Assembly: GCA_015061315.1 (NCBI GenBank)
Contig: SUWV01000010.1
Location: 1 to 64,000, forward strand
DNA: 64,000 nucleotides
Source: Lentimicrobiaceae bacterium
GTDB lineage: Bacteria > Bacteroidota > Bacteroidia > Bacteroidales > F082
Direction of reading: 5' to 3'
Below the pieces are notes generated by a model. It searched no databases. It saw only the letters and a list, made by a program, of their open reading frames with translations, and was not told the origin of the DNA. Made by a program: the position numbers and the translations under genes. Of the stretch, positions 1 to 64,000 are shown in pieces (positions within the stretch are counted from its first letter, which is position 1; every line of letters starts with the position of its first letter).

Positions 1-11
1 GGTTTTGACTG

Positions 12-41
12 CAAAGTTACCATCAACAATTTCAAATCAAA
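12..41 (-). promoter_or_regulatory. Putative leftward Bacteroidota-type promoter
   Basis: Read on the minus strand, positions 19-12 give TAACTTTG, a full match to the TAnnTTTG -7 box. A TTTG at 41-38 lies about 18 bases upstream, close to the usual -33 spacing. It would drive a minus-strand gene beyond the left edge. The match is short in AT-rich DNA, so this is a pattern-based call. Confidence 0.4.
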
Positions 42-137
42 AAATCAAAGAACGCTTGTAATTAATTTATATTTAATAATTTAACTACTACTTGGCGAAT
101 TTTATCGCATCAGTAGTAATTCATAATGCATAATTAG

Positions 138-175
138 GGCGTTACTCTTAAAAATAGGGATAACGCCTTTTTTTT
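138..175 (+). terminator. Intrinsic terminator
   Basis: GGCGTTA (138-144) pairs with TAACGCC (161-167) around a 16-base A-rich loop and is followed directly by eight T residues (168-175). It probably ends a plus-strand transcript entering from left of the window, since no gene in the window lies before it. The A-rich loop means it is less convincing as a terminator in the opposite direction. Confidence 0.7.
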
Positions 176-226
176 GGGAGACGGATGATGTAAAATCATA
201 TAGCTTCCGCCTATGCCGACATATTA

Positions 227-495
227 TAACGTGAGTTCGATATAAGAATTATTATATAATCAAGTGGTTATTATTTAATTGAGAAAATAACCCTGAAAGG
301 GTGACAGGGCATAGGCAGGTGATGGAGCGCAGCGGAATCCCTGCAAAATATGAACCCCAATGCAATCAAAGTGCCGTAGGTACTTTGTTGTCGGATAACA
401 TAACGTTTTGTTCTTTTGTTTGCACTTTAAAGATACAAAAAAATATCGTTATGTTATTCATTTTTAGTAAATTATTTTATATCGAACTCACGTTA
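227..495. mobile_element. MITE-like fold-back element with 19-bp terminal inverted repeats
   Basis: A 269-bp segment is bounded by perfect 19-bp inverted repeats, 227-245 and 477-495 (core GTGAGTTCGATATAA). Nested inside are ATAACATAACG (395-405) against its complement at 447-457, GGTTATT (266-272) against AATAACC (286-292), and a 21-base hairpin at 367-387 (CAAAGTGCC/GGTACTTTG with one wobble). GGCATAGGC (308-316) also pairs with GCCTATGCC at 209-217, just outside the left end. No transposase is encoded and no clear target-site duplication is visible. A non-autonomous transposable element or a structured RNA both fit. The rest of 1-535 holds no credible gene; a 69-codon open frame at 301-510 lies inside these repeats. 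Confidence 0.5.
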
Positions 496-535
496 ATTTA
501 TAATTTATAATTAAAAATAATAGAAACAATAAGTT

Positions 536-1774
536 ATGAAATCATTAAAATCTGTTCTTCAATCATGGCAACAGAGTAATCTCATGCTTCGTATTTTGAT
601 AGGTATTATCATTGGTGCTGTCTTGGCGATTTTTTTGCCAGGTGTTAGTATCATCTCTATGTTGGGTGACTTGTTTGTAGGTGCACTTAAAGGCATTGCT
701 CCAATATTGGTAGCAGTGTTGGTGGCTTCGTCGATAGCAACAGCGCGCGGTGGCTTGGACGGACGTTTTCGTGTAGTTATCTTGCGTTATATGCTCACTA
801 CTCTTATAGCTGCAGTGTTGGCTGTGTTTGCTAGTATGCTGTTCCCTACCTCTATCGCGCTTGCACACGTGGAAGGTGTTTCCAGTTCCGCTCCAGGTAA
901 ACTCTCCGATATATTCAGTAATATTGTTAAAGGTATCATTACGAACCCTATCACAGCAATAACGAATGCCAACTATTTGAGCATCTTGTTCTGGGCTATG
1001 ATTGTTGGATTGGCTCTTAAATCTGTCGCTAATGAAACGACTATAAGTAATTTGCGTCAATGGGCAAATACTATTTCAAAGGTAGTGGCTTGGGTCATCC
1101 AGTGCGCACCATTCGGTATTCTCGGTTTGGTATATACAACAGTGTCGCAAAGTGGCTTGGAAATATTTACCACATACGGAAGACTTTTGTTGATACTCGT
1201 ATGTTGTATGTTGACAATGGCTTTAATCATCAACCCACTCATTATTGCCATAATGCTTCATCGTAACCCGTATCCTTTGGTGTTTAGATGTTTGAAAGAA
1301 AGTGCTGTCAGTGCTTTCTTTACACGCTCGTCAGCAGCTAATATTCCTGTAAACATGGAGTTATGCAAACGCATGGGATTGGACGAAAATTTCTATTCGG
1401 TATGTATTCCTCTTGGCAGTATCGTAAATATGGACGGTGCAGCTGTTACAATCACAGTTATGACTCTTGCCACATGTCATACCATGGGTATTGAAGTTAC
1501 CTTGGGCAGTGCTTTGGTTCTTAGTGTTATCGCTGCATTGGCAGCATGTGGAGCTTCTGGTGTTGCCGGCGGTTCTCTCTTGCTAATCCCTATGGCATGC
1601 TCGCTCTTTGGCATCAGCAACGATATAGCGATGCAGGTCGTTGGAGTAGGATTTATCATTGGTGTTGTTCAAGATTCTGTTGAGACTGCTATCAATTCCA
1701 GCAGCGACGTCATGTACACTGCTGCCGCAGAATTTCGCGAACGTATGAAAAGAGGTGAAAAATTTGAATTATAA
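536..1774 (+). CDS. sstT: Serine/threonine:sodium symporter SstT
   Basis: Predicted inner-membrane transporter of the dicarboxylate/amino acid:cation symporter (DAACS) family, importing serine and threonine with Na+. The 412-residue length is normal for SstT. The N-terminus has the SstT pattern of a short polar stretch and then LMLRILIGIIIGAVLA. The protein is hydrophobic throughout, with hairpin-loop signatures: a serine-rich FTRSSAANIPVNMELC near residue 265 and NMDGAAVTITVMTLA near 300, the latter being the family's ion/substrate-binding NMDG motif. It stands alone; the upstream neighbour is the fold-back element, and a repeat-built hairpin follows the stop. The ATG at 536 is preceded by an A-rich stretch. 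No promoter box is evident. Substrate is inferred from family resemblance. Confidence 0.92.
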   Translation: MKSLKSVLQSWQQSNLMLRILIGIIIGAVLAIFLPGVSIISMLGDLFVGALKGIAPILVAVLVASSIATARGGLDGRFRVVILRYMLTTLIAAVLAVFASMLFPTSIALAHVEGVSSSAPGKLSDIFSNIVKGIITNPITAITNANYLSILFWAMIVGLALKSVANETTISNLRQWANTISKVVAWVIQCAPFGILGLVYTTVSQSGLEIFTTYGRLLLILVCCMLTMALIINPLIIAIMLHRNPYPLVFRCLKESAVSAFFTRSSAANIPVNMELCKRMGLDENFYSVCIPLGSIVNMDGAAVTITVMTLATCHTMGIEVTLGSALVLSVIAALAACGASGVAGGSLLLIPMACSLFGISNDIAMQVVGVGFIIGVVQDSVETAINSSSDVMYTAAAEFRERMKRGEKFEL

Positions 1775-1800
1775 CAAATTAAAATTAGTAATAAATTACC

Positions 1801-1876
1801 AGAATCTGAGAATCTGAAAATCTGAGAATCTGAGAAATTTTTTAGGTTCTCAGGTTTTCAATTTTTCAGATTTTGG
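1801..1876. repeat. Octamer tandem repeat, inverted pair forming a hairpin
   Basis: The left half (1801-1836) is (CTGAGAAT)n and the right half (1845-1876) is diverged (ATTCTCAG)n, so the array is head to head. AATCTGAGAA (1827-1836) can pair with TTCTCAGGTT (1847-1856) with one wobble, followed by a T-rich stretch. This may serve as the sstT terminator. Confidence 0.8.
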
Positions 1877-1884
1877 TAACATAA

Positions 1885-2036
1885 CGTCTCACCGACGACG
1901 AACTCAAACAAATAGCCATTTTAGAGATGACCTCAAATTATAACGAATTTGTCAACATGGTAGAGAAGTATGATTAGTCGAAACTGGTGCTGCCTCCCGT
2001 TGAGTCACACGGACGTGTGACTGCATTGATGAAACC
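1885..2036 (+). pseudogene. Decayed coding remnant, family unknown
   Basis: Between sstT and the DUF454 gene one plus frame has protein-like composition. From about 1885 it reads a 30-residue stretch containing LTDDELKQIAILEM and ending VEKYD, then an in-frame TAG (1975-1977), then continues with LPPVESHGRVTALMKPYLLL towards 2065. There is no start codon or ribosome-binding context. It looks like the 3' end of a lost gene, but I do not recognise the family and chance cannot be excluded. A perfect 8-bp palindromic stem, AGTCACAC/GTGTGACT, lies at 2003-2022. Confidence 0.3.
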
Positions 2037-2396
2037 TTATTTGCTCTTATACGAAAGAATGTGAATCGTGACTCCTATTAATATTATGGCGAGTAATATT
2101 TGCAGCCAGAGCATTTCGCTTGCGACGAAGAAGATACAATATAACAAGCTGAGCCATAATAATGTAATGATATAAACTTTAGTCTTCAGAGGGATTATCT
2201 TGTTCTCTCTGAAGTTTTTTATGTATGAACCTAAATGCTTGCTGTTGATGAGTCTGTTGTATAATTTCTCCGAACTTTTGAAATAACACCAGGCAGAAAG
2301 AAGAAGTAAGGGCGTTGTCGGTAATATTGGGAGAAAAATGCCAATAACGCCTAATATCAATGAGATAGAACCAAATATTATTAATAGAATCTTCAT
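2037..2396 (-). CDS. DUF454 (YbaN-like) inner-membrane protein
   Basis: Small integral membrane protein of 119 residues, the usual length for DUF454/YbaN. The N-terminal helix contains GVIGIFLPILPTTPLLLLSA, matching the family's G-x(n)-PxLPTTPF/L signature. A conserved polar segment with SKHLGSYIKNF follows, then two C-terminal hydrophobic helices. The molecular role of the family is not established. It lies downstream of the MATE gene on the same strand, separated by a 59-bp repeat-filled gap, so co-transcription is possible. Confidence 0.85.
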   Translation of the reverse strand: MKILLIIFGSISLILGVIGIFLPILPTTPLLLLSAWCYFKSSEKLYNRLINSKHLGSYIKNFRENKIIPLKTKVYIITLLWLSLLYCIFFVASEMLWLQILLAIILIGVTIHILSYKSK

Positions 2397-2411
2397 CTCT
2401 TACAAACTCTA

Positions 2412-2460
2412 CATTCTTAACTGTTAATTGTAAACTGTTAATTGTAAACTGTAAACTATA
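2412..2460. repeat. Heptamer tandem repeat
   Basis: Units of 7 nt vary between CTGTTAA, TTGTAAA and CTGTAAA. The array fills the gap between the DUF454 and MATE genes, and the MATE stop codon (2456-2458) lies inside its last unit. Confidence 0.85.
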
Positions 2461-3784
2461 CTCTCTTCTTGTCCCATTTGGCAAATTTCATGTAGATGCC
2501 GCATAAAATTCCTAAGAGCGCGCCATATAGAATTTCTGCGGTCCAGACCAACTCAACTCTTGTCGTAAGATGTGTCATCGCCCAGATGAAAGCTACGTAA
2601 ATTACTAAAATGACAGCTTCTAAATATAATGCCGCCGAGGTGTTTCCTGTTCCAGAGACGGCTTCAAAGTACGCATTACCAATGCCTTGGAAAATTGTAC
2701 CGAAGCATATCACATAAATAGAAGGAACGACTAACTGTGCGAGGTTTAAGTCGTCGGTGTAAATCCTGGCTATCTGTATCGGGAAAATTGCGACTAATAT
2801 AATAATCGGTATTGTGCATAACAGACAGTTTTTCAATATCTTATTTATTGTGCTGAAGACTTGGTCGGAATGTCCTTCGCCAATAATTCTGCTCACTACT
2901 GTATTTGTCGTGGTAGCGAAGGCGAAACATGGAGTGATGAGAATCATATAGACGCTGCGTACAATCGAGGAGATGCCCGTAGCTGTCTCGCCCATCTTTT
3001 CTATCAGGATGAAGAAAATGAACCATACGCTGAACGAGAATAGCTTCTGTATCATGGTAGGTGTCGCTAATTTTAATATTCTTCCCATGAGCTCGGATTC
3101 TAATCTGTGTAGTTTGAACATGCCGTAGTCCTTGTTTCTCAATGTGATATAACTATATATGGTGAAGAATGTGAATGCCGAAACTTCTGCGCAGAACGAC
3201 GCTAATGCCGCACCGCCGATTCCCATCTCTGGAAAACCGAAATTACCGAAAATAAGGCAGTAATCTAAAATAATATTAACAACAGCCATTATTATAGTAG
3301 AATATGTAATGACTTTAGTATTTGAAATTCCTACATATAATGCTCTGTATAAGAAGTTGAAACACACGAAGATAATTCCGAACTGACGGTATTTGATGTA
3401 TTCTAACGAGGCTTCGTAAATGTTTGGCGAGTCGATGAGCCATAAAAGAAGATGGTCAGAGAAAATGTATAAGATGGAGAATAAAATCAATCCTAATATT
3501 AAGACGAAAATGGAGCCGTGTTGAAAGATGACGCCTATTCTACCGTGATTGCCTTCGCCAAATCGTCTCGCTATAATTATCTGTATTCCAATGGCAAAGC
3601 CAGTTGCAATGGTGGTGAAGACGAAATAAAACAGACCTGCAAGCATCGACGCTCCTAGGGCTATGACTCCTAATCGTCCCAAAAATGCAGTGTCGGTGAA
3701 ATTGATAATGGTCTGAGCCATATTGCCTAACATTATCGGTAAGGCAATACTCCAAATTTCTTTATTGCTGATTTGAGTTTTCAT
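2456..3784 (-). CDS. MATE family efflux transporter
   Basis: A 442-residue polytopic inner-membrane antiporter of the multidrug and toxic compound extrusion family, expected to export cationic compounds or metabolites using a Na+ or H+ gradient. The N-terminus KEIWSIALPIMLGNMAQTII followed by DTAFLGRLG is the classic MatE start. The protein shows the two six-helix halves typical of the fold, with a second MatE repeat starting near residue 235 (ILKLATPTMIQKLFSF). Length is normal. The branch (NorM or DinF-like) and the substrate cannot be fixed from sequence alone. A TAAATTTG box on the same strand lies 51-58 bp upstream of the ATG. Confidence 0.92.
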   Translation of the reverse strand: MKTQISNKEIWSIALPIMLGNMAQTIINFTDTAFLGRLGVIALGASMLAGLFYFVFTTIATGFAIGIQIIIARRFGEGNHGRIGVIFQHGSIFVLILGLILFSILYIFSDHLLLWLIDSPNIYEASLEYIKYRQFGIIFVCFNFLYRALYVGISNTKVITYSTIIMAVVNIILDYCLIFGNFGFPEMGIGGAALASFCAEVSAFTFFTIYSYITLRNKDYGMFKLHRLESELMGRILKLATPTMIQKLFSFSVWFIFFILIEKMGETATGISSIVRSVYMILITPCFAFATTTNTVVSRIIGEGHSDQVFSTINKILKNCLLCTIPIIILVAIFPIQIARIYTDDLNLAQLVVPSIYVICFGTIFQGIGNAYFEAVSGTGNTSAALYLEAVILVIYVAFIWAMTHLTTRVELVWTAEILYGALLGILCGIYMKFAKWDKKRV

Positions 3785-3834
3785 TATTGAAAATCAATAT
3801 TTTATAAAAATGATGCTGAAAAATTATGTGAATG

Positions 3835-3842
3835 CAAATTTA
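3835..3842 (-). promoter_or_regulatory. Promoter -7 box for the MATE gene
   Basis: Minus-strand TAAATTTG matches TAnnTTTG and would place the transcription start near 3828, about 45 bp from the MATE start codon. No clear -33 TTTG was seen. It is divergent from the promoter at 3898-3905. Confidence 0.45.
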
Positions 3843-3850
3843 AGAAAAAA

Positions 3851-3886
3851 ACTTGTTGTCTTATAGACTTATTCTCTTGTAGACTT
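3851..3886. repeat. Octamer tandem repeat in a divergent intergenic region
   Basis: Four degenerate 8-nt units (ACTTGTTG, TCTTATAG, ACTTATTC, TCTTGTAG) lie between the two divergent promoters and include the presumed -33 region of the rightward one. Confidence 0.75.
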
Positions 3887-3905
3887 CAAAAAAATCGTAT
3901 CTTTG
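3876..3905 (+). promoter_or_regulatory. Promoter for the thioredoxin-like / GH3 operon
   Basis: TATCTTTG at 3898-3905 is a strong -7 match. CTTG at 3876-3879 sits 18 bases upstream as a weak -33 element. The predicted start near 3912 leaves a leader of only about 14 nt before the ATG at 3926. Confidence 0.6.
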
Positions 3906-3925
3906 TTTAATCGCTAATTTTGTAT

Positions 3926-5278
3926 ATGGATAATCGTAAACTACTGATAATTACATTGTTGTTGATAATGCCGTTTTTGAATAATGCTCAATCGGTATCG
4001 GCGACTCTTTTTAATGTTCCTCAACAAAATGTCTATCTTAATGCTGTGACGGGTCTTTATCTCGAAGTCGTTGATTCTGTGATGATGACTGCTGAGAAAA
4101 GGGTGGAATTTAATAGCAATTTGACAAAAGGAATGTATCAACTAGAAACAGAATTTGGTCAAACAGTTGACTTTCTTTATGATGATGCTCCAGTGAAATT
4201 GATCTTAAAAGATATTGACAAAGCTGATGAGATAGAGTTTATAGATTCTCAGGTGAATACTGACTGGAATAATTATTTGATTTTTAAGGAACTAACTATG
4301 AACTCTATGGATCTGCTTAAACCTATTCTGCGTCAATATGATAAGAAATCTGAATTTTATATCAACGCTATAAATGAATATGAGCAGCTGCAAAACGAAT
4401 TCGTCTCTTTTACAGATAGTTTGATGCTTCATGATAATTACGCTTCAAAACTTATTAAAGTCGATAGATTTCCTTCGGTTAATCTGAATGACGATTTTAA
4501 AAAACAGCGTGACGATATGATTGCTAACTTTCTCGATGATGTGGATTTTAATGATTTGTCTTTGATTCCTACCGATGTGCTGACAAATAAAATATTTGAT
4601 TTTCTGTCGATACAACTTACTTCAGATCAAAGTCAGCAGCAGCAAATTATGTCGTTGATTCTTGCGTCGGATAATGTCTTGAATCGTGCTTCTGTTAATT
4701 TTGAGATGTATAAATTTGTTTTTCAATTCCTTATAGAGATTTTTAATGAATTGAATTTACAAGATGTGGTTGAATATATGATGAGGCTGCCTTATTCTGA
4801 AAATATAGAATGTACTGAAAGTCAATATAATGAACTAGTCTCAATAGTAGAGTTTAATTCAAGAACTAGAATAGGAAGTATCGCTAAAAATATTTCTGGT
4901 ACGACAATCTTTGATGAAAATTTTGATTTGTATTCCATTGAAAATGACTTTACTATAGTTTATTTCTGGTCTTATACCTGCGAACATTGTCGTGAGAATG
5001 TCAAAGATTTTAAAATGTTTTTAGATGAAAATCCCGACTTCTCTTTAGTGGCGGTGAGCGTGAAAGGTGACTTAAAAAAAATTAAGAATTTTGTTAAGAA
5101 AAATAAAGTCAACGGATATTTCTACCACGATGGATTGGAATGGAATTGTCCTTTCGTTAGTGATTATGCCGTGACAGCCACACCGAGTTTTTACCTTTTA
5201 GATAAGGAAAAGAAAATAATTTTTAAACCTTTTGACTTTAACGAACTTATTGATTTTGTAAAAATTATTAAACAATGA
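3926..5278 (+). CDS. Secreted thioredoxin-fold protein with DUF5106-like layout
   Basis: A 450-residue exported protein. An N-terminal signal peptide (LLIITLLLIMPFLNNAQ) is followed by an immunoglobulin-like and helical middle region and a C-terminal thioredoxin domain. That domain carries a CEHC redox pair (Cys352, Cys355) after VYFWSYT and the cis-proline in TATPSF (Pro420), as in TlpA/ResA-like proteins of Bacteroidota. It probably acts as a periplasmic thiol-disulfide oxidoreductase. I chose the ATG at 3926 because the in-frame TTG two codons upstream is less likely. The stop overlaps the next ATG in an ATGA junction, indicating translational coupling to the GH3 fusion. The client protein is unknown. 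Confidence 0.8.
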   Translation: MDNRKLLIITLLLIMPFLNNAQSVSATLFNVPQQNVYLNAVTGLYLEVVDSVMMTAEKRVEFNSNLTKGMYQLETEFGQTVDFLYDDAPVKLILKDIDKADEIEFIDSQVNTDWNNYLIFKELTMNSMDLLKPILRQYDKKSEFYINAINEYEQLQNEFVSFTDSLMLHDNYASKLIKVDRFPSVNLNDDFKKQRDDMIANFLDDVDFNDLSLIPTDVLTNKIFDFLSIQLTSDQSQQQQIMSLILASDNVLNRASVNFEMYKFVFQFLIEIFNELNLQDVVEYMMRLPYSENIECTESQYNELVSIVEFNSRTRIGSIAKNISGTTIFDENFDLYSIENDFTIVYFWSYTCEHCRENVKDFKMFLDENPDFSLVAVSVKGDLKKIKNFVKKNKVNGYFYHDGLEWNCPFVSDYAVTATPSFYLLDKEKKIIFKPFDFNELIDFVKIIKQ

Positions 5279-8157
5279 AAAAGATATTTTTGATTTTATC
5301 CTTACTCGTTACAATAAATTTATTCGCTCAAAATGACGAAGAGAAATGGGTCGATTCTGTGTTTAACTCACTGACTCTCGAACAGAAAATCGGTCAGCTG
5401 ATGAATGTAAGGGCTAATAATCCTAATCAGGATTTTAATGAGAATGTTGATGAATTTATCGAGAAATATAATATCGGCGGAGTGACTTTCTTCAGAACTG
5501 ATGCTGAAGATTTATTGTTGCAAGCTAATGAATGGCAGTCGAAAGCACAGACTCCTCTGATGATTGCCATTGATGGCGAATGGGGAATAGGAATGCGTAT
5601 AAACGATGGATTATCATATCCTTATCAGATGACACTCGGTGCTGTGACGAATGATTTGCTTATCTCAGAAATGGGAATTCAAATAGCAGAACAATGTGCT
5701 CGTCTTGGAATTAACGTCAATTTTGCTCCGACTATCGATGTTAATAATGAGCCTAACAATCCTGTCATTGGCTTCCGTAGTTTTGGTGAAGATCCTGATA
5801 ATGTGGCTCGTAAAGGAGCAGCATACGCTCTCGCTATGCAAAATAACGGCGTGCTTCCTTCGATGAAGCATTTTCCTGGTCATGGTAACACTGTCACAGA
5901 TTCGCATCATGCTCTGCCAATTGTTAAAAATTCTTTAGAAGAAATAAACAAGATAGAATTGGTGCCTTTTAAATATTTGATTGACAATGGTGTGAAAGGC
6001 GCGATGGTAGGACATCTTTATTTCCCGGCTCTCGAACCTGTTGTTAATAAATCTTCGTCTTTGTCAAAAAATATTGTGACAGATCTTCTTAGAGATGAGA
6101 TGAATTACGATGGAATCATTTTTACTGACGGTCTTGAAATGAAAGCTGCTTATAATGGAATCGACCCTGATAGTGTTTGTCTTCAGGCAATTATGGCTGG
6201 AAACGACATCATGCTTCTGCCTATTGACGTTGAGGCTTCTATGCAAATCGTCATCGACGCGGCTAAAAATAATCCTGATGTGAAGAATAGAGTAGAAGAG
6301 AGTTGTAAAAAAATATTAAGATATAAATACCAGCTCGGCTTGAATAATTATGAGTCTCAATCTGTTGAAAGATTGAATAACGATTTACATCAAAGCCGAT
6401 ATTATAATTTGAAACAACGTCTTTATAACGAGGCTGTTACTATGCTTGTTAATAAGAAAAATATTCTTCCTTTAAAGAAAAATAACGATAAGAAAATAGC
6501 AGTCGTGACTTTCGGAAAAGATAACTCTATTTCAAAAAGATTGAATGATAACGGTATTGAAAACACGTCTTTCTTGTTGAATAAAGATGCTTCGTCGGAA
6601 GAAATGAAACGTACTGCAAAGCAATTAAAATCATACGATTATGTCGTTTTGAATATCAGAAATACCTCAAGTTATCCTTCAAAAAATTATGGTATCACTC
6701 CGGCAATGATTTCTTTTGTGAATAATATACCTAATTCTACTAAATTGATTTTCAATTTGTTCGGAAGTCCGTATGCAGTGGATAAATTTAATTTTAGCAG
6801 AAACCTTTCTTCTCTTCTTATTGGTTATGAGGATAATATGATGGTTGAGAATGCCATCGTTGATGTACTTGTTGGTAAGATGTCGCCTAAAGGTAAACTG
6901 CCCGTTTCTTTGAAAAAATATAAATGTGGTTACGGTCTTGAATATCAGGCTTTCCTATCGCCAGAGACTTTGCCTGTCGCTTTGATTGATAATCATTATA
7001 TTCAAAAGATTGATTCTCTTTTGCTTGATGGAATTTCGCAAAAGGCATATCCAGGTTGTCAGGTCTTGGCATTAAAAGATGGAAAAATTATCTTTGAGAG
7101 AAATTATGGAAAATTTACTTACGAGACAGATAAATTTGTTGATAATGAATCTGTTTATGATATAGCTTCTTTGACAAAACTTTTTGCATCTTCTTTCGCT
7201 TTAATGAAACTCTATGATGAAGGAAAACTTGACTTAAATTCTACTCTTGGTGATTACTTTCCATTTATGAAACAGTCGGATAAAGGCGAAATTAAATTGA
7301 TAGAATTTCTTACACATCAAGCAGGTTTTACGCCTTGGATTCCGATTTATAAAATGACTTGTAAGGATAATATTCCCGATATGCAATATTTTAGAGAATA
7401 TATCGACGAGGAACATACTATTCGCGTAGCTCGTAATCTTTACATCTCGGAGGATTTTAAATATCAGATTTATGATACAATAATGAAATCGGAATTGAAA
7501 GAAAAGAAATATAAATATAGCGATTTAGGATTTTATTTCGTTCCTTCAATTGTTGAAGCTATTACTAATCAATCGTTTGAATCATTTCTTGAAGATAATT
7601 TCTTTCAACCTCTGAACCTAAATCATATTTGTTTTAAGCCGTTAAATAAACACGATATTAATAATATTGTTCCAACGGAAGATGATAAATATTTTCGTAA
7701 TCAGCTGATTTGCGGTGACGTACATGATCAGACTGCTGCTTTGATGGGTGGCGTTTCTGGTCACGCTGGACTTTTCTCTAACGCAAGAGATTTGGCGGTG
7801 ATGCTACAGCTGCTTCTTAACAACGGTTACACTAATGGAACTCAATTTATTTCTGAAGAGACGATAAAATATTTTACTTCCGCGCCTTTTGCCGATAACG
7901 AAAACAGAAGAGGTATTGGTTTTGATAAGCCTGAATTAGACCCTGATGCTCAATATTATACGCCTTCAAAACAATCGTCTTTAGCAAGTTACGGACATTC
8001 GGGTTTTACCGGTACTTTCGCTTGGGCTGACCCTGAAAATAATCTCATCGTGATATTTTTGTCTAACAGAGTTTATCCAACTTCAGATAACAATAAATTA
8101 TCTAAATTAAATTTAAGAACAGAAATTCACGACCTGTTTTACGAAGCTGTAAAATAA
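5275..8157 (+). CDS. GH3 beta-N-acetylglucosaminidase fused to a beta-lactamase-fold serine hydrolase
   Basis: A 960-residue exported two-enzyme fusion. After a signal peptide (residues 1-19) comes a NagZ-type GH3 domain. It has KHFPGHGNTVTDSHH at 198-212, whose His211 matches the NagZ acid/base dyad, and TDGLEMK at 284-290, whose Asp285 is the expected nucleophile. A GH3 C-terminal domain follows (about 385-550). The last 380 residues form a class C beta-lactamase/penicillin-binding fold with SLTK (632-635), YSD (748-750, in place of the usual YxN) and HSG (908-910). Known homologues with this layout occur in Bacteroidota. Likely role: periplasmic muropeptide trimming, removing GlcNAc and acting on peptide or ester bonds; the second activity is inferred. 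Confidence 0.88.
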   Translation: MKKIFLILSLLVTINLFAQNDEEKWVDSVFNSLTLEQKIGQLMNVRANNPNQDFNENVDEFIEKYNIGGVTFFRTDAEDLLLQANEWQSKAQTPLMIAIDGEWGIGMRINDGLSYPYQMTLGAVTNDLLISEMGIQIAEQCARLGINVNFAPTIDVNNEPNNPVIGFRSFGEDPDNVARKGAAYALAMQNNGVLPSMKHFPGHGNTVTDSHHALPIVKNSLEEINKIELVPFKYLIDNGVKGAMVGHLYFPALEPVVNKSSSLSKNIVTDLLRDEMNYDGIIFTDGLEMKAAYNGIDPDSVCLQAIMAGNDIMLLPIDVEASMQIVIDAAKNNPDVKNRVEESCKKILRYKYQLGLNNYESQSVERLNNDLHQSRYYNLKQRLYNEAVTMLVNKKNILPLKKNNDKKIAVVTFGKDNSISKRLNDNGIENTSFLLNKDASSEEMKRTAKQLKSYDYVVLNIRNTSSYPSKNYGITPAMISFVNNIPNSTKLIFNLFGSPYAVDKFNFSRNLSSLLIGYEDNMMVENAIVDVLVGKMSPKGKLPVSLKKYKCGYGLEYQAFLSPETLPVALIDNHYIQKIDSLLLDGISQKAYPGCQVLALKDGKIIFERNYGKFTYETDKFVDNESVYDIASLTKLFASSFALMKLYDEGKLDLNSTLGDYFPFMKQSDKGEIKLIEFLTHQAGFTPWIPIYKMTCKDNIPDMQYFREYIDEEHTIRVARNLYISEDFKYQIYDTIMKSELKEKKYKYSDLGFYFVPSIVEAITNQSFESFLEDNFFQPLNLNHICFKPLNKHDINNIVPTEDDKYFRNQLICGDVHDQTAALMGGVSGHAGLFSNARDLAVMLQLLLNNGYTNGTQFISEETIKYFTSAPFADNENRRGIGFDKPELDPDAQYYTPSKQSSLASYGHSGFTGTFAWADPENNLIVIFLSNRVYPTSDNNKLSKLNLRTEIHDLFYEAVK

Positions 8158-8176
8158 ATCTCTGAAATCCTGAATA

Positions 8177-8764
8177 TTAGTTCGACGATGGATCGACGGG
8201 AAATTTGTTCCAAAGCGAATATCGTTGTCCCATTTGATTGACGAATCCGCTCCACATCTTGCTGGGTTTGGCATGAAGTAATACTTTGCTGTCAAATCTT
8301 CCTACTAACCAGGTGTTTGCCTTTAACTCATTGACTAATTGTCCACCGTCCCAACCTGCATATCCAACGAAGAAACGAACTTCGTGTGGCTTTATTAAGT
8401 CTAACTTAATCATGGTTTTAAGTACGCTGACATTGCCACTCCAATATAATCCTCCGCATATCTTATGTGAGTCGGGAATCATCTCCCCAAGAGTGTGAAT
8501 GAAGAAAATTCTGTCGGTTTCAACAGGTCCGCCGAGATAAACATCGGCTTTAAATTCTGGAAATCCTTGAACTATCTCATTGAAAGGTATTGCAAGTCTT
8601 TTGTTGAAAATAACGCCGAGACTGCCTTCTTCGTTGTGGTCGATGATGAGAATGACGGAACGTCGAAAGTAATAATCGTTCATAAAAGGCTCTGATAAAA
8701 GCACATCGCCAATCTTTACCTTTAACGTATTGCTTTGAATCTTAAATAGTTCCTCCTTCTTCAT
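8177..8764 (-). CDS. YqgE/AlgH family protein
   Basis: A 195-residue protein of the UPF0301 (DUF179, YqgE/AlgH) family, a compact cytosolic fold of unsettled function. Diagnostic segments are GDVLLSEPFMND near the N-terminus, SLGVIFNKRL, VYLGGPVETDRIFFIHT, and GYAGWDGGQLVNEL followed by a Trp-containing tail. Length is typical. It converges on the GH3 fusion with 19 bp between stops and diverges from the MurL-like gene. No promoter box is obvious in the upstream heptamer repeat. Confidence 0.9.
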   Translation of the reverse strand: MKKEELFKIQSNTLKVKIGDVLLSEPFMNDYYFRRSVILIIDHNEEGSLGVIFNKRLAIPFNEIVQGFPEFKADVYLGGPVETDRIFFIHTLGEMIPDSHKICGGLYWSGNVSVLKTMIKLDLIKPHEVRFFVGYAGWDGGQLVNELKANTWLVGRFDSKVLLHAKPSKMWSGFVNQMGQRYSLWNKFPVDPSSN

Positions 8765-8778
8765 GATTCCTCGTTTTT

Positions 8779-8821
8779 ATTAAAATTATGCACTATGAAT
8801 TATACATTCTGAATTATAATT
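8779..8821. repeat. Heptamer tandem repeat
   Basis: Degenerate 7-nt units (AATTATG, CACTATG, AATTATA, CATTCTG, AATTATA) fill most of the 87-bp gap between the divergent yqgE-like and murL-like genes. Confidence 0.65.
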
Positions 8822-8825
8822 TTAC

Positions 8826-8833
8826 TAACTTTG
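8826..8833 (+). promoter_or_regulatory. Promoter -7 box for the murL/murD/aroB/aroA run
   Basis: TAACTTTG matches the TAnnTTTG box and predicts a start near 8840, about 12 bases before the ATG at 8852. A -33 element is not evident. Confidence 0.55.
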
Positions 8834-8851
8834 TAAACTAATTTTAACATT

Positions 8852-10186
8852 ATGGCAACTTATTACGACCAAAATAAATATAATTCTCTAAGAGAGACAT
8901 ATCAGTTTTTCCGTTTTCAAAGATACGATTATACTTTAGAAAATGAACATCTTTCAGTAAAATATTATTTTTCTTTAGATGATAAATATTTCTTTACTCC
9001 GAGTTTTGATATTCCAAAGAGAAAATTTTACGACTTTAATAATTTGAATAACAGTCAGTTAGATGTAATCCTTTTTAATATTGGAATGATAGAGCTGATT
9101 AGTTATTGGAAGTTGGCTTGTCCTAAGAGAGTTTATGTTCAGCCGTTTAAGTTAGATGATAATCAGATTAGATGGTGGAAGAAGTTGTATTTTAATGGTT
9201 TGGGCGAGTTTTTCTATCTTAATGGAATTAAGGAAAATGTTAATGATTTTATGGAAATTATTAACGAAAGTGAAAAGTCGTGCGATAAAATTAACATTCA
9301 ATTAAAAGAATCGGTTTTGGTTCCTGTAGGCGGAGGCAAGGATTCAGTGGTTACTTTGGAGCTGCTAAAAAATAAAATGCCGATTATTCCATTGATAATC
9401 AATCCTCGAGGAGCGACTACTGAATGCGTGTCTACGGCAGGTTTTTCTGAAGAGCAAGTCGCGGTTATTAAACGTACTCTCGACCCTACAATGTTGAAAA
9501 TGAATAATGAAGGTTTCTTGAATGGCCATACGCCTTTCTCCGCGATGTTGGCTTTCTATACTTTGTTAATAGGTTTTTTGACAAATTCTAAATATATCGC
9601 GCTTTCAAATGAGTCGAGCGCTAATGAACCTACAGTTCCAGATACTGAAGTAAATCATCAATATAGCAAGTCGGTCGCTTTTGAAAATGATTTTAGAAAT
9701 TATGTGAACGAATATATTTCCTCTGATATTCAATACTTTAGTTTTTTACGCCCGATAAATGAATTGCAAATAGCGAGTCTGTTTGCGAAGAATAAAGATT
9801 ATTATAAGGTGTTTAAAAGTTGCAACGTGGGAAGTAAAACCGATTCTTGGTGCGGAAAATGTCCTAAATGTCTTTTCACATACATAATAATGTCGCCTTT
9901 TGTCTCTGAAGAGGAATTGAAAGATATTTTTGGTAAGAATCTGTTGAATGACAATGATTTATTGCCAATATTAAAACAGCTTAAAGGCGAAGCAGAGGTG
10001 AAACCTTTTGAATGTGTCGGTACGATAGAAGAGGTTAATGCGTGTATTGAATTTAATCAAAAGGCAAAAGATGAAAGACAAAAGTCATTTTTGATGGAGA
10101 GTCTGTTAAATCAATATGATGAGAATAACAATTTGCCAAAGCATTTTGAGGCGATTTTGAAAGATAACTTGTTTAAAAACAATTGA
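8852..10186 (+). CDS. murL: MurL-like UDP-MurNAc-L-Ala-L-Glu epimerase (putative)
   Basis: A 444-residue cytosolic protein with a PP-loop-type motif, VLVPVGGGKDSVVTLELL (GGGKDS at 160-165), the signature of ATP pyrophosphatases forming AMP and PPi. It also has a cysteine cluster WCGKCPKC (Cys334, 337, 340) before a hydrophobic segment. MurL of Xanthomonas inverts L-Glu to D-Glu on UDP-MurNAc-L-Ala-L-Glu using ATP and is encoded beside a MurD-type ligase, MurD2. The adjacent MurD-type gene here makes that assignment the best fit. The family call is from memory of motifs and context; an unrelated PP-loop enzyme is the main alternative. Confidence 0.68.
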   Translation: MATYYDQNKYNSLRETYQFFRFQRYDYTLENEHLSVKYYFSLDDKYFFTPSFDIPKRKFYDFNNLNNSQLDVILFNIGMIELISYWKLACPKRVYVQPFKLDDNQIRWWKKLYFNGLGEFFYLNGIKENVNDFMEIINESEKSCDKINIQLKESVLVPVGGGKDSVVTLELLKNKMPIIPLIINPRGATTECVSTAGFSEEQVAVIKRTLDPTMLKMNNEGFLNGHTPFSAMLAFYTLLIGFLTNSKYIALSNESSANEPTVPDTEVNHQYSKSVAFENDFRNYVNEYISSDIQYFSFLRPINELQIASLFAKNKDYYKVFKSCNVGSKTDSWCGKCPKCLFTYIIMSPFVSEEELKDIFGKNLLNDNDLLPILKQLKGEAEVKPFECVGTIEEVNACIEFNQKAKDERQKSFLMESLLNQYDENNNLPKHFEAILKDNLFKNN

Positions 10187-10191
10187 TTGAG

Positions 10192-11493
10192 ATGATATAT
10201 GCCATAATAAATCGTTTGAACGGAAAGAAAATCCTCATCGCTGGATTTGGGCGCGAGGGAAAATCGACATTGCGTTTTTTGCAGAAATATATTCCTGATG
10301 CGATGATCGGTATCGCAGATAAAAACGAATCTGCTTTTCAAGATATTGATAAAGAACGATATGAATTGTTTTCTGGTGATGATTATCTCAACGCTGCTAC
10401 CGATTACGACATCATTATTAAAACTCCTGGAATATCTGTAAATAATATTGAAATAGACTGTTCTAAAATTACTTCTCAGACTGATTTGTTTTTGGAAGCA
10501 TATCATAATCAGGTGATTGGAATTACAGGAACTAAGGGTAAAAGCACTACTTCAAGTCTGATTTATCATATTATCAAAGGAGTGAAAGCTTTAAAGGGGA
10601 AAGGAAATGATGTGATTCTCGCTGGTAATATTGGAATTCCTATTTTAGATTGTATTGATGATATAAATGAAAGAACTATAATTGTTTACGAGCTTTCGGC
10701 TCATCAATTGCAGTTCATAAATAAGTCGCCTCATGTTGGTGTTCTGTTAAATGTCTTTGAAGAACATCTCGATCATTTTGGAACTTTTGATAAATATAAA
10801 GATGCTAAAATCAATGTGTTACGATATATGTCTGATGGTGATTTCGCAATTGTAAATAATTCGCTTTACCATGAAACGGAGTCTTTGTCGGCAAACCGTA
10901 TTGATTTTGAAAGTTTTGACTTAAATAATTTTAACATAAATTGGGAAGAAATTCCTTTGATGGGAGAACATAATAAATTGAATGTCAAGGCTGCTCTTTG
11001 TGCCTGCCGTTCTTTTGAATTCTCTTTGGAAGATTTGGTTCCGCATCTTTATACTTTCAAGCCTTTGGAACATAGACAGGAATTTGTCGGTAATTTCAAT
11101 GGCGTGAAATTTTATAATGATAGTATTTCTACTATTCCGCAGGCGACGATTGCAGCGTTGAATACAATAAAAAATGTTAATTTTCTTTTACTTGGTGGTT
11201 TCGATAGAGGAATTGATTATTCGCCTTTGATTTCTTATCTGAAAGAAAATGTAATGCCGTATGTTTTGCTTACGGGAAAGGCAGGTCAGACGATTAAGAA
11301 TATGTTGCAAGATGCAGATTATAAGGGAAATATACTTGAATATACAGATATGGAATCTGCTTTTGAGATTGTTAGAAATATATCGAAAAATGGCGATGTT
11401 TGTCTTCTTTCTCCTGCCGCAGCAAGTTACGACAGGTATAAGAACTTCGAGGAGAGAGGAAAGATTTTTAAAGAATTAGCAAAGAAATTTTAA
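10192..11493 (+). CDS. murD: MurD-type UDP-N-acetylmuramoyl-L-alanine:glutamate ligase
   Basis: A 433-residue cytosolic Mur ligase that adds glutamate to UDP-MurNAc-L-Ala. An N-terminal Rossmann segment (KKILIAGFGREGKSTLRFL) is followed by the ATP-binding ITGTKGKSTTSSL (GTKGKST at 113-119), the central-domain VFEEHLDHFGTFDKY, and a C-terminal ligase domain with RQEFVG, YNDSISTIP and LLGGFDRG. I chose the ATG at 10192; an in-frame TTG at 10183 overlaps the preceding stop but is a weaker start. It follows the MurL-like gene by 5 bp, so it may be the MurD2 type that uses L-Glu rather than D-Glu. Substrate stereochemistry cannot be read from the sequence by eye. Confidence 0.85.
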   Translation: MIYAIINRLNGKKILIAGFGREGKSTLRFLQKYIPDAMIGIADKNESAFQDIDKERYELFSGDDYLNAATDYDIIIKTPGISVNNIEIDCSKITSQTDLFLEAYHNQVIGITGTKGKSTTSSLIYHIIKGVKALKGKGNDVILAGNIGIPILDCIDDINERTIIVYELSAHQLQFINKSPHVGVLLNVFEEHLDHFGTFDKYKDAKINVLRYMSDGDFAIVNNSLYHETESLSANRIDFESFDLNNFNINWEEIPLMGEHNKLNVKAALCACRSFEFSLEDLVPHLYTFKPLEHRQEFVGNFNGVKFYNDSISTIPQATIAALNTIKNVNFLLLGGFDRGIDYSPLISYLKENVMPYVLLTGKAGQTIKNMLQDADYKGNILEYTDMESAFEIVRNISKNGDVCLLSPAAASYDRYKNFEERGKIFKELAKKF

Positions 11494-11498
11494 GAAAT

Positions 11499-12518
11499 AT
11501 GAATGTTTATTTCGGTGAAAACGCATTGACTCAATTGTCGGCTTTGACTTACAATTACGATAAGTTTTTTCTCTTGACAGACGAAAATATTTTCAAGATT
11601 TATTCTTCCATGATTGCTTCCATGATACCAGAGAAGGAAGTGAATAAAATAATACTTCCTGCTGGAGAACAAAGTAAAAGTCTTGATAATGTTGTGCTTA
11701 TATGGAATAAACTCCTTGAAGCTAAAGCTGGAAGAGATTCGCTTTTGATAAATCTTGGAGGCGGAACTATCTCGGATATTGGCGGTTTTGCGGCTTCATG
11801 TTTTAAAAGAGGAATTGATTTTATCAATGTGCCGACAACGCTTCTCGCAATGATTGACGCTTCTATAGGCGGAAAAAATGGAATAAATTTTAACAATTAT
11901 AAGAATCAAATAGGCTTGTTTTCAGAACCTAAATCCATAATAATAAATCCCTATTTCTTAAAAACTCTTAACGAAAGAGATATTCTCTCAGGACTTGCGG
12001 AGATGATGAAATATGCTTTTATTGCTGATGTTGCTTTTTTGGATATAGATGGCGATAACTATCTGGATTTCATTGAAAAAGCTGCTACTACAAAAGATGA
12101 AATCGTTGGTCTTGATATGAAAGAGTCGGGATTGCGCAAGATTTTAAATTTCGGTCATACTATCGGGCATGCCTTGGAATCGTATTATATTGATAAAGAT
12201 AATTATCTTACTCATGGAGAAGCAGTTGCCTTAGGAATGTATTCTTCTTTGTTACTTTCTAAAAAATATTGCGGATTAGATGAGAAATGGCTGTTCTTCT
12301 ATGAAATGTGGTTTAAGGCAAATCTTAATTTATTGAATCTCACTGATTTTGACGTCGATTCTATATTTGATTTTATTGCTCATGATAAAAAGAATAAAGC
12401 TGGTAAGCCTAAGTTCGTTTTGATTTCTGCTCCTGAAAAACCTCAGATTGACGTTGAAGTGAACGAGTCTGATATTATAGAATCTATTTCTGTATTAAAA
12501 GAAAAATTCTCTGCGTAA
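11499..12518 (+). CDS. aroB: 3-dehydroquinate synthase
   Basis: Second step of the shikimate pathway, converting DAHP to 3-dehydroquinate with NAD+ and a divalent metal. The 339-residue protein has the NAD-binding LINLGGGTISDIGGFAAS, then FINVPTTLLAMIDASIGGKN, the metal site GLAEMMKYAFI, and the two-histidine NFGHTIGHALE and LTHGEAVALGM. All expected metal ligands (Glu and two His) appear present. It starts 5 bp after the MurD-type gene and its TAA shares an A with the aroA ATG, giving translational coupling. Length is slightly short of 350-360 but complete. Confidence 0.95.
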   Translation: MNVYFGENALTQLSALTYNYDKFFLLTDENIFKIYSSMIASMIPEKEVNKIILPAGEQSKSLDNVVLIWNKLLEAKAGRDSLLINLGGGTISDIGGFAASCFKRGIDFINVPTTLLAMIDASIGGKNGINFNNYKNQIGLFSEPKSIIINPYFLKTLNERDILSGLAEMMKYAFIADVAFLDIDGDNYLDFIEKAATTKDEIVGLDMKESGLRKILNFGHTIGHALESYYIDKDNYLTHGEAVALGMYSSLLLSKKYCGLDEKWLFFYEMWFKANLNLLNLTDFDVDSIFDFIAHDKKNKAGKPKFVLISAPEKPQIDVEVNESDIIESISVLKEKFSA

Positions 12519-13870
12519 TGTTAATAAATCTTAAGCAAAATAATTTTAACATTGAGGTGGATTTGCCTTTGAGTAAAAGTGAAAGTAATCGCGCTTTGAT
12601 GATTGCTTTTTATTTAAAGACGCAGAGATTCAAAGACTCAGAGTCACAGAGACTTTGTGACTTTATAACTTCGCAGCTTAGCAATTCTGACGATACTGTT
12701 CTTCTTAAAAATCTTTTAGATAAAACAAATCGGTATATTTATCACTATAAACAAAGTCAGTTGTCCGTAGACTGTTGTCCGTTGACTTTAGATTGTGCTA
12801 ACGCAGGAACCGTTCTCCGTTTTTTAATGACAGCGGTAGCGAGTTTGCAATTAACAATGAACAATGAAAAATCTTTTGAAGTTTTCAGATTCTCAGATTC
12901 TCAGATTCTCAGTTTCTTATTAACAGGAAACGAGCGTATGAAGCAACGACCGATTGATTCTTTGGTGGAGGCGTTGAGAAGTCTCGGAGTTTCAATAGAA
13001 TACACAGAACGAGAATCATATCCGCCTGTCTTGATACGACCTTGTAACATCGAAGGCGGTAGGGCGGAAGTGAATGTAGAGCAAAGCAGTCAGTTTGCAT
13101 CTTCATTGTTGCTTGCCGCGCCTTTGTGGAAGAACGGCTTGGAGTTACATCTGAAAGGAAATATTTCGTCGTTGCCTTATATTGATATGACAATCAATAT
13201 GATGAAGCGATGCGGTATAGATGTGATTAGAAAAGATAGAGATATATTGGTGAAGCCTGGGAATTACAATATTGATAATATTAAAATAGAACCTGACTGG
13301 AGCGCGGCTGCTTTTTGGTACGAGATAGCAGCTCTTTCTGAAAATGCTGATATTTTCTTAAAAAATCTTAATATTGACTCATTACAAGCAGATGCCGCTG
13401 CGGTTGAAATGTTTGAAAATCTCGGAGTCGAGACAATCTCAGTAAAAGAGGGTGTTATAATTAGAAATGTAACTTTCAATTCTCAGTTTTTAACTTTCAA
13501 CTTTAAAGATTGTCCCGATTTATTCCCTTCTGTTATAGCTACTTGCGCTGGTCTTAAAGTGAATGCTACATTTACAGGGCTGAAGAATCTTTCGATAAAA
13601 GAGTCTGATAGAAAGAAAGCGATGATGACGGAGTTAAAGAAAATTAACGTTTCTTTTGAAGAAATTTCTGATGATGAATTAAAGATGCTATGTCCTGAGG
13701 AATTGCCTTTTTTTACAGAAGAAAATCCAATAATTTTTAACAATTATAATGATCATCGTATTGCGATGGCACTTTCAATATTATCTTTAAAAATAGGTGC
13801 GATTGAAATGAAAAACACAGAAGTCGTCTCGAAATCATATCCGAATTTCTTTGAAGCTGTTGGGTATTGA
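12518..13870 (+). CDS. aroA: 3-phosphoshikimate 1-carboxyvinyltransferase (EPSP synthase) carrying in-frame repeat inserts
   Basis: Transfers enolpyruvate from PEP to shikimate-3-phosphate. Conserved segments are LPLSKSESNRALMIA (residues 17-30), CANAGTVLRFLMT (93-105), NERMKQRPID (138-147), QSSQFASSLLLAAP (189-202), KESDRKKAMM (361-370) and NDHRIAMALS (411-420). At 450 residues it is about 40 longer than usual. The excess falls in stretches encoded by 7- or 8-nt tandem repeats at residues 35-54, 79-91, 111-134 and 320-328. The frame stays open and all motifs survive, so the enzyme is probably active. It is the last gene of the murL-murD-aroB-aroA run. Confidence 0.93.
   Translation: MLINLKQNNFNIEVDLPLSKSESNRALMIAFYLKTQRFKDSESQRLCDFITSQLSNSDDTVLLKNLLDKTNRYIYHYKQSQLSVDCCPLTLDCANAGTVLRFLMTAVASLQLTMNNEKSFEVFRFSDSQILSFLLTGNERMKQRPIDSLVEALRSLGVSIEYTERESYPPVLIRPCNIEGGRAEVNVEQSSQFASSLLLAAPLWKNGLELHLKGNISSLPYIDMTINMMKRCGIDVIRKDRDILVKPGNYNIDNIKIEPDWSAAAFWYEIAALSENADIFLKNLNIDSLQADAAAVEMFENLGVETISVKEGVIIRNVTFNSQFLTFNFKDCPDLFPSVIATCAGLKVNATFTGLKNLSIKESDRKKAMMTELKKINVSFEEISDDELKMLCPEELPFFTEENPIIFNNYNDHRIAMALSILSLKIGAIEMKNTEVVSKSYPNFFEAVGY
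12622..12663. repeat. Octamer repeat inside aroA (residues 35-48)
   Basis: Five degenerate 8-nt units (GCAGAGAT, TCAAAGAC, TCAGAGTC, ACAGAGAC, TTTGTGAC) encode the non-conserved stretch QRFKDSESQRLCDF. The motif is the same class as the intergenic arrays at 31533-31580 and 55898-55923. Confidence 0.75.
12756..12790. repeat. Octamer repeat inside aroA (residues 79-91)
   Basis: Units GTCAGTTG, TCCGTAGA, CTGTTGTC and CGTTGACT encode QSQLSVDCCPLTL, immediately before the conserved DCANAGT substrate-binding motif. The sequence resembles the intergenic array at 14004-14036. Confidence 0.6.
12848..12915. repeat. Heptamer then octamer repeats inside aroA (residues 111-134)
   Basis: A short heptamer array (CAATTAA, CAATGAA, CAATGAA) is followed by four units of ATTCTCAG-type octamer at 12881-12915, encoding VFRFSDSQILSFL. 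Together they form an insert between the DCANAGTVLRFLMT and NERMKQRPID motifs. Confidence 0.85.
13472..13507. repeat. Heptamer repeat inside aroA (residues 320-328)
   Basis: Five 7-nt units (ACTTTCA, ATTCTCA, GTTTTTA, ACTTTCA, ACTTTAA) encode FNSQFLTFN in a surface-loop position before the conserved CPDLFP segment. Confidence 0.65.
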
Positions 13871-14036
13871 ACTAATAACTTCATCACTTCATCACCCTAT
13901 CACTCCATAACTCCATCACTCCATAACTCTTGTAGACGTCAACGATATACTGTTTCTTTTCATCGGTATCGTCGAAACGTCTCTACTTGTAGACTTAAAA
14001 AAAACCGTAGACTGTAGACAGTAGTCTGTAGACTTT
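13871..14036. repeat. Octamer arrays between aroA and the lutA-like gene
   Basis: The first array (13871-13930) has units ACTTCATC, ACTTCATC, ACCCTATC, ACTCCATA, ACTCCATC and ACTCCATA. The second (14004-14036) has units such as CCGTAGAC, TGTAGACA, GTAGTCTG and TAGACTTT and can fold on itself. Between them lies low-complexity sequence with no gene. Confidence 0.75.
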
Positions 14037-14039
14037 TTT

Positions 14040-14047
14040 TATATTTG
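14040..14047 (+). promoter_or_regulatory. Promoter -7 box for the lutA-like gene
   Basis: TATATTTG matches the TAnnTTTG box, 28 bp before the ATG at 14075. No convincing -33 TTTG is present in the repeat DNA upstream. Confidence 0.5.
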
Positions 14048-14074
14048 CAAATAAATTTTAACATTTAAAGCCTT

Positions 14075-14797
14075 ATGACGATAGACCTTTTTATTTCATG
14101 TGTGATGGATCAGTTTTATCCTGATACTGCTAAGAATGTTGTCAAGGTTTTGAATGCAGCTGCTGTTGATGTGGAATATAATCCGGAACAGACGTGCTGT
14201 GGTAAGTTTGCCTTCAATAGTGGCTTCGTCGATGAAGCTAAAGAATTGGGAGAGAAGTTCCTGAGAGATTTTCCTAATGATAGACCTATAGTTGGAGTGA
14301 GTGCTTCTTGCGTGGGTTATATTAAGAAACGTTATGAGGAGCTTTTCTACAATACGTCTTCACATCTCGAATATAAACGTCTTGTGCGTAATATCTTTGA
14401 GTTTACGGATTTCCTTGTTAATAAAATTAACATTATGAACTTCGGCGCGGAGTTTAAGCATAAGGTCGTGTATCAAGATACTTGTTGTTCTTTGCGTGAG
14501 TTGGGACTTAAAGATGAAGGTCGTAAGCTGCTCTCAAATGTCAAAGGGATTGAGATTCTTGAAATGAAATATCCTGAGGTGTGTTGTGGTTTTGGCGGCG
14601 GTTTCTTCTCCATTCAGCATGAGGCGATTTCTGTGGCTATGGCAGAGCGTAAGATAAAAGATGCGATGGCGACAGGAGCGGAATATATTGTCACAAATGA
14701 TATTTCTTGTCTGATGCAATTGGATAGCTGTATCAAAAAACAAAAATTCGACATACAGGTCGTGCATATCGCCGATATATTGGCACAAGGAATTTGA
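14075..14797 (+). CDS. lutA: LutA/YkgE-like (Fe-S)-binding oxidoreductase subunit, orphan
   Basis: A 240-residue protein with two cysteine-rich CCG domains, as in LutA/YkgE of lactate oxidation systems and heterodisulfide reductase subunit B. Visible elements are FISCVMDQFYPDT, TCCGKFAFNSGFVDEA, DTCCSLRELGL and EVCCGFGGGFFSIQ. The full LutA length is present. In classical operons LutB and LutC follow; here neither is adjacent, and the gene sits alone behind its own promoter. It could serve L-lactate oxidation with partners elsewhere, or another electron-transfer role. Confidence 0.82.
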   Translation: MTIDLFISCVMDQFYPDTAKNVVKVLNAAAVDVEYNPEQTCCGKFAFNSGFVDEAKELGEKFLRDFPNDRPIVGVSASCVGYIKKRYEELFYNTSSHLEYKRLVRNIFEFTDFLVNKINIMNFGAEFKHKVVYQDTCCSLRELGLKDEGRKLLSNVKGIEILEMKYPEVCCGFGGGFFSIQHEAISVAMAERKIKDAMATGAEYIVTNDISCLMQLDSCIKKQKFDIQVVHIADILAQGI

Positions 14798-14831
14798 TGT
14801 GAAATGTAAACATTACTTCAGAAAATAATTG

Positions 14832-14839
14832 TATATTTG
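14832..14839 (+). promoter_or_regulatory. Promoter -7 box for the Omp28-like gene
   Basis: TATATTTG matches TAnnTTTG, about 55 bp before the chosen ATG at 14894. The location downstream of a GTG at 14867 was weighed when choosing the start. Confidence 0.5.
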
Positions 14840-14893
14840 TGAACTATTAACAAAGCGCTAAATAATGTGATTTATAATAAATTAATTGACAAT

Positions 14894-17800
14894 ATGAAGA
14901 GATTTACCTTTTTAATGTGCGTGCTTATTATGAGCTTTTTTAAAGCCAATGCGCAAGAACCTCAATATGTTTCTAAGGAAGTGCAGAAACGTAATGTTCT
15001 TATTGAGGAATTTACAGGAAGAAAATGTGTCAATTGTCCTCTTGGACATGTTCAGGCAAAAGTCATTGAGGAAGCATATCCAGGAAGAGTGTGGGCGATA
15101 AATCTTCATGGCGGTTATTATTCGTCACTCGATTATCCTAACTTGAATACTGCTATCTGCGACACCATCGGAATGTATTTTAATCCTGTATCTTTTCCAT
15201 CAGCAATTGTAAATCGTCAGACGGCATCGCCTCTCATGAATTATAACACACAATGGCGTCCTGCAGTTGATGAACAGGTGGCACAGACAGCTGAAGTTAA
15301 TGTGGCGGGTCAGGTTGCGATAAATCCTCTTACTCGTGTAGCTACCGTAACAGTAGAGCTTTATTACACAGCAAACAGCGCAACTGATGTCAATTATCTT
15401 AACGTCTTTATGTTACAAGATAGTATTGTAGGATCACAAAGCGGTGCTGGTTCTAATCCAGATCAGGCTATAGGCGATGGTGATTATCTTCACATGCATG
15501 TCTTACGCGATAATGTGACTCCATTCTGGGGCGATGAGATAAAAACTACTACTGAAGGTAGCTTTGTTACAAAGACATACGAATATGAGATCCCAGAAGT
15601 GATAGGCAATCCTAACGGAGTTGATGTGATAATGGAAAACCTTAGCTTTGTAGCTTTCGTGACTGAGAAATACCATGGAGCAGGAACACGTCCTATCATC
15701 AATGTCAATAAATTACATACACTCATCGCTACTGACGAAAGCGTGCTTCCTTATCTTACAGAAGTGAAGCCTAAATATGCAGTAGAATGTTCAAGCAACA
15801 GAACATTTGAAATGGTTGTACAAAATTCAGGTAAGGAAGATATTACCTCTATTAAGTTTGAATTATCTGTCGATAATAGAAATCCTTTTGAATATCTTTG
15901 GGAAGGCAATATTCCTTCAAATCAAACTGCAATTATTGATAAAGATGTAAGAATCCCACTCGGAGAGCATAATTTGACAGTTAAGGTTTTGGAAGCTAAC
16001 GGCGTTAAATTTGATGTGGAAAAAACCATTACCATAATAGGAGAAGATTGGACAGACGTGATTATTGAAGGTGAACAGGAAGAGTTTACTATTGAAATAG
16101 CACAAGATAAATATGGAAATCAGACTACTTGGGAACTCGTTGCTTCTGATTATACAGTGCTTAAGTCAGGTGGTCCATATAGCACCTTGTTGAGTGGAAC
16201 TGGAACAAAAGTTCATACAGAAAAAGTTACTCTATCGTCAGGCGACTGCGTGAAGTTTATAATCAATGACCAAATAGGCGACGGTATCTGCTGTACTTAC
16301 GGTGAAGGTTATTATAAAATTATCGACAGTAAGGGTAACGTAATAGTTGATGGCGATGGCGCTTTCGGTAATCAGGCTTCTCATGTTTTGTCGGTGATGA
16401 ATGAAGGTGATATTGTAATAGAGCCAGAGTTCGTATCTACTGAAGTGATGAAGAGAAATGTTATCATTGAAGAGTTTACGGGAAGAAATTGCCCTAACTG
16501 TCCTAATGGTCATCTCATCTCAAGTGGTATAGTGAAAGCAAATCCAGGCAGAGTGTGGAGTATGGGAATACATTCTGGATATTTTACTCCAAATACTTAT
16601 CCTAATTTCCAGACCGACATAAGCGCTACATTTATGGATCCTTATGATGATGTTGAAGGAGGACTTGGCTTGCCAGCTGCTGTTATTAATCGTACAACAG
16701 ATGAAGCAATATCTCGTTCACAATGGGAACCGACTACAACCGGAATTTTACAGGAAACGGCCGAATGTAATGTGGCAGGTCATGTTGTAATAGATCCTAT
16801 TACACGCGTTGCTACAATAACAGCTGAAGTTTATTACACAGCTAACAGTGATGATAGCACTAACTATCTTACAATAGTGATGTTACAAGATAGTATTGCA
16901 GGTCAGCAGGCTTACGGTAATACCAACCCAGAACAAGACTTAGGTAATGATTTATATTGTCACATGCATGTGCTTCGCGATGTTATCACAGCTGATTGGG
17001 GCGATGAGATTGCTCCTGCAACACAAGGCTCTTTGATTAAAAAGTCATACGAATATCAAATCCCTGAAATAATCGGTGACACTAACGGAGTGATTGTAGA
17101 TTTGGACAATATTAGTTTCCTTGCTTTCGTGACAGAGAAATATCAAGGCATATCGACAAAACCAATTCTCAATGCTAACAAATTGACAGTTGAACAGAAT
17201 ACAAATGAGTCTGTATCTCCTTATATCGTAGAGGTAATAGAAGAAACAGGAATATTCTGTTCTAATGATAGAACCTTCAAGACTTATATCAAAAACGTTG
17301 GTACTTCAGAATTGACTTCAGTTAAGTTCAATACCTTCATTAATGGCTCTGATAAAAAAGAACACACATGGACAGGCAATTTGAAACCTAATGAAGAAGC
17401 ACGTTTCGATATAGAATTGGAACTTCCTTTCGGTAATAATAAGGTTAAGATTAAAATTGTTGAAGCTAACGATACTAAGTTTACATACGAAAGAATAGTT
17501 GAAGCTGTATGCGATGAATGGGCTACTGTTGGTACCGGTTGTGTACCGACCGTGCCTCTTACTATAGAAATTCTTCAAGATAAATATGGCAATCACACGA
17601 CATGGGAGTTATTGGCATCAGATAATACTGTTGTAGCCTCAGGCGGACCTTATAAATATTTGCCAGATGCCGACACAATGATGCACAGTGTGAATGTAGA
17701 AGTGGAGCCAGATTGCTATAAATTTGTGATTTACGATTCATTTGGAAATGGTATCTGCTGCGATGACGGCGATGGTTATTACAGAATACTTGTTAATTAC

Positions 17801-18124
17801 GATGTTTTAGTTGAAGGAAGCGGAGACTTTGAAAGCGAAGCTCATAGCTTAATTTCTGTTGTCATAGAAGGTTCTGTAGGCGAAATGCCGGTCTCATTAT
17901 ATGATGTATATCCAAATCCTGTTAAAGACATCTTGACAATAAAAGGTGAGAATATAAAACAAATTATGATCTTTAATTCCTTAGGTCAGATTGTCAGAAA
18001 AATGGATTGTAACGATAATACCGTTAAAGTCAATGTTGAGTCATTACAGAACGGAATGTATTTCGTTAATATCATTGATGGCAATGGTAATGTCAGAACA
18101 AGTAAGGTCTCAGTCATGAGATAA
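14894..18124 (+). CDS. Duplicated Omp28-like cell-surface protein with T9SS sorting domain
   Basis: A 1076-residue exported protein. The signal peptide (residues 1-20, ending KANAQ) is followed by two long tandem units offset by about 488 residues. Each unit begins with an Omp28-type thioredoxin-like segment, RNVLIEEFTGRKCVNCPLGH (Cys45/Cys48) and RNVIIEEFTGRNCPNCPNGH (Cys533/Cys536). Each ends with a beta-rich module containing DKYGN-TTWEL and DGICC motifs. The last 75 residues (DVYPNPVKDILTIKG onward, with NGMYFV and a terminal KVSVMR) form a type A T9SS sorting signal, implying export through T9SS. I prefer the ATG at 14894, which gives a clean signal peptide, over the GTG at 14867. Ligand or substrate unknown. 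Confidence 0.85.
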   Translation: MKRFTFLMCVLIMSFFKANAQEPQYVSKEVQKRNVLIEEFTGRKCVNCPLGHVQAKVIEEAYPGRVWAINLHGGYYSSLDYPNLNTAICDTIGMYFNPVSFPSAIVNRQTASPLMNYNTQWRPAVDEQVAQTAEVNVAGQVAINPLTRVATVTVELYYTANSATDVNYLNVFMLQDSIVGSQSGAGSNPDQAIGDGDYLHMHVLRDNVTPFWGDEIKTTTEGSFVTKTYEYEIPEVIGNPNGVDVIMENLSFVAFVTEKYHGAGTRPIINVNKLHTLIATDESVLPYLTEVKPKYAVECSSNRTFEMVVQNSGKEDITSIKFELSVDNRNPFEYLWEGNIPSNQTAIIDKDVRIPLGEHNLTVKVLEANGVKFDVEKTITIIGEDWTDVIIEGEQEEFTIEIAQDKYGNQTTWELVASDYTVLKSGGPYSTLLSGTGTKVHTEKVTLSSGDCVKFIINDQIGDGICCTYGEGYYKIIDSKGNVIVDGDGAFGNQASHVLSVMNEGDIVIEPEFVSTEVMKRNVIIEEFTGRNCPNCPNGHLISSGIVKANPGRVWSMGIHSGYFTPNTYPNFQTDISATFMDPYDDVEGGLGLPAAVINRTTDEAISRSQWEPTTTGILQETAECNVAGHVVIDPITRVATITAEVYYTANSDDSTNYLTIVMLQDSIAGQQAYGNTNPEQDLGNDLYCHMHVLRDVITADWGDEIAPATQGSLIKKSYEYQIPEIIGDTNGVIVDLDNISFLAFVTEKYQGISTKPILNANKLTVEQNTNESVSPYIVEVIEETGIFCSNDRTFKTYIKNVGTSELTSVKFNTFINGSDKKEHTWTGNLKPNEEARFDIELELPFGNNKVKIKIVEANDTKFTYERIVEAVCDEWATVGTGCVPTVPLTIEILQDKYGNHTTWELLASDNTVVASGGPYKYLPDADTMMHSVNVEVEPDCYKFVIYDSFGNGICCDDGDGYYRILVNYDVLVEGSGDFESEAHSLISVVIEGSVGEMPVSLYDVYPNPVKDILTIKGENIKQIMIFNSLGQIVRKMDCNDNTVKVNVESLQNGMYFVNIIDGNGNVRTSKVSVMR

Positions 18125-18144
18125 TAGAACTGACTCAAAATAGA

Positions 18145-18180
18145 AAACGCCTCGCTGAAATTTCAACGAGGCGTTTCTTT
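18145..18180. terminator. Intrinsic terminator, probably bidirectional
   Basis: A perfect 10-bp stem, AAACGCCTCG (18145-18154) with CGAGGCGTTT (18167-18176), has a 12-base loop and is followed by T-rich sequence on the plus strand and preceded by A-rich sequence. It separates the convergent Omp28-like and pyrF genes. Confidence 0.85.
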
Positions 18181-18207
18181 ATTTAGACAACATACATTGT
18201 TCTTAGT

Positions 18208-18250
18208 TCATTGTCAATTGTCAATTGTTAATTGTTAATTGTTAATTGTT
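18208..18250. repeat. Heptamer tandem repeat overlapping the pyrF 3' end
   Basis: Near-perfect 7-nt units, CAATTGT and TAATTGT. The last codons and stop of pyrF lie inside, so the C-terminal QLTINN of PyrF is repeat-encoded. Confidence 0.9.
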
Positions 18251-19049
18251 CCGCCATTTGTTCTTGAAGTTTTCTAGCTTCTTCGGCTGCTTTTTCTGCG
18301 AAGTCTTTTTCTTTAGAAGCGTAGATGATGCCTCTTGAAGAGTTGACTATCAATCCGCATTCTTTATTTAATCCGTATTTTGCTACTGCTGCCAAGTCGC
18401 CACCCTGAGCTCCAACGCCTGGAACTAACAAGAAGTGATTTGGTAACATCTTTCTAATCTCGCCTAATTCCTCAGGATGTGTAGCACCAACAACATACAT
18501 CATCTTATTGTCGTCAGCCCAAGTACTTGATTTAGCGAGGACTTCTTTATAAAGTTCATGGTCATTTACATTGAGATATTGGAAGTCTTTAGAACCTTTG
18601 TTAGAAGTGAGAGCTAACAAGATAACCCATTTATCTTCAAAACCTAAGAATGGTTCTACGGAGTCTAATCCCATATAAGGAGCCACTGTGATAGCATCGC
18701 TGCTCATTGTCTCGAAAAACGCTCTTGCGTAGTTGGCTGATGTGTTGCCGATGTCGCCTCTCTTAGCGTCAGCGATGACGAAAATCTCAGGATAATTAGC
18801 CTTGATATATTTTATGGTCTTGTCTAAACTCTCCCAGCCTTTTGCTCCATAAACTTCATAGAAAGCAGTGTTAGGCTTGTATGCTATTGTGTATTGTGCT
18901 GTTGCGTCGATGATGCTTTTGTTAAATTCAAAAACGGGATCTTCACATTCTAAAAGATGCTGTGGAATCTTGTTGATGTCGGTGTCTAAACCAACACAAA
19001 GAAATGATTTCTTTGCAAAGATTTGTTCTACTAATTGTTTTTTGTTCAT
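18228..19049 (-). CDS. pyrF: Orotidine 5'-phosphate decarboxylase (type 2)
   Basis: Final step of UMP synthesis, decarboxylating OMP. The 273-residue length and the sequence [19 protein letters not shown], with the catalytic lysine/aspartate segment [20 protein letters not shown], place it in the longer PyrF type 2 group found in Bacteroidota. [11 protein letters not shown] and [11 protein letters not shown] near the C-terminus are the phosphate-binding segments. The last residues, AEQLTINN, derive from the heptamer repeat at the 3' end and are unlikely to be functional. It is the last gene of the porE-like/purM/prfA/pyrF run. Confidence 0.95.
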
Positions 19050-19061
19050 GATGTTATTTTT

Positions 19062-19151
19062 AAGTCAACAAGTCAACGAGTCAACAAGTCAACGAGTTAT
19101 TATTCATTATTAACTATTAATTGTTAATTGTTAATTGTCAATTGTTAATTC
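19062..19151. repeat. Octamer then heptamer arrays between pyrF and prfA
   Basis: GTCAACAA and GTCAACGA alternate in the octamer part (19062-19098). TAATTGT and CAATTGT units follow (19112-19151). The prfA stop codon (19145-19147) is inside the heptamer array, so both classes sit side by side in one 95-bp gap. Confidence 0.9.
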
Positions 19152-20215
19152 TCCTTAAGTCGTTCTGCGTTTTCTGCCATCTGTAGTTTTTCTATAATCT
19201 CGTTGATATCGCCGTCAATTATAGCTTGGAGATTATAAATTGTCAAGTTGATACGATGATCGGTGACGCGTCCTTGTGGATAGTTGTATGTCCTGATTTT
19301 AGCAGAGCGGTCGCCAGTAGATACCATAGTCTTCCTCTGCGAGGCTATGCTTTCCAAGTATTTGTTATATTCTCTTTCGTAGAGACGAGTCCTGAGTACT
19401 TTCATAGCAGTGGCGAGGTTCTTAATCTGTGATTTCTCGTCCTGACAAGAAACTACTATGCCGCTCGGAATGTGTGTCAATCTGACTGCAGAATATGTAG
19501 TGTTGACCGACTGTCCTCCAGGACCTGATGCGCAGAATGTCTCTTTACGTATATCTTTCTCATTGAGTTCTACGTCGAACTCTTCTGCTTCAGGGAGAAC
19601 CACGACGGAAGCTGCTGAGGTATGTATTCTGCCTTGAGTTTCGGTCTTAGGCACACGCTGAACGCGATGCACTCCCGACTCGAATTTAAGCAGTCCGTAG
19701 GCTCCGTCGCCGATGACGTTGAATACAATCTCTTTAAAACCTCCAGCTGTTCCCTCGTTCATTTCGACGAGTTCTATCTTCCAGCCTTTTGTCTCGCAAT
19801 ATCTTATATACATTCTGTAAAGGTCTCCTGCGAATATCGATGCTTCGTCGCCGCCTGTTCCTGCACGAATTTCCATGACAGCATTTTTATCATCGGTAGG
19901 ATCTTTAGGAATGAGCATCACACGAATCTCTTCAACAAGAGTCTCGCATCTTTGTTCAGCTGCTTCTAACTCTTCTTGTGCCATCTCGCGTATATCATCG
20001 TCTTTCTCGTTCTTCAAAATCTCGCGTGCTTCTTCAATATTAGCTAAGAGATTTTTATATTCTTTGAATGCAGCGACGATAGGTTCTAAATCTTTATAGT
20101 CCTTGTTGATCTTGACGAAACGTTTCATGTCGCCGATGATCTCAGGGTCGTTGAGTTGTTCACCGAGTGCTTCCCATTTGGTTTTGATATCTTCTAACTT
20201 ATCAATGATTTCCAT
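19145..20215 (-). CDS. prfA: Peptide chain release factor 1
   Basis: Recognises UAA and UAG and triggers peptide release on the ribosome. The 356-residue protein has the helical domain 1, the GTGGDEASIFAGDLYRMY segment, and the catalytic loop with the universal GGQ motif in ASGPGGQSVNTTYSAV, whose glutamine is the usual methylation site. The RF1 anticodon tripeptide region is in RVPKTETQGRIHTSAA, which is RF1-like (PxT) rather than RF2-like (SPF). It lies 19 bp downstream of purM and is probably co-transcribed with it. Confidence 0.95.
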   Translation of the reverse strand: MEIIDKLEDIKTKWEALGEQLNDPEIIGDMKRFVKINKDYKDLEPIVAAFKEYKNLLANIEEAREILKNEKDDDIREMAQEELEAAEQRCETLVEEIRVMLIPKDPTDDKNAVMEIRAGTGGDEASIFAGDLYRMYIRYCETKGWKIELVEMNEGTAGGFKEIVFNVIGDGAYGLLKFESGVHRVQRVPKTETQGRIHTSAASVVVLPEAEEFDVELNEKDIRKETFCASGPGGQSVNTTYSAVRLTHIPSGIVVSCQDEKSQIKNLATAMKVLRTRLYEREYNKYLESIASQRKTMVSTGDRSAKIRTYNYPQGRVTDHRINLTIYNLQAIIDGDINEIIEKLQMAENAERLKEN

Positions 20216-20234
20216 CTTGGTAGGTTAATTTTTA

Positions 20235-21401
20235 TTAATATTCAAAGGTTCCAAATTCACTCTTTATTGTTAGTTGTTTCTTTTCTGATGCTTCAACATG
20301 ACCTACTATCTGAGCTTCGATATTGAAGTCTTTAGCGATCTGTATCATTTCTTCAGCGGCTTTCTCATTGGTATAAATCTCGAGACGATGTCCCATGTTA
20401 AATACCTTATACATTTCTTTCCAGTCGGTTCCCGATGATTCTTGTATCATGCGGAAGAGTGGAGGAAGCGCGAACATATTGTTTTTCACAATATGTAAGT
20501 CTTTAGTGAAGTGAAGCACTTTTGTCTGAGCGCCGCCACTGCAATGTATGATCCCGTTGATTTGTTTTCTGAAATTATTTAAAATAGGGACCATCATAGG
20601 GAGATAAGTGCGGGTAGGGGAGAGGATGAGTTTTCCTACGTCGACGCCTTCCACTTCTGTGGCTTCTGTCAAAGTGTGAGGACCAGAATAAATCAAGTCT
20701 TCTGGTATTGAATGGTCGTAGCTTTCAGCGTATTTCTCTGCGAGATAATGACCTAAGACATCATGACGTGCTGAGGTGAGACCGTTGCTGCCCATGCCTC
20801 CGTTGTAGCTGTCTTCGTATGTAGCCTTGCCTGAAGAGGCGAAACCAACGATGACATCGCCAGCTTTGATATTATTTTCTATGACATCGTCTTTTCTCAT
20901 GCGAGCTGTCACTGTGCTGTCGACGATGACGGTTCTTACTAAGTCGCCTACGTCGGCAGTCTCTCCGCCAGTGAGATATATGCCTACGCCGAGAGAACGT
21001 AACTTGGCGAGAAATTCTTCAGTGCCGTTGATGATAGCAGAGATGACTTCGCCAGGAATGAGGTTCTTGTTACGGCCTATAGTCGATGAAAGCAACATCT
21101 TGTCTGTGGCTCCGACACATAATAAGTCATCGGTGTTCATTACGATAGCGTCTTGAGCTATGCCAGCCCATACCGACAAATCGCCTGTCTCTTTCCAATA
21201 AAGATAAGCTAATGACGATTTTGTTCCTGCGCCATCAGCGTGCATGATGTTACAATATTCATCATCGCCACCTAAGATGTCTGGAATGATTTTACAAAAG
21301 GCATTAGGATATAATCCCTTATCTAAATTTTTTATTGCATTGTGAATGTCTTCTTTCTCTGCAGAGACACCACGAAGTTGATAACGCTTTTCTACTGCCA
21401 T
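20235..21401 (-). CDS. purM: Phosphoribosylformylglycinamidine cyclo-ligase (AIR synthase)
   Basis: Converts FGAM to AIR with ATP in purine synthesis. The 388-residue protein has the PurM segments DGAGTKSSLAYLYWK near residue 55, NTDDLLCVGA, LTGGETADVGD (about 150) and the phosphate/ATP-binding VGFASSGKATYEDSYNGGMGS region. The later segment KLILSPTRTYLPMM also matches. The length is that of the Bacteroidota form, somewhat longer than the E. coli enzyme. Its ATG shares one base with the stop of the PorE-like gene (TAATG), implying translational coupling. Confidence 0.92.
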   Translation of the reverse strand: MAVEKRYQLRGVSAEKEDIHNAIKNLDKGLYPNAFCKIIPDILGGDDEYCNIMHADGAGTKSSLAYLYWKETGDLSVWAGIAQDAIVMNTDDLLCVGATDKMLLSSTIGRNKNLIPGEVISAIINGTEEFLAKLRSLGVGIYLTGGETADVGDLVRTVIVDSTVTARMRKDDVIENNIKAGDVIVGFASSGKATYEDSYNGGMGSNGLTSARHDVLGHYLAEKYAESYDHSIPEDLIYSGPHTLTEATEVEGVDVGKLILSPTRTYLPMMVPILNNFRKQINGIIHCSGGAQTKVLHFTKDLHIVKNNMFALPPLFRMIQESSGTDWKEMYKVFNMGHRLEIYTNEKAAEEMIQIAKDFNIEAQIVGHVEASEKKQLTIKSEFGTFEY

Positions 21402-23863
21402 TACTTTTCCTTATTAAAAATTAACTTCATGCTGTTGGTGTCGAACTCATAATCTCCAAATTGTTTTAGAGTTTCTTGACCTATCAGCCAATCTGTTTTT
21501 AAATTGTTATATACTGTTACTTTTATATTCTGTACGCTACGATCTGCGATGTGCATCTCTCTGATAACGAACTGAGCTCTGTCGGCTACAGCTCCTACCT
21601 TGATGATTCTGTCGATATTGTCACCGATGAAATCGTCTTTGGTAATAATACCGTCGTTCAGCAATTCCATCACTTTTCTTTGCGATACGCCAAATCCGAA
21701 GTTCTGGTTGTAGGTAATATTTTCCGTATACGCATTGACGATTGCTTTAAATGTCATGAAACCTTGTTTGTCCATTACGATATTTACTACGTTATCTTCA
21801 GGTCTCAATTCTACATTAGCCATCTGATCATCGCTGATGTCTTCTCGTGGTACGTAGTCCTTGCTTATGACCTTGAACTCCGTTCTACGATTAAGTTGAT
21901 GCGCATATTCCTGGACTTCTTTCGGAAGGCTATTGATGTAATCTTCAGTGAGTTTCGTTCCAGCTGTTATGACGTAATCTTTATATCTGTAATCTTTATG
22001 TAATGTTCTAGGCACTCTTTCACCGTAGCCTTTGGCTTTAAGTCTATACGGGTCGATACCTCTGATGACAAGATAATCGCATACCGATTGAGCACGTTTT
22101 TGAGATAATATGTCGTTACTTTCGTGACTGTCTCTGTTGTCGGTATGTGAGCCTAACTCGATGGTGATGTTAGGATTTACCTGTAACATCTCGATGAGAC
22201 CTCGTAACGAGTCTTCAAACTGAGGTTGCAACTCCCATTTTGCCAAGTCGTATAAAATGTCAGGCAAGACGACAGGATTGTCAGGAATGGTATTTATCTG
22301 ATATTCTTTTGTGATGTCTTGACTTGTCTCAAAGCCTGCAGTGCTGATAGTATCGGTGAAGACGAAATAATTTTTCTTGTTGATAGTTAATATATAAGTC
22401 TCGTCGGCTTTTATTTGTGAGTTGGTGAACATAAATGCTCCAGTCTCGCTACTTTTGGTAGAGAATTTTGAACCGCTTAAACTGTTTATTACTATGTCGG
22501 CTCCTTCAACAAATTGCAAGCTGTTCTGGTTTTTGACAGTTCCGCTCAGAGTGAATACGACAGGCGGTTCGATGAAGTAATATATGTCGTCGTCTAATCC
22601 GTTTCGAGTATCTCTGTTGCTGATGAAGAAGCCTCTTTCTTCTGTTTGGTGGAATGTTATTCCGTAGTCGTTACCTATTGAGTTGAAAGGATGTTTGAGG
22701 TTTACAGGTTCAGTCCATTCTCCCAAGGAGTCTAAAGTGGTGACGAAAATATCCAAGCCTCCCATTCCGCCGTGACCGTTTGATGCGAAATAAAGAGTGC
22801 TGTCGTTTCTCATATAAGGGAACATCTCATCGCCTTGAGTATTGATGATGTCGCCTAAGTTTCTTGGGCGACCGAATTTGTCGTTTTTGCTTTCTCTTTC
22901 AGAGATCCAGATGTCTTTACCACCATAGCCGTTCTTCCTTTCTGATGCGAAGAATAATATGAGCTCGTCGCTCGACAGTGTAGGGTGACCAATAACATCT
23001 AATGAATCGATGGTAATGATTTCTACTGTCTCAGGATCGCTCCATGTGCTTCCTGAGCGTGAGGATTTCATGATTTGGCATCCTGAGGCTCTTTTCTTGT
23101 GGTTAGGACAGCGTGTGAAATACATCGTTGAAAACGACTTGTTTATAAATGGCATACCTTCGCTGCCTTCTGAGTTGATGCCTTCTTCATCGGCTAATAC
23201 AACATCTTCCCATTCGCCTTGTTTGTTTTGACGAGAGACATAGAAGTCGGAGAAATGTTGTCCTGTGATAGCGTCTTTTTCCTTCGACACTCCGTCTTCT
23301 CTTGTTGAAGCGAAAATGATTTCGTTGTAATTGTTCGATGTCCAAGCTACGCCTAACTCCGACGAGCGTGTGTTGAGTTTCTTTATACGAGTCACCTCAT
23401 ATCGTGTCGGAGCTTCAAGCCATTGTTGTATGTTCTGTATGTCTTCTAATGCCTTGACGCCTCTTGTGTCGTCTGGCACTAACTCATTATATTTGGCATA
23501 TTGAATGGCAGCGTCCTCGTATTTCTTATTTCTTTTTAAGGCTTCTGCGTAATAGTAATAAATTATAGGTTCTCTTTTGGGGTAGTCGGTTTTAAGCAGA
23601 CGTTTGTAATGCGACTCTGCTAACTTAGTTGCTTCGGTAAGTCGATAACATTCCGCAAGTTGATAAGTAATATATTCTTTATCGTCTTCGCGTTTTTTCT
23701 TATTTGTTTTCTTTAAGGCTTTCTTATATCGTTCGATAGCAGTGTTATATTGCTTACGTTCAAAAGCGATGTCGGCTGACTTGCAGACTTTTCTTTGAGC
23801 TACTGCAGGTTGAATAGAGAATGCTAATACGATTATAAATGTGAAAATTATCTTCTTTATCAT
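21401..23863 (-). CDS. PorE-like OmpA protein (TPR, beta-propeller, CRD, OmpA) with C-terminal retropepsin-like domain
   Basis: An 820-residue exported protein. Order: signal peptide (1-23); TPR helices (about 30-130); PD40 beta-propeller repeats (about 170-430, with SSDELILFFASERK and DSTLYFASNGHGGMGGLDI); a carboxypeptidase-regulatory-like domain (436-525); and an OmpA peptidoglycan-binding domain (535-667, IELGSHTDNRDSHESN). This is the layout of PorE (PG1058) of the type IX secretion system, which anchors the machine to peptidoglycan. Unusually, residues 691-820 resemble a clan AA aspartic protease (MELLNDGIITKDDFIGD, FVIREMHIADRSVQNIKVTV, WLIGQETLKQFGDYEFD) but have FGFGVS (722-727) where the catalytic DTG should be. 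It heads the operon with purM. Confidence 0.8.
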   Translation of the reverse strand: MIKKIIFTFIIVLAFSIQPAVAQRKVCKSADIAFERKQYNTAIERYKKALKKTNKKKREDDKEYITYQLAECYRLTEATKLAESHYKRLLKTDYPKREPIIYYYYAEALKRNKKYEDAAIQYAKYNELVPDDTRGVKALEDIQNIQQWLEAPTRYEVTRIKKLNTRSSELGVAWTSNNYNEIIFASTREDGVSKEKDAITGQHFSDFYVSRQNKQGEWEDVVLADEEGINSEGSEGMPFINKSFSTMYFTRCPNHKKRASGCQIMKSSRSGSTWSDPETVEIITIDSLDVIGHPTLSSDELILFFASERKNGYGGKDIWISERESKNDKFGRPRNLGDIINTQGDEMFPYMRNDSTLYFASNGHGGMGGLDIFVTTLDSLGEWTEPVNLKHPFNSIGNDYGITFHQTEERGFFISNRDTRNGLDDDIYYFIEPPVVFTLSGTVKNQNSLQFVEGADIVINSLSGSKFSTKSSETGAFMFTNSQIKADETYILTINKKNYFVFTDTISTAGFETSQDITKEYQINTIPDNPVVLPDILYDLAKWELQPQFEDSLRGLIEMLQVNPNITIELGSHTDNRDSHESNDILSQKRAQSVCDYLVIRGIDPYRLKAKGYGERVPRTLHKDYRYKDYVITAGTKLTEDYINSLPKEVQEYAHQLNRRTEFKVISKDYVPREDISDDQMANVELRPEDNVVNIVMDKQGFMTFKAIVNAYTENITYNQNFGFGVSQRKVMELLNDGIITKDDFIGDNIDRIIKVGAVADRAQFVIREMHIADRSVQNIKVTVYNNLKTDWLIGQETLKQFGDYEFDTNSMKLIFNKEK

Positions 23864-23902
23864 ATAATATCCTTTTTACAAAAGGTAACGTAATTATCTT
23901 TA

Positions 23903-23910
23903 CAAAAGTA
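23903..23910 (-). promoter_or_regulatory. Promoter -7 box for the PorE-like/purM/prfA/pyrF run
   Basis: Minus-strand TACTTTTG fits TAnnTTTG and predicts a start near 23897, about 34 bp before the ATG. No clear -33 element is seen. Confidence 0.5.
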
Positions 23911-23967
23911 TAAAAAAAAACGATATGAATATTAAAAACAATGAAAAACTATAGGCACTTAATTTTA

Positions 23968-24063
23968 CATTGTTCATTGTAAATTGTTCATTATAAAAAA
24001 GAGCTCCTGAATTATCAGAAGCTCTCTTAACTTTAGCCTTTAGTCTTTCGACTTTAGCCTTTT
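23968..24063. repeat. Heptamer arrays flanking the secDF terminator
   Basis: ACATTGT, TCATTGT, AAATTGT and TCATTAT units occupy 23968-23995. CTTTAGC, CTTTAGT, CTTTCGA and CTTTAGC units occupy 24029-24063. Both have 7-nt periods, with the terminator hairpin between them. Confidence 0.75.
23995..24024 (-). terminator. Intrinsic terminator of secDF
   Basis: On the minus strand GAGCTTCTGA, a 4-5 base loop, and TCAGGAGCTC form a 10-bp stem with one G-T wobble, followed by six T residues (24000-23995). It lies about 40 bp past the secDF stop. Confidence 0.85.
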
Positions 24064-24064
24064 A

Positions 24065-27000
24065 TTATTTTCTTTTTTTATCAGCTACTTGTTCTAATTC
24101 TTCATCGTATTTTTTACCTTTGAATAAGGCGTATGCCAAAGGTGATGCGATGAACAATGATGAGAATGTACCTGCTAACATACCGACTAACAATGCGAAT
24201 ACGAAGCCACGGATTGTCTCACCACCGAAGATGAATATAGCTAACAATACAACGATTGTGGTACCAGATGTGTTGATTGTACGTAACAATGTGCTGTTGT
24301 TTGCGCTGTTGAAACGTTCTTTCCAACCTCTCTTAGGGAATAATGTGACGTTTTCACGTACACGGTCGAAGATAACCACTGTGTTGTTGATTGAATAACC
24401 GATGATAGTCAAGATAGCTGCGATGAATGATTGGTTGACTTCCATTGTGAATGGTAAGATGTTATTGAATAATGAATACATACCAATTACTAACAATGTG
24501 TCGTGTGCCAAACATACTATACTTGATAAACCATATTGCCATCTTCTGAAACGGATAGCGATGTATGCGAACATAACAACGAGAGAGATGATAACTGCAA
24601 TGAATGCCTTGCGTGTCACGTCGTCAGCTACTGTAGCACCGACTTTTTGTGAGCTCAAGATGCCGAGTAATACGTTGCTCTTGTCAGAGTCTGTTGTGAA
24701 TTGTTCGTATGTCATTTCTGTGTTATAAAGACCTTTAAGACCTTCGTAGATGAGACCTTGAATTTCTTGGTCTACTTCAGGATGATTGTCGTTGATCTTA
24801 TATGCTGTTGTTATCTTGACTTGACGGCTTGGTCCGTATGTCTTTACTTCAGGGACTTCAGCTTTAAATTCGTCTATGCTTGTTAAAGCATCACGTACTT
24901 CATTAACTGTTACGTCTTTGTCGAAACGAACTACATAGTTACGACCACCTTTGAAGTCGATACCTAAGTTCAAACCGCGTACTGCTAATGAACCGATGCT
25001 GATAACGATGAATACGCCAGCGATGATAGCAGCTTTCTTACCGAAGTTGATAAAGTCGAATGAAGTGTTCTTTAAGAAGTTACGTGTTGCATTATTTGAG
25101 AAGCTGATGTTCTTGTCTTTCTTCAACCAGCCTTCAAATACCAAACGAGTGATGAATAATGATGTGAACAATGATGTTGCGATACCAATCATCAATGTTG
25201 TTGCGAAGCCTTGAACAGGACCTGTACCGAACTTGAACAATACGAATGCTGTCAAGAATGTGGTGATGTTACCGTCTAAGATAGCTGAATAAGCTGCTTT
25301 GTAACCGTCAGCGATAGCTGTTCTTAAACCTTTGCCTGCGCGTAATTCTTCTTTGATACGTTCGAAGATGATGACGTTAGAGTCGACAGCCATACCGAGG
25401 GTGAGGACGATACCAGCGATACCAGGTAATGTTAATACTGTTCCGAATGATGCTAACACACCGAACATGAAGAATATGTTGACTAACAATGCGATGTCGG
25501 CTGCGATACCAGCTTTGCTGTAGAAGAACAACATATAGATAAGTACTAAGATGAAAGCGATCACGAATGACCAGAGACCTGAGTTGATAGCTTCTTGACC
25601 TAATGAAGGACCTACAACGTTTTCTTCGAGTATTCTTGCTGGAGCAGGTAATTTACCAGCTTTCAAGATGTTTGCCAAGTCTTGTGCTTCTTCAACGCTC
25701 ATGTCGCCGCCAGAGATTGATGAACGACCGCTTGGGATTTCATCGTTGACAACAGGATATGAATATACATAGTCGTCGAGGACGATAGCTACTTGTCTTC
25801 CAATGTTTTCGCCTGTTAAGCGTTTCCATGCTTTAGCACCTTCGCTGTTCATTTGGATTGTGACTTCAACGCGACCGTTTGGATCGTAGTCTTGACGTGC
25901 GTCAACGATTACTTCGCCGCCGAGAGCTGCTTTGTTTTCGCGTGATGTCTTCAAAGCTACGAGGTCGATATATTCTGTACCGTCTTCTGCAACATTAGGT
26001 TTTACACACCATGCAAATTTAACGTTACGTGGGAAAACGCTTTTTACTTGTTTGAGCATTCTGTTGATGTTAGCAGTGTCTTTCACTAAAGCCATACCAA
26101 CGCGTGCTGTTTGTGCAGGATATGTCTGACCTACTTCGTTTTGATAGTATGAAGGTGTTAAGTAGTTGTATAATGGATAGTTGGCTCTCATTTCTTCTAA
26201 TGCTTCATCTTGTGCTGCATTTAAAGAGTCGTTAGCTAAAAGAGCAGGTTCGTCTTCTGTCTTAGCTTCTTTTACTTCTTCTTTTCCTTCTGTTTCTGTT
26301 AATTCAGCATTAGCTTTGTTGATTTCTGCAAGACGGCTGTTAGCTTGGTCGAAATACTCATAGAGTTCTGTGAAGTTGTATGTCTCCCAGAATTCCAATT
26401 GTGCTGTACCTTGTAAGAGTTTACGAACACGTTTAGGATCTTTGATACCTGGAAGTTCGACGAGGATACGTCCTGAGTTTTCTAATTTTTGGATATTTGG
26501 TTGTGCTACACCGAAACGGTCGATACGAGTTCTTAAGATTTGGTATGAACGATCAATTGCGCTATTTGTTTCGTCTTTGATGACGCTTAATACTTCGTCA
26601 TTTGTTGAATTGACGGTGATGCCTTTGTCTTTGAACTCAAACAAGAAGATAGGTGCTAACTTAGCGTTAGGATCTAATTGTTGGTAAGCGTCACCGAATA
26701 AATCTACGAAATCTCTTTGGCTGTTAAGATGTTGTTCGTTAGCTATTCTTAAAGCTTCAACGAAAACAGGATCTGTGCTGTGACCTGAAAGAACTTGGAT
26801 GATGTCTGGAACAGAGACTTCCATCATGACGTTCATACCGCCTTTAAGGTCGAGACCTAAATTGATTTCCATTTCTTTTGCTTGACGATAAGTTTGTCCG
26901 AAGATAGGATAAACCTTAACTGTGCTCATTGAGTCTAAGTAATAAGTCTCTCTTGCACCTTGAATAGAGTCTAACAAATAATCGTAAGCATTTTGATTTC

Positions 27001-27160
27001 CGTTGGCAAGAGTTTTTGCCAATTCCACTGATTCCGCACTTGTAGCATATTCAGCTGCTTTGTTCTCAACGCGTCTTGTTATGTACGAAAACGACAATTG
27101 ATACAATGAGAAAACAGCTAAGATAAGTGCTAAAAGTTTAATAACTCCTTTGTTTTGCAT
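24065..27160 (-). CDS. secDF: Fused protein-export membrane protein SecDF
   Basis: A 1031-residue inner-membrane RND-type protein that uses the proton gradient to pull exported proteins from the SecYEG channel. SecD and SecF are fused, as usual in Bacteroidota. The SecD part starts with helix LLALILAVFSLYQLSF and has LGLDLKGGMNVMMEV, the P1 periplasmic domain with a low-complexity Glu/Lys/Ala loop (about 275-305), and LTLGMAVDSNVIIFERI. The SecF part has GLNLGIDFKGGRNYVVRF and IGYSINNTVVIFDRVREN. All twelve predicted helices appear present. It is monocistronic between its own promoter (27217-27224) and terminator (23995-24024). Confidence 0.95.
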   Translation of the reverse strand: MQNKGVIKLLALILAVFSLYQLSFSYITRRVENKAAEYATSAESVELAKTLANGNQNAYDYLLDSIQGARETYYLDSMSTVKVYPIFGQTYRQAKEMEINLGLDLKGGMNVMMEVSVPDIIQVLSGHSTDPVFVEALRIANEQHLNSQRDFVDLFGDAYQQLDPNAKLAPIFLFEFKDKGITVNSTNDEVLSVIKDETNSAIDRSYQILRTRIDRFGVAQPNIQKLENSGRILVELPGIKDPKRVRKLLQGTAQLEFWETYNFTELYEYFDQANSRLAEINKANAELTETEGKEEVKEAKTEDEPALLANDSLNAAQDEALEEMRANYPLYNYLTPSYYQNEVGQTYPAQTARVGMALVKDTANINRMLKQVKSVFPRNVKFAWCVKPNVAEDGTEYIDLVALKTSRENKAALGGEVIVDARQDYDPNGRVEVTIQMNSEGAKAWKRLTGENIGRQVAIVLDDYVYSYPVVNDEIPSGRSSISGGDMSVEEAQDLANILKAGKLPAPARILEENVVGPSLGQEAINSGLWSFVIAFILVLIYMLFFYSKAGIAADIALLVNIFFMFGVLASFGTVLTLPGIAGIVLTLGMAVDSNVIIFERIKEELRAGKGLRTAIADGYKAAYSAILDGNITTFLTAFVLFKFGTGPVQGFATTLMIGIATSLFTSLFITRLVFEGWLKKDKNISFSNNATRNFLKNTSFDFINFGKKAAIIAGVFIVISIGSLAVRGLNLGIDFKGGRNYVVRFDKDVTVNEVRDALTSIDEFKAEVPEVKTYGPSRQVKITTAYKINDNHPEVDQEIQGLIYEGLKGLYNTEMTYEQFTTDSDKSNVLLGILSSQKVGATVADDVTRKAFIAVIISLVVMFAYIAIRFRRWQYGLSSIVCLAHDTLLVIGMYSLFNNILPFTMEVNQSFIAAILTIIGYSINNTVVIFDRVRENVTLFPKRGWKERFNSANNSTLLRTINTSGTTIVVLLAIFIFGGETIRGFVFALLVGMLAGTFSSLFIASPLAYALFKGKKYDEELEQVADKKRK

Positions 27161-27216
27161 TGTAAATATTTTTTATAATTAATTTAATTCGAGATTAAAA
27201 TCGATATTTTGGGGTG

Positions 27217-27224
27217 CAAAAATA
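27217..27224 (-). promoter_or_regulatory. Promoter -7 box for secDF
   Basis: Minus-strand TATTTTTG fits TAnnTTTG and predicts a start near 27210, giving a leader of about 50 nt. The -33 region is AT-rich without a clear TTTG. Confidence 0.5.
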
Positions 27225-27259
27225 AGATTTTTTTATTTCAGATACAAGTGTTTTTTTTA

Positions 27260-27345
27260 TATAAAATCTGAAAAATTGAAAACCTGAAAATCTGGAAAAA
27301 TATCAGACTCTCAGGTTCTCAAATTTTAGGTTCTCAGATTCTAAT
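27260..27345. repeat. Octamer repeat, inverted pair after the ABC permease gene
   Basis: Diverged (CTGAAAAT)n at 27260-27298 faces diverged (ATTCTCAG)n at 27304-27338. As at 1801-1876 the two halves are complementary and could form a long hairpin beyond the permease stop (27341-27343), which the array reaches. Confidence 0.75.
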
Positions 27346-28663
27346 ATCTAAGCCATTTCCATATTTCCTTGAAACTTGGTTTCTTGCCGTACATCAAGAT
27401 TCCTGTTCTGTAGATTTTGCCTGCTAACCATGTTATCAAGATGAATGTCAATATCAATAATATAAGCGACACTGCAACCTGCCAATATGGTACTCCGAAT
27501 GGTATCCTTATCATCATAGATATAGGTGATGTGAATGGTATCATAGAAAGCCATAATCCCAAGCTACTGTCAGGATTGTTTACCATAGCTGTAGAACACA
27601 CTATCGCTACTATCAATGGTAAAGACACCACTGTGCTGAACTGGTTGCTGTCGGTCTCGTTATCAACCATTCCTCCGATGGCGGCGAACATGGCGGCGTA
27701 TAACAAATATCCGAATACAAAGTAAAACAAGAAACTCCATAAGATTGCTCCGAAGTTGATAGACTGTACCATATTCACAGCTTCAAGCATAATGTCTTGT
27801 CCTTCAGTCGTCTCTGCAATCTGACTTATCTCTTCCGTCATGACGGTGCCCGATGGCGACATGACCTCAGGTCCTATAAGTATACCGCTCGCTACAAGAT
27901 AGATGCCTATAGTCAACACTATCCATAATAAAAACTGTGTGAGTCCTACTAAGGCTATGCCTACTATCTTTCCCATCATCAGCTCGAAAGGCTTCACAGA
28001 ACTGATGATGACTTCTATTATTCTGTTGGTCTTTTCTTCTATGACACCACGTAAAACCTGATTGCTGAATAAGAATATCGCGAAGTAAATTACAAGAGCG
28101 AGCACTAATCCTATTATATATTCAAGCTCCGCATAACTTGTTTTCTCACCGCTTTCTTCGTCCATACGTATGGTGGAAACATTGATGCTTGTCTTAGATG
28201 CTTTCACAATATCAGGGTCGATGCCTGAGGCAAGAAGCTTCTGATGTTCTACAACTTGCTTCATCTCCCTCTCTATGTGACTGCTTAAGGTCATTGGTAT
28301 CTGCTTGTCGCTGTATAGCTTGGCATTGACAGGAATATTCAATGATGTTGATGGTATATATAAAAACGCATCATAAATACCATCGAAAACAAATTTCTTC
28401 AAACTGTCGATATTAGCATTCTCATTTTCATAAATGAAAGTATTGGCGTCGGTGTTTTCTATCTTACCCTCGAACATGCCGCTTTCATCAAGAACGACAA
28501 TGGCTTTCTTGCTTTCCATCTTCTCCGACCTTAACATGAGAAGGGAAGGTGCTATCATCAATGCTGCAAAAAATAATGGACCTAAAAATGTCAAGAGTAA
28601 AAAACTACGTTTCTTGACACGTGTGAGATATTCTCTTTTTATTATTATGCCTAAGTTGTTCAT
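27341..28663 (-). CDS. ABC-2 type transporter permease, NatB-like
   Basis: A 440-residue inner-membrane permease. It opens with a cytosolic stretch, IIKREYLTRVKKRSFLLLTF, typical of NatB/ABC-2 exporters, and one helix. A large extracytoplasmic domain (about 45-175) follows, then five or six C-terminal helices including RGVIEEKTNRIIEVIISSVKPFELMMGKI, the family's coupling motif. It lies 33 bp after the ABC ATPase gene and pairs with it. Substrate unknown; sodium export (NatAB) and lipid or drug export are both possible. Confidence 0.85.
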   Translation of the reverse strand: MNNLGIIIKREYLTRVKKRSFLLLTFLGPLFFAALMIAPSLLMLRSEKMESKKAIVVLDESGMFEGKIENTDANTFIYENENANIDSLKKFVFDGIYDAFLYIPSTSLNIPVNAKLYSDKQIPMTLSSHIEREMKQVVEHQKLLASGIDPDIVKASKTSINVSTIRMDEESGEKTSYAELEYIIGLVLALVIYFAIFLFSNQVLRGVIEEKTNRIIEVIISSVKPFELMMGKIVGIALVGLTQFLLWIVLTIGIYLVASGILIGPEVMSPSGTVMTEEISQIAETTEGQDIMLEAVNMVQSINFGAILWSFLFYFVFGYLLYAAMFAAIGGMVDNETDSNQFSTVVSLPLIVAIVCSTAMVNNPDSSLGLWLSMIPFTSPISMMIRIPFGVPYWQVAVSLILLILTFILITWLAGKIYRTGILMYGKKPSFKEIWKWLRY

Positions 28664-28670
28664 ATTTTTT

Positions 28671-28735
28671 AAGTCTAAAGTCTAAAGCCTAAAGTCCTAT
28701 GTTAATTGTACATTGTTAATTGTTAACTGATTAAT
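28671..28735. repeat. Heptamer arrays spanning the ABC ATPase 3' end
   Basis: AAGTCTA, AAGTCTA, AAGCCTA, AAGTCCT (28671-28698) are followed by GTTAATT, GTACATT, GTTAATT, GTTAACT, GATTAAT (28701-28735). The stop codon (28697-28699) lies at their junction, and the protein tail NQLTINNVQLT is repeat-encoded. Confidence 0.85.
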
Positions 28736-29695
28736 AAAGATGTCGTTCATTGAAGGAAGCAGTTCTTTATACGAAATAATAGTTCCTTTTTCTGAAAGAT
28801 AATTGATTAAGATGTTAGGATTGACATCATTTTCAGCTTTGACATTCAATGTCATTTCTCCGTTGTTATCTGTCTTTTCTGAAATTAATGTAAAACCTTC
28901 AGGAAGTTTATTTGCGTCTGAGAATCTGAGAATTTGAGAATCTGAGAAATAAGGAACGACATCTTCTTGTTGTCTCGTTGTCTCGTTGTCTCGTTGTCTT
29001 AAAACAATCTCAAAGCTATGGTCTTTAAAATCTTGTTTTATCTGGTAGACGCTGCCTTCAAGGATTTTCTGCCCTTTGTTGATAAGCATGATGTTATCGC
29101 ATAGCTCCTCTACAGATGCCATGTTGTGAGTAGAGAAAATGATGGTGGCTCCTTTGTCTCTTAATTCTAATATTTCTTTTTTAAGTAAGTTTACGTTGAT
29201 AGGGTCGAAGCCAGAGAATGGTTCATCGAAGATAAGTAACTGAGGCTCATGAATTACAGTTACGATAAACTGTATTTTCTGTTGCATACCCTTGCTGAGC
29301 TCTTCTACCTTTTTATCCCACCAGCTCAGAATGTCGAATTTCTTAAACCAATATTTCAATCTTTTCTCGGCTTCTTTTTGACTTACGCCTTTTAGTTGCG
29401 CGAGATATATAGCTTGTTCACCGACTTTCATTGTTTTGTAAAGTCCTCGTTCTTCAGGGAGATAGCCTATCTGAGAGATGTGGTTTCGGTTCAGTTTCTC
29501 TCCGTTAAATATTATCTCGCCTTGGTCGGGAGCTGTTATCTGGTTAAGCATTCTTATCAAAGTGGTTTTTCCTGCACCGTTAGGACCGAGAAGTCCGTAG
29601 ATGCTTTGTTTTGGCACCTTGATACTGATGTCGTTAAGAGCTTTGTATGTCCCGTAGGTCTTGCTTACGTTATTTATCTCGATAAAGTTTTGCAT
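28697..29695 (-). CDS. ABC transporter ATP-binding protein, NatA-like, with in-frame repeat insert
   Basis: A 332-residue ATPase partner of the downstream permease. Walker A is GPNGAGKTT (37-45), the signature ELSKGMQQKIQ is at 132-142, Walker B QLLIFDEPFSGFDP is at 152-165, and the switch His is in FSTHNMASVEELCD. The C-terminal accessory domain, from about 225, carries a repeat-encoded segment (about 234-260: QRDNETTRQQED then YFSDSQILRFSD) and a repeat-encoded tail (322-332). The core NBD is untouched, so function is probably kept. It starts 7 bp after dnaJ. Confidence 0.88.
   Translation of the reverse strand: MQNFIEINNVSKTYGTYKALNDISIKVPKQSIYGLLGPNGAGKTTLIRMLNQITAPDQGEIIFNGEKLNRNHISQIGYLPEERGLYKTMKVGEQAIYLAQLKGVSQKEAEKRLKYWFKKFDILSWWDKKVEELSKGMQQKIQFIVTVIHEPQLLIFDEPFSGFDPINVNLLKKEILELRDKGATIIFSTHNMASVEELCDNIMLINKGQKILEGSVYQIKQDFKDHSFEIVLRQRDNETTRQQEDVVPYFSDSQILRFSDANKLPEGFTLISEKTDNNGEMTLNVKAENDVNPNILINYLSEKGTIISYKELLPSMNDIFINQLTINNVQLT
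28915..29000. repeat. Two octamer arrays inside the ABC ATPase gene
   Basis: On the coding strand the ATTCTCAG class (28950-28915) encodes FSDSQILRFSD, and the AGACAACG class (29000-28966) encodes LRQRDNETTRQQED. They lie 15 bp apart, with DVVPY between them. The first array uses the stop-free orientation. Confidence 0.85.
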
Positions 29696-29702
29696 TTTTA
29701 TA

Positions 29703-30845
29703 TTAGCTGAAGAATTTCTTGAATCTCTTAAAAGGGTTTTTATCGTTGTCGGAAGAAGGATTCATGTTTTCACTTTCTAACAATGACTTCATTATTTTCT
29801 CTTCTTCTTTGTTAAGACGTTGAGGAGTCCATACGTTTACGTTGACGAGTAAGTCGCCTCTGCCGTAACCGTTGAGTTCTGGCAATCCTTTGTTTCTTAG
29901 TTTGATGATCTCGCCGCTTTGTGTTCCTGCCGGTATCTTAACTTCCGTTGTTCCGTTAATGATAGGCACTTCTACTGTTGCGCCGAGTGCTGCTTGTGGG
30001 AAACTGATGAAGAGGTTATAGATGAGGTCGTTGCCATCGCGTTCAAGGTTTTTATCTTTTTCCTCTTCTATTAATATTATAAGGTCTCCAGCAATACCAT
30101 TTCTTGCTCCGGCATTACCTTTGCCTCTGACCGATAGCTGCATTCCGTCGGCGACGCCAGCAGGTATGTTGAGTTCTATTATCTCTTCGCTTTTGACGAT
30201 GCCGTTGCCTTGACATTCAGGACATTTGTTTTTTATTATCTTTCCTTCTCCGCCACAGTTAGGACATGTTGTAACAGTCTGCATCTGACCGAAGATGGAG
30301 TTTTGTATCTTCACTGTCTGACCTCTTCCGTTACAAGTAGGGCAGGTCTCGAAATCGTTGTCTTTAGCGCCGCTGCCACCGCAATGCTGGCAAGGAACGA
30401 ATTTGTTGACTTTTACTTTTTTCTTTACGCCTTCGTTGATCTCGCTGAGGTTGAGTTTTACGCGAAGACGAAGGTTGCTGCCTCTATTAACATGACGCTG
30501 AGCTTGACGTCCGCCGCCGAAGCCGCTGCTGAAACCAAATCCTCCCCCGCCAAATAGGTCGCTGAAGATATCGCCGAAATGACTGAAGATGTCGTCCATT
30601 CCGCTGAAACCTTGCTGTCCGTGCAAACCGGCATGACCGAACTGGTCGTAACGCGAGCGCTTGTCAGGATTGCTCAACACCTCGTATGCCTCAGCAGCTT
30701 CCTTGAACTTTTCCTCTGCGTCCTTGTCGTCAGGGTTCTTGTCAGGATGATATTTTATAGCCATCTTACGATAGGCTTTCTTAATCTCTTCACTTGTCGC
30801 GGTTTTTGGTACCTCAAGTATCTCGTAATAATCCCTTTTCTCCAT
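29703..30845 (-). CDS. dnaJ: Chaperone DnaJ (Hsp40)
   Basis: Co-chaperone stimulating DnaK ATPase and delivering unfolded clients. The 380-residue type I J-protein has the J-domain with HPD in [13 protein letters not shown] (about 25-40) and a Gly/Phe-rich linker (about 75-115). Four zinc-finger motifs follow: [24 protein letters not shown] and [10 protein letters not shown]-terminal substrate-binding domain completes it. It follows grpE by 18 bp and precedes the ABC ATPase by 7 bp, so the ABC transporter appears to belong to the chaperone operon. dnaK is not in the window. Confidence 0.97.
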
Positions 30846-30863
30846 TGTTTTTTATTTTAAATA

Positions 30864-31430
30864 TCAACCTCCAACAACAACGCGTGCGTAACGGATGACT
30901 TTGCCGTTTAGTTTATATCCTTTTTGAATTACGTCTAAGACCTTGCCTTTCTGAGCCTCGTCAGTGACAGGGACATTAGTCAGTGCCTCGTGTTCATCGG
31001 TGTCGAAAACGGCGTCTTTGGCATTGATTTCTTCTAAGCCTTTTTGTTCTAAGGTACGTTTGAATTTATTGTAAATCAACACTACGCCTTCATAGTTGGC
31101 GTCTGTTTCTTTGTTTTCCATTGTCTGAAGAGCGCGTTCAAAATCGTCGAGGATTGGGAGAAGATCAACCATGATGCTTTCAGAAGCTGTCTTCGACAAT
31201 TCTATTTTTTCTTTGGCTGTACGTTTACGGTAGTTATCGAACTCTGAGAAAAGACGTAAGTATTTGTCGTTTAATTCGTCGTATTTCTCTTTAAGTTCTT
31301 CAACTTGCTTGTCGTTTTTGTTTCTCTTGTTTTTTCTGCCTTTTGGTTCTTCTTCATGAACTTCATTTTGCTTGTTAATATCTTCTTGACTTTCATTGAT
31401 ATTAACATTTTCTCTCATATTTTCTTCCAT
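30864..31430 (-). CDS. grpE: Nucleotide exchange factor GrpE
   Basis: Releases ADP from DnaK. The 188-residue protein has an acidic/basic low-complexity N-terminus, a long coiled coil (about 40-85, LKEKYDELNDKYLRLFSEF then NYRKRTAKEK), and the C-terminal beta-domain with LLPILDDFERAL, the family hallmark, and a final VIQKGYKLNGKVIRYARVVV. Gene order grpE-dnaJ is conserved. No confident promoter box lies upstream; TTACTTTG on the minus strand near 31462-31455 is one base off consensus. Confidence 0.95.
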   Translation of the reverse strand: MEENMRENVNINESQEDINKQNEVHEEEPKGRKNKRNKNDKQVEELKEKYDELNDKYLRLFSEFDNYRKRTAKEKIELSKTASESIMVDLLPILDDFERALQTMENKETDANYEGVVLIYNKFKRTLEQKGLEEINAKDAVFDTDEHEALTNVPVTDEAQKGKVLDVIQKGYKLNGKVIRYARVVVGG

Positions 31431-31532
31431 GATTATATTTTATTTATTTTGTTAACAAAGTAAGCCGCCATTGGCATAACAAATAATTTGCCATAATTAA
31501 ATAAACTATCAATCTTGACAAAATGTCATTTT

Positions 31533-31668
31533 GTTGAGTCTCTGAGTCACCAAGTCGCCGAGTCTCTGAGTTAGTGAGTGTTCTATGATGCTAAGTGTTT
31601 TAAGTTGTTAAGTCCCAGTTCTATGATACCTTTAATTCCTCATTCCTCATTCTTCATTCTTAATTATC
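31533..31668. repeat. Octamer and heptamer arrays between murA and grpE
   Basis: Octamers (31533-31580): GAGTCTCT, GAGTCACC, AAGTCGCC, GAGTCTCT, GAGTTAGT. Heptamers (31637-31668): CCTCATT, CCTCATT, CTTCATT, CTTAATT, ATCAATC, reaching the murA stop. The remaining 31431-31532 is AT-rich with no gene. Confidence 0.8.
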
Positions 31669-32971
31669 AATCTATTCTCTTAATGTCCGCTCCCAAGGCT
31701 CTTAGTCTTTCGTCGATGTTTTGATAGCCTCTGTCGATTTGTTCTATGTTTTCAATTGTGCTTTCGCCTTTGGCTGACAGTGCAGCTATAAGCAATGCGA
31801 CTCCAGCTCTGATGTCGGGCGAGACCATCTTCACTGCATGTAACTGCTGCGTTCTATCTAAGCCTACTACCGTAGCTCTATGAGGGTCGCATAATATTAT
31901 CTGCGCTCCCATATCTATAAGTTTATCAACGAAGAAGAGACGGCTTTCGAACATCTTCTGATGTATGAGCACTGTTCCTTTAGCTTGTGTGGCGACGACT
32001 AAAACGATGCTTATCAAGTCGGGAGTGAAGCCTGGCCAAGGAGCGTCGGCTACTGTCAGTATGCTTCCATCTATGAACGTTTCTACTTCGTAGTGTTCTT
32101 GCTCTGGTATATATATGTCATCGCCTCTAAATTCCATCTTGATGCCGAGTCGGCGGAATACGTCGGGAATGATGCCAAGGTCTTTGATGCCAGCGTCTTT
32201 TATGGTGAGCTCCGAGCCTGTCATGGCTGCCATTCCAATGAAGCTGCCTACTTCTATCATGTCGGCGAGGAGACGATGTGAGGTGCCGCTGAGTTTTTCT
32301 ACACCTTCTATTTTTAGTAAGTTGGATCCAATGCCGTTTATCTTAGCGCCCATTGAAGTAAGCATTCTGCAGAGTTGTACGATATATGGCTCGCAGGCAG
32401 CGTTGAAGATAGTGGTCTCTCCTTGAGCCATGACAGCTGCCATGATGATGTTGGCAGTTCCTGTCACAGAAGCTTCGTCGAGGAGCATGTACGTTCCTTT
32501 CAACCCATTAGAAGCTGTGACTTTCTGATAATTATTAGCATTCTCGAAAGTGGCTCCTAATTTCTGCAGTCCTATGATATGAGTGTCTAAACGGCGACGA
32601 CCTATCTTGTCGCCTCCAGGTTTAGGCAAGAAGCCTTTGCCGAAACGAGCTAACATCGGACCTAATATCATGACGCTACCTCTCAATCGTGTGGCTTTGT
32701 TGGAAAAATCCTCTGTCTCAAAATATGAGAAATCTATGTCTTTCGCTTGAAGGCTGACTTCATTGGGAGTTGTCCTTTCAACATCAACACCCATGTCTTT
32801 CATTAAGTCGATGAGATTGTTGATGTCGACTATATTAGGTAGATTCGTTATGCGAACCTTTTCCTCAGTGAGAAGACATGCGCAGATGATCTGCATCGCT
32901 TCGTTTTTAGCGCCTTGCGGAACAATGCTGCCATGCAATTTGTTGCCGCCAACAATTTTGAATTTTCCCAT
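31667..32971 (-). CDS. murA: UDP-N-acetylglucosamine 1-carboxyvinyltransferase with Asp at the fosfomycin position
   Basis: First committed step of peptidoglycan synthesis: transfers enolpyruvate from PEP to UDP-GlcNAc. The 434-residue protein has GAKNEAMQII (20-29) and the active-site loop PKPGGDKIGRRRLDTH, where the residue normally called Cys115 is Asp121 (codon at 32611-32609). Later motifs include DYIE-type segment LADMIEVGSFIG and DRGYQNIDERLRALG. Asp at this position is known from mycobacterial and chlamydial MurA to give fosfomycin insensitivity, so the same is inferred here. The start overlaps the DUF4290 stop by one base. Confidence 0.95.
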   Translation of the reverse strand: MGKFKIVGGNKLHGSIVPQGAKNEAMQIICACLLTEEKVRITNLPNIVDINNLIDLMKDMGVDVERTTPNEVSLQAKDIDFSYFETEDFSNKATRLRGSVMILGPMLARFGKGFLPKPGGDKIGRRRLDTHIIGLQKLGATFENANNYQKVTASNGLKGTYMLLDEASVTGTANIIMAAVMAQGETTIFNAACEPYIVQLCRMLTSMGAKINGIGSNLLKIEGVEKLSGTSHRLLADMIEVGSFIGMAAMTGSELTIKDAGIKDLGIIPDVFRRLGIKMEFRGDDIYIPEQEHYEVETFIDGSILTVADAPWPGFTPDLISIVLVVATQAKGTVLIHQKMFESRLFFVDKLIDMGAQIILCDPHRATVVGLDRTQQLHAVKMVSPDIRAGVALLIAALSAKGESTIENIEQIDRGYQNIDERLRALGADIKRID

Positions 32972-33639
32972 TATTTCTTAGTTGGTCTATTGGGGTTCGG
33001 TAATTTTTTTATCTGTTGCTTCTTGACTTTCTTTTTCTTGGATTGTTGCTGCTGTTGTATCGGTTGTTGCCTGCCTAAAATCTCGTTTGTTGAAGTTAGT
33101 TTTGTCTCCATCGGCATTGCAAATGTCTCGCCAGATAGTTTATATAAATCATCAAGAATCAATAAATCGTTCACTGTTTCACGATTCCAATTCAGATAAT
33201 CTCTCTTCATCTGATTAGCAACAGCCAACAACAAAGCGTCTCTTTTTGGACCCTCTTCAATTTCTTTGATTTTATTTATGATTTCTTTGATATAATTGCC
33301 ATAATGTCCTTGCTTTATATCATGCTTTTGATAGCCTACATGTTCAGGCTTGTCAACAATAACACCTTGCTTTGGAGGGTCGAAAGGACTATCAACATCT
33401 AACTTGTAATCAGAAATGATATACAGATGATCCCAAAGTTTATGGATGTAGTCGTTAGATTCTTTCACTTGCGGATTCATTTGTGCCATGACACTGACTA
33501 TGAAATGAGCAGCTTCGGTTCTCTTGTTTCTGTCTTCAATTTCCATCAGATGTTTTATCATAATCTGAATGTTTCGACCATATTCAGATATAATCAGCTT
33601 ATCTCTTTCTGTGTTATATTTGAGTCCTTCTTTATTCAT
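32971..33639 (-). CDS. DUF4290 protein, coupled to MurA
   Basis: A 222-residue predicted cytosolic protein of the Bacteroidota-restricted DUF4290 family. The conserved part has LIISEYGRNIQIMIKHLMEI and a helical core with KLWDHLYIISDYKLDVDSPF. The last 35 residues are a low-complexity Gln/Lys-rich tail (QQPIQQQQQSKKKKVKKQQ). There is no signal peptide or membrane segment. Function is unknown, but the one-base overlap with murA implies translational coupling and hints at a role tied to cell-wall synthesis. Confidence 0.85.
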   Translation of the reverse strand: MNKEGLKYNTERDKLIISEYGRNIQIMIKHLMEIEDRNKRTEAAHFIVSVMAQMNPQVKESNDYIHKLWDHLYIISDYKLDVDSPFDPPKQGVIVDKPEHVGYQKHDIKQGHYGNYIKEIINKIKEIEEGPKRDALLLAVANQMKRDYLNWNRETVNDLLILDDLYKLSGETFAMPMETKLTSTNEILGRQQPIQQQQQSKKKKVKKQQIKKLPNPNRPTKK

Positions 33640-33687
33640 GATATTATAGTTGTTGTTTAAAATAACATGTTCTTTTGTTAAATGTTT

Positions 33688-36009
33688 TTATTTAAGAATA
33701 TTTAGTTTTGCAAATTTAAGCATTAATTGTTTCGTTCCACATTCGTCGAAGACTACGGTCGCTTTTTTGTTTGGACCAATGCCTTCTACTTTTATCACAT
33801 TACCTTGACCGAATTTTTGGTGCATCACTCTCATGCCTTCTACAATTTCTTCAGGTGAGGCTGCTACGAAATCGGAGCTGTTGTTCGTCGATGCGCTATT
33901 ATTAATATAAGGTGTATGTTGTTTTTGTTCCACTCGTTTCTGATATTCTCTTTTCTCTTGGAAATTTTTTGAGAACGGATTGCTGAAGTTAACGCCTTCG
34001 TTGAAACTCGATGTTCCTCTGAAAGAAGCCTTCTTGGTTCTCTCTATCAGCGATGGATCTATTTCTTCGATAAAACGTGAAGGTTCACTTAATGTCAGAT
34101 TTCCCCAGCGATAGCGGCTTTCTGCGTGACTTAAAACCAATTTGGTTTCGGCGCGTGTCAATGCTACGTAGAACAAACGTCTTTCTTCTTCTAATTCTTC
34201 ACGAGTGCTTAACGATTGTATGCCAGGGAAGAGGTTCTCTTCCAAGCCGACGATATAGACGTATGGAAATTCCAAACCTTTTGCGCTGTGTATTGTCATC
34301 ATGGTAACCCTGTCGTCGTCTTCATCATCTTTATTATCTTGATCGGTGAGAAGAGCGACATCTTCCATGAATTTGTTTAAAGTAACTTCATTTTGTTCTC
34401 CAGTCACCTCATCGACTTGTTTGTCGGAAAATTCCATGATGGCGTTAAGGAGCTCTTCTATGTTTTGCACGCGAGCCTGACCTTCTGGAGTGTCGTCTTC
34501 CTTCAAGTCTTTTATTATGCCTACGGTATTACAGATATGTTTTGCGAGTTCTATGGCGCTTTGCTTGTTGAGAAGCGTTTGGAAACTCTTGATCATAGTT
34601 ACGAAGTTATGCAACTTGTTGACTGTTCCGCTATTGAAGTCTTTTGGCATTGGCTCGGTCTCCGAAGAAATTACGTCCCATATTCCCTTTTGACGCTCAT
34701 CAGCTACAACCATTAGTCGTTCTATTGTAGTCTTTCCTATACCTCTTGTAGGATAATTGATGATTCGTAGGAGAGCCTGTTCGTCGTGCGGATTGATGAC
34801 TACGCGGAAGTAGGCGAGGAGGTCTTTCACTTCCTTACGGTCGTAGAACGAAAGTCCGCCATATATTTTATAAGGTATATCTTGTTTGCGTAGAGCTTCT
34901 TCCAAAGAACGCGATTGAGAGTTCGTTCTGTAAAGAATTGCGAAATCTTTGTTGTTAAGCTGTCGCGACATTTTATAACCGAAGATGGAATTAGCCACGA
35001 GGGTTCCTTCTTCGTTGTCAGATGTGGCACGAAGCACTGTTATCAATTCGCCTTCTTCTTTATCTGACCATACTTTTTTCTTTATCTGATCTTTGTTATG
35101 GTCAATCACGCTGTTTGCAGCATTGACAATAGTTTTCGTCGAGCGATAGTTTTGTTCGAGACGAATTAATTTTTGATCAGGATAATCGTTTTTGAAATTA
35201 AGTATGTTCTGAATATTAGCGCCGCGGAATCCGTAGATACTTTGTGCATCGTCACCTACCACGCAAATGTTTTCTCTCATCGCGGCTATTCTTCTTATTA
35301 TAAGATACTGAGCATAATTCGTATCTTGATACTCATCGACTAAAATATATTCAAACCGATTTTGATATTTGTATAGAATTTCAGGGAAATCGCGCAGCAA
35401 CACATTCGTATAAAACAATATGTCATCGAAATCCATTGCGTTAGCGCGTTGAAGTCTGTTGTTATAAGTCTTAAATATTTCGCCGATAAGAGGTTTGTTG
35501 GCTCTTAAATCCTGTTGTTGAATCTCAAAATTGTTGCAATAATCTTCTGGAGTATATAAAGCAGACTTTGCCATTGAGATGCGATGAAGGATATATTTCG
35601 CAGGATAAGCTTTTGTGTCTAACTCGCGTTCTTTCAATATTGCATTGATGAGTTGCTTAGAGTCATCAGTATCGTATATTGTAAAATCTTGAGTAAAGCC
35701 GAGATATTGAGCTTCAATTCTCAAAATACGAGCGAAGATAGAGTGGAACGTTCCCATCCAAACATTGCGAGCTGCATGAGGATCGACGAGTTTCATGATA
35801 CGATCTTTCATTTCTTTTGCAGCTTTGTTTGTAAATGTAAGAGCCATAATAGCGAAAGGATTTATTCCTTCCTGAATCATATATGCGATGCGATGAGTCA
35901 GAGCCTTTGTTTTGCCTGAGCCAGCGCCAGCGATAACCATAACAGGACCTTGTATGGTTGTAACTGCTTCTTTCTGTGGATTGTTTAAACCGTTTAAAAT
36001 ATCTGTCAC
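33688..36009 (-). CDS. pcrA: ATP-dependent DNA helicase PcrA/UvrD
   Basis: A superfamily 1A 3'-5' helicase for DNA repair and replication. The 773-residue protein starts with the Q-motif LNNPQKEAV. Walker A is MVIAGAGSGKTKALTHRIA (motif I), motif II is ILVDEYQDTN, motif III is VVGDDAQSIYGFRGA, motif IV is LEQNYRST, motif V is VTMMTIHSAKGLEFP and motif VI is LFYVALTRAE. The C-terminus contains a Tudor-like VMHQKFGQGNVIKVEG, as in PcrA. Length is normal. A TAAATTTG promoter box lies 21-28 bp upstream, so it is transcribed separately from the divergent ribosomal cluster. Confidence 0.95.
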   Translation of the reverse strand: MTDILNGLNNPQKEAVTTIQGPVMVIAGAGSGKTKALTHRIAYMIQEGINPFAIMALTFTNKAAKEMKDRIMKLVDPHAARNVWMGTFHSIFARILRIEAQYLGFTQDFTIYDTDDSKQLINAILKERELDTKAYPAKYILHRISMAKSALYTPEDYCNNFEIQQQDLRANKPLIGEIFKTYNNRLQRANAMDFDDILFYTNVLLRDFPEILYKYQNRFEYILVDEYQDTNYAQYLIIRRIAAMRENICVVGDDAQSIYGFRGANIQNILNFKNDYPDQKLIRLEQNYRSTKTIVNAANSVIDHNKDQIKKKVWSDKEEGELITVLRATSDNEEGTLVANSIFGYKMSRQLNNKDFAILYRTNSQSRSLEEALRKQDIPYKIYGGLSFYDRKEVKDLLAYFRVVINPHDEQALLRIINYPTRGIGKTTIERLMVVADERQKGIWDVISSETEPMPKDFNSGTVNKLHNFVTMIKSFQTLLNKQSAIELAKHICNTVGIIKDLKEDDTPEGQARVQNIEELLNAIMEFSDKQVDEVTGEQNEVTLNKFMEDVALLTDQDNKDDEDDDRVTMMTIHSAKGLEFPYVYIVGLEENLFPGIQSLSTREELEEERRLFYVALTRAETKLVLSHAESRYRWGNLTLSEPSRFIEEIDPSLIERTKKASFRGTSSFNEGVNFSNPFSKNFQEKREYQKRVEQKQHTPYINNSASTNNSSDFVAASPEEIVEGMRVMHQKFGQGNVIKVEGIGPNKKATVVFDECGTKQLMLKFAKLNILK

Positions 36010-36029
36010 CTTATATTAATATTAGATTG

Positions 36030-36037
36030 CAAATTTA
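36030..36037 (-). promoter_or_regulatory. Promoter -7 box for pcrA
   Basis: Minus-strand TAAATTTG fits TAnnTTTG and predicts a start near 36023, about 14 bases before the ATG. No clear -33 element is seen. Confidence 0.5.
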
Positions 36038-36164
36038 ATAAAATTAAGGTGAGAAAAATATCTTTATAGGATTATTTTTTTTAGATAAAATAGGAGGAAA
36101 AATGTGATGAAAATCGAGAGAAAATAGCATGACAAAAAAAAATAAAAAAAAGTTTTACAAAGTG

Positions 36165-36194
36165 TTGGTTATTAAAGAAAAAGTTGTATCTTTG
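36165..36194 (+). promoter_or_regulatory. Upstream promoter (P1) of the str-S10-spc-alpha cluster
   Basis: TATCTTTG at 36187-36194, followed by CAC, is an excellent -7 match. TTGG at 36165-36168 lies 18 bases upstream as the -33 element. Predicted start is near 36201, giving a leader of about 260 nt before rpsL. Confidence 0.75.
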
Positions 36195-36199
36195 CACTC

Positions 36200-36459
36200 G
36201 GAAAAAAGTTAGAAAAAATAACTTTGCGAATGAGATAGTTAAGGGACCTGATAAGTTAAACGTTAGAGGTTTCTGCACTGTAAGTAATTAAAAAACAAGT
36301 TCTTGGAGCTTATAGTGTGTTTAGCAATGGTCAGGATAATGACTGTAATTCCCTAAAACTATGTTGTTTAAAGAGCGAAATTTCGAGCTGTTTGATAAGA
36401 AATTAAAAGGAATTTTTCCTAATTGAATGGATAGAAATTAGTAATTTAAAGAAAAAGAA
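36200..36459 (+). promoter_or_regulatory. Long structured leader before rpsL
   Basis: About 260 nt without a plausible ORF. Small foldable elements are visible: GTCA/TGAC around a GGATAA loop near 36330-36345, AGGGA near 36241-36245 with TCCCT near 36352-36356, the palindrome CGAAATTTCG at 36376-36385, and AGGAA/TTCCT near 36410-36420. This may be a regulatory leader for ribosomal protein autoregulation or attenuation; the pairings are by eye. No tRNA was seen in 36010-36459. Confidence 0.4.
36219..36226 (+). promoter_or_regulatory. Second promoter (P2) of the ribosomal cluster
   Basis: TAACTTTG followed by CG is a full -7 match 32 bp downstream of P1's box. Its start would be near 36233. 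No clear TTTG -33 is seen. Tandem promoters would suit a highly expressed cluster. Confidence 0.5.
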
Positions 36460-36846
36460 ATGCCAACGATTCAACAATTAGTCCGCAAAGGACGTCAAAA
36501 ATTGGAAGACAAGAGTAAATCTCCTGCCTTGGATTCGTGCCCACAACGTCGTGGTGTTTGTGTACGTGTTTACACAACAACACCTAAGAAGCCTAATTCA
36601 GCTATGCGTAAGGTGGCGAGGGTTCGTTTGACCAATCAGAAAGAAGTTAATGCTTACATCCCTGGTGAGGGTCACAATTTGCAGGAACACTCAATCGTGA
36701 TGATTAGAGGTGGTCGTGTTAAGGATCTTCCAGGTGTACGTTATCACATCATTCGTGGTGCTTTGGATACAGCAGGTGTTGATGGTCGTGCACAACGCAG
36801 ATCAAAATACGGCGCTAAACGTCCAAAAAAAGCCGCTAAGAAGTAA
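36460..36846 (+). CDS. rpsL: Small ribosomal subunit protein uS12
   Basis: Decoding-centre protein of the 30S subunit. The 128-residue protein carries [17 protein letters not shown] and [20 protein letters not shown]. The lysines (in KKPNSA and VKDLPG) where streptomycin-resistance substitutions usually occur are wild type, and the aspartate that can be methylthiolated is present. First gene of the str part of the cluster, preceded by an A-rich region rather than a Shine-Dalgarno site. Confidence 0.98.
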
Positions 36847-36882
36847 AAATTGTTAAACGGTAAAAGTTTAGAACATTAGAAC

Positions 36883-37350
36883 ATGAGAAAAGCTAAACCA
36901 AAGAAAAGAATCATCCTTCCAGATCCAAAATACGGTGATGTTTTGGTAACAAAATTCGTGAACAACATCATGTTGAAGGGTAAGAAAAATCTTGCTTACG
37001 AAATATTCTACAGTGCAATGGATATCGTAGGTAACAAATTAAATGAAGACCCTATCAGTGTTTGGAAGAAAGCTTTAGAAAACGTAACTCCACAGGTTGA
37101 GGTAAGAAGCCGTCGTATTGGTGGTGCAACTTTCCAAATTCCTTCAGAGATTCGTCCTTCTCGTAAACAAAGTATCGGCATGAAAAACCTCATCGGTTAT
37201 GCTCGTAAACGCCATGAAAAATCAATGGGCGAAAGATTAGCAGGTGAAATCATGCAAGCTTATAAAGAAGAAGGCGCTGCTTTCAAGAAAAAGGAAGAAA
37301 TCCACAGAATGGCTGACGCTAATAAAGCCTTCTCACACTTCAGATTCTAA
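36883..37350 (+). CDS. rpsG: Small ribosomal subunit protein uS7
   Basis: Nucleates folding of the 16S rRNA 3' domain (30S head). The 155-residue protein starts [19 protein letters not shown] and has [35 protein letters not shown] and [17 protein letters not shown]. It lies 36 bp after rpsL and 19 bp before fusA in the usual order. Confidence 0.98.
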
Positions 37351-37369
37351 TATACAAAAAGAGTAAATA

Positions 37370-39496
37370 ATGATGAAAAACGGTCAAAATAATAACAATA
37401 ATATTCTCGATTATACACGTAATATCGGTATCATGGCTCACATTGATGCTGGTAAGACTACAACAACCGAGCGTATTCTATATTATACAGGCCGTAGTCG
37501 TCGTATCGGTGAAGTGCATGATGGAGCCGCAACAATGGACTGGATGGTTCAAGAACAAGAACGCGGTATCACAATCACTTCAGCTGCAACAACAGTATTC
37601 TGGAATTTAAATAATACACAATACAAAATTAATTTGATCGATACTCCTGGTCACGTCGATTTTACAGTCGAAGTCGAACGTTCACTTAGAGTCCTCGATG
37701 GAGCAGTAGCACTCTTCTGTGCTGTTGGCGGTGTAGAACCACAATCGGAAACTGTTTGGCATCAAGCCGATAAATACAAAGTGCCACATATCTGTTTCGT
37801 GAATAAAATGGATCGCTGTGGTGCTGACTTCTTTAAAGTAGTTGAACAGATTAAGGAACGCCTCAACGCAAATCCTATCCCATTGCAAATCCCTATCGGT
37901 AGTGAAGATACATTCATTGGCGTAGTGGACTTGGTTAAAAACAAAGCATTTGTTTGGGAAGATGAACTTGGACTTCAATTCACAGAAGTTGAAATACCTG
38001 AAGATTTAGTTGATACAGTGGCAGAGTATCGTAATATGTTGCTCGAAGGTGCTGCTGAAGATAATGAAGAATTGTTCGAGAAATTTATGCTCGATCCAGA
38101 TTCAATAACAGAAGAAGAACTTATTGCTGAAATCAGAAAAGCTACATTGTCAAGACGCGCATGTCCTGTATTATGTGGTGCTTCCTTCAAAAATAAAGGC
38201 GTACAGTTCTTACTCGATGCAATCATCAACTATCTTCCAAGTCCAAATGATATAGATGATGTTGTAGGAATTAATCCAAAGACTGAAAAAGAAGAAATAC
38301 GCAGAGCTGATTCTAAAGAACCATTCTGCGCACTTGCTTTCAAGATTGCAACAGATCCATACGTCGGTCGCTTAGCTTTCTTCCGTGTATATTCCGGTTC
38401 TCTAAAATCCGGTTCATACGTGCTTAACGCAACAACAGGTAAGAAAGAACGCATCTCAAGAATCATGCAGATGAATGCTAACAAACAAACACCGCTTGAT
38501 GTTATCGAAGCAGGTGACATAGCAGCTGCAGTCGGATTTAAAACAATAAGAACAGGCGATACACTCACTAGCGAAGATAAACCTTTGTTGCTTGAGTCTA
38601 TCTCATTCCCACAACCAGTAGTTCAAATCGCAGTTGAACCTAAAACTCAAGCAGAGATGGACAAGTTATCAGCTTCCTTAGATAAACTTGCCGAAGAAGA
38701 CCCTACATTCCAAGTCACCACAGACGATAATTCAGGTCAAACAATAATAGCTGGAATGGGTGAATTGCACTTAGATATAATCATCGACAGATTGAGAAGA
38801 GAGTTTGGCGTTGAGATTAATGTTGGTAGTCCACAAGTATCGTATAAAGAATCGTTTACAGAGACAGTTACACATCGCGAGGTCTATAAGAAACAAACAG
38901 GCGGTAAAGGTAAATTTGCCGATATCGAGTTTGAAATCGGACCTGCTGACGAAGGTGTTACTGGTTTACAGTTTATAAATGATGTTAAAGGTGGTAATAT
39001 TCCACGCGAATATATAGTTGCTACAGAAAAAGGGTTCAAGAACGCATTGTCAAACGGTGTCTTGGCTGGTTTCCCAATGGATTCAGTGAAAGTTCGTTTG
39101 TATGATGGTTCTACACATCCAGTTGATAGCGATGCTTTGTCATTTGAAGCTGCAGCTCACTTTGGTTTCAAAGAAGCAGGTTTGAAAGCAAAGACAGTCG
39201 TTATGGAACCTATCATGAAAGTAGAAGTTCGCGTGCCATCAGAATATCTCGGAGACGTTTCAGGAGATCTTAATAGAAGAAGATCAATCTTGCGCGAAGT
39301 AGAAGCTGGAGTTTCACAGCAGATCATCAGAGCAGATGTACCATTGTCAGAGATGTTCGGATATATTACAACGTTGAGAACATTAACACAAGGAAGAGGC
39401 AATTTCAGCATGGAATTCAGTCACTATGCTAGATTAGCCGATGATTTGGCAGAAATAGTAGTCAAGAAAGCAAAAGGCACATATTTCTCTTTTTAA
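37370..39496 (+). CDS. fusA: Elongation factor G
   Basis: GTPase driving ribosomal translocation. The 708-residue protein has the G1 loop [18 protein letters not shown], the switch region [12 protein letters not shown]3 DTPGHVDF and G4 NKMDRCGAD. Domains II-V follow, including the C-terminal [21 protein letters not shown]. Two ATG codons in tandem (37370, 37373) are both possible starts. No tuf gene follows; rpsJ begins 57 bp downstream. Confidence 0.97.
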
Positions 39497-39553
39497 AGAA
39501 GTAATAAAGGAACAAGATTAGAATAAAAATAAAAAAATTAACAACAAATTCTT

Positions 39554-39859
39554 ATGAGTCAAAGAATTAGAATTAAGTTAAAGTCACATGATCACAACTT
39601 GGTTGACAAGTCAGCTGAGAAGATTGTGAAGACTATCAAATTGACTGGTGCTGTAGTTAGCGGTCCTATACCGTTACCAACAGACAAGAAAATTTACACA
39701 GTTTTGCGTTCTACCTTCGTTCACAAGAAATCGAGAGAACAATTTGAGTTATCATCATACAAGCGTTTGCTTGATATCTATAACTCAACATCACAAACTA
39801 TCGATGCTTTGATGAAGTTAGAATTACCAAGCGGTGTAGAAGTAGAAATTAAATTATAA
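39554..39859 (+). CDS. rpsJ: Small ribosomal subunit protein uS10
   Basis: 30S head protein and NusE partner in antitermination. The 101-residue protein reads [20 protein letters not shown] and has [28 protein letters not shown] conserved segments. It opens the S10 part of the cluster. Confidence 0.97.
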
Positions 39860-39891
39860 TTGTAAAACTATCTAGTAATTAAAAGCGTAGC

Positions 39892-40521
39892 ATGTCAGGA
39901 ATACTAGGAAAAAAGATTGGGATGACCAGCATTTACGACGAGAGTGGAAGAAACATTCCAGTAACAGTCGTTGAAGCAGGTCCTTGCGTAGTCACCCAAG
40001 TTAAGACAAAAGAGAAGGACGGTTACGATGCTATCCAAATGGCGTTTGATGAAAGAAAGGTGAAGAACACCCCAAAAGCTTTACAAAAACATTTTGAGAA
40101 AGCTGGCACAACACCAAAGAAGGTAGTACGCGAATTTTCACGTTTCGAAGAAGGACACAGAAAGAGCCTTGGTGAAACAATTACCGTCGATGTATTTATG
40201 GAAGGCGAATTTGTTGACGTTACAGGTATCAGCAAAGGTAAGGGCTTCCAAGGAGTAGTGAAACGTCACAATTTTGCTGGCGTTGGACAATCGACTCACG
40301 GTCAACATAACCGTATGAGAAAACCGGGTTCAATCGGTGCTTGTGCATATCCATCAAGAGTTTTCAAAGGCTTAAGAATGGGTGGTCACATGGGTAACCG
40401 TACAGTGAAGGCTATCAACCTTCAAATCATGAAAATCGTTCCCGAGAAGAATTTGTTAGTTGTGAAAGGTTCAGTACCGGGATCTAAAAACGGATATTTA
40501 AAAATAGAAAGATGGAGTTAG
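39892..40521 (+). CDS. rplC: Large ribosomal subunit protein uL3
   Basis: Early 50S assembly protein near the peptidyl-transferase centre. The 209-residue protein starts [17 protein letters not shown] and has [28 protein letters not shown] and [14 protein letters not shown] segments. Its 3' end overlaps rplD by 10 bp. Confidence 0.97.
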
Positions 40522-41138
40522 AAGTTTTAAAGGTAACCGGTGAATCAACAGGACGCAAAGTTCAGTTGAACGAAAATATTTTCGGCATTGAACCGAACGA
40601 TCATTGCATCTATTTAGATGTAAACTTGATCAGAGCAAATCAACGTCAAGGTACACACAAAGCAAAAACACGTAGTGAGATTGCTGGCAGTACACGTAAG
40701 TTGATCCGTCAAAAAGGAACAGGTGGTGCACGTCGTGGTGATATCAACTCACCAGTATTAAGAGGCGGTGGTAGAGTATTTGGACCACAACCACGTGACT
40801 ATGGCTTTAAGTTGAACAAGAAAGTTAGACTTCTTGCCCGTAGATCAGCTTTGACATATAAAATGAGAGATGCAGAGATTGCTATTTTAGAAGACTTCAC
40901 CTTTGACAGCATCAAGACAAAGAAGATGGTTGAAGTTTTGAATAACCTTAAAGTGAATGGTGGCAAGAACTTGTTTGTATTCCCAGCAACAGATACTAAT
41001 GTAGTAATGTCAGCAAGAAACATACAACGCACTCAAGTCACACTTGCTCGTAACCTCAACACTTATGATATTCTCAATGCCAAGAAGATTTTCATCTTGG
41101 AAAGTTCATTACCACAAATCGAAGAAATTCTTGGATAA
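40512..41138 (+). CDS. rplD: Large ribosomal subunit protein uL4
   Basis: Lines the peptide exit tunnel and, in many bacteria, autoregulates the S10 operon. The 208-residue protein has the tunnel loop region [20 protein letters not shown] and [16 protein letters not shown], then [12 protein letters not shown]. The ATG at 40512 overlaps the end of rplC by 10 bp, suggesting coupled translation. Confidence 0.97.
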
Positions 41139-41160
41139 TTAACCTTAAAAATTAGAAACG

Positions 41161-41451
41161 ATGATTATCATTAAGAAACCTGTAATAACAGAGAAAATGA
41201 CTGCGATAAGCGAAAAGCTTAACAAATATGCATTCATTGTTGACAAACGTGCAAATAAACTGCAAATCAAACAGGCTGTCCAAGACCTTTATGGTGTACA
41301 AGTGGAATCAGTCAACACTATTAATTATGAAGGAAAGCTTAAGTCACGTTATACAAAGACTGGCGTTATCAGCGGCAGAAGAGATGCTTTCAAGAAAGCA
41401 GTCGTGACATTAGCAAAAGGTGAAACTATTGACTTTTTTAGCAATATTTAA
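41161..41451 (+). CDS. rplW: Large ribosomal subunit protein uL23
   Basis: Exit-tunnel-rim protein that docks trigger factor and SRP. The 96-residue protein has [15 protein letters not shown], the [19 protein letters not shown] core and [12 protein letters not shown]. It is spaced 22 bp from rplD and 2 bp from rplB. Confidence 0.97.
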
Positions 41452-41453
41452 AG

Positions 41454-42278
41454 ATGGCTTTAAAGAAATATAAACCAACGACACCGGGTCAGCGCTTCAA
41501 AATTATTAGCGCTTTTGACGAAATCACAACAAGCAAGCCAGAGAAGTCATTGCTTGCTACTAAAAAGAGCACCGGTGGACGTAACCACGTAGGTAAAATG
41601 ACAGTCCGCAATATAGGTGGTGGACACAAACAAAAATATAGAATAATTGACTTCAAACGTGATAAAGACGGTATTCCAGCAGTAGTTAAGACTATTGAAT
41701 ACGATCCAAACCGTACAGCACGTATTGCCCTCGTATTTTACGCCGATGGTGAGAAGAGATATATCATTGCTCCACAAGGCTTAAAAGTTGGACAAACAAT
41801 CATGTCTGGTAAAGAAGCTACACCAAACGTAGGTAACACAATGTTCTTGAGCGATGTTCCATTCGGTACAATCATTCACAACATTGAATTACGTCCTGGT
41901 CAAGGTGCTAAGATGGCACGTAGCGCTGGTGCATACGCACAATTGATGTCACGTGATGGTAAATATGCAATTTTAAGAATGCCTTCAGGTGAGACACGTC
42001 TTATCCTCCAAGCATGTAAAGCTACAATCGGTACAGTATCAAATGCTGACCACAACCTTGAGAAATCAGGTAAAGCAGGTCGTAGCCGCTGGTTAGGTCG
42101 TCGTCCACGCGTTCGTGGTGTTGTTATGAACCCAGTTGATCACCCAATGGGTGGTGGTGAAGGTCGTGCATCAGGTGGTCTCCCACGTAGCCGTAAGGGT
42201 TTACCAGCTAAGGGATACAAGACACGCGCATTGAAGAATGCTTCGAACAAGTACATCATTGAAAGAAGAAAGAAATAA
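41454..42278 (+). CDS. rplB: Large ribosomal subunit protein uL2
   Basis: Core 50S protein at the subunit interface and peptidyl-transferase centre. The 274-residue protein has [29 protein letters not shown] and the near-invariant [19 protein letters not shown], containing the conserved histidine. Confidence 0.98.
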
Positions 42279-42302
42279 TTAACCAGGTAAAAAATTAGAA
42301 AA

Positions 42303-42569
42303 ATGAGTCGCTCACTTAAAAAAGGACCATATATCCACTACAAACTCGAGAAAAGAGTTTTGGATAATGTAGCAACAGGTAAGAAGACCGTCATTAAGAC
42401 CTGGTCGAGAGCTTCAATGATTTCACCAGATTTTGTTGGTCAAACAATAGCTGTACATAACGGCAATAAATTCATCCCTGTTTACGTAACAGAAAACATG
42501 GTAGGCCACAAGTTAGGAGAATTTGCTCCAACACGTATCTTCAGAGGTCATGCCGGAAATAAAAAATGA
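42303..42569 (+). CDS. rpsS: Small ribosomal subunit protein uS19
   Basis: 30S head protein. The 88-residue protein starts [18 protein letters not shown] and has [21 protein letters not shown] and [15 protein letters not shown]. The normal uS19 length and position are kept. Confidence 0.97.
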
Positions 42570-42584
42570 TAAATAAAGAATAGT

Positions 42585-43016
42585 ATGGGAGCAAGAAAAC
42601 ATAATAGAGCAGAAGCTATTAAAGCAGCACGTAAACAAGTTGCTTTTGCAAAGTTGAATGACGTGCCTACATCGCCTCGTAAGATGCGTTTAGTTGCTGA
42701 CATGATAAGAGGAATGAAAGTGGAACTTGCACTGCATGCCTTGATGTACTCACCCAAAGCCGCTGCAAAACCGATGTATAAATTACTTCGTTCAGCAATA
42801 GCAAACTGGGAAGCTAAAAATGAAGGAAAACGTATCGAAGACGCTAACTTATATGTAAAAGAAGTATTTGTTGATGAAGGTCGTACATTAAAACGTATCC
42901 AACCTGCACCACAGGGAAGAGCACACCGCATCCGCAAACGTTCAAACCATATCACTATAGTTGTCGATAGTAGAATCGCTGAAGCAGCTAATGTCGAGGC
43001 AAAAGTAGAAGAATAA
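42585..43016 (+). CDS. rplV: Large ribosomal subunit protein uL22
   Basis: Its beta-hairpin reaches into the exit tunnel. The 143-residue protein has [19 protein letters not shown] and the hairpin/end segment [20 protein letters not shown]. The tail [13 protein letters not shown] is acidic and longer than the E. coli form, as is common in Bacteroidota. Confidence 0.96.
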
Positions 43017-43035
43017 AAATTAATTAGAGTTTACA

Positions 43036-43770
43036 ATGGGACAAAAAACAAATCCAATAGGTCTTAGATTAGGAATCATCAAAGGATGGGATTCCAATTG
43101 GTATGGCGGTAGAGATTTTTCAAAGAAACTTGTCGAAGACGATAAAATTCGTAAATATTTGAATGCACGTCTTGGAAAAGCAGGTATCTCGAAGATTGCT
43201 ATCGAACGTTCACTTAAACTCGTGACCGTAACTATCTTCACAGCCCGTCCGGGCATGATCATAGGTAGAGGTGGTCAAGAAGTAGATAAATTAAAAGAAG
43301 AATTGAAGAAGCTCACTGGAAAAGAAGTACAAATCAATATCAGTGAGATTAAGAGACCAGAACTCGATGCTTATATAGTAGCAAGTACAATTGCAAAACA
43401 AATTGAAGGCCGCGTTTCATTCCGTCGTGCTATCAAGACTGCAGTTTCAGGAACTATGCGTATCGGTGCAGAAGGTATCAAAGTTATTGCTTCAGGTCGT
43501 GTTGGCGGTGCAGAAATGGCACGTCAAGAAACATACAAAGAAGGTCGTATTCCATTGCATACACTTCGCGCAGACATCGACTATTCATTAGTCGAAGCAC
43601 ATACAACATACGGTCGTATCGGTATTAAAGTATGGATCTGCAAAGGTGAAATCTATGGTAAACCTGAATTAGTACCAACCTCAGTTGCAAGTGCACCAAA
43701 GAAACAATCAGCACCAAAGCAAAACGGAGGAGCTCCACGTCGCAATAAACGTAACAACAGTAATAAGTAA
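43036..43770 (+). CDS. rpsC: Small ribosomal subunit protein uS3
   Basis: mRNA entry-site protein. The 244-residue protein starts [14 protein letters not shown]. The KH domain has the GRGG loop in [19 protein letters not shown], and the C-terminal domain follows with GCAEMARxE-type [21 protein letters not shown] basic, Gln/Asn-rich tail (about 222-244) extends the end. Confidence 0.97.
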
Positions 43771-43791
43771 GAAAATAAAAAATTATAGACG

Positions 43792-44211
43792 ATGTTACAA
43801 CCTAAAAGAACAAGATTCAGAAGACCTCAGAAGAGCAAGATAAAAGGTATAGCACACCGCGGACACGAACTTGCATTCGGAACTTTTGGAATAAAATCAA
43901 TGGAGGATGCTTTGATCACAGCTCGTCAAATAGAAGCTGCTCGTCAAGCTGTCACTCGTTACATGAAACGTGAGGGACAAATTTGGATTAGAATATTCCC
44001 TGACAAACCTATCACCAAGAAGCCACAAGACGTTCGTATGGGTAAAGGTAAGGGAGATGTCGAATACTTTGCAGCTCGCGTATATCCTGGTCACATGCTT
44101 TTCGAAGCTGAAGGCGTGCCATTAGCAATTGCTAAAGAAGCTATGCGTTTAGCCGCTCAAAAGTTACCTGTTACAACAAAATTCGTTGTAAGAAGAGATT
44201 ATGTTGAATAA
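43792..44211 (+). CDS. rplP: Large ribosomal subunit protein uL16
   Basis: A-site/central-protuberance protein. The 139-residue protein has [39 protein letters not shown] and the [18 protein letters not shown] loop. Confidence 0.97.
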
Positions 44212-44229
44212 TTAGAATGAACAAGCACT

Positions 44230-44442
44230 ATGAAAAAAGAAGCTATCAATGAATTAAGTACAGCTGATTTGATGGAACGCATCGAAGAGCAACGTTCACA
44301 ATACGTAAAGATGAAGCTCAATCATGCAGTTTCTCCGCTGGATAATCCACATAAATTAGGCGCTTGTCGCAAGGAAATCGCACGTATGATGACAGAACTC
44401 AGAAAACGTGAGATGATGGAAAGCAAAAATGACAATAAATAA
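44230..44442 (+). CDS. rpmC: Large ribosomal subunit protein uL29
   Basis: Small two-helix protein at the exit-tunnel rim. The 70-residue protein has the INELSTADLMERIEEQRSQY start and PHKLGACRKEIARMMTELRKRE. It lies 18 bp after rplP and 22 bp before rpsQ. Confidence 0.95.
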   Translation: MKKEAINELSTADLMERIEEQRSQYVKMKLNHAVSPLDNPHKLGACRKEIARMMTELRKREMMESKNDNK

Positions 44443-44464
44443 TAACGACAATTAAGGAATTATC

Positions 44465-44719
44465 ATGGAAAGAAATCTTAGAAAAGAGAGAATAGGCGTT
44501 GTTGCTAGCAACAAAATGGATAAAACCATAGTCGTTGTTATTGAACGTCGTACAAAACACCCTATTTACGGTAAATTCGTTAAGAATTCTACACGTTTTA
44601 TGGCACACGATGAGAAGAATGAATGCAATATCGGTGACACCGTACGCATCATGGAAACTCGTCCGTTAAGTAAGAACAAACGTTGGAGACTCGTTGAAAT
44701 AATAGAAAGGGCTAAGTAA
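44465..44719 (+). CDS. rpsQ: Small ribosomal subunit protein uS17
   Basis: 16S rRNA-binding OB-fold protein. The 84-residue protein has [38 protein letters not shown] and [15 protein letters not shown]. Its stop overlaps the rplN ATG (TAATG). Confidence 0.97.
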
Positions 44720-45087
44720 TGTTACAACAAGAATCAAGACTTGCAGTTGCCGATAACAGTGGCGCAAGAGAAGTTCTCTGCATCAGAGTTTTAGGCGGTA
44801 CAAAAAAACGTTATGCCGGCATAGGCGACGTGATAGTAGTAACAGTAAAAGACGCTACCCCAGGTGGTAACGTGAAAAAAGGTGCTGTTGTTAAAGCTGT
44901 CGTAGTTCGTACAAAGAAAGAAATTCGTCGTGCTGACGGCTCATACATTCGTTTCGACGATAACGCATGCGTGTTATTAAACAACGCAGGTGAAATGATG
45001 GGAACTCGTATCTTTGGACCAGTTGCCAGAGAGTTGCGTGAGAAACAGTATATGAAGATCGTATCTCTTGCACCTGAGGTACTTTAA
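44719..45087 (+). CDS. rplN: Large ribosomal subunit protein uL14
   Basis: 50S protein at the subunit interface contacting uL19 and 16S rRNA. The 122-residue protein has [38 protein letters not shown] and [20 protein letters not shown]. It is coupled to rpsQ by a one-base overlap. Confidence 0.97.
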
Positions 45088-45106
45088 TTAAAGAAAGGGA
45101 CAAGTT

Positions 45107-45424
45107 ATGAGTAAATTACATTTGAAAAAAGGCGATAACGTATTAGTTATCTCCGGAACCCAAAAAGGAAAAAAAGGCACAGTTCTTAGCGTTGATGTTG
45201 AAAAACAAAGAGCAATAGTAGAAGGTGTCAATTTAGTCTCTAAGCATGCTCGTCCAAGCACAGAGAATCCTAAAGGTGGTATCGTAAAGAAAGAGGCTGG
45301 CGTTCATATTTCAAATCTTATGGTTTGCGATAAGAACGGTAAGCCAGGCCGCATCGGTCGTAAAAAAGATGAAAATGGTAAATCAATCCGTTATTCTAAA
45401 AAAACAGGTGAGGAGATAAAATAA
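45107..45424 (+). CDS. rplX: Large ribosomal subunit protein uL24
   Basis: 50S assembly initiator with a KOW motif. The 105-residue protein has [20 protein letters not shown], the KOW segment, and [20 protein letters not shown]. Its stop overlaps the rplE ATG (TAATG). Confidence 0.97.
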
Positions 45425-45984
45425 TGAATTATCAACCTAAACTAAGAGAACAGTATAAGAGTGAAATCGTGCCTGCATTGATGAAAGAATTCCAGTATAA
45501 AACTGTTATGCAGGTTCCACGGCTTTTGAAAATTTCACTGAATCAGGGTATCGGCGCTGCATTAGCCGATAAGAAACTGATTGACTATGGTGTAGAAGAA
45601 ATGTCAGCTATCACCGGACAGAAAGCCGTTCCAACAATTTCTAAATGTGACGTTTCTAACTTTAAGTTACGTCGCGGTAACCCGATCGGTGTACGTGTAA
45701 CTTTACGCGGTGACAGAATGTACGAATTCCTCGAACGCCTTGTTGCTGTTGCTTTACCACGTGTACGCGACTTCAGAGGTATTAACGACAAAGGTTTTGA
45801 CGGACGCGGAAACTATAGCTTCGGCGTTACAGAACAAATTATCTTCCCAGAAATCGATATGGATAAAGTCAATCGTATCAATGGTATGGATATAACCTTT
45901 GTTACTTCAGCTAGAACAGACAAGGAAGCAATGGCCTTGTTGAAACAATTTGGTCTTCCATTTAAAAATCAGAAAAAACAGTAA
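45424..45984 (+). CDS. rplE: Large ribosomal subunit protein uL5
   Basis: 5S rRNA-binding protein of the central protuberance. The 186-residue protein has the P-tRNA-contacting loop region [39 protein letters not shown] and the C-terminal [17 protein letters not shown]. Confidence 0.97.
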
Positions 45985-45987
45985 GTT

Positions 45988-46257
45988 ATGGCAAAAGAGT
46001 CAATGAAAGCTCGCGAGCGTAAAAGAGCTCAAATGGTTGAGAAATATGCAGCAAAACGCGCTGCTCTTAAGGAAGCTGGCGACTATATAGGTCTCCAAAA
46101 ACTTCCTAAGAACGCTTCTCCTATCCGTCTGCATAATCGCTGTCAGCTCACCGGACGTCCAAAAGGTTACATGCGTCAGTTCGGCATTTCACGTATCAAC
46201 TTCCGTGAAATGGCACTGAAAGGTTTAATTCCAGGTGTTAAAAAAGCAAGTTGGTAA
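45988..46257 (+). CDS. rpsN: Small ribosomal subunit protein uS14, zinc-free type
   Basis: 30S head protein. The 89-residue length is that of the long form. Only one cysteine is present ([20 protein letters not shown]), so the zinc-ribbon CxxC pairs of the short form are absent. It starts 3 bp after rplE. Confidence 0.97.
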
Positions 46258-46275
46258 ACAATAAAAATTAAGACA

Positions 46276-46674
46276 ATGATTACAGATCCTATAGCAGATT
46301 TCTTGACACGCATCCGTAATGCTGTCAACGCTAAACATAGAATAGTTGAAGTACCAGCTTCAAATGTTAAGAAAGCTATAACACAAATTCTTTTTGAAAA
46401 AGGTTATATTCTCAACTATAAATTTGAAGAAGAAGGTCCTCAAGGCACAATAAAAATCGCTTTGAAGTATCATCCAGTCACTAAACAACCAGCTATTATG
46501 TCAATCCAGAGAGTATCAAGCCCTGGTTTGCGTAAATATGCTGACTCTGAAAACTTGCCAAGAGTGATGAATGGCTTAGGTATAGCTATCATATCAACAT
46601 CACAAGGTATTATGACAGATAAAGAAGCTCGCAAGCTTCATATCGGTGGAGAAGTCTTATGTTACGTAAGTTAA
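46276..46674 (+). CDS. rpsH: Small ribosomal subunit protein uS8
   Basis: Central-domain 16S rRNA binder and, in E. coli, the autogenous repressor of the spc operon. The 132-residue protein has [19 protein letters not shown], the [12 protein letters not shown] segment and [20 protein letters not shown]. Confidence 0.97.
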
Positions 46675-46690
46675 TGAAAGGAGAATAGCA

Positions 46691-47245
46691 ATGTCATTAT
46701 CAAGAATAGGAAAGATGCCTATCGCTATCCCAGCAGGCGTAGAAGTATCAGTAAAAGATAACGTTTTTACAGCAAAAGGAAAATTAGGTCAATTGACACA
46801 AGATTTTCACGGTGATGTTATTGTAGAAATTGAAGACGGTTTCGTACATGTAAAACCAGCTGAAATAGAAAAAGCAGGTGCAAAACATGGTTTATACCGC
46901 GCATTGTTCTTCAACATGGTTAAAGGCGTATCAGAAGGCTTTGAAACTGTACAAGAACTCGTTGGTGTTGGTTATAAAGCAGAAGCAAAAGGTCAACAAT
47001 TAGAAATGTCACTTGGTTTCTCACACAATATCGTAATGGTATTCCCAGAAGAAATCAAAGTTGAAACAATAAACGAAAGAGGTAAGAACCCAATCATCAA
47101 ATTGCGTTCTTACGACAAACAATTGCTTGGACAAGTTGCAGCTAAGATTCGTTCATTCCGTAAACCAGAACCTTACAAGGGTAAAGGTATCAAGTTTGTT
47201 GGCGAAGTCTTAAGACGTAAACAAGGTAAAGCAGCAGGTAAATAA
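46691..47245 (+). CDS. rplF: Large ribosomal subunit protein uL6
   Basis: 50S protein near the factor-binding centre. The 184-residue protein has SRIGKMPIAIPAGVEVSV, the VGVGYKAEAKG segment and the signature PEPYKGKGIKFVGEVLRRKQ with its PYKGKGI core. Confidence 0.97.
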   Translation: MSLSRIGKMPIAIPAGVEVSVKDNVFTAKGKLGQLTQDFHGDVIVEIEDGFVHVKPAEIEKAGAKHGLYRALFFNMVKGVSEGFETVQELVGVGYKAEAKGQQLEMSLGFSHNIVMVFPEEIKVETINERGKNPIIKLRSYDKQLLGQVAAKIRSFRKPEPYKGKGIKFVGEVLRRKQGKAAGK

Positions 47246-47276
47246 TCTTTGAAACGATAATAAAAACGCAATTAAG

Positions 47277-47636
47277 ATGGTAAAAGTTAAAAAGATAAGA
47301 AGAAGATTGAATATCAAGAGACGCGTCAGAAAAATCGTCAACGGTACTGCTGAACGTCCAAGAATGTCTGTCTTCAGAAGTAATAAACAAATCTACGTTC
47401 AATTAATCGATGACCTTGCAGGCAAGACTTTACTTGCTGCAAGTTCACGTGAGAACGGAATTGAAGAAGAAAAAATTACAAAGATTGAAAAAGCAGCTAA
47501 GGTTGGTGCTTTGATCGCTGAAAAAGCAAAAGCAGCAGGTATAGAAAATGTTGTTTTCGATCGTAATGGTTATTTGTATCATGGTAGAGTTAAGTCTTTA
47601 GCAGACGGCGCTCGTAATGGTGGATTAAAATTCTAA
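47277..47636 (+). CDS. rplR: Large ribosomal subunit protein uL18
   Basis: 5S rRNA-binding protein. The 119-residue protein has [38 protein letters not shown] and the C-terminal [20 protein letters not shown]. Confidence 0.97.
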
Positions 47637-47640
47637 AGCT

Positions 47641-48159
47641 ATGTCAGAAGTCAACGTAAAAAGAGTAAAAACTTCGGAAATCGAGTTTAAAGAACGTTTG
47701 GTTAGCGTTCAACGCGTCACCAAAGTTACCAAAGGTGGACGTACATTCAGCTTCTCAGCTATTGTAGTCGTCGGCAACGAAAATGGCGTGGTAGGTTACG
47801 GACTTGGTAAAGCCAAGGAAGTTCAAGCCGCTGTTGCTAAAGGTATCGATGATGCAAAGAAAAATTTAATTAAAGTTCCTATTATCAACGGAACCCTTCC
47901 TCACGAACAATATGGTAAATATTGTGGAGCTTACGTTTACGTACAACCAGCAACACCTGGTACTGGTGTTATCGCAGGTGGCGCTATGCGTGCTGTCTTA
48001 GAAAGTGTTGGCGTTAAAAACGTTTTGGCTAAATCTAAAGGTTCTTCAAACCCTCACTCAGTAGTAAAAGCTACATTTGCAGCATTGAGCCAAATGCGCG
48101 ATGCTCGTATGGTAGCTGAATTGAGAGGTGTTGATATGGATGTGGTGTTTAACGGATAA
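47641..48159 (+). CDS. rpsE: Small ribosomal subunit protein uS5
   Basis: 30S protein involved in decoding fidelity and mRNA unwinding. The 172-residue protein has [38 protein letters not shown] and [20 protein letters not shown]. It lies 4 bp after rplR and 10 bp before rpmD. Confidence 0.97.
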
Positions 48160-48169
48160 TCTTAAAGCA

Positions 48170-48352
48170 ATGAAAAAAGTTAGAATTACTCAGGTTAGAA
48201 GTGGCATCGGCAGACCACAAGACCAAAAAGATACATTGGTAGCTTTACGTCTTAGAAAGATGAACCAATCTGTAGAGGTCGATATGGAAAATCCATGTAT
48301 CGCCGGTATGGTTGAAAAGGTAAAACACCTTCTCAAAATTGAAGAAATTTAA
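48170..48352 (+). CDS. rpmD: Large ribosomal subunit protein uL30
   Basis: A 60-residue 50S protein. The start is the ATG at 48170, giving MKKVRITQVRSGIGRPQDQK, the normal uL30 beginning. An upstream in-frame extension into rpsE has no support. The C-terminal VEKVKHLLKIEEI matches the family. Confidence 0.97.
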   Translation: MKKVRITQVRSGIGRPQDQKDTLVALRLRKMNQSVEVDMENPCIAGMVEKVKHLLKIEEI

Positions 48353-48381
48353 TTGTTGAACTAAGAAAATTATTGAATACT

Positions 48382-48825
48382 ATGGATCTTAGTAATCTTA
48401 AACCAGCCAAAGGCTCAGTAAAAGCTCGCAAGAGAATCGGTCGTGGACAAGGCTCTGGTAGAGGTGGTACATCAACACGTGGTCACAAAGGTGCTGGCTC
48501 ACGTTCAGGTACTTCTCATAAAATCGGTTATGAAGGCGGTCAAATGCCATTGGCACGTCTCGTCCCTAAATTCGGTTTCAAAAATATCAATCGTAAATTC
48601 TTCCGCCCAGTTAATGTTGAAGTACTTCAAGATTTCGCAGACTGCGGTATATTAGAAGTTACTCCAGAATTATTGTTTGAAAACGGTTTCGTTGGCAAGA
48701 ATGAACTCGTTAAAATTCTTGGTAACGGAGAATTGAAGGCACAAATGACAGTTAAAGCTCACGCTTTCTCAAAGAGCGCTGAAGCAGCTATCACAAATGC
48801 CGGTGGAACAATTGAGAAATTATAA
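48382..48825 (+). CDS. rplO: Large ribosomal subunit protein uL15
   Basis: 50S assembly protein. The 147-residue product starts at the ATG at 48382 (MDLSNLKPAKGSVKARKRIG), preferred over an in-frame TTG nine bases upstream. The Gly/Arg-rich GRGQGSGRGGTSTRGHKGAG and EGGQMPLARLVPKFGF are diagnostic. Confidence 0.97.
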   Translation: MDLSNLKPAKGSVKARKRIGRGQGSGRGGTSTRGHKGAGSRSGTSHKIGYEGGQMPLARLVPKFGFKNINRKFFRPVNVEVLQDFADCGILEVTPELLFENGFVGKNELVKILGNGELKAQMTVKAHAFSKSAEAAITNAGGTIEKL

Positions 48826-48845
48826 TTAAATAAAACTGAAGAGAT

Positions 48846-50243
48846 ATGAAGGAGTTATTAATAGTTATTTTAGTATGTGTTGTAATAGCCGCTATTCTAT
48901 GGACGAATAAACGACTCAGAGAAAACATACGAAATATCTTTAAAATTGAAGAACTCCGTAAGCGTATCACCTATACGATATTAATTGTATTAATTTATCG
49001 TTTCGGTTCTTACGTGGTTCTACCTGGAATAGATCCTAACCAACTCGCCGAATTGCAAAACCAAAGCAGTAGCGGTCTTCTCGGTTTGTTGAACATGTTC
49101 TCAGGTGGTGCTTTCGCTAACGCTTCAGTATTCGCATTAGGTATTATGCCATATATCACAGCTTCTATTATAGTTCAGCTGTTGGGTATGGCAATACCTT
49201 ATTTCCAACGTTTACAAAAAGAAGGTGAAAGCGGTCGTCGCAAAATCAATCAAATTACTCGTTATTTAACAGTTCTTATCGTTGGCGTTCAAGCTCCAGG
49301 TTATATCGCTAACTTGCGTGCTCAACTCCCAGCTGAAGCTGTTTGTGGCGGCTCACCAACTTTGTTCTTCTGGATTTCATCAGTAATTATCCTTATAGCT
49401 GGCACATTGTTCGTCATGTGGCTCGGTGAACGTATCACAGATAAAGGTATTGGTAATGGTATCTCCTTGATCATTATGATCGGTATCATCGCTCGCTTGC
49501 CTTTCGCTTTGTTCGCTGAGGTAGTGTCACGTTTCACTCAAGGCTCAGGCGGTCCAATATTCTTCTTGATTGAGATTGTTGTCTTAGTCCTCGTTATCAT
49601 CATGACAATAATGTTGGTACAAGGTACTCGTAAAATACCAGTACAATATGCTAAACGTGTTGTAGGTAACAAACAATACGGTGGCGTACGTCAATATATT
49701 CCTTTAAAAGTGAATGCTGCTGGTGTTATGCCTATCATTTTTGCTCAGGCAATAATGTTCGTACCTATTACAATCGCTGGTTTTACTCAAAGTGAATCTA
49801 TGTCAGGTTTCATGACAGCGTTTACAAATATGAATGGATTCTGGTATAATGCAGTGTTCTTCTTATTAATCGTTGTTTTCACATACTTCTACACAGCTGT
49901 TACAATTAACCCAGCACAAATGGCAGAAGATATTAAGAAAAACGGCGGTTTCATTCCAGGTGTTAAACCAGGAAAGAAAACACAAGAATTCTTCGATGAC
50001 ATCATCTCAAGAATTACTTTACCAGGTTCATTATTCTTAGGCGTTGTGGCTATCATGCCTGCAATAGTTTCAATTCTCGGTGTTAATCAACAGTTCTCAC
50101 AATTTTATGGTGGAACATCATTGTTGATTCTCGTTGGTGTTGTTTTGGATACATTGCAACAGATAGAGAGCCACCTCTTAATGCGTCACTATGATGGCTT
50201 AACAAAATCAGGTCGTATTAAAGGTCGTTCAGGAAGAATATAA
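48846..50243 (+). CDS. secY: Protein translocase subunit SecY with N-terminal hydrophobic extension
   Basis: Channel subunit of the Sec translocon. The 465-residue protein has the plug/TM2 region FGSYVVLPGIDPNQL, GIMPYITASIIVQLL, LFVMWLGERITDKGIGNGIS and the cytosolic loop GGVRQYIPLKVNAAGVMPIIFAQ. Bacteroidota SecY usually begins close to the sequence NIFKIEELRKRI. Here about 30 residues precede it, including LLIVILVCVVIAAILW (4-19), long enough for an extra membrane helix or anchor. No internal ATG could give the shorter form. The following map, infA and rpmJ order is conserved. Confidence 0.95.
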   Translation: MKELLIVILVCVVIAAILWTNKRLRENIRNIFKIEELRKRITYTILIVLIYRFGSYVVLPGIDPNQLAELQNQSSSGLLGLLNMFSGGAFANASVFALGIMPYITASIIVQLLGMAIPYFQRLQKEGESGRRKINQITRYLTVLIVGVQAPGYIANLRAQLPAEAVCGGSPTLFFWISSVIILIAGTLFVMWLGERITDKGIGNGISLIIMIGIIARLPFALFAEVVSRFTQGSGGPIFFLIEIVVLVLVIIMTIMLVQGTRKIPVQYAKRVVGNKQYGGVRQYIPLKVNAAGVMPIIFAQAIMFVPITIAGFTQSESMSGFMTAFTNMNGFWYNAVFFLLIVVFTYFYTAVTINPAQMAEDIKKNGGFIPGVKPGKKTQEFFDDIISRITLPGSLFLGVVAIMPAIVSILGVNQQFSQFYGGTSLLILVGVVLDTLQQIESHLLMRHYDGLTKSGRIKGRSGRI

Positions 50244-50254
50244 GGTTTCTAACA

Positions 50255-51025
50255 ATGATTCATTATAGAACTGATAGTGAAATAGAATTGCTTAGAAAAG
50301 CTGCTTTACTTGTTGGTAAAACATTAGGTGAAGTAGGAAAGCATATACGTCCGGGTATCCGTACTATAGAACTTGATAGAATCGCTGAAGAATTTATCAG
50401 AGATCATGGTGCGATACCAGCATTCAAGGGCTATGAAGGATTCCCCGGAAGTCTATGCATATCTGTTAATGATGAAGTAGTACACGGCATTCCAGGTAAT
50501 TATGAGCTTCGTGATGGAGACATAGTTTCTGTTGATTGCGGTACTATTTTAGATGGATATGTAGGCGATTCTGCTTATACTTTTACTGTAGGTGAGGTGT
50601 CTGAAGAAATTAAATTATTTCTTCAAAGATCGAAGGAGTCTTTATATAAAGGTATCGAACAAGCTGTTGCAGGCAACAGAATAGGTGATATCGGATATGC
50701 GATCCAAAGTTATGTTGAACAATTCGGTTACGGAGTTGTACGTGAATTGGTAGGACATGGAGTTGGACGTAAGATGCATGAAGACCCACAGGTTCCTAAC
50801 TATGGTAAACGTGGTACTGGAACAAAGTTGTCAGAAGGAATTGTCATTGCGATAGAGCCGATGATAACTTTTGGAAAGAAGGACATCATACAAGAAAGAG
50901 ATGGATGGACTATTAAGACTAGAGACAGAAAGCCAGCTGCGCATTTTGAACATGATGTAGCAGTACGTAACGGTAAGGCTGAGATATTATCAAGTTTTGA
51001 ATGGATTGAAGAAATCAATAAATAA
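50255..51025 (+). CDS. map: Methionine aminopeptidase type I
   Basis: Removes N-terminal Met from nascent proteins using a dinuclear metal centre. The 256-residue enzyme has the ligands Asp in VSVDCGTILDGYVGDSAYTF, His in VGHGVGRKMHEDPQVPNYG and Glu in AIEPMITFG. It begins 11 bp after secY. Confidence 0.96.
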   Translation: MIHYRTDSEIELLRKAALLVGKTLGEVGKHIRPGIRTIELDRIAEEFIRDHGAIPAFKGYEGFPGSLCISVNDEVVHGIPGNYELRDGDIVSVDCGTILDGYVGDSAYTFTVGEVSEEIKLFLQRSKESLYKGIEQAVAGNRIGDIGYAIQSYVEQFGYGVVRELVGHGVGRKMHEDPQVPNYGKRGTGTKLSEGIVIAIEPMITFGKKDIIQERDGWTIKTRDRKPAAHFEHDVAVRNGKAEILSSFEWIEEINK

Positions 51026-51037
51026 AAAGAATATTAT

Positions 51038-51256
51038 ATGGCAAAACAATTGTCGATAGAACAAGACGGAACAGTAGTTGAATCATTGGGTAATGCAATG
51101 TTCAGAGTAGAATTAGAAAATGGTTTGCAAATTATTGCACATATTTCCGGAAAGATGCGAATGCATTACATAAAAATTCTACCCGGAGACAGAGTAAGAC
51201 TCGAAATGTCGCCTTATGATCTGACAAAAGGACGTATAACATTCAGATATAAATAA
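51038..51256 (+). CDS. infA: Translation initiation factor IF-1
   Basis: A 72-residue OB-fold factor that blocks the A site during initiation. It reads [20 protein letters not shown], then [19 protein letters not shown] and [13 protein letters not shown]. Standard length and position. A new promoter follows it. Confidence 0.97.
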
Positions 51257-51281
51257 TATTTTTTTTTAAAGAAAAAATTAT

Positions 51282-51289
51282 TATCTTTG
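51282..51289 (+). promoter_or_regulatory. Internal promoter before rpmJ
   Basis: TATCTTTG followed by CAC, the same sequence as P1 at 36187, lies in the 98-bp infA-rpmJ gap, the largest inside the cluster. Predicted start is near 51296, about 59 nt before rpmJ. The -33 area is a run of T. It would let rpmJ, rpsM, rpsK, rpsD, rpoA and rplQ be expressed separately. Confidence 0.7.
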
Positions 51290-51354
51290 CACCCGCAAAA
51301 AAGATAAGGGAAATAATACTTGACTTTAAAGATAATCAAGATAATAAAAATAAT

Positions 51355-51471
51355 ATGAAAGTCAGAGCATCAATCAAGAAAAGATCAGACGATTGCAAAA
51401 TAGTGCGTCGTAAAGGTAAATTGTATGTAATTAACAAAAAGAACCCTAAAGAAAAACAACGTCAGGGTTAA
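51355..51471 (+). CDS. rpmJ: Large ribosomal subunit protein bL36, zinc-free type
   Basis: A 38-residue 50S protein, short enough to be easily missed. It starts at ATG 51355 with [20 protein letters not shown] and ends KEKQRQG before TAA (51469-51471). Only one of the zinc ligands of the C+ form is left (DDCKIV), so it is the C- type that does not bind zinc. It lies between infA and rpsM, the usual place. Confidence 0.95.
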
Positions 51472-51495
51472 TAAAAACGTAAAAAAAATAGAATT

Positions 51496-51873
51496 ATGGC
51501 TAGAATTGCTGGTGTTGATATCCCTAACAACAAACAAGGTCAAATTTCATTGACTTATATTTTCGGTATTGGTCGTTCACTTGCAAAGGAAATTCTTGCA
51601 AAGGCAGGCGTAGATCCAGAAAAGAAAGTACAAGATTGGAACGATGAAGAACAAAACAACATTCGTACAATCATCGGTGATCAATACAAAGTAGAAGGTG
51701 AACTTCGTAGTGAAATCCAAATCAATATCAAACGTTTAATGGATATTGGTTGTTACAGAGGCATCCGTCACCGTTCAGGATTACCATTACGCGGACAAAG
51801 TACCAAAAACAATGCACGTACTCGTAAGGGACGTAAGAAAACTGTTGCTAATAAAAAGAAAGCCACTAAGTAA
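51496..51873 (+). CDS. rpsM: Small ribosomal subunit protein uS13
   Basis: 30S head protein forming intersubunit bridges. The 125-residue protein has [38 protein letters not shown] and [20 protein letters not shown]. It starts 24 bp after rpmJ. Confidence 0.97.
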
Positions 51874-51928
51874 TAAATAACTTATTGGTTGGATCATAAA
51901 AAACCATTAAAAACATTAATTTAAAACA

Positions 51929-52318
51929 ATGGCAAAAAACACAAAAGTCGTTAAGAAACGTGTTGTGAAGATTGAAGCTGTAGGTAAAGCATTCATTAAG
52001 GCTTCTTTCAATAACATCATCATTTCCTTGACAAACAATGAAGGACAAGTCATTTCTTGGGCATCAGCCGGAAAAATGGGCTTCAAAGGTTCAAAGAAGA
52101 ACACTCCATACGCAGCTCAAATGGCAGCCGAAGATTGCTCTAAAACAGCGTATGACTTGGGATTACGTAAAGTAAAAGTATTTGTAAAAGGACCAGGTTC
52201 AGGACGTGAATCAGCTATCCGTTCAATCAACGCATCAGGTATTGAAGTAACAGAAATCGTTGACGTTACTCCATTGCCACATAATGGTTGCCGTCCACCT
52301 AAACGTAGAAGAGTGTAA
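51929..52318 (+). CDS. rpsK: Small ribosomal subunit protein uS11
   Basis: 30S platform protein. The 129-residue protein has [38 protein letters not shown] and the conserved end [16 protein letters not shown]. Confidence 0.97.
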
Positions 52319-52348
52319 TTTTTATTAAAATTTTAAAAATTAGTAGTT

Positions 52349-52954
52349 ATGGCAAGATATACAGGTCCTAAAACAAAAATCGCTCGTAAATTCGGTGAAC
52401 CAATCTACGGAGCAGACAAGAATTACGAAAAAAGAAATTATCCTCCAGGACAACACGGTGCAGCAAAAAGAAGAAAGAAAGTTTCTGAATATGGTGTACA
52501 GTTGATGGAGAAACAAAAGGCAAAATATACATACGGTATCTTAGAACGCCAGTTCAGAAATCTCTTCGAGAAAGCTAATAGAAAAAAAGGTATCACTGGT
52601 GAAATTTTGCTTCAACTTATAGAATCACGTTTAGATAACTTAGTTTATCGTTTCGGTATAGCTCCAACACGTGCAGCTGCTCGTCAATTGGTAAGCCACC
52701 GTCATATTACAGTCAATGGTAAAGTTGTCAACATTCCTTCATACTTGGTAAAAGTTGGAGACATCGTTGCAGTACGTGAGAAATCCAAGAGCTTGGAAGT
52801 CGTTACTAATTCAGTGGAAGGACGCTCAAACCGTTATCCATGGTTAGAATGGGATTCAGATAAACTTTGCGGTAAATTCATGTCATATCCAAACCGCGAG
52901 GATATTCCTGAAACCATCAATGAACAACTTATCGTTGAGTTGTATTCTAAATAA
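52349..52954 (+). CDS. rpsD: Small ribosomal subunit protein uS4
   Basis: Early 16S rRNA binder; in E. coli it represses the alpha operon. The 201-residue protein has [38 protein letters not shown] and the S4 RNA-binding domain [20 protein letters not shown]. Confidence 0.97.
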
Positions 52955-52973
52955 TCGAATATAAACTGATATT

Positions 52974-53966
52974 ATGGCAATATTAGCATTTCAAAGACCC
53001 GATAAGGTTATAATGGTAGAATCGACAGACAAACATGGTGTCTTCGAATTTCGCCCACTTGAACCTGGCTTCGCAACAACTATTGGTAACGCTCTCAGAA
53101 GAGTTCTCCTTTCTTCATTGGAAGGCTTCGCTATCACTTCTATAAGAATTGAAGGCGTACAACATGAACTCGCTCCAATACACGGAGTAATAGAAGACGT
53201 TGCCGATATGGTACAACGCTTCAAACAGGTTCGTTTTAAACAACAAATACCGGGCGAAACATTTGAGAAAGTGAATGTCGTTATCGGCGGTCAAGAAGAA
53301 TTCGTGGCTGGCGACATCAACAAATTCCTCTCAGTGTTTCAAGTATTGAACCCAGAACTCGTCATCTGCCACATGGACCCATCAGTTAAATTGTCTATCG
53401 AATTGACAATTAACAAAGGTAGAGGATATGTGAATGCTGACGAAAATAAAGTGTTGAACGCACCAATCGACACTATCGCCATAGATTCAATCCACACTCC
53501 AATAAGAAATGTCAGCTATAAATATGAGAACTACCGCGTCGAACAAAAAACCGACTACGAAAAGCTTATATTTGACATCGAAACTGATGGATCAATAAAT
53601 CCAAAAGACGCTTTGGAAGAGGCAGCTAAAATACTTATCTATCACTTCATGCTCTTCTCAGATGAGAGAATTACAATGATGGACGAAAAGAAAGCAGCAT
53701 CTGAAGACTTAGACGAAAACTCATTACATATTCGTCAACTTCTCAAGACTAAATTGGTCGAGATGGATCTCTCAGTCCGCGCATTGAACTGCTTGAAAGC
53801 AGCTGAAGTCGAAACAATAGGTGACTTGGTCTCCCTCGATAAACATGACCTCCTTAAATTCCGTAACTTCGGTAAGAAATCTCTTACAGAATTAGAAGAG
53901 TTGGTCAGAAATAAGGGATTAGAATTTGGAATGAATATCAGCAAATATAAATTAGATAAGGAATAA
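52974..53966 (+). CDS. rpoA: DNA-directed RNA polymerase subunit alpha
   Basis: Scaffold for polymerase assembly and site of regulator contacts. The 330-residue protein has the N-terminal domain with [20 protein letters not shown] (about 27-46), a flexible linker near 225-245 rich in Glu and Asp, and the alpha-CTD with [22 protein letters not shown] and [16 protein letters not shown] motifs. Position between rpsD and rplQ is standard. Confidence 0.97.
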
Positions 53967-53971
53967 TAAAG

Positions 53972-54463
53972 ATGAGACACAATAAAAAATTTAATCATTT
54001 AGGAAGAAAAAGCGCTCACCGCAATGCTATGTTGGCTAATATGGCTTGCTCGCTTATCCTCAATAAACGCATTGTTACTACTGTAGCTAAAGCTAAAGCT
54101 TTACGTATCTATGTAGAACCAATGATTACTCGTTCCAAAGATGATTCAACAGTATCACGCCGTACAGTTTTCGCTATGCTTCAAAGTAAAGAAGCTGTTA
54201 CAGAACTTTTCCGCGAAATTAGCCAAAAAGTTGCAGAACGTCCAGGTGGTTACACACGTATCATTAAATTAGGTACCCGTCTTGGTGACAGCGCTGAGAT
54301 GTGTATGATGGAACTCGTTGACTATAACGAAATTTATACAAACAACGATAAGAAAGCTGCTAAACCTGCTAAGGCAACTCGCAGAAGAAGCACAAAGAAA
54401 AAAACTGAAACTCCTGCTGCTGAAACAGTTGAAACTCCAGCAGAAGAAAATAAAGCAGAATAA
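53972..54463 (+). CDS. rplQ: Large ribosomal subunit protein bL17 with Lys/Ala/Glu-rich tail
   Basis: 50S protein near the tunnel exit. The 163-residue protein has [20 protein letters not shown] and [20 protein letters not shown], then [13 protein letters not shown]. About 45 C-terminal residues are low complexity ([20 protein letters not shown] then acidic), an extension common in Bacteroidota. It ends the cluster before a strong terminator. Confidence 0.96.
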
Positions 54464-54474
54464 CATTTCTGTAG

Positions 54475-54510
54475 AAAAAGACCTGACTTTTTCGGTCGGG
54501 TCTTTTTTTT
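54475..54510 (+). terminator. Intrinsic terminator of the ribosomal cluster
   Basis: GACCTGAC (54480-54487) pairs with GTCGGGTC (54495-54502), one wobble and a 7-base loop, followed by eight T (54503-54510). It lies about 10 bp after the rplQ stop. Confidence 0.9.
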
Positions 54511-54533
54511 GAAACCTAATTATCTTAACTTAA

Positions 54534-55826
<1,293 letters not shown>

Positions 55827-55858
55827 TGATGTACAATTACATAGTATAATTTAACAAA

Positions 55859-55891
55859 GAAGAGCTGCTCTGTGAAAGGACAGCTCTTTTT
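55859..55891 (+). terminator. Intrinsic terminator of eno
   Basis: AAGAGCTG (55860-55867) pairs with CAGCTCTT (55881-55888) and is followed by T residues. The A-rich left side may let it also end the minus-strand RecD-like transcript. Confidence 0.85.
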
Positions 55892-55897
55892 TATTCT

Positions 55898-55966
55898 CAA
55901 GTCACCGAGTCTCTAAGTCTCTATGTTCTTAGTTCATTCTTCATTCTTAATTCTTCATTCTCCATT
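55898..55966. repeat. Octamer and heptamer arrays at the RecD-like 3' end
   Basis: Octamers CAAGTCAC, CGAGTCTC, TAAGTCTC (55898-55923) adjoin heptamers TTCATTC, TTCATTC, TTAATTC, TTCATTC (55933-55966). The stop (55921-55923) and the protein tail EELRMKNELRT lie inside. Confidence 0.85.
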
Positions 55967-57555
55967 AAATCAAACCACTCGTCTTTAAAATTAACGAGGT
56001 AGACTTTCTCGCTCGCTCTCGTCAGCGCTGTGTATAACCAGCGGAGGTCTCCGACTTCAAGGGCGCTGCCTTCCGGCAGATAGGGCGCTTCAACAAAGAC
56101 ATTGTTCCACTGTCCACCTTGCGTCTTGTGACATGTCAGTGCATATCCGTATTTTACCTGCAAAGCATTATAATATGGATTCTCCTTCATGGCTTTCCTC
56201 CTGTCCGTTGCCCTCGGAATATCCATATAGTCTTCTTCAACAGATTGATATAATCTCTTAGATTCTTCTTCCGTCAATGCGGGCGCCTCGCTGTGCAAGG
56301 TCTCTAACAGTATCTTGACAGATAGGGTGGGAGTGTCGGCATAATCTAACAGCATTATATCTACATCAGCAAAATGAAAACCATACATCTCCTCAATCTT
56401 ATTTATCCTCATGACTTCAACCATATCGCCATTGGCAAGGAAGGGAATAAGAATCTGAGAATCTGAGAATCTGAGAATCTGAGAATTGGTTGTTTTAGAC
56501 GTGTCAATTACAGAGTGTTCATTTTTATGGTGTAATTGGCGCGTCTCTACTTCTTGTCTCGGAGACTTGGTGACTTGGTGACTTAGAGACTCATTAATCC
56601 AATAATAATTATTCTTTACTATCATGAGTTTCTCTCCTGCCGAGAGTTCGCCTTCTTCTTGTAACACTCTGCTTCTGATGGCTTGGTTGAACATATTGGC
56701 TCTCTTGTTGGAACGGCAGACAACGACAGCGTCGTTATTACTTCTCTTGTCACCGAAACTCTGCCATAACAATTCCTCAAACGACATAGGGTCTATCTTT
56801 TCAATATCACTGAAATTATTGATGTCTAATAAAGGAAGATGATATTGACTCTGATACAGACTTGGTGGCTCAGTGACTTGGTGACTCGGTGACATTAAAT
56901 TTCTGATTTTCGTTGCGTTGTAAAGTATTCCTGAGTCGAAAGCTTGTCGCATTACTTCTTTCATTTCGTAGGTGGCGGTAGTGAGATTGAAGCTGCTACG
57001 GAGTAAGTCGAAGTCCATGGCGGGGCTGATGTCAAGGCCTACGGGCGGCAGCTGTGCCGCGTCTCCGATGAGCAGAAGCTTACAACGGCTGCCGCTGAAG
57101 ACGTATTCTATCAGGTCGTCTAACAAAGAACGCGACCATGAGAAACCGTCGCCTTGATCTGAAATCATAGAACATTCATCAACGATGAAGATGGTGTTGA
57201 TAGATTTGTTCTCGTCTCTTGTCATTCTCAGTTCTCCATTGGCAGTTGCTTGAAAACGATATAATTTCTTATGTAAGGTCAGCGCTGTCTTGCCAGTGTA
57301 TCTGCTCATCACCTTGGCGGCTCTTCCTGTAGGTGCGAGAAGCTGAAACCCTGTTCCTATCTGGGGTAGCGTTTTTACCAATGTGGAAATCAATGTGGTT
57401 TTGCCTGTTCCTGCATAGCCTCTCAAAAGATAGAGCGGCCTTTCTTTTTCAGTAAGTATAAAAGCAGATAAATGATATAAGACTCTCGCCTGATCTTTGG
57501 TCGGGCTAAAGCCGAAGTTACTCAACAATATATTATATAAGGTATCTCTATCCAT
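55921..57555 (-). CDS. RecD-like SF1B DNA helicase with in-frame repeat inserts
   Basis: A 544-residue helicase of the RecD/Pif1-like superfamily 1B. Walker A is LRGYAGTGKTTLISTL (44-59), motif Ia is LAPTGRAAKVMS, motif II is TIFIVDECSMISD (121-133), motif III is LLIGDAAQLPPVG, and the C-terminus has YGYALTCHKTQGGQW and LRWLYTALTRASEKVYLV. Lacking RecD2's N-terminal domain, it resembles the short Bacteroidota RecD-like ATPases. Residues 221-235, 322-370 and 533-544 are encoded by 7/8-nt repeats, making it longer than it needs to be. It lies 10 bp downstream of the TamL-like gene. Confidence 0.87.
   Translation of the reverse strand: MDRDTLYNILLSNFGFSPTKDQARVLYHLSAFILTEKERPLYLLRGYAGTGKTTLISTLVKTLPQIGTGFQLLAPTGRAAKVMSRYTGKTALTLHKKLYRFQATANGELRMTRDENKSINTIFIVDECSMISDQGDGFSWSRSLLDDLIEYVFSGSRCKLLLIGDAAQLPPVGLDISPAMDFDLLRSSFNLTTATYEMKEVMRQAFDSGILYNATKIRNLMSPSHQVTEPPSLYQSQYHLPLLDINNFSDIEKIDPMSFEELLWQSFGDKRSNNDAVVVCRSNKRANMFNQAIRSRVLQEEGELSAGEKLMIVKNNYYWINESLSHQVTKSPRQEVETRQLHHKNEHSVIDTSKTTNSQILRFSDSQILIPFLANGDMVEVMRINKIEEMYGFHFADVDIMLLDYADTPTLSVKILLETLHSEAPALTEEESKRLYQSVEEDYMDIPRATDRRKAMKENPYYNALQVKYGYALTCHKTQGGQWNNVFVEAPYLPEGSALEVGDLRWLYTALTRASEKVYLVNFKDEWFDLMENEELRMKNELRT
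56451..56593. repeat. Octamer arrays inside the RecD-like gene (residues 322-370)
   Basis: Array 56451-56486 is (CTGAGAAT)n on the plus strand, so the coding strand reads ATTCTCAG and encodes SQILRFSDSQIL. Array 56551-56593 (GGTGACTT, GGTGACTT, AGAGACTC) encodes ESLSHQVTKSPRQE. The 64 bp between them are non-conserved coding sequence. Confidence 0.9.
56860..56893. repeat. Octamer array inside the RecD-like gene (residues 221-232)
   Basis: Units CTTGGTGG, CTCAGTGA, CTTGGTGA, CTCGGTGA encode SPSHQVTEPPS on the minus strand, between helicase motifs III and IV. Confidence 0.85.
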
Positions 57556-57565
57556 ACAGATGATG

Positions 57566-59881
57566 TTAGAAAGGATAACCTATACCAAAGTGTATTACGA
57601 AGTCTTTTAGTTGCAATTTATCTAACCTCCATCTCTCGCCTTCAGGAAATGCTGGGTTTAATATTGGTGCGGCAGCATCAACGCGAACTACAATGAAAGA
57701 GATGTCTAAGCGTAAGCCGATGCCAGCGTCAGCGGCAATCTGTTTGTAGAAGGTGTTGAAGTTAAATTTGCCTCCTTTGAAAGTCTCGCTTTCTTTCAAG
57801 GTCCATATATTGCCGAGGTCGGTGAAGATAGCACCTTTGATGAAGCTGTAAATAGGAAATCTGTATTCTAAGTTGAGCTCCAGCTGTATGTCGCCGATAC
57901 GCTCTATGTTAAGGTCTTCGGGATTACTAAATGTTCCTGGACCTAACCCTCTGAACTGCCAGCCTCTCATGCCGTTAGAGCCACCTGCATAGAAACTCTT
58001 CTCAAAAGGCATGTCGTTGGAGTTGCCGTAAGGAATACCTGCACCTACCATAAATCGTGTGGCGATCTGGTTCTCTCCATAAACATATTTGAAATATCTG
58101 AAATCAAAAGCGAAACGTATATATTGAGCGTATCTGATGCCTAAGAACTCATGGTAATTATCGATGGTTTTGATAATAGATGTGTTGTTGAAAGCCGACA
58201 AGATATTACCACTTGACTGTATGTTAGCCTTGAAATAGAAGAAGTCTTTTAACAATCTTATGTTCTGATTGTTGAAGATGTACGTGTAATCAAAGCCAAA
58301 GATTAAGTGGCTCGTATATTGGTCTTTGATACGTTGGTTTGTTTCTTTATCTAAGATTTCTTTGAATGAAGGAGTAGGATCTACCTTAACACTGTTGAGC
58401 GTGATAGGAGTGAGGATGTGTTGCTCGTACTTGCTTTTCATCCAGTTGTAACCATATGAAAGAAGCATTATTTGTCTTGTGTATATAGGTCTTACCTGTA
58501 TATTATAACCTGTTGTCAGAGATGTTCTTGGCTGATATTCCTTGGCGAAATTTCTTAATTTAACAGGACTCAGAAACTGAGGGAAGAAGAGACTCGCTTC
58601 AATACCTAACTCTTTGGTGTTGAATAGATTGGTGTTATTATCGTCGTCAAGTACTGATTGTGCCTGCGTACCTGCTCTAAGTCTTATGTTGAAAATCTCA
58701 GAGCCTTTGAAGATATTTTTATTTTGAAAATTAAAACTTCCTAAAATACCTAAGTCGCCACTCGAATTGGTACCTTCTATTTGTATACTATAGCTATTGG
58801 CTTTAGCTCTGTTAAGTACAATATTGCAATCCAAAAGGTTGATGCTATCGTTGTCGCTTTCAACAAGGTTAAACTCTATGTTGTTCTTGTTGTATATCTT
58901 CAAGTTGTTGAGTGCCTTATAAGTCTGTGTCACCTCATGAAGATTATATAAGCCTCCGCTATTTATCTGAATGATATTGTCAAAGGTGTTATATCTAATC
59001 TTAGGATTATCGTTGTATATGAAATGGAAAGTCTCTTTGCCTTGACGTCTGTTAGGTTTGAAAGTGTAAATGGTAGTGTCTATGTCGTTATTGTTAAGTA
59101 TTAAACCTTTAGGATAGATGTAAATGTTATTGACGATATATTGCTTATGTTTTACAATCTCCTGTGTCGATGGGTCTAAGACATTGTCGATTCTTATGTT
59201 GATATGTGCTTTCCTACTGACGAAGTTGGTGTCAACCTCCATGAAGATATAGTCTTTGGTGAAATGGAAATATCCGTTGTTATTGAGATAATCTGTTATC
59301 ATGTCACGCTCATCATCGAGTTTGAAAGCATTGTAAATATCACCTTTCTTCACAGGCAGACTCTCTTCTATATCCATGATAAGATTGTAGATGTTACTGT
59401 CGCTTATGTTATAGAAAATACTATCAACAATATAAGGCTGTGATGGATAGATATTGTAATAAACTTTGGAGATGCCTTTTCTGTTTTTTATCTCTGTTGT
59501 GATACCTGAGTTGAAATAGCCTATGTTGTCAAGATACTTGCTAATCTGTACGACAGAACTTTCCTTCATCTCATTGTCGAAATATACAGGCTTTTCACTA
59601 ACAGTCTTGTTAATCCAATTAGAGAGCTTTCTGTCTTTCCTGCTTTCCGTCTTATAATATACCCACGTGCGCGGCATCAGACCTAAGATCTTAGGATTTG
59701 ACGATTGTACTATATATGGCGTAATGTCAGATTTTGTAAAGGCGACATCTTTTGAATGTATCTCTACGACATTGCTTTTCAATATCATTTCGTCCTCAGG
59801 TATATATCTACGCATAGAACATGATGCCATAGATACCATCATGAAACATATTGAAATGATATATAAAAAGACCTTACGCAC
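57566..59881 (-). CDS. TamL-like outer-membrane assembly lipoprotein (BamA/TamA superfamily)
   Basis: Predicted outer-membrane protein of about 771 residues. A lipoprotein signal (RKVFLYIISICFMMVSMASC) has its lipobox Cys in SMASC, POTRA-like repeats follow (about 30-400), and the last 370 residues form an Omp85 barrel with SFYAGGSNGMRGWQFRGLGP and the end VIHFGIGYPF, which has the terminal aromatic. A lipidated TamA homologue is the described TamL of Bacteroidota. I chose the GTG at 59881 because the more upstream TTG at 59932 lies before the promoter box at 59906-59899. A tamB gene is not adjacent, so TamL rests on architecture. Confidence 0.8.
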   Translation of the reverse strand: MRKVFLYIISICFMMVSMASCSMRRYIPEDEMILKSNVVEIHSKDVAFTKSDITPYIVQSSNPKILGLMPRTWVYYKTESRKDRKLSNWINKTVSEKPVYFDNEMKESSVVQISKYLDNIGYFNSGITTEIKNRKGISKVYYNIYPSQPYIVDSIFYNISDSNIYNLIMDIEESLPVKKGDIYNAFKLDDERDMITDYLNNNGYFHFTKDYIFMEVDTNFVSRKAHINIRIDNVLDPSTQEIVKHKQYIVNNIYIYPKGLILNNNDIDTTIYTFKPNRRQGKETFHFIYNDNPKIRYNTFDNIIQINSGGLYNLHEVTQTYKALNNLKIYNKNNIEFNLVESDNDSINLLDCNIVLNRAKANSYSIQIEGTNSSGDLGILGSFNFQNKNIFKGSEIFNIRLRAGTQAQSVLDDDNNTNLFNTKELGIEASLFFPQFLSPVKLRNFAKEYQPRTSLTTGYNIQVRPIYTRQIMLLSYGYNWMKSKYEQHILTPITLNSVKVDPTPSFKEILDKETNQRIKDQYTSHLIFGFDYTYIFNNQNIRLLKDFFYFKANIQSSGNILSAFNNTSIIKTIDNYHEFLGIRYAQYIRFAFDFRYFKYVYGENQIATRFMVGAGIPYGNSNDMPFEKSFYAGGSNGMRGWQFRGLGPGTFSNPEDLNIERIGDIQLELNLEYRFPIYSFIKGAIFTDLGNIWTLKESETFKGGKFNFNTFYKQIAADAGIGLRLDISFIVVRVDAAAPILNPAFPEGERWRLDKLQLKDFVIHFGIGYPF

Positions 59882-59898
59882 AATATAAATTTTACTTA

Positions 59899-59906
59899 CA
59901 AATATA
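59899..59906 (-). promoter_or_regulatory. Promoter -7 box for the TamL-like/RecD-like pair
   Basis: Minus-strand TATATTTG fits TAnnTTTG and predicts a start near 59892, about 11 bases before the GTG at 59881. This decides the start codon choice for the TamL-like protein. Confidence 0.5.
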
Positions 59907-59918
59907 AAACTTTTTTTA

Positions 59919-60008
59919 AGACTACGAGTCAATAGGACAACGAGTCAACAAGTTATTTTTATCACTTTCCACTAGTGTACTCGTAGACTTGTTGTCTTGT
60001 TGTCTCTG
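59919..60008. repeat. Octamer arrays, inverted, between folC and the TamL-like gene
   Basis: GACTACGA, GTCAATAG, GACAACGA, GTCAACAA (59920-59951) face TCGTAGAC, TTGTTGTC, TTGTTGTC (59981-60004), which are roughly complementary. The pair could fold into a hairpin after folC. Confidence 0.8.
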
Positions 60009-60014
60009 AATTTA

Positions 60015-61310
60015 TCACACGACTTCTGCTACGGTAAAATTGCTGCCTCCGACAAAAACGAGGTCTCCTTCCGCAGCATTAGCAAGCGCCGACGAATAGG
60101 CTTCCTTGACACTATTATATTTCTCGCCCGACAGTCCTGCCTCCTTTGCTTTGTCTGCTAAAATATCGACACTCAATCCTCTCGGTATGTCGGCTTTGCA
60201 GAAATAATATTCGGCTTCCTTTGGTAACAGCTGTAATATTCCGTCGATGTCTTTGTCGTTGACAACACTCAACACGAAATGTAATTTCTTATACTCTGTC
60301 TCTGCTAACTGTCTGTTTACTTCATTGATGCCTGCAACGTTATGTCCGGTGTCGGCTATTGCCAAAGGTTTTTTGTTTATGACCTGCCATCGTCCCATCA
60401 AGCCTGTGTTGCTTACTACCTTCGACAGTCCTTCGAGTATATGACTCTCCGTGATGTCGAATTTGTCTCTTAACAAATCTAAGGCACATATTATGGTGGC
60501 GAGGTTTTTCTTCTGATAATTACCTAACAAAGGAAATCTTAAATCTTTAAGATATAAGTCATACTCACCATTAGACTTATAAATATCAAATACGTTATAT
60601 TCTAATGTGTTGTTGTTTTTCTTTCTGCAATCGAAGATCTGGTCGGCGAAGTAGATAGGGCTTTCTTTTTCTTGTGCAGTCTTTATAAATACATCGCGGC
60701 TGCCTTCTTGTGTCTCGCCTATGACGACTGCGGTGTCTCTCTTGATGATGCCAGCTTTCTCTGTAGCTATCTGTGCTTCGTTTTCTCCCAAGAACTTGAC
60801 ATGGTCTAAGGAGATATTCGTTATCACCGACAGCTCAGGGTTTATGACATTGGTGGAGTCTAAGCGTCCGCCCATACCGACTTCTATGATAGCGACATCT
60901 ATTTTCTCTTTTCTGAAATAATCGAAAGCCATCGCCACTGTCATCTCGAAGAACGAAAGCTCTAACTCTTCCAATTTATGTTTATGGTTCTCGATGAATG
61001 TCACCACTTCGTTTTCAGGTATCATCTCGCCATTGATGCGTATCCTCTCTCTGAAATCGCGTAGGTGAGGCGAGGTGTAGAGTCCTGTCTTGTAGCCTGC
61101 TTCTTGAAACACCGATGCTAAAGAGTGTGATGTGCTGCCTTTGCCGTTGGTGCCTGCGATATGTACCGACTTAAAGCAATGTTGAGGATTGTCTAAATAA
61201 TTGAGTATTTCTACTGTGCTGTCGAGGTCAGCCTTGTAGGCGGCGGCTCCGATACGTTGATACATCGGTAATTTGTTGAACATCCAGTCTAATGTCTCTT
61301 TATAATTCAT
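60015..61310 (-). CDS. folC: Folylpolyglutamate synthase / dihydrofolate synthase
   Basis: Mur-ligase-fold enzyme adding glutamate to folates and/or to dihydropteroate. The 431-residue protein has the ATP loop IAGTNGKGSTSHSLAS, then GLYTSPHLRDFRERIRING, EVGMGGRLDSTNVI and ITNISLDHVKFLGE. The C-terminal ligase domain has IADTGHNVAGINEV. FolC is often bifunctional, which cannot be told apart here. It lies downstream of tonB with a repeat-filled 37-bp gap. Confidence 0.94.
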   Translation of the reverse strand: MNYKETLDWMFNKLPMYQRIGAAAYKADLDSTVEILNYLDNPQHCFKSVHIAGTNGKGSTSHSLASVFQEAGYKTGLYTSPHLRDFRERIRINGEMIPENEVVTFIENHKHKLEELELSFFEMTVAMAFDYFRKEKIDVAIIEVGMGGRLDSTNVINPELSVITNISLDHVKFLGENEAQIATEKAGIIKRDTAVVIGETQEGSRDVFIKTAQEKESPIYFADQIFDCRKKNNNTLEYNVFDIYKSNGEYDLYLKDLRFPLLGNYQKKNLATIICALDLLRDKFDITESHILEGLSKVVSNTGLMGRWQVINKKPLAIADTGHNVAGINEVNRQLAETEYKKLHFVLSVVNDKDIDGILQLLPKEAEYYFCKADIPRGLSVDILADKAKEAGLSGEKYNSVKEAYSSALANAAEGDLVFVGGSNFTVAEVV

Positions 61311-61324
61311 ATCATCTCCTTCTC

Positions 61325-61361
61325 TTATAGTCTTATTGCTTATTGACTTATTGTCTTATTA
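61325..61361. repeat. Octamer array at the tonB 3' end
   Basis: TTATAGTC, TTATTGCT, TATTGACT, TATTGTCT units. The tonB stop (61348-61350) and last codons (encoding IIRQ) lie inside. Confidence 0.75.
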
Positions 61362-62115
61362 TAAATGTGTATGTTATGCTGCCTTTTTGTAATTCGGCTG
61401 CTTTATCGTCTTTGTTGAAGATAGAATTTAAGGCAGCTCGTTTTGCCGATTCCAACATGCTGCTGTTGACTATAGTTGTTCCTTTACCTATCTCGGCTCT
61501 CTGCACGCGTCCGTCTTTGTCGACCCAGATGTCTACTACCACTGTGCCTTCTTCGCTGAACTCTTTGCTTGGCGAGGAGATGCTTTTAGCGCCGCGTCCG
61601 CCTAAGTCGTAGGCAGGACCATCGCCGCTGCCACCATGACCTTCATATCTGTTGATGTCTTTCAGGCCTTCTGGAATGCCACGCTCCATATCGTCTTTCT
61701 TATCATCGCTCTGTTTGTCGTTGTCAGCGTTTTTGGTGACAGGAGCCTTGAACATAGCACGCTGGTTGACGACAGGCTTTTCTTCCTCGACTTTTTCAAC
61801 AGTGTCTTCTTCCTCGACTTCTTCAGTCTCTTCTTCTATAGCTGGCACCTCCTCGTCTTCAAAAGTAATATTATCTTCCTTGACTTCTTCAGTCTCTTCA
61901 ACTTGTTGACTTGTAGTCTCTTGGTCTTGTAGACTTGTAGTCTCGTAGTCTTGTTGACTTGTTTCATACATTCCAAGATTTACTTCAACGCCTTCTTCTC
62001 CAGGAAGAGGTAATGGAGTCTTGAAACATAATACGAACAACAAGACTATAGCTGTCGCATGAATGACGACAGTCGTGATGATGCCATATAGTTTATTTCT
62101 GTTTTTGTTTGTCAT
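61348..62115 (-). CDS. tonB: TonB-family energy transducer with repeat-encoded linker
   Basis: A 255-residue protein linking ExbB-ExbD to outer-membrane receptors. One N-terminal helix (about 11-31, VVIHATAIVLLFVLC), a periplasmic linker rich in Glu and Gln, then a TonB C-terminal domain (about 170-255) with EGTVVVDIWVDKDGRVQRAE and ITYTFIIRQ. Linker residues 51-73 (ETSQQDYETTSLQDQETTSQ) are encoded by an octamer array at 61878-61967. Its start overlaps the end of exbD by 4 bp, and exbB-exbD-tonB forms one unit. Confidence 0.88.
   Translation of the reverse strand: MTNKNRNKLYGIITTVVIHATAIVLLFVLCFKTPLPLPGEEGVEVNLGMYETSQQDYETTSLQDQETTSQQVEETEEVKEDNITFEDEEVPAIEEETEEVEEEDTVEKVEEEKPVVNQRAMFKAPVTKNADNDKQSDDKKDDMERGIPEGLKDINRYEGHGGSGDGPAYDLGGRGAKSISSPSKEFSEEGTVVVDIWVDKDGRVQRAEIGKGTTIVNSSMLESAKRAALNSIFNKDDKAAELQKGSITYTFIIRQ
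61878..61967. repeat. Octamer array inside tonB
   Basis: About eleven 8-nt units on the plus strand (CTTGTTGA, CTTGTAGT, CTCTTGGT, CTTGTAGA, CTTGTAGT, CTCGTAGT and others) encode a Glu/Gln/Thr-rich linker. The units match the intergenic class at 3851-3886 and 59919-60008. Confidence 0.9.
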
Positions 62116-62525
62116 TTCTTGTTCGATGTGGCTAACAACACTTTATGCTTATTATCAGTCTCCTTGTTTATCTCGTTGACTGCGTCGATGATGTTTACTA
62201 TATATTGTACAGCTACGCTTTTGTCGGAGCGTATCACTACAGTGCCTTCCATCACGTCCGATAACGCGATGTGTATCTCTCTTTGTAAATCGCTTTCACC
62301 GACGGCTGTCTCTCCAACATAATAGTTGTTGTTTTGGTCAACATATACGGTGACACTTTGTTTCGACATCGTCTTGCTTTTACTTGAAGGAAGTAATAAC
62401 TTGATGGCGTTAGGTGCAACCAATGTTGATGTCAACATAAAGAATATCAGCAAAAGAAACACCAAATCCGACATCGACGACGAATTGAAATCTATATTCC
62501 TTTTATTTCTCGCTCTTATTGCCAT
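62112..62525 (-). CDS. exbD: Biopolymer transport protein ExbD
   Basis: A 137-residue single-pass periplasmic protein using the proton gradient with ExbB. The helix SMSDLVFLLLIFFMLTSTLV (about 17-36) carries the conserved aspartate (SMSD). The periplasmic domain has VYVDQNNNYYVGETAVGE and VVIRSDKSVAVQYIVNIIDA. It precedes tonB with a 4-bp overlap and follows exbB after a 100-bp heptamer-filled gap. Confidence 0.93.
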   Translation of the reverse strand: MAIRARNKRNIDFNSSSMSDLVFLLLIFFMLTSTLVAPNAIKLLLPSSKSKTMSKQSVTVYVDQNNNYYVGETAVGESDLQREIHIALSDVMEGTVVIRSDKSVAVQYIVNIIDAVNEINKETDNKHKVLLATSNKK

Positions 62526-62533
62526 AACTTTTG

Positions 62534-62622
62534 AATTTACAATTTACAGTTTACAATTTACAGTTTACAGTTTACAATTTATAATTTCTTAATTGTTAAT
62601 TGTTAATTGTTAATTGTCAATT
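62534..62622. repeat. Heptamer arrays between exbB and exbD
   Basis: ACAATTT/ACAGTTT units (62537-62587) then TAATTGT/CAATTGA units (62589-62622), about 12 units in all, forming the largest heptamer block in the window. The gap holds no gene. Confidence 0.95.
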
Positions 62623-62625
62623 GAA

Positions 62626-63312
62626 TCACGCTGGTTCATTAAGTACGTCCATGAACTCTATGCTTTTACTTTCGAGTAGGTTCACCACGTTGTCAATTCT
62701 TGAAACCAAGATGTTATAGAATATATAAGCTATGATACCTACGATAAGACCACCCACTGTCGTCACCATAGCCTGATATATACCAGTCGATAGTAATTCG
62801 ATGTCGATATTATTACCAGCCATCGACATATCGTAGAACGCGCGTATCATACCTGTCACTGTTCCGAGGAAACCGAGCATAGGAGCAGCACCCGAAATCA
62901 TACCTATCAGGGCAACACCTTTTTCTAACTTACTGACTTCTAAGTTACCTACGTTTTCTATCGCGGTCTGTATGTCGTTGAGAGGCTTGCCGATGCGCGA
63001 GATGCCTTTCTCTATCATTCTCGATATTGGAGTGTCGGTCTCTTCGCATAAGTGTTTGGCATCGTCTAACTTACCTTCAAACATATAAGAACGAATCATA
63101 TTCATGAAGTTGTCGTCTTTCTTTGATGCCTTGTTGATGGTGATGAATCTCTCGCTGAAGATGTAGACTGCTATCACCGAGAAGATGGCGAGGATCACCA
63201 TAATCCATCCGCCTTCTTTGGCTAATTCCCATAACGATAATCTGATTTCATCAGCTTCTGGAGAGCTGATAAGGTCGGTGCTGACCTGAAGGATAATGCT
63301 TGATAAATTCAT
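62626..63312 (-). CDS. exbB: MotA/TolQ/ExbB proton channel family protein
   Basis: A 228-residue inner-membrane proton channel subunit with three helices: one near 37-57 (MVILAIFSVIAVYIFSERF), then about 135-160 and 182-205. The conserved MotA/ExbB domain has LEKGVALIGMISGAAPMLGF, LGTVTGMIRAFYDMS and the AMVTTVGGLIVGIIAYIFYN region. It forms the exbB-exbD-tonB motor; a TolQ role is a less likely alternative given the TonB gene. Confidence 0.9.
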   Translation of the reverse strand: MNLSSIILQVSTDLISSPEADEIRLSLWELAKEGGWIMVILAIFSVIAVYIFSERFITINKASKKDDNFMNMIRSYMFEGKLDDAKHLCEETDTPISRMIEKGISRIGKPLNDIQTAIENVGNLEVSKLEKGVALIGMISGAAPMLGFLGTVTGMIRAFYDMSMAGNNIDIELLSTGIYQAMVTTVGGLIVGIIAYIFYNILVSRIDNVVNLLESKSIEFMDVLNEPA

Positions 63313-63360
63313 AATTCTTAATCCTTAATTCTTAATTCATAATTCTTAATTCTTAATTGT
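63307..63360. repeat. Heptamer array between anmK and exbB
   Basis: ATTCATA, ATTCTTA, ATCCTTA, ATTCTTA, ATTCATA, ATTCTTA, ATTCTTA units fill the gap. The anmK stop (63353-63355) lies in the last one. Confidence 0.9.
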
Positions 63361-64000
63361 GTATCGTTCCGCTTGAGCTGTCGGACGTAGCTCCTGTCAC
63401 AGACGACAATACGTTGATTTTACCTTCCATTTTTAAAGTCCCGAGGAATGCGAATATCAGAGCTTCTTTGTAATCGATGATCATTGTGTCGGGAATCACG
63501 ACCTCGTGTTTGCTGAGCTCGCTGATACGTTCTACGAGATAATTGTTCTTGGCACCGCCTCCAGTGATGAGCATCTTCGACTTCTCCAACATATCTGTCG
63601 ATTTAACAATCTGTGATGCTATATGTTCTGTCGCGGTGGCGAGAATGTCTCTGACGTCTAAGGAAGACTCTTCAATGATTTGATGCTGATATTTCTCGAA
63701 GAACTCTCTTCCTAACGACTTAGGTGCTTCCTTGTCGTAATAACTGTTGTCGTTGAAAGCCTTTAATAAATCGAGGTTTACCTTTCCCTGACGTGCGAAG
63801 CTGCCGTTGTTATCGTAATCGTAGCCTAATTTATTTGCTAAATAATTAAGCATCTGGTTAGCTATGCAGATGTCGTAGGCTATACGTTTTCCTTCATATT
63901 CGTATGATACGTTGGCGATGCCACCTATGTTAAGGCAGATAGGATAATCGGCGAAGAGATGACGGTCGCCTATTGGCACTAAAGGAGCGCCTTGACCTCC
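63353..64000 (-). CDS. anmK: Anhydro-N-acetylmuramic acid kinase, C-terminal part
   Basis: Partial: the gene runs off the right edge, and 216 codons are visible with no start. AnmK phosphorylates and opens 1,6-anhydroMurNAc to MurNAc-6-P in cell-wall recycling. The visible part starts in GGQGAPLVPIGDRHLF and has CLNIGGIANVSYEYEG, ICIANQMLNYLANKLG, the LITGGGAKNNYLVERISEL motif near the C-terminus and EALIFAFLGTLK, all AnmK signatures. It fits functionally with the NagZ-like GH3 fusion elsewhere in the window. Confidence 0.92.
   Translation of the reverse strand, partial: GGQGAPLVPIGDRHLFADYPICLNIGGIANVSYEYEGKRIAYDICIANQMLNYLANKLGYDYDNNGSFARQGKVNLDLLKAFNDNSYYDKEAPKSLGREFFEKYQHQIIEESSLDVRDILATATEHIASQIVKSTDMLEKSKMLITGGGAKNNYLVERISELSKHEVVIPDTMIIDYKEALIFAFLGTLKMEGKINVLSSVTGATSDSSSGTIHN

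Follow-up and report, generated by a model that had tools for sequence, protein, structure and literature searches.

What kind of repeat recurs along this DNA, and what process could have placed it there? The window (the whole stretch analysed, 64 kb) belongs to the genome of an uncultured Bacteroidales bacterium, the named relatives of which come from metagenome assemblies of the gut, and an earlier note on it had described a window-wide class of degenerate tandem repeats with units of exactly 7 or 8 nt. Here, we examine the periods, the placement, the wording and the possible origin of these arrays.

Two periods in one repeat class

The window and 20 further stretches of the same genome provided a sample of 464 kb, in which a simple longest-ORF rule called 369 genes, with gap and stop positions that are approximate. 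With mismatches allowed, 147 of the 151 tandem arrays of period 4-12 in this sample have period 7 (74 arrays) or 8 (73), leaving out arrays of period 14, 16, 21 or 24 that had no separate call at 7 or 8; the other four have period 10 (two arrays), 9 or 11 (one each). The genome-wide excess expected in the earlier note is thus present in the 464 kb. It corresponds to one array per approximately 3 kb, a density that may be slightly enriched, since the own-genome contigs sampled were those matching a heptamer search. The same applies to the contigs of the relatives G150, G151, G153, G137, G163, G170 and G154, which were picked from pattern matches, the stretches within contigs being picked by position and not by matches. 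Exact runs of at least 13 nt number 40 at period 7, 40 at 8, 43 at 14, 30 at 16, 20 at 21 and 16 at 24 in the 464 kb, and none at periods 2-6, 9, 12 and 13.

Third-order Markov sequence contains no exact runs at periods 7 and 8, and 20 replicates of dinucleotide-shuffled intergenic DNA together yield 10 arrays, whatever the period (a single one has period 7), compared with 115 real arrays of period 7 or 8. By both controls, the tandem repeats exceed random expectation in the sense used for long simple sequence repeats with 5-11 nt units. A reversed control of the heptamer pattern search gave about as many matches as the pattern itself; the word is nearly symmetric on reversal, which makes this control uninformative, and support is therefore taken from the Markov and shuffle controls. 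One could object that the named relatives are metagenome assemblies. However, shuffles yield almost no arrays, assemblies of two projects (RGIG and SIG records) carry the same periods, and in-frame arrays leave conserved genes open, so that assembly artefact or chance has next to no probability and is refuted for practical purposes.

In the window alone, how many arrays one counts depends on the threshold. Tandem Repeats Finder (TRF) reports 28 separate sites with period 7, 8 or multiples (14, 16, 21, 24), in line with the at least 20 arrays claimed earlier, while the stricter threshold retains 16 in 64 kb (7 heptamer and 9 octamer arrays), along with one of period 14. Likewise, the claim that periods 3, 6 and 9 are missing is right at the stricter threshold, but TRF gives one period-9 row (51327-51355), besides a few of 12, 13, 15, 17 and 27.

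The units are degenerate, as had been claimed: in arrays of at least five units, adjacent units are identical in 26-30% of cases, and unit similarity declines with distance, in heptamer arrays from 0.855 (lag 1) to 0.68 (lag 8) and in octamer arrays from 0.857 (lag 1) to 0.617 (lag 7). Such a decay along the array is expected under repeated local duplication. Phase-variable contingency repeats, with which the arrays were compared by unit identity, have near-identical units, usually of 1-5 nt, and shift in copy number within a strain. Taken together, the 7/8-nt arrays are a coherent repeat class with two periods.

Gene ends, protein loops and reading frames

The arrays are not window-wide. Namely, no array of period 7 or 8 lies between 32,300 and 55,900, a block that holds the S12, EF-G, L2, SecY, RpoA and enolase genes and in which most gaps are short. 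In the 464 kb, 81 of 195 gaps of at least 60 nt hold arrays, at densities per kb of 3.05 (convergent), 3.01 (tandem) and 1.55 (divergent). The proposed clustering at 3' ends and in convergent or tandem gaps applies to the stop-bearing heptamers, but 27 of the 147 arrays lie inside called genes, and convergent and tandem gaps are about equally dense. Within gaps, arrays do not cluster (18 close pairs against 30.9 under random placement), and octamer arrays adjoin heptamer arrays less often than expected, rather than often as claimed (mixed pairs 6 of 22 within 100 nt, against 11.1).

The heptamers have a marked orientation. Their main stop-bearing word family is on the sense strand in 30 of 30 same-strand gaps, in 27 of them within 30 nt of the upstream stop codon, while some minor families lie near starts; with an earlier, wider word list, the heptamer arrays closest to a stop were 34 sense against 4 antisense, and those closest to a start 6 against 5. 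Since these word lists were chosen after the arrays had been seen, the test was repeated without them. Stops in all three frames are then found on the sense versus the antisense strand in 41 versus 26 of 46 arrays in the source genome and in 27 versus 10 of 35 in other species, and heptamers contained entirely in the 0-15 nt after the stop remain biased to the sense strand (19 versus 5, with 6 ties). One possible, if rather unlikely, explanation is that these are functional sites under selection, with gene-end heptamers serving in RNA either to buffer stops in several frames or as targets of a co-evolving protein that binds RNA or DNA and that the species' words would follow. Both the main family and the three-frame counts fit this and, as neither 7 nor 8 is divisible by 3, a stop within the unit covers all frames; yet other unit lengths not divisible by 3 (5, 10, 11) hardly occur, three-frame stops near starts in other species are balanced (10 versus 10 of 19), octamers have no consistent strand bias, arrays also occur within proteins and divergent gaps, and the ribosomal-protein block, where most gaps are admittedly short, has none.

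Several gene ends in the window carry arrays. An octamer array of the word AGAATCTG/TGAGAATC (1801-1836, plus strand) lies 26 nt downstream of an SDF symporter gene (536-1774), a heptamer array AACTGTA/AATTGTA with a 14-nt superperiod (2419-2457) lies at the 3' end of a minus-strand ORF (2456-3784), and octamers CTTATAGA/CTTATTCT with a 16-nt superperiod occupy 3851-3886. On the minus strand, heptamers AATTAAC/AATTGAC (gene strand, 18206-18250) provide the stop of an OMP decarboxylase-family gene (18228-19049), others (19099-19150) lie at the stop of a release-factor (RF-1/PCRF) gene (19145-20215), CTTTAGA (gene strand, 28671-28696) lies beside a heptamer array (28700-28735) at the 3' end of an ABC ATPase gene (28697-29695), and AATTAAG/AATGAGG (31635-31665) lies 1 nt after the stop of an ORF (31667-32971). 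On the plus strand, CTTTAGC/CTTTAGT (24031-24062) adjoins the SecDF stop.

Octamers, for their part, enter proteins: 13 of 15 octamer arrays inside genes are stop-free on the sense strand, and they stand in frame within conserved genes. In the EPSP synthase gene (12518-13870, plus strand), these are an octamer-register repeat of 16-nt period (12612-12643) and TCAGATTC, encoding RFSDSQIL (12885-12917); in the ABC ATPase gene, CAGATTCT (28917-28948) and GAGACAAC (28965-28999), both minus strand and given as on the gene strand; and in a RecD/PIF1-like helicase gene (55921-57555), all on the minus strand, CAGATTCT (56450-56486), AAGTCACC (56564-56591) and, in a second loop, an array encoding SPSHQVTE (56859-56893). 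The C-terminal codons of the helicase are themselves a heptamer array (55933-55966, minus strand; ...ENEELRMKNELRT), and the resulting tail is absent in the 16 other sequences shown in the alignment. A further octamer array with a 24-nt superperiod (61901-61962, minus strand) is in frame in an ORF (61348-62115).

At two of these loci, a dispersed palindromic element keeps company with the arrays. It lies at 56496-56560 in the same helicase insert as the octamers 56450-56486 and, as GTAGACG...CGTCTCTAC, at 13933-13983, between octamers ACTCCATC (13878-13929, plus strand) directly after the EPSP synthase stop and heptamers GTAGACT (14007-14034, plus strand). Could the arrays be parts or by-products of a mobile REP/MITE-like element GTAGAGACG...CGTCTCTAC that carries octamers? 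An inverted octamer pair with the core AGTACTTCCC has 6 genome matches (4 exact, up to 2 mismatches) against 1 for the reversed control, the three copies read have a common flank resembling the palindrome centre, and G150 contains several tandem palindrome-plus-octamer units. Of 21 palindrome pattern matches, however, some of them clearly due to chance, only 6 have an octamer array within 30 nt (random points 12%) and 2 have a heptamer array nearby (random points 13%), so that the palindrome is a minority companion here, while in REP/RAYT systems a single dispersed palindrome is the unit. What is more, the REP-associated Y1 transposase (PF01797) has no match in the array-rich G000, G150 and G153 (93-95% complete), and is present in 5 of 8 array-rich and 7 of 8 array-poor genomes examined. 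We reject a REP/RAYT origin on the missing Y1 match in these three genomes and the weak palindrome association, and consider the broader mobile-element account quite unlikely.

Words, dialects and known heptanucleotide repeats

The words come from a small genome-wide lexicon of about ten families, with AATTGTT found in 34 of 74 heptamer arrays. The same two periods recur in sister species, which use their own words, or dialects. In a test with 30 G000 arrays drawn at random, word sharing is 0.319 within species versus 0.104 between species for heptamers and 0.225 versus 0.074 for octamers, an approximately threefold difference, and 0 of 2000 permutations reach the within-species value in either case. 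Of 149 family genomes, 11 match the pattern RAGTCAMC; its reversal, used as a control, fits an unrelated word, CTGAACAA, and matched 33 other genus members and none of those 11, with tens of CTGAACAA matches in each of the 5 genomes inspected.

Comparison of orthologous gaps, suggested in the earlier note, revealed presence, absence and word changes. Arrays occur in both species in 17 comparisons, in the source genome only in 15, in the relative only in 5 and in neither in 101, numbers in which the same gaps recur and gap length is a confounder; the two species share a word in 4 of the 17. At 19099-19150, heptamers of G150 and G153 share a word, those of G181 and G009 use others, and G151 is not called; the neighbouring octamers AAGTCAAC (19062-19097) have the same word in G153. 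The ExbD/ExbB gap, with AATTTAC then AATTAAC (62534-62623, minus strand), holds heptamers in 6 of 7 relatives, and the array AATTAAG (63306-63358, minus strand) is absent from this gap in all 7. In proteins, 9 of 13 sequences have a larger helicase loop: 6 of them carry clear 7/8-mer arrays, 2 have arrays that are short or irregular and 1 keeps a relic, for the most part with different words, the frame of the insert in relatives having been read for the helicase. Of the 6 species that can be aligned at the ABC ATPase loop, 5 have repeats in octamer register there; the loop is array-free in G181. Array sites in orthologous gaps and protein loops are therefore often common to several species, mostly in different words. 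Conservation at identical length across distant relatives did not occur, although one array, 24031-24062, is identical in species G153. In-frame insertion, species dialects, same-site word replacement and the sense-strand stop register all go beyond what the earlier note had claimed.

How do these arrays relate to known repeats? Rickettsia palindromic elements, like other selfish sequences inserted in frame, also place repetitive DNA at tolerant sites of conserved genes, but they are fixed-sequence palindromes and not tandem 7/8-nt words. Among heptanucleotide repeats, those of cyanobacteria are named STRR. The 7-nt excess of such repeats (Mrazek et al. 2007, as cited in PMC4679880 and PMC4692102, where slippage with polymerase contact is proposed) is found here too, but with octamers as common (74 heptamer versus 73 octamer arrays), degenerate units and sister-species dialects. 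TAACTGA direct repeats of marine Beggiatoaceae, some cyanobacteria and five Bacteroidetes, as described in passages of PMC4679880, are likewise stop-bearing heptamers that lie mainly between genes, are numerous in each genome and have a patchy distribution among relatives, sometimes adjoining a stop codon or lying within a gene, and Gramella has other heptamer repeats beside them. They differ in being one fixed word (similar heptamers seldom form repeats in the main genome), where we find many families that change between sister species, and in lying mostly just upstream of starts, where our main family lies at stops; those passages mention no octamers, and the equal frequency of both periods, the dialects, the in-frame inserts and the gene-end sense register set our arrays apart. 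Xanthomonas GGGAATC heptamers form 186 and 183 heterogeneous arrays in two species, most of them flanked by the same genes in either species and with extensive variation in length and sequence, as here, but with one G-rich word of G-quadruplex potential and, in the passages concerned, no mention of octamers or in-frame inserts (PMC4692102). We regard our arrays as a variant of the known heptanucleotide repeats that differs in its octamers, dialects, in-frame inserts and gene-end sense register. The titles and abstracts surveyed describe no mixed 7/8 class, which cannot prove that none has been named in Bacteroidota.

Possible origins and what they imply

To the following reading we give about an even chance: tandem duplication propagates itself, copying by short homology takes place between arrays, and selection on reading frames sorts the outcome. 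The seed would be a short word-like stretch, duplicated by slippage or template switching in 7-8 nt steps. Stalled replication ends could then switch among hundreds of similar arrays by 7-16 nt microhomology, spreading the current words and homogenising arrays into a species dialect. Under selection, stop-bearing words would persist at gene ends in the sense orientation and stop-free octamers in frame in tolerant protein loops, with none in the ribosomal-protein block. A site of local growth is provided by octamers TCTTATTG (61323-61360, minus strand), where relatives have one to two units only (TTATTGTCTTATT in G151, near variants in others) and the comparison points to growth at 61311-61347 from such a stretch. 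That said, units of exactly 7 and 8 nt do not follow from slippage alone, the sense bias 0-15 nt after the stop is unexplained by simple stop-codon seeding, and some arrays, such as 24031-24062, are stable. For the 7/8 ruler, a polymerase footprint, a published guess for the heptamer unit in the descriptions cited above (PMC4679880, PMC4692102), or descent from founder arrays would do, and the duplication-and-copying reading leaves the ruler's origin unexplained. We found no case of wholesale copying between unlinked loci without flanks; the longest flank-including matches comprise neighbouring arrays and repeated gene ends.

Nearly strict unit lengths and genome-wide, mutually exclusive dialects could also come from a dedicated, telomerase-like enzyme that writes repeats from an internal, species-specific template. 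This is very improbable: about ten word families in one genome would require many templates, growth at 61311-61347 started from a local stretch, and reverse-transcriptase matches show no association with array abundance (1 in G000, none in G181, 84% complete, or G172, 79%, and matches present in the array-poor G018, G023, G026, G031 and G034).

Other candidates were rejected. Loss of mismatch repair is not evident, since MutS-family matches occur in all 16 genomes examined, the strongest class (E near 1e-84) in 15, G026 being the exception. A viral origin finds 2 viral contigs matching the AAGTCAAC pattern and none matching CTGAGAAT; among plasmids, AAGTCAAC-like octamers occur only in three cyanobacterial ones, and the AGAATCTG word has no match. 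Y-family polymerase matches are present in 15 of 16 genomes (none in G172, 79% complete). As a side observation, seven array-rich species have in common a DinB form with lower scores; phylogeny confounds this pattern, which is only a lead.

We consider it unlikely, but worth stating, that the clade has a dedicated rewriting process, in which machinery with a 7-8 nt ruler inserts and overwrites tandem words from a drifting genome-wide lexicon, so that sites are kept and dialects differ. If true, it would act at gene ends and protein loops, with sister species keeping the sites and spelling each its own dialect. Whatever their origin, the arrays interrupt conserved enzymes and fill many gaps, and in this way shape gene ends, protein loops and annotation. 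The same loci and periods, spelled in different words across species, offer a natural experiment on the bacterial preference for 7-8 nt tandem repeats, and the arrays of sister species offer one on the concerted evolution of hundreds of dispersed short repeats.

Period, words and placement

The earlier note had proposed a class of degenerate arrays with units of 7 or 8 nt, and this class is real and narrow in period, in excess over both Markov and shuffled controls. Our sample comprised the window and 20 stretches of 20 kb from the same genome (2.47 Mb in 49 contigs), 464 kb in total. Here, exact runs of at least 13 nt number 40 at period 7 and 40 at period 8, together with multiples of these (43 at period 14, 30 at 16, 20 at 21, 16 at 24, 8 at 28 and 8 at 32); elsewhere there are two at period 10, one at 11 and none at 2–6, 9, 12 or 13, and a third-order Markov control gave no runs at periods 7 and 8. 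Once mismatches are tolerated, the count at periods 4–12 is 151 arrays, 147 of them with units of 7 or 8 nt, while a looser threshold yields 90 at period 7, 89 at 8, 5 at 9, 7 at 10, 2 at 11 and one each at 1, 3, 6 and 12. Intergenic DNA holds 63 heptamer and 52 octamer arrays in one real set, versus 10 arrays of any period over 20 shuffled replicates.

Units within one array do differ, as first described, and their likeness drops with distance along the array. The same words turn up at unlinked loci: counting rotations and both strands, AATTGTT is present in 34 of 74 heptamer arrays, and GACTTGTT and CTCAGATT in 18 and 13 of 73 octamer arrays. The 147 arrays lie in same-strand gaps (77), convergent gaps (20), divergent gaps (16), called genes (27) and at sequence edges (7). 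Of the 195 gaps that measure 60 nt or more, 81 contain arrays; the ribosomal-protein/enolase block of the window (32.3–55.9 kb), where gaps are mostly short, has none. Same-period pairs at most 60 nt apart score as inverted in 8 of 12 cases; about five of the eight look convincing by eye and could fold into imperfect hairpins, and in the rest of the eight the words are unrelated.

We also observed a dispersed, REP-like palindromic element, GTAGAGACG...CGTCTCTAC, of about 45–70 nt with a variable centre (window positions 13933–13983 and 56496–56560; loci L036, L041, L046 and others), despite which this genome has no match to a Y1 transposase. Separately, a composite in which octamer arrays stand inverted on either side of a fixed AGTACTTCCC core has six matches genome-wide, four of them exact (L035:1199, L049:18385, L050:1652 and three more places); the three copies read have a common flank, like the palindrome centre.

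Species dialects and turnover

Of 149 genomes taken from the family, 11 have the AAGTCAAC/AAGTCACC octamer pattern, and these belong to one genus: 318 matches (partly overlapping) in this genome (G000), 115, 76, 70 and 50 in its relatives G153, G150, G151 and G009, and 7–9 in six further genomes. The reversed control pattern, absent from all 11, has matches in another 33 genomes of the genus and in one from a different genus; five of these, chosen for high counts, carry CTGAACAA/CTGAATAA octamers, with 25–64 matches each. Among sampled arrays, identical words are shared within versus between species at 0.319 versus 0.104 for heptamers and 0.225 versus 0.074 for octamers, the within-species level being reached in none of 2000 label permutations. 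The dialects overlap, octamer words being common to G000 and G153 as often as within G000 (0.193 versus 0.166). Period 7 or 8 predominates in other array-rich species too; G153 has period 6 besides (14 arrays at L105 and L117–L121, e.g. GTCATC/GTCATT), of which the others have almost none. Several array-poor genus members have no heptamer or octamer arrays in 20–40 kb, and other families, sampled as 15 stretches of 12 genomes, have none bar three heptamer arrays in G057.

Anchorable gap comparisons with seven relatives, in which the same gaps recur and gap length is a confounder, gave arrays in both species in 17 cases, in this genome only in 15, in the relative only in 5 and in neither in 101. 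Where both had arrays, an identical word was found in 4 of 17. Among the relatives compared, the array at 63313–63352 is present in this genome only; G153 carries the array at 24031–24062 with an identical sequence, which shows that some arrays are stable. The neighbouring Omp85-type gene has relatives encoded at eleven named loci, the nearest seven being from MAGs named Bacteroidales bacterium RGIG... or Lentimicrobiaceae bacterium SIG105/SIG106; hosts of the RGIG MAGs are cattle, water buffalo, roe deer and yak (hindgut).

TAACTGA heptamers (PMC4679880) and GGGAATC heptamers (PMC4692102) are known repeats, and each of the two papers refers to Mrazek et al. 2007 on a heptanucleotide excess and a polymerase-contact idea. 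No title or abstract on the mixed 7/8 class or on dialects appeared in the literature searched, a scope mostly outside subscription journals. Three cyanobacterial plasmids (L174, L175, L176) carry GTTGACTT octamer arrays, resembling a Bacteroidales word, within hypothetical-protein genes adjoining ParA/AAA-family genes. Moreover, a viral-collection contig (L172) has CCGTAGG heptamer and GTTGACTC octamer arrays in one 1.5 kb stretch, so mixed arrays may exist outside the clade too.

Origin of the arrays

Local duplication is well supported, given the decay in unit similarity and the case at 61311–61347, an expanded octamer array here and one to two units in relatives (TTATTGTCTTATT in G151, near variants elsewhere). 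Since the dialects are genome-wide, communication between arrays, or common selection, is needed; template switching at short homologies could copy words from one array to another. Known mobile or templating agents do not track array abundance across genomes, and MutS-family genes are kept.

A clade-specific form of DinB is a lead only. Namely, array-rich G000, G150, G151, G153, G009, G144 and G181 have a common DinB-family form (424–450 aa open frame, 130–134 bits) and array-poor species mostly one of 380–390 aa (one of 470; 153–161 bits), with only a different hit in G025, a difference confounded with phylogeny.

Reading frames and gene ends

Some arrays lie inside genes. Octamer arrays stand at two loops of a RecD/PIF1-like helicase gene, which also has a heptamer tail; one of the loops measures 66 nt in 4 of 13 sequences and 93–198 nt in 9, always in frame. 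This loop holds clear octamer arrays in this genome, G172, G151 and G009, clear heptamers in G181, both in G144, short or irregular repeats in G153 (CGTCTCC-like) and G150 (a palindrome and two octamer units), and only a relic in G027. Downstream of the helicase gene, G150 (L104) has several units in tandem, each about 100 nt long and made up of a palindrome and octamer words. Octamer-register repeats, with differing words, are present in one ABC ATPase loop in five of six alignable species (irregular in G153) and missing from the sixth, G181, in a comparison that leaves out three more, unalignable relatives. The EPSP synthase gene contains two arrays. Octamers well inside genes are stop-free on the sense strand in 13 of 15 cases here and 12 of 13 in other species.

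Heptamers of the main family at gene ends (AATTAAC, AATTGAC, AATTAAG, AATGAAG and related words) are sense in 30 of 30 same-strand gaps; in 27 of these the array begins no more than 30 nt from the upstream stop. The octamers TGAGAATC (6 of 7) and TAAAGGGT (4 of 4) are likewise sense; heptamers of the TAAAGAC type lie on the antisense strand in 8 of 9 cases, many of them near the next start. A test free of word lists agrees on the heptamer strand bias. Heptamer arrays at gene stops carry stops in all three frames on sense versus antisense in 41 versus 26 of 46 here and 27 versus 10 of 35 in other species; near starts, the figures are 15 versus 11 of 22 here and 10 versus 10 of 19 elsewhere. For heptamers lying wholly 0–15 nt past the stop, stops are commoner on sense in 19, on antisense in 5 and tied in 6 (8, 1 and 4 in this genome; 11, 4 and 2 in others), and the same count gave no consistent strand bias for octamers. 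In part, the gene-end register is what would remain after selection on reading frames; as it persists beyond the stop codon, a functional reading stays alive.
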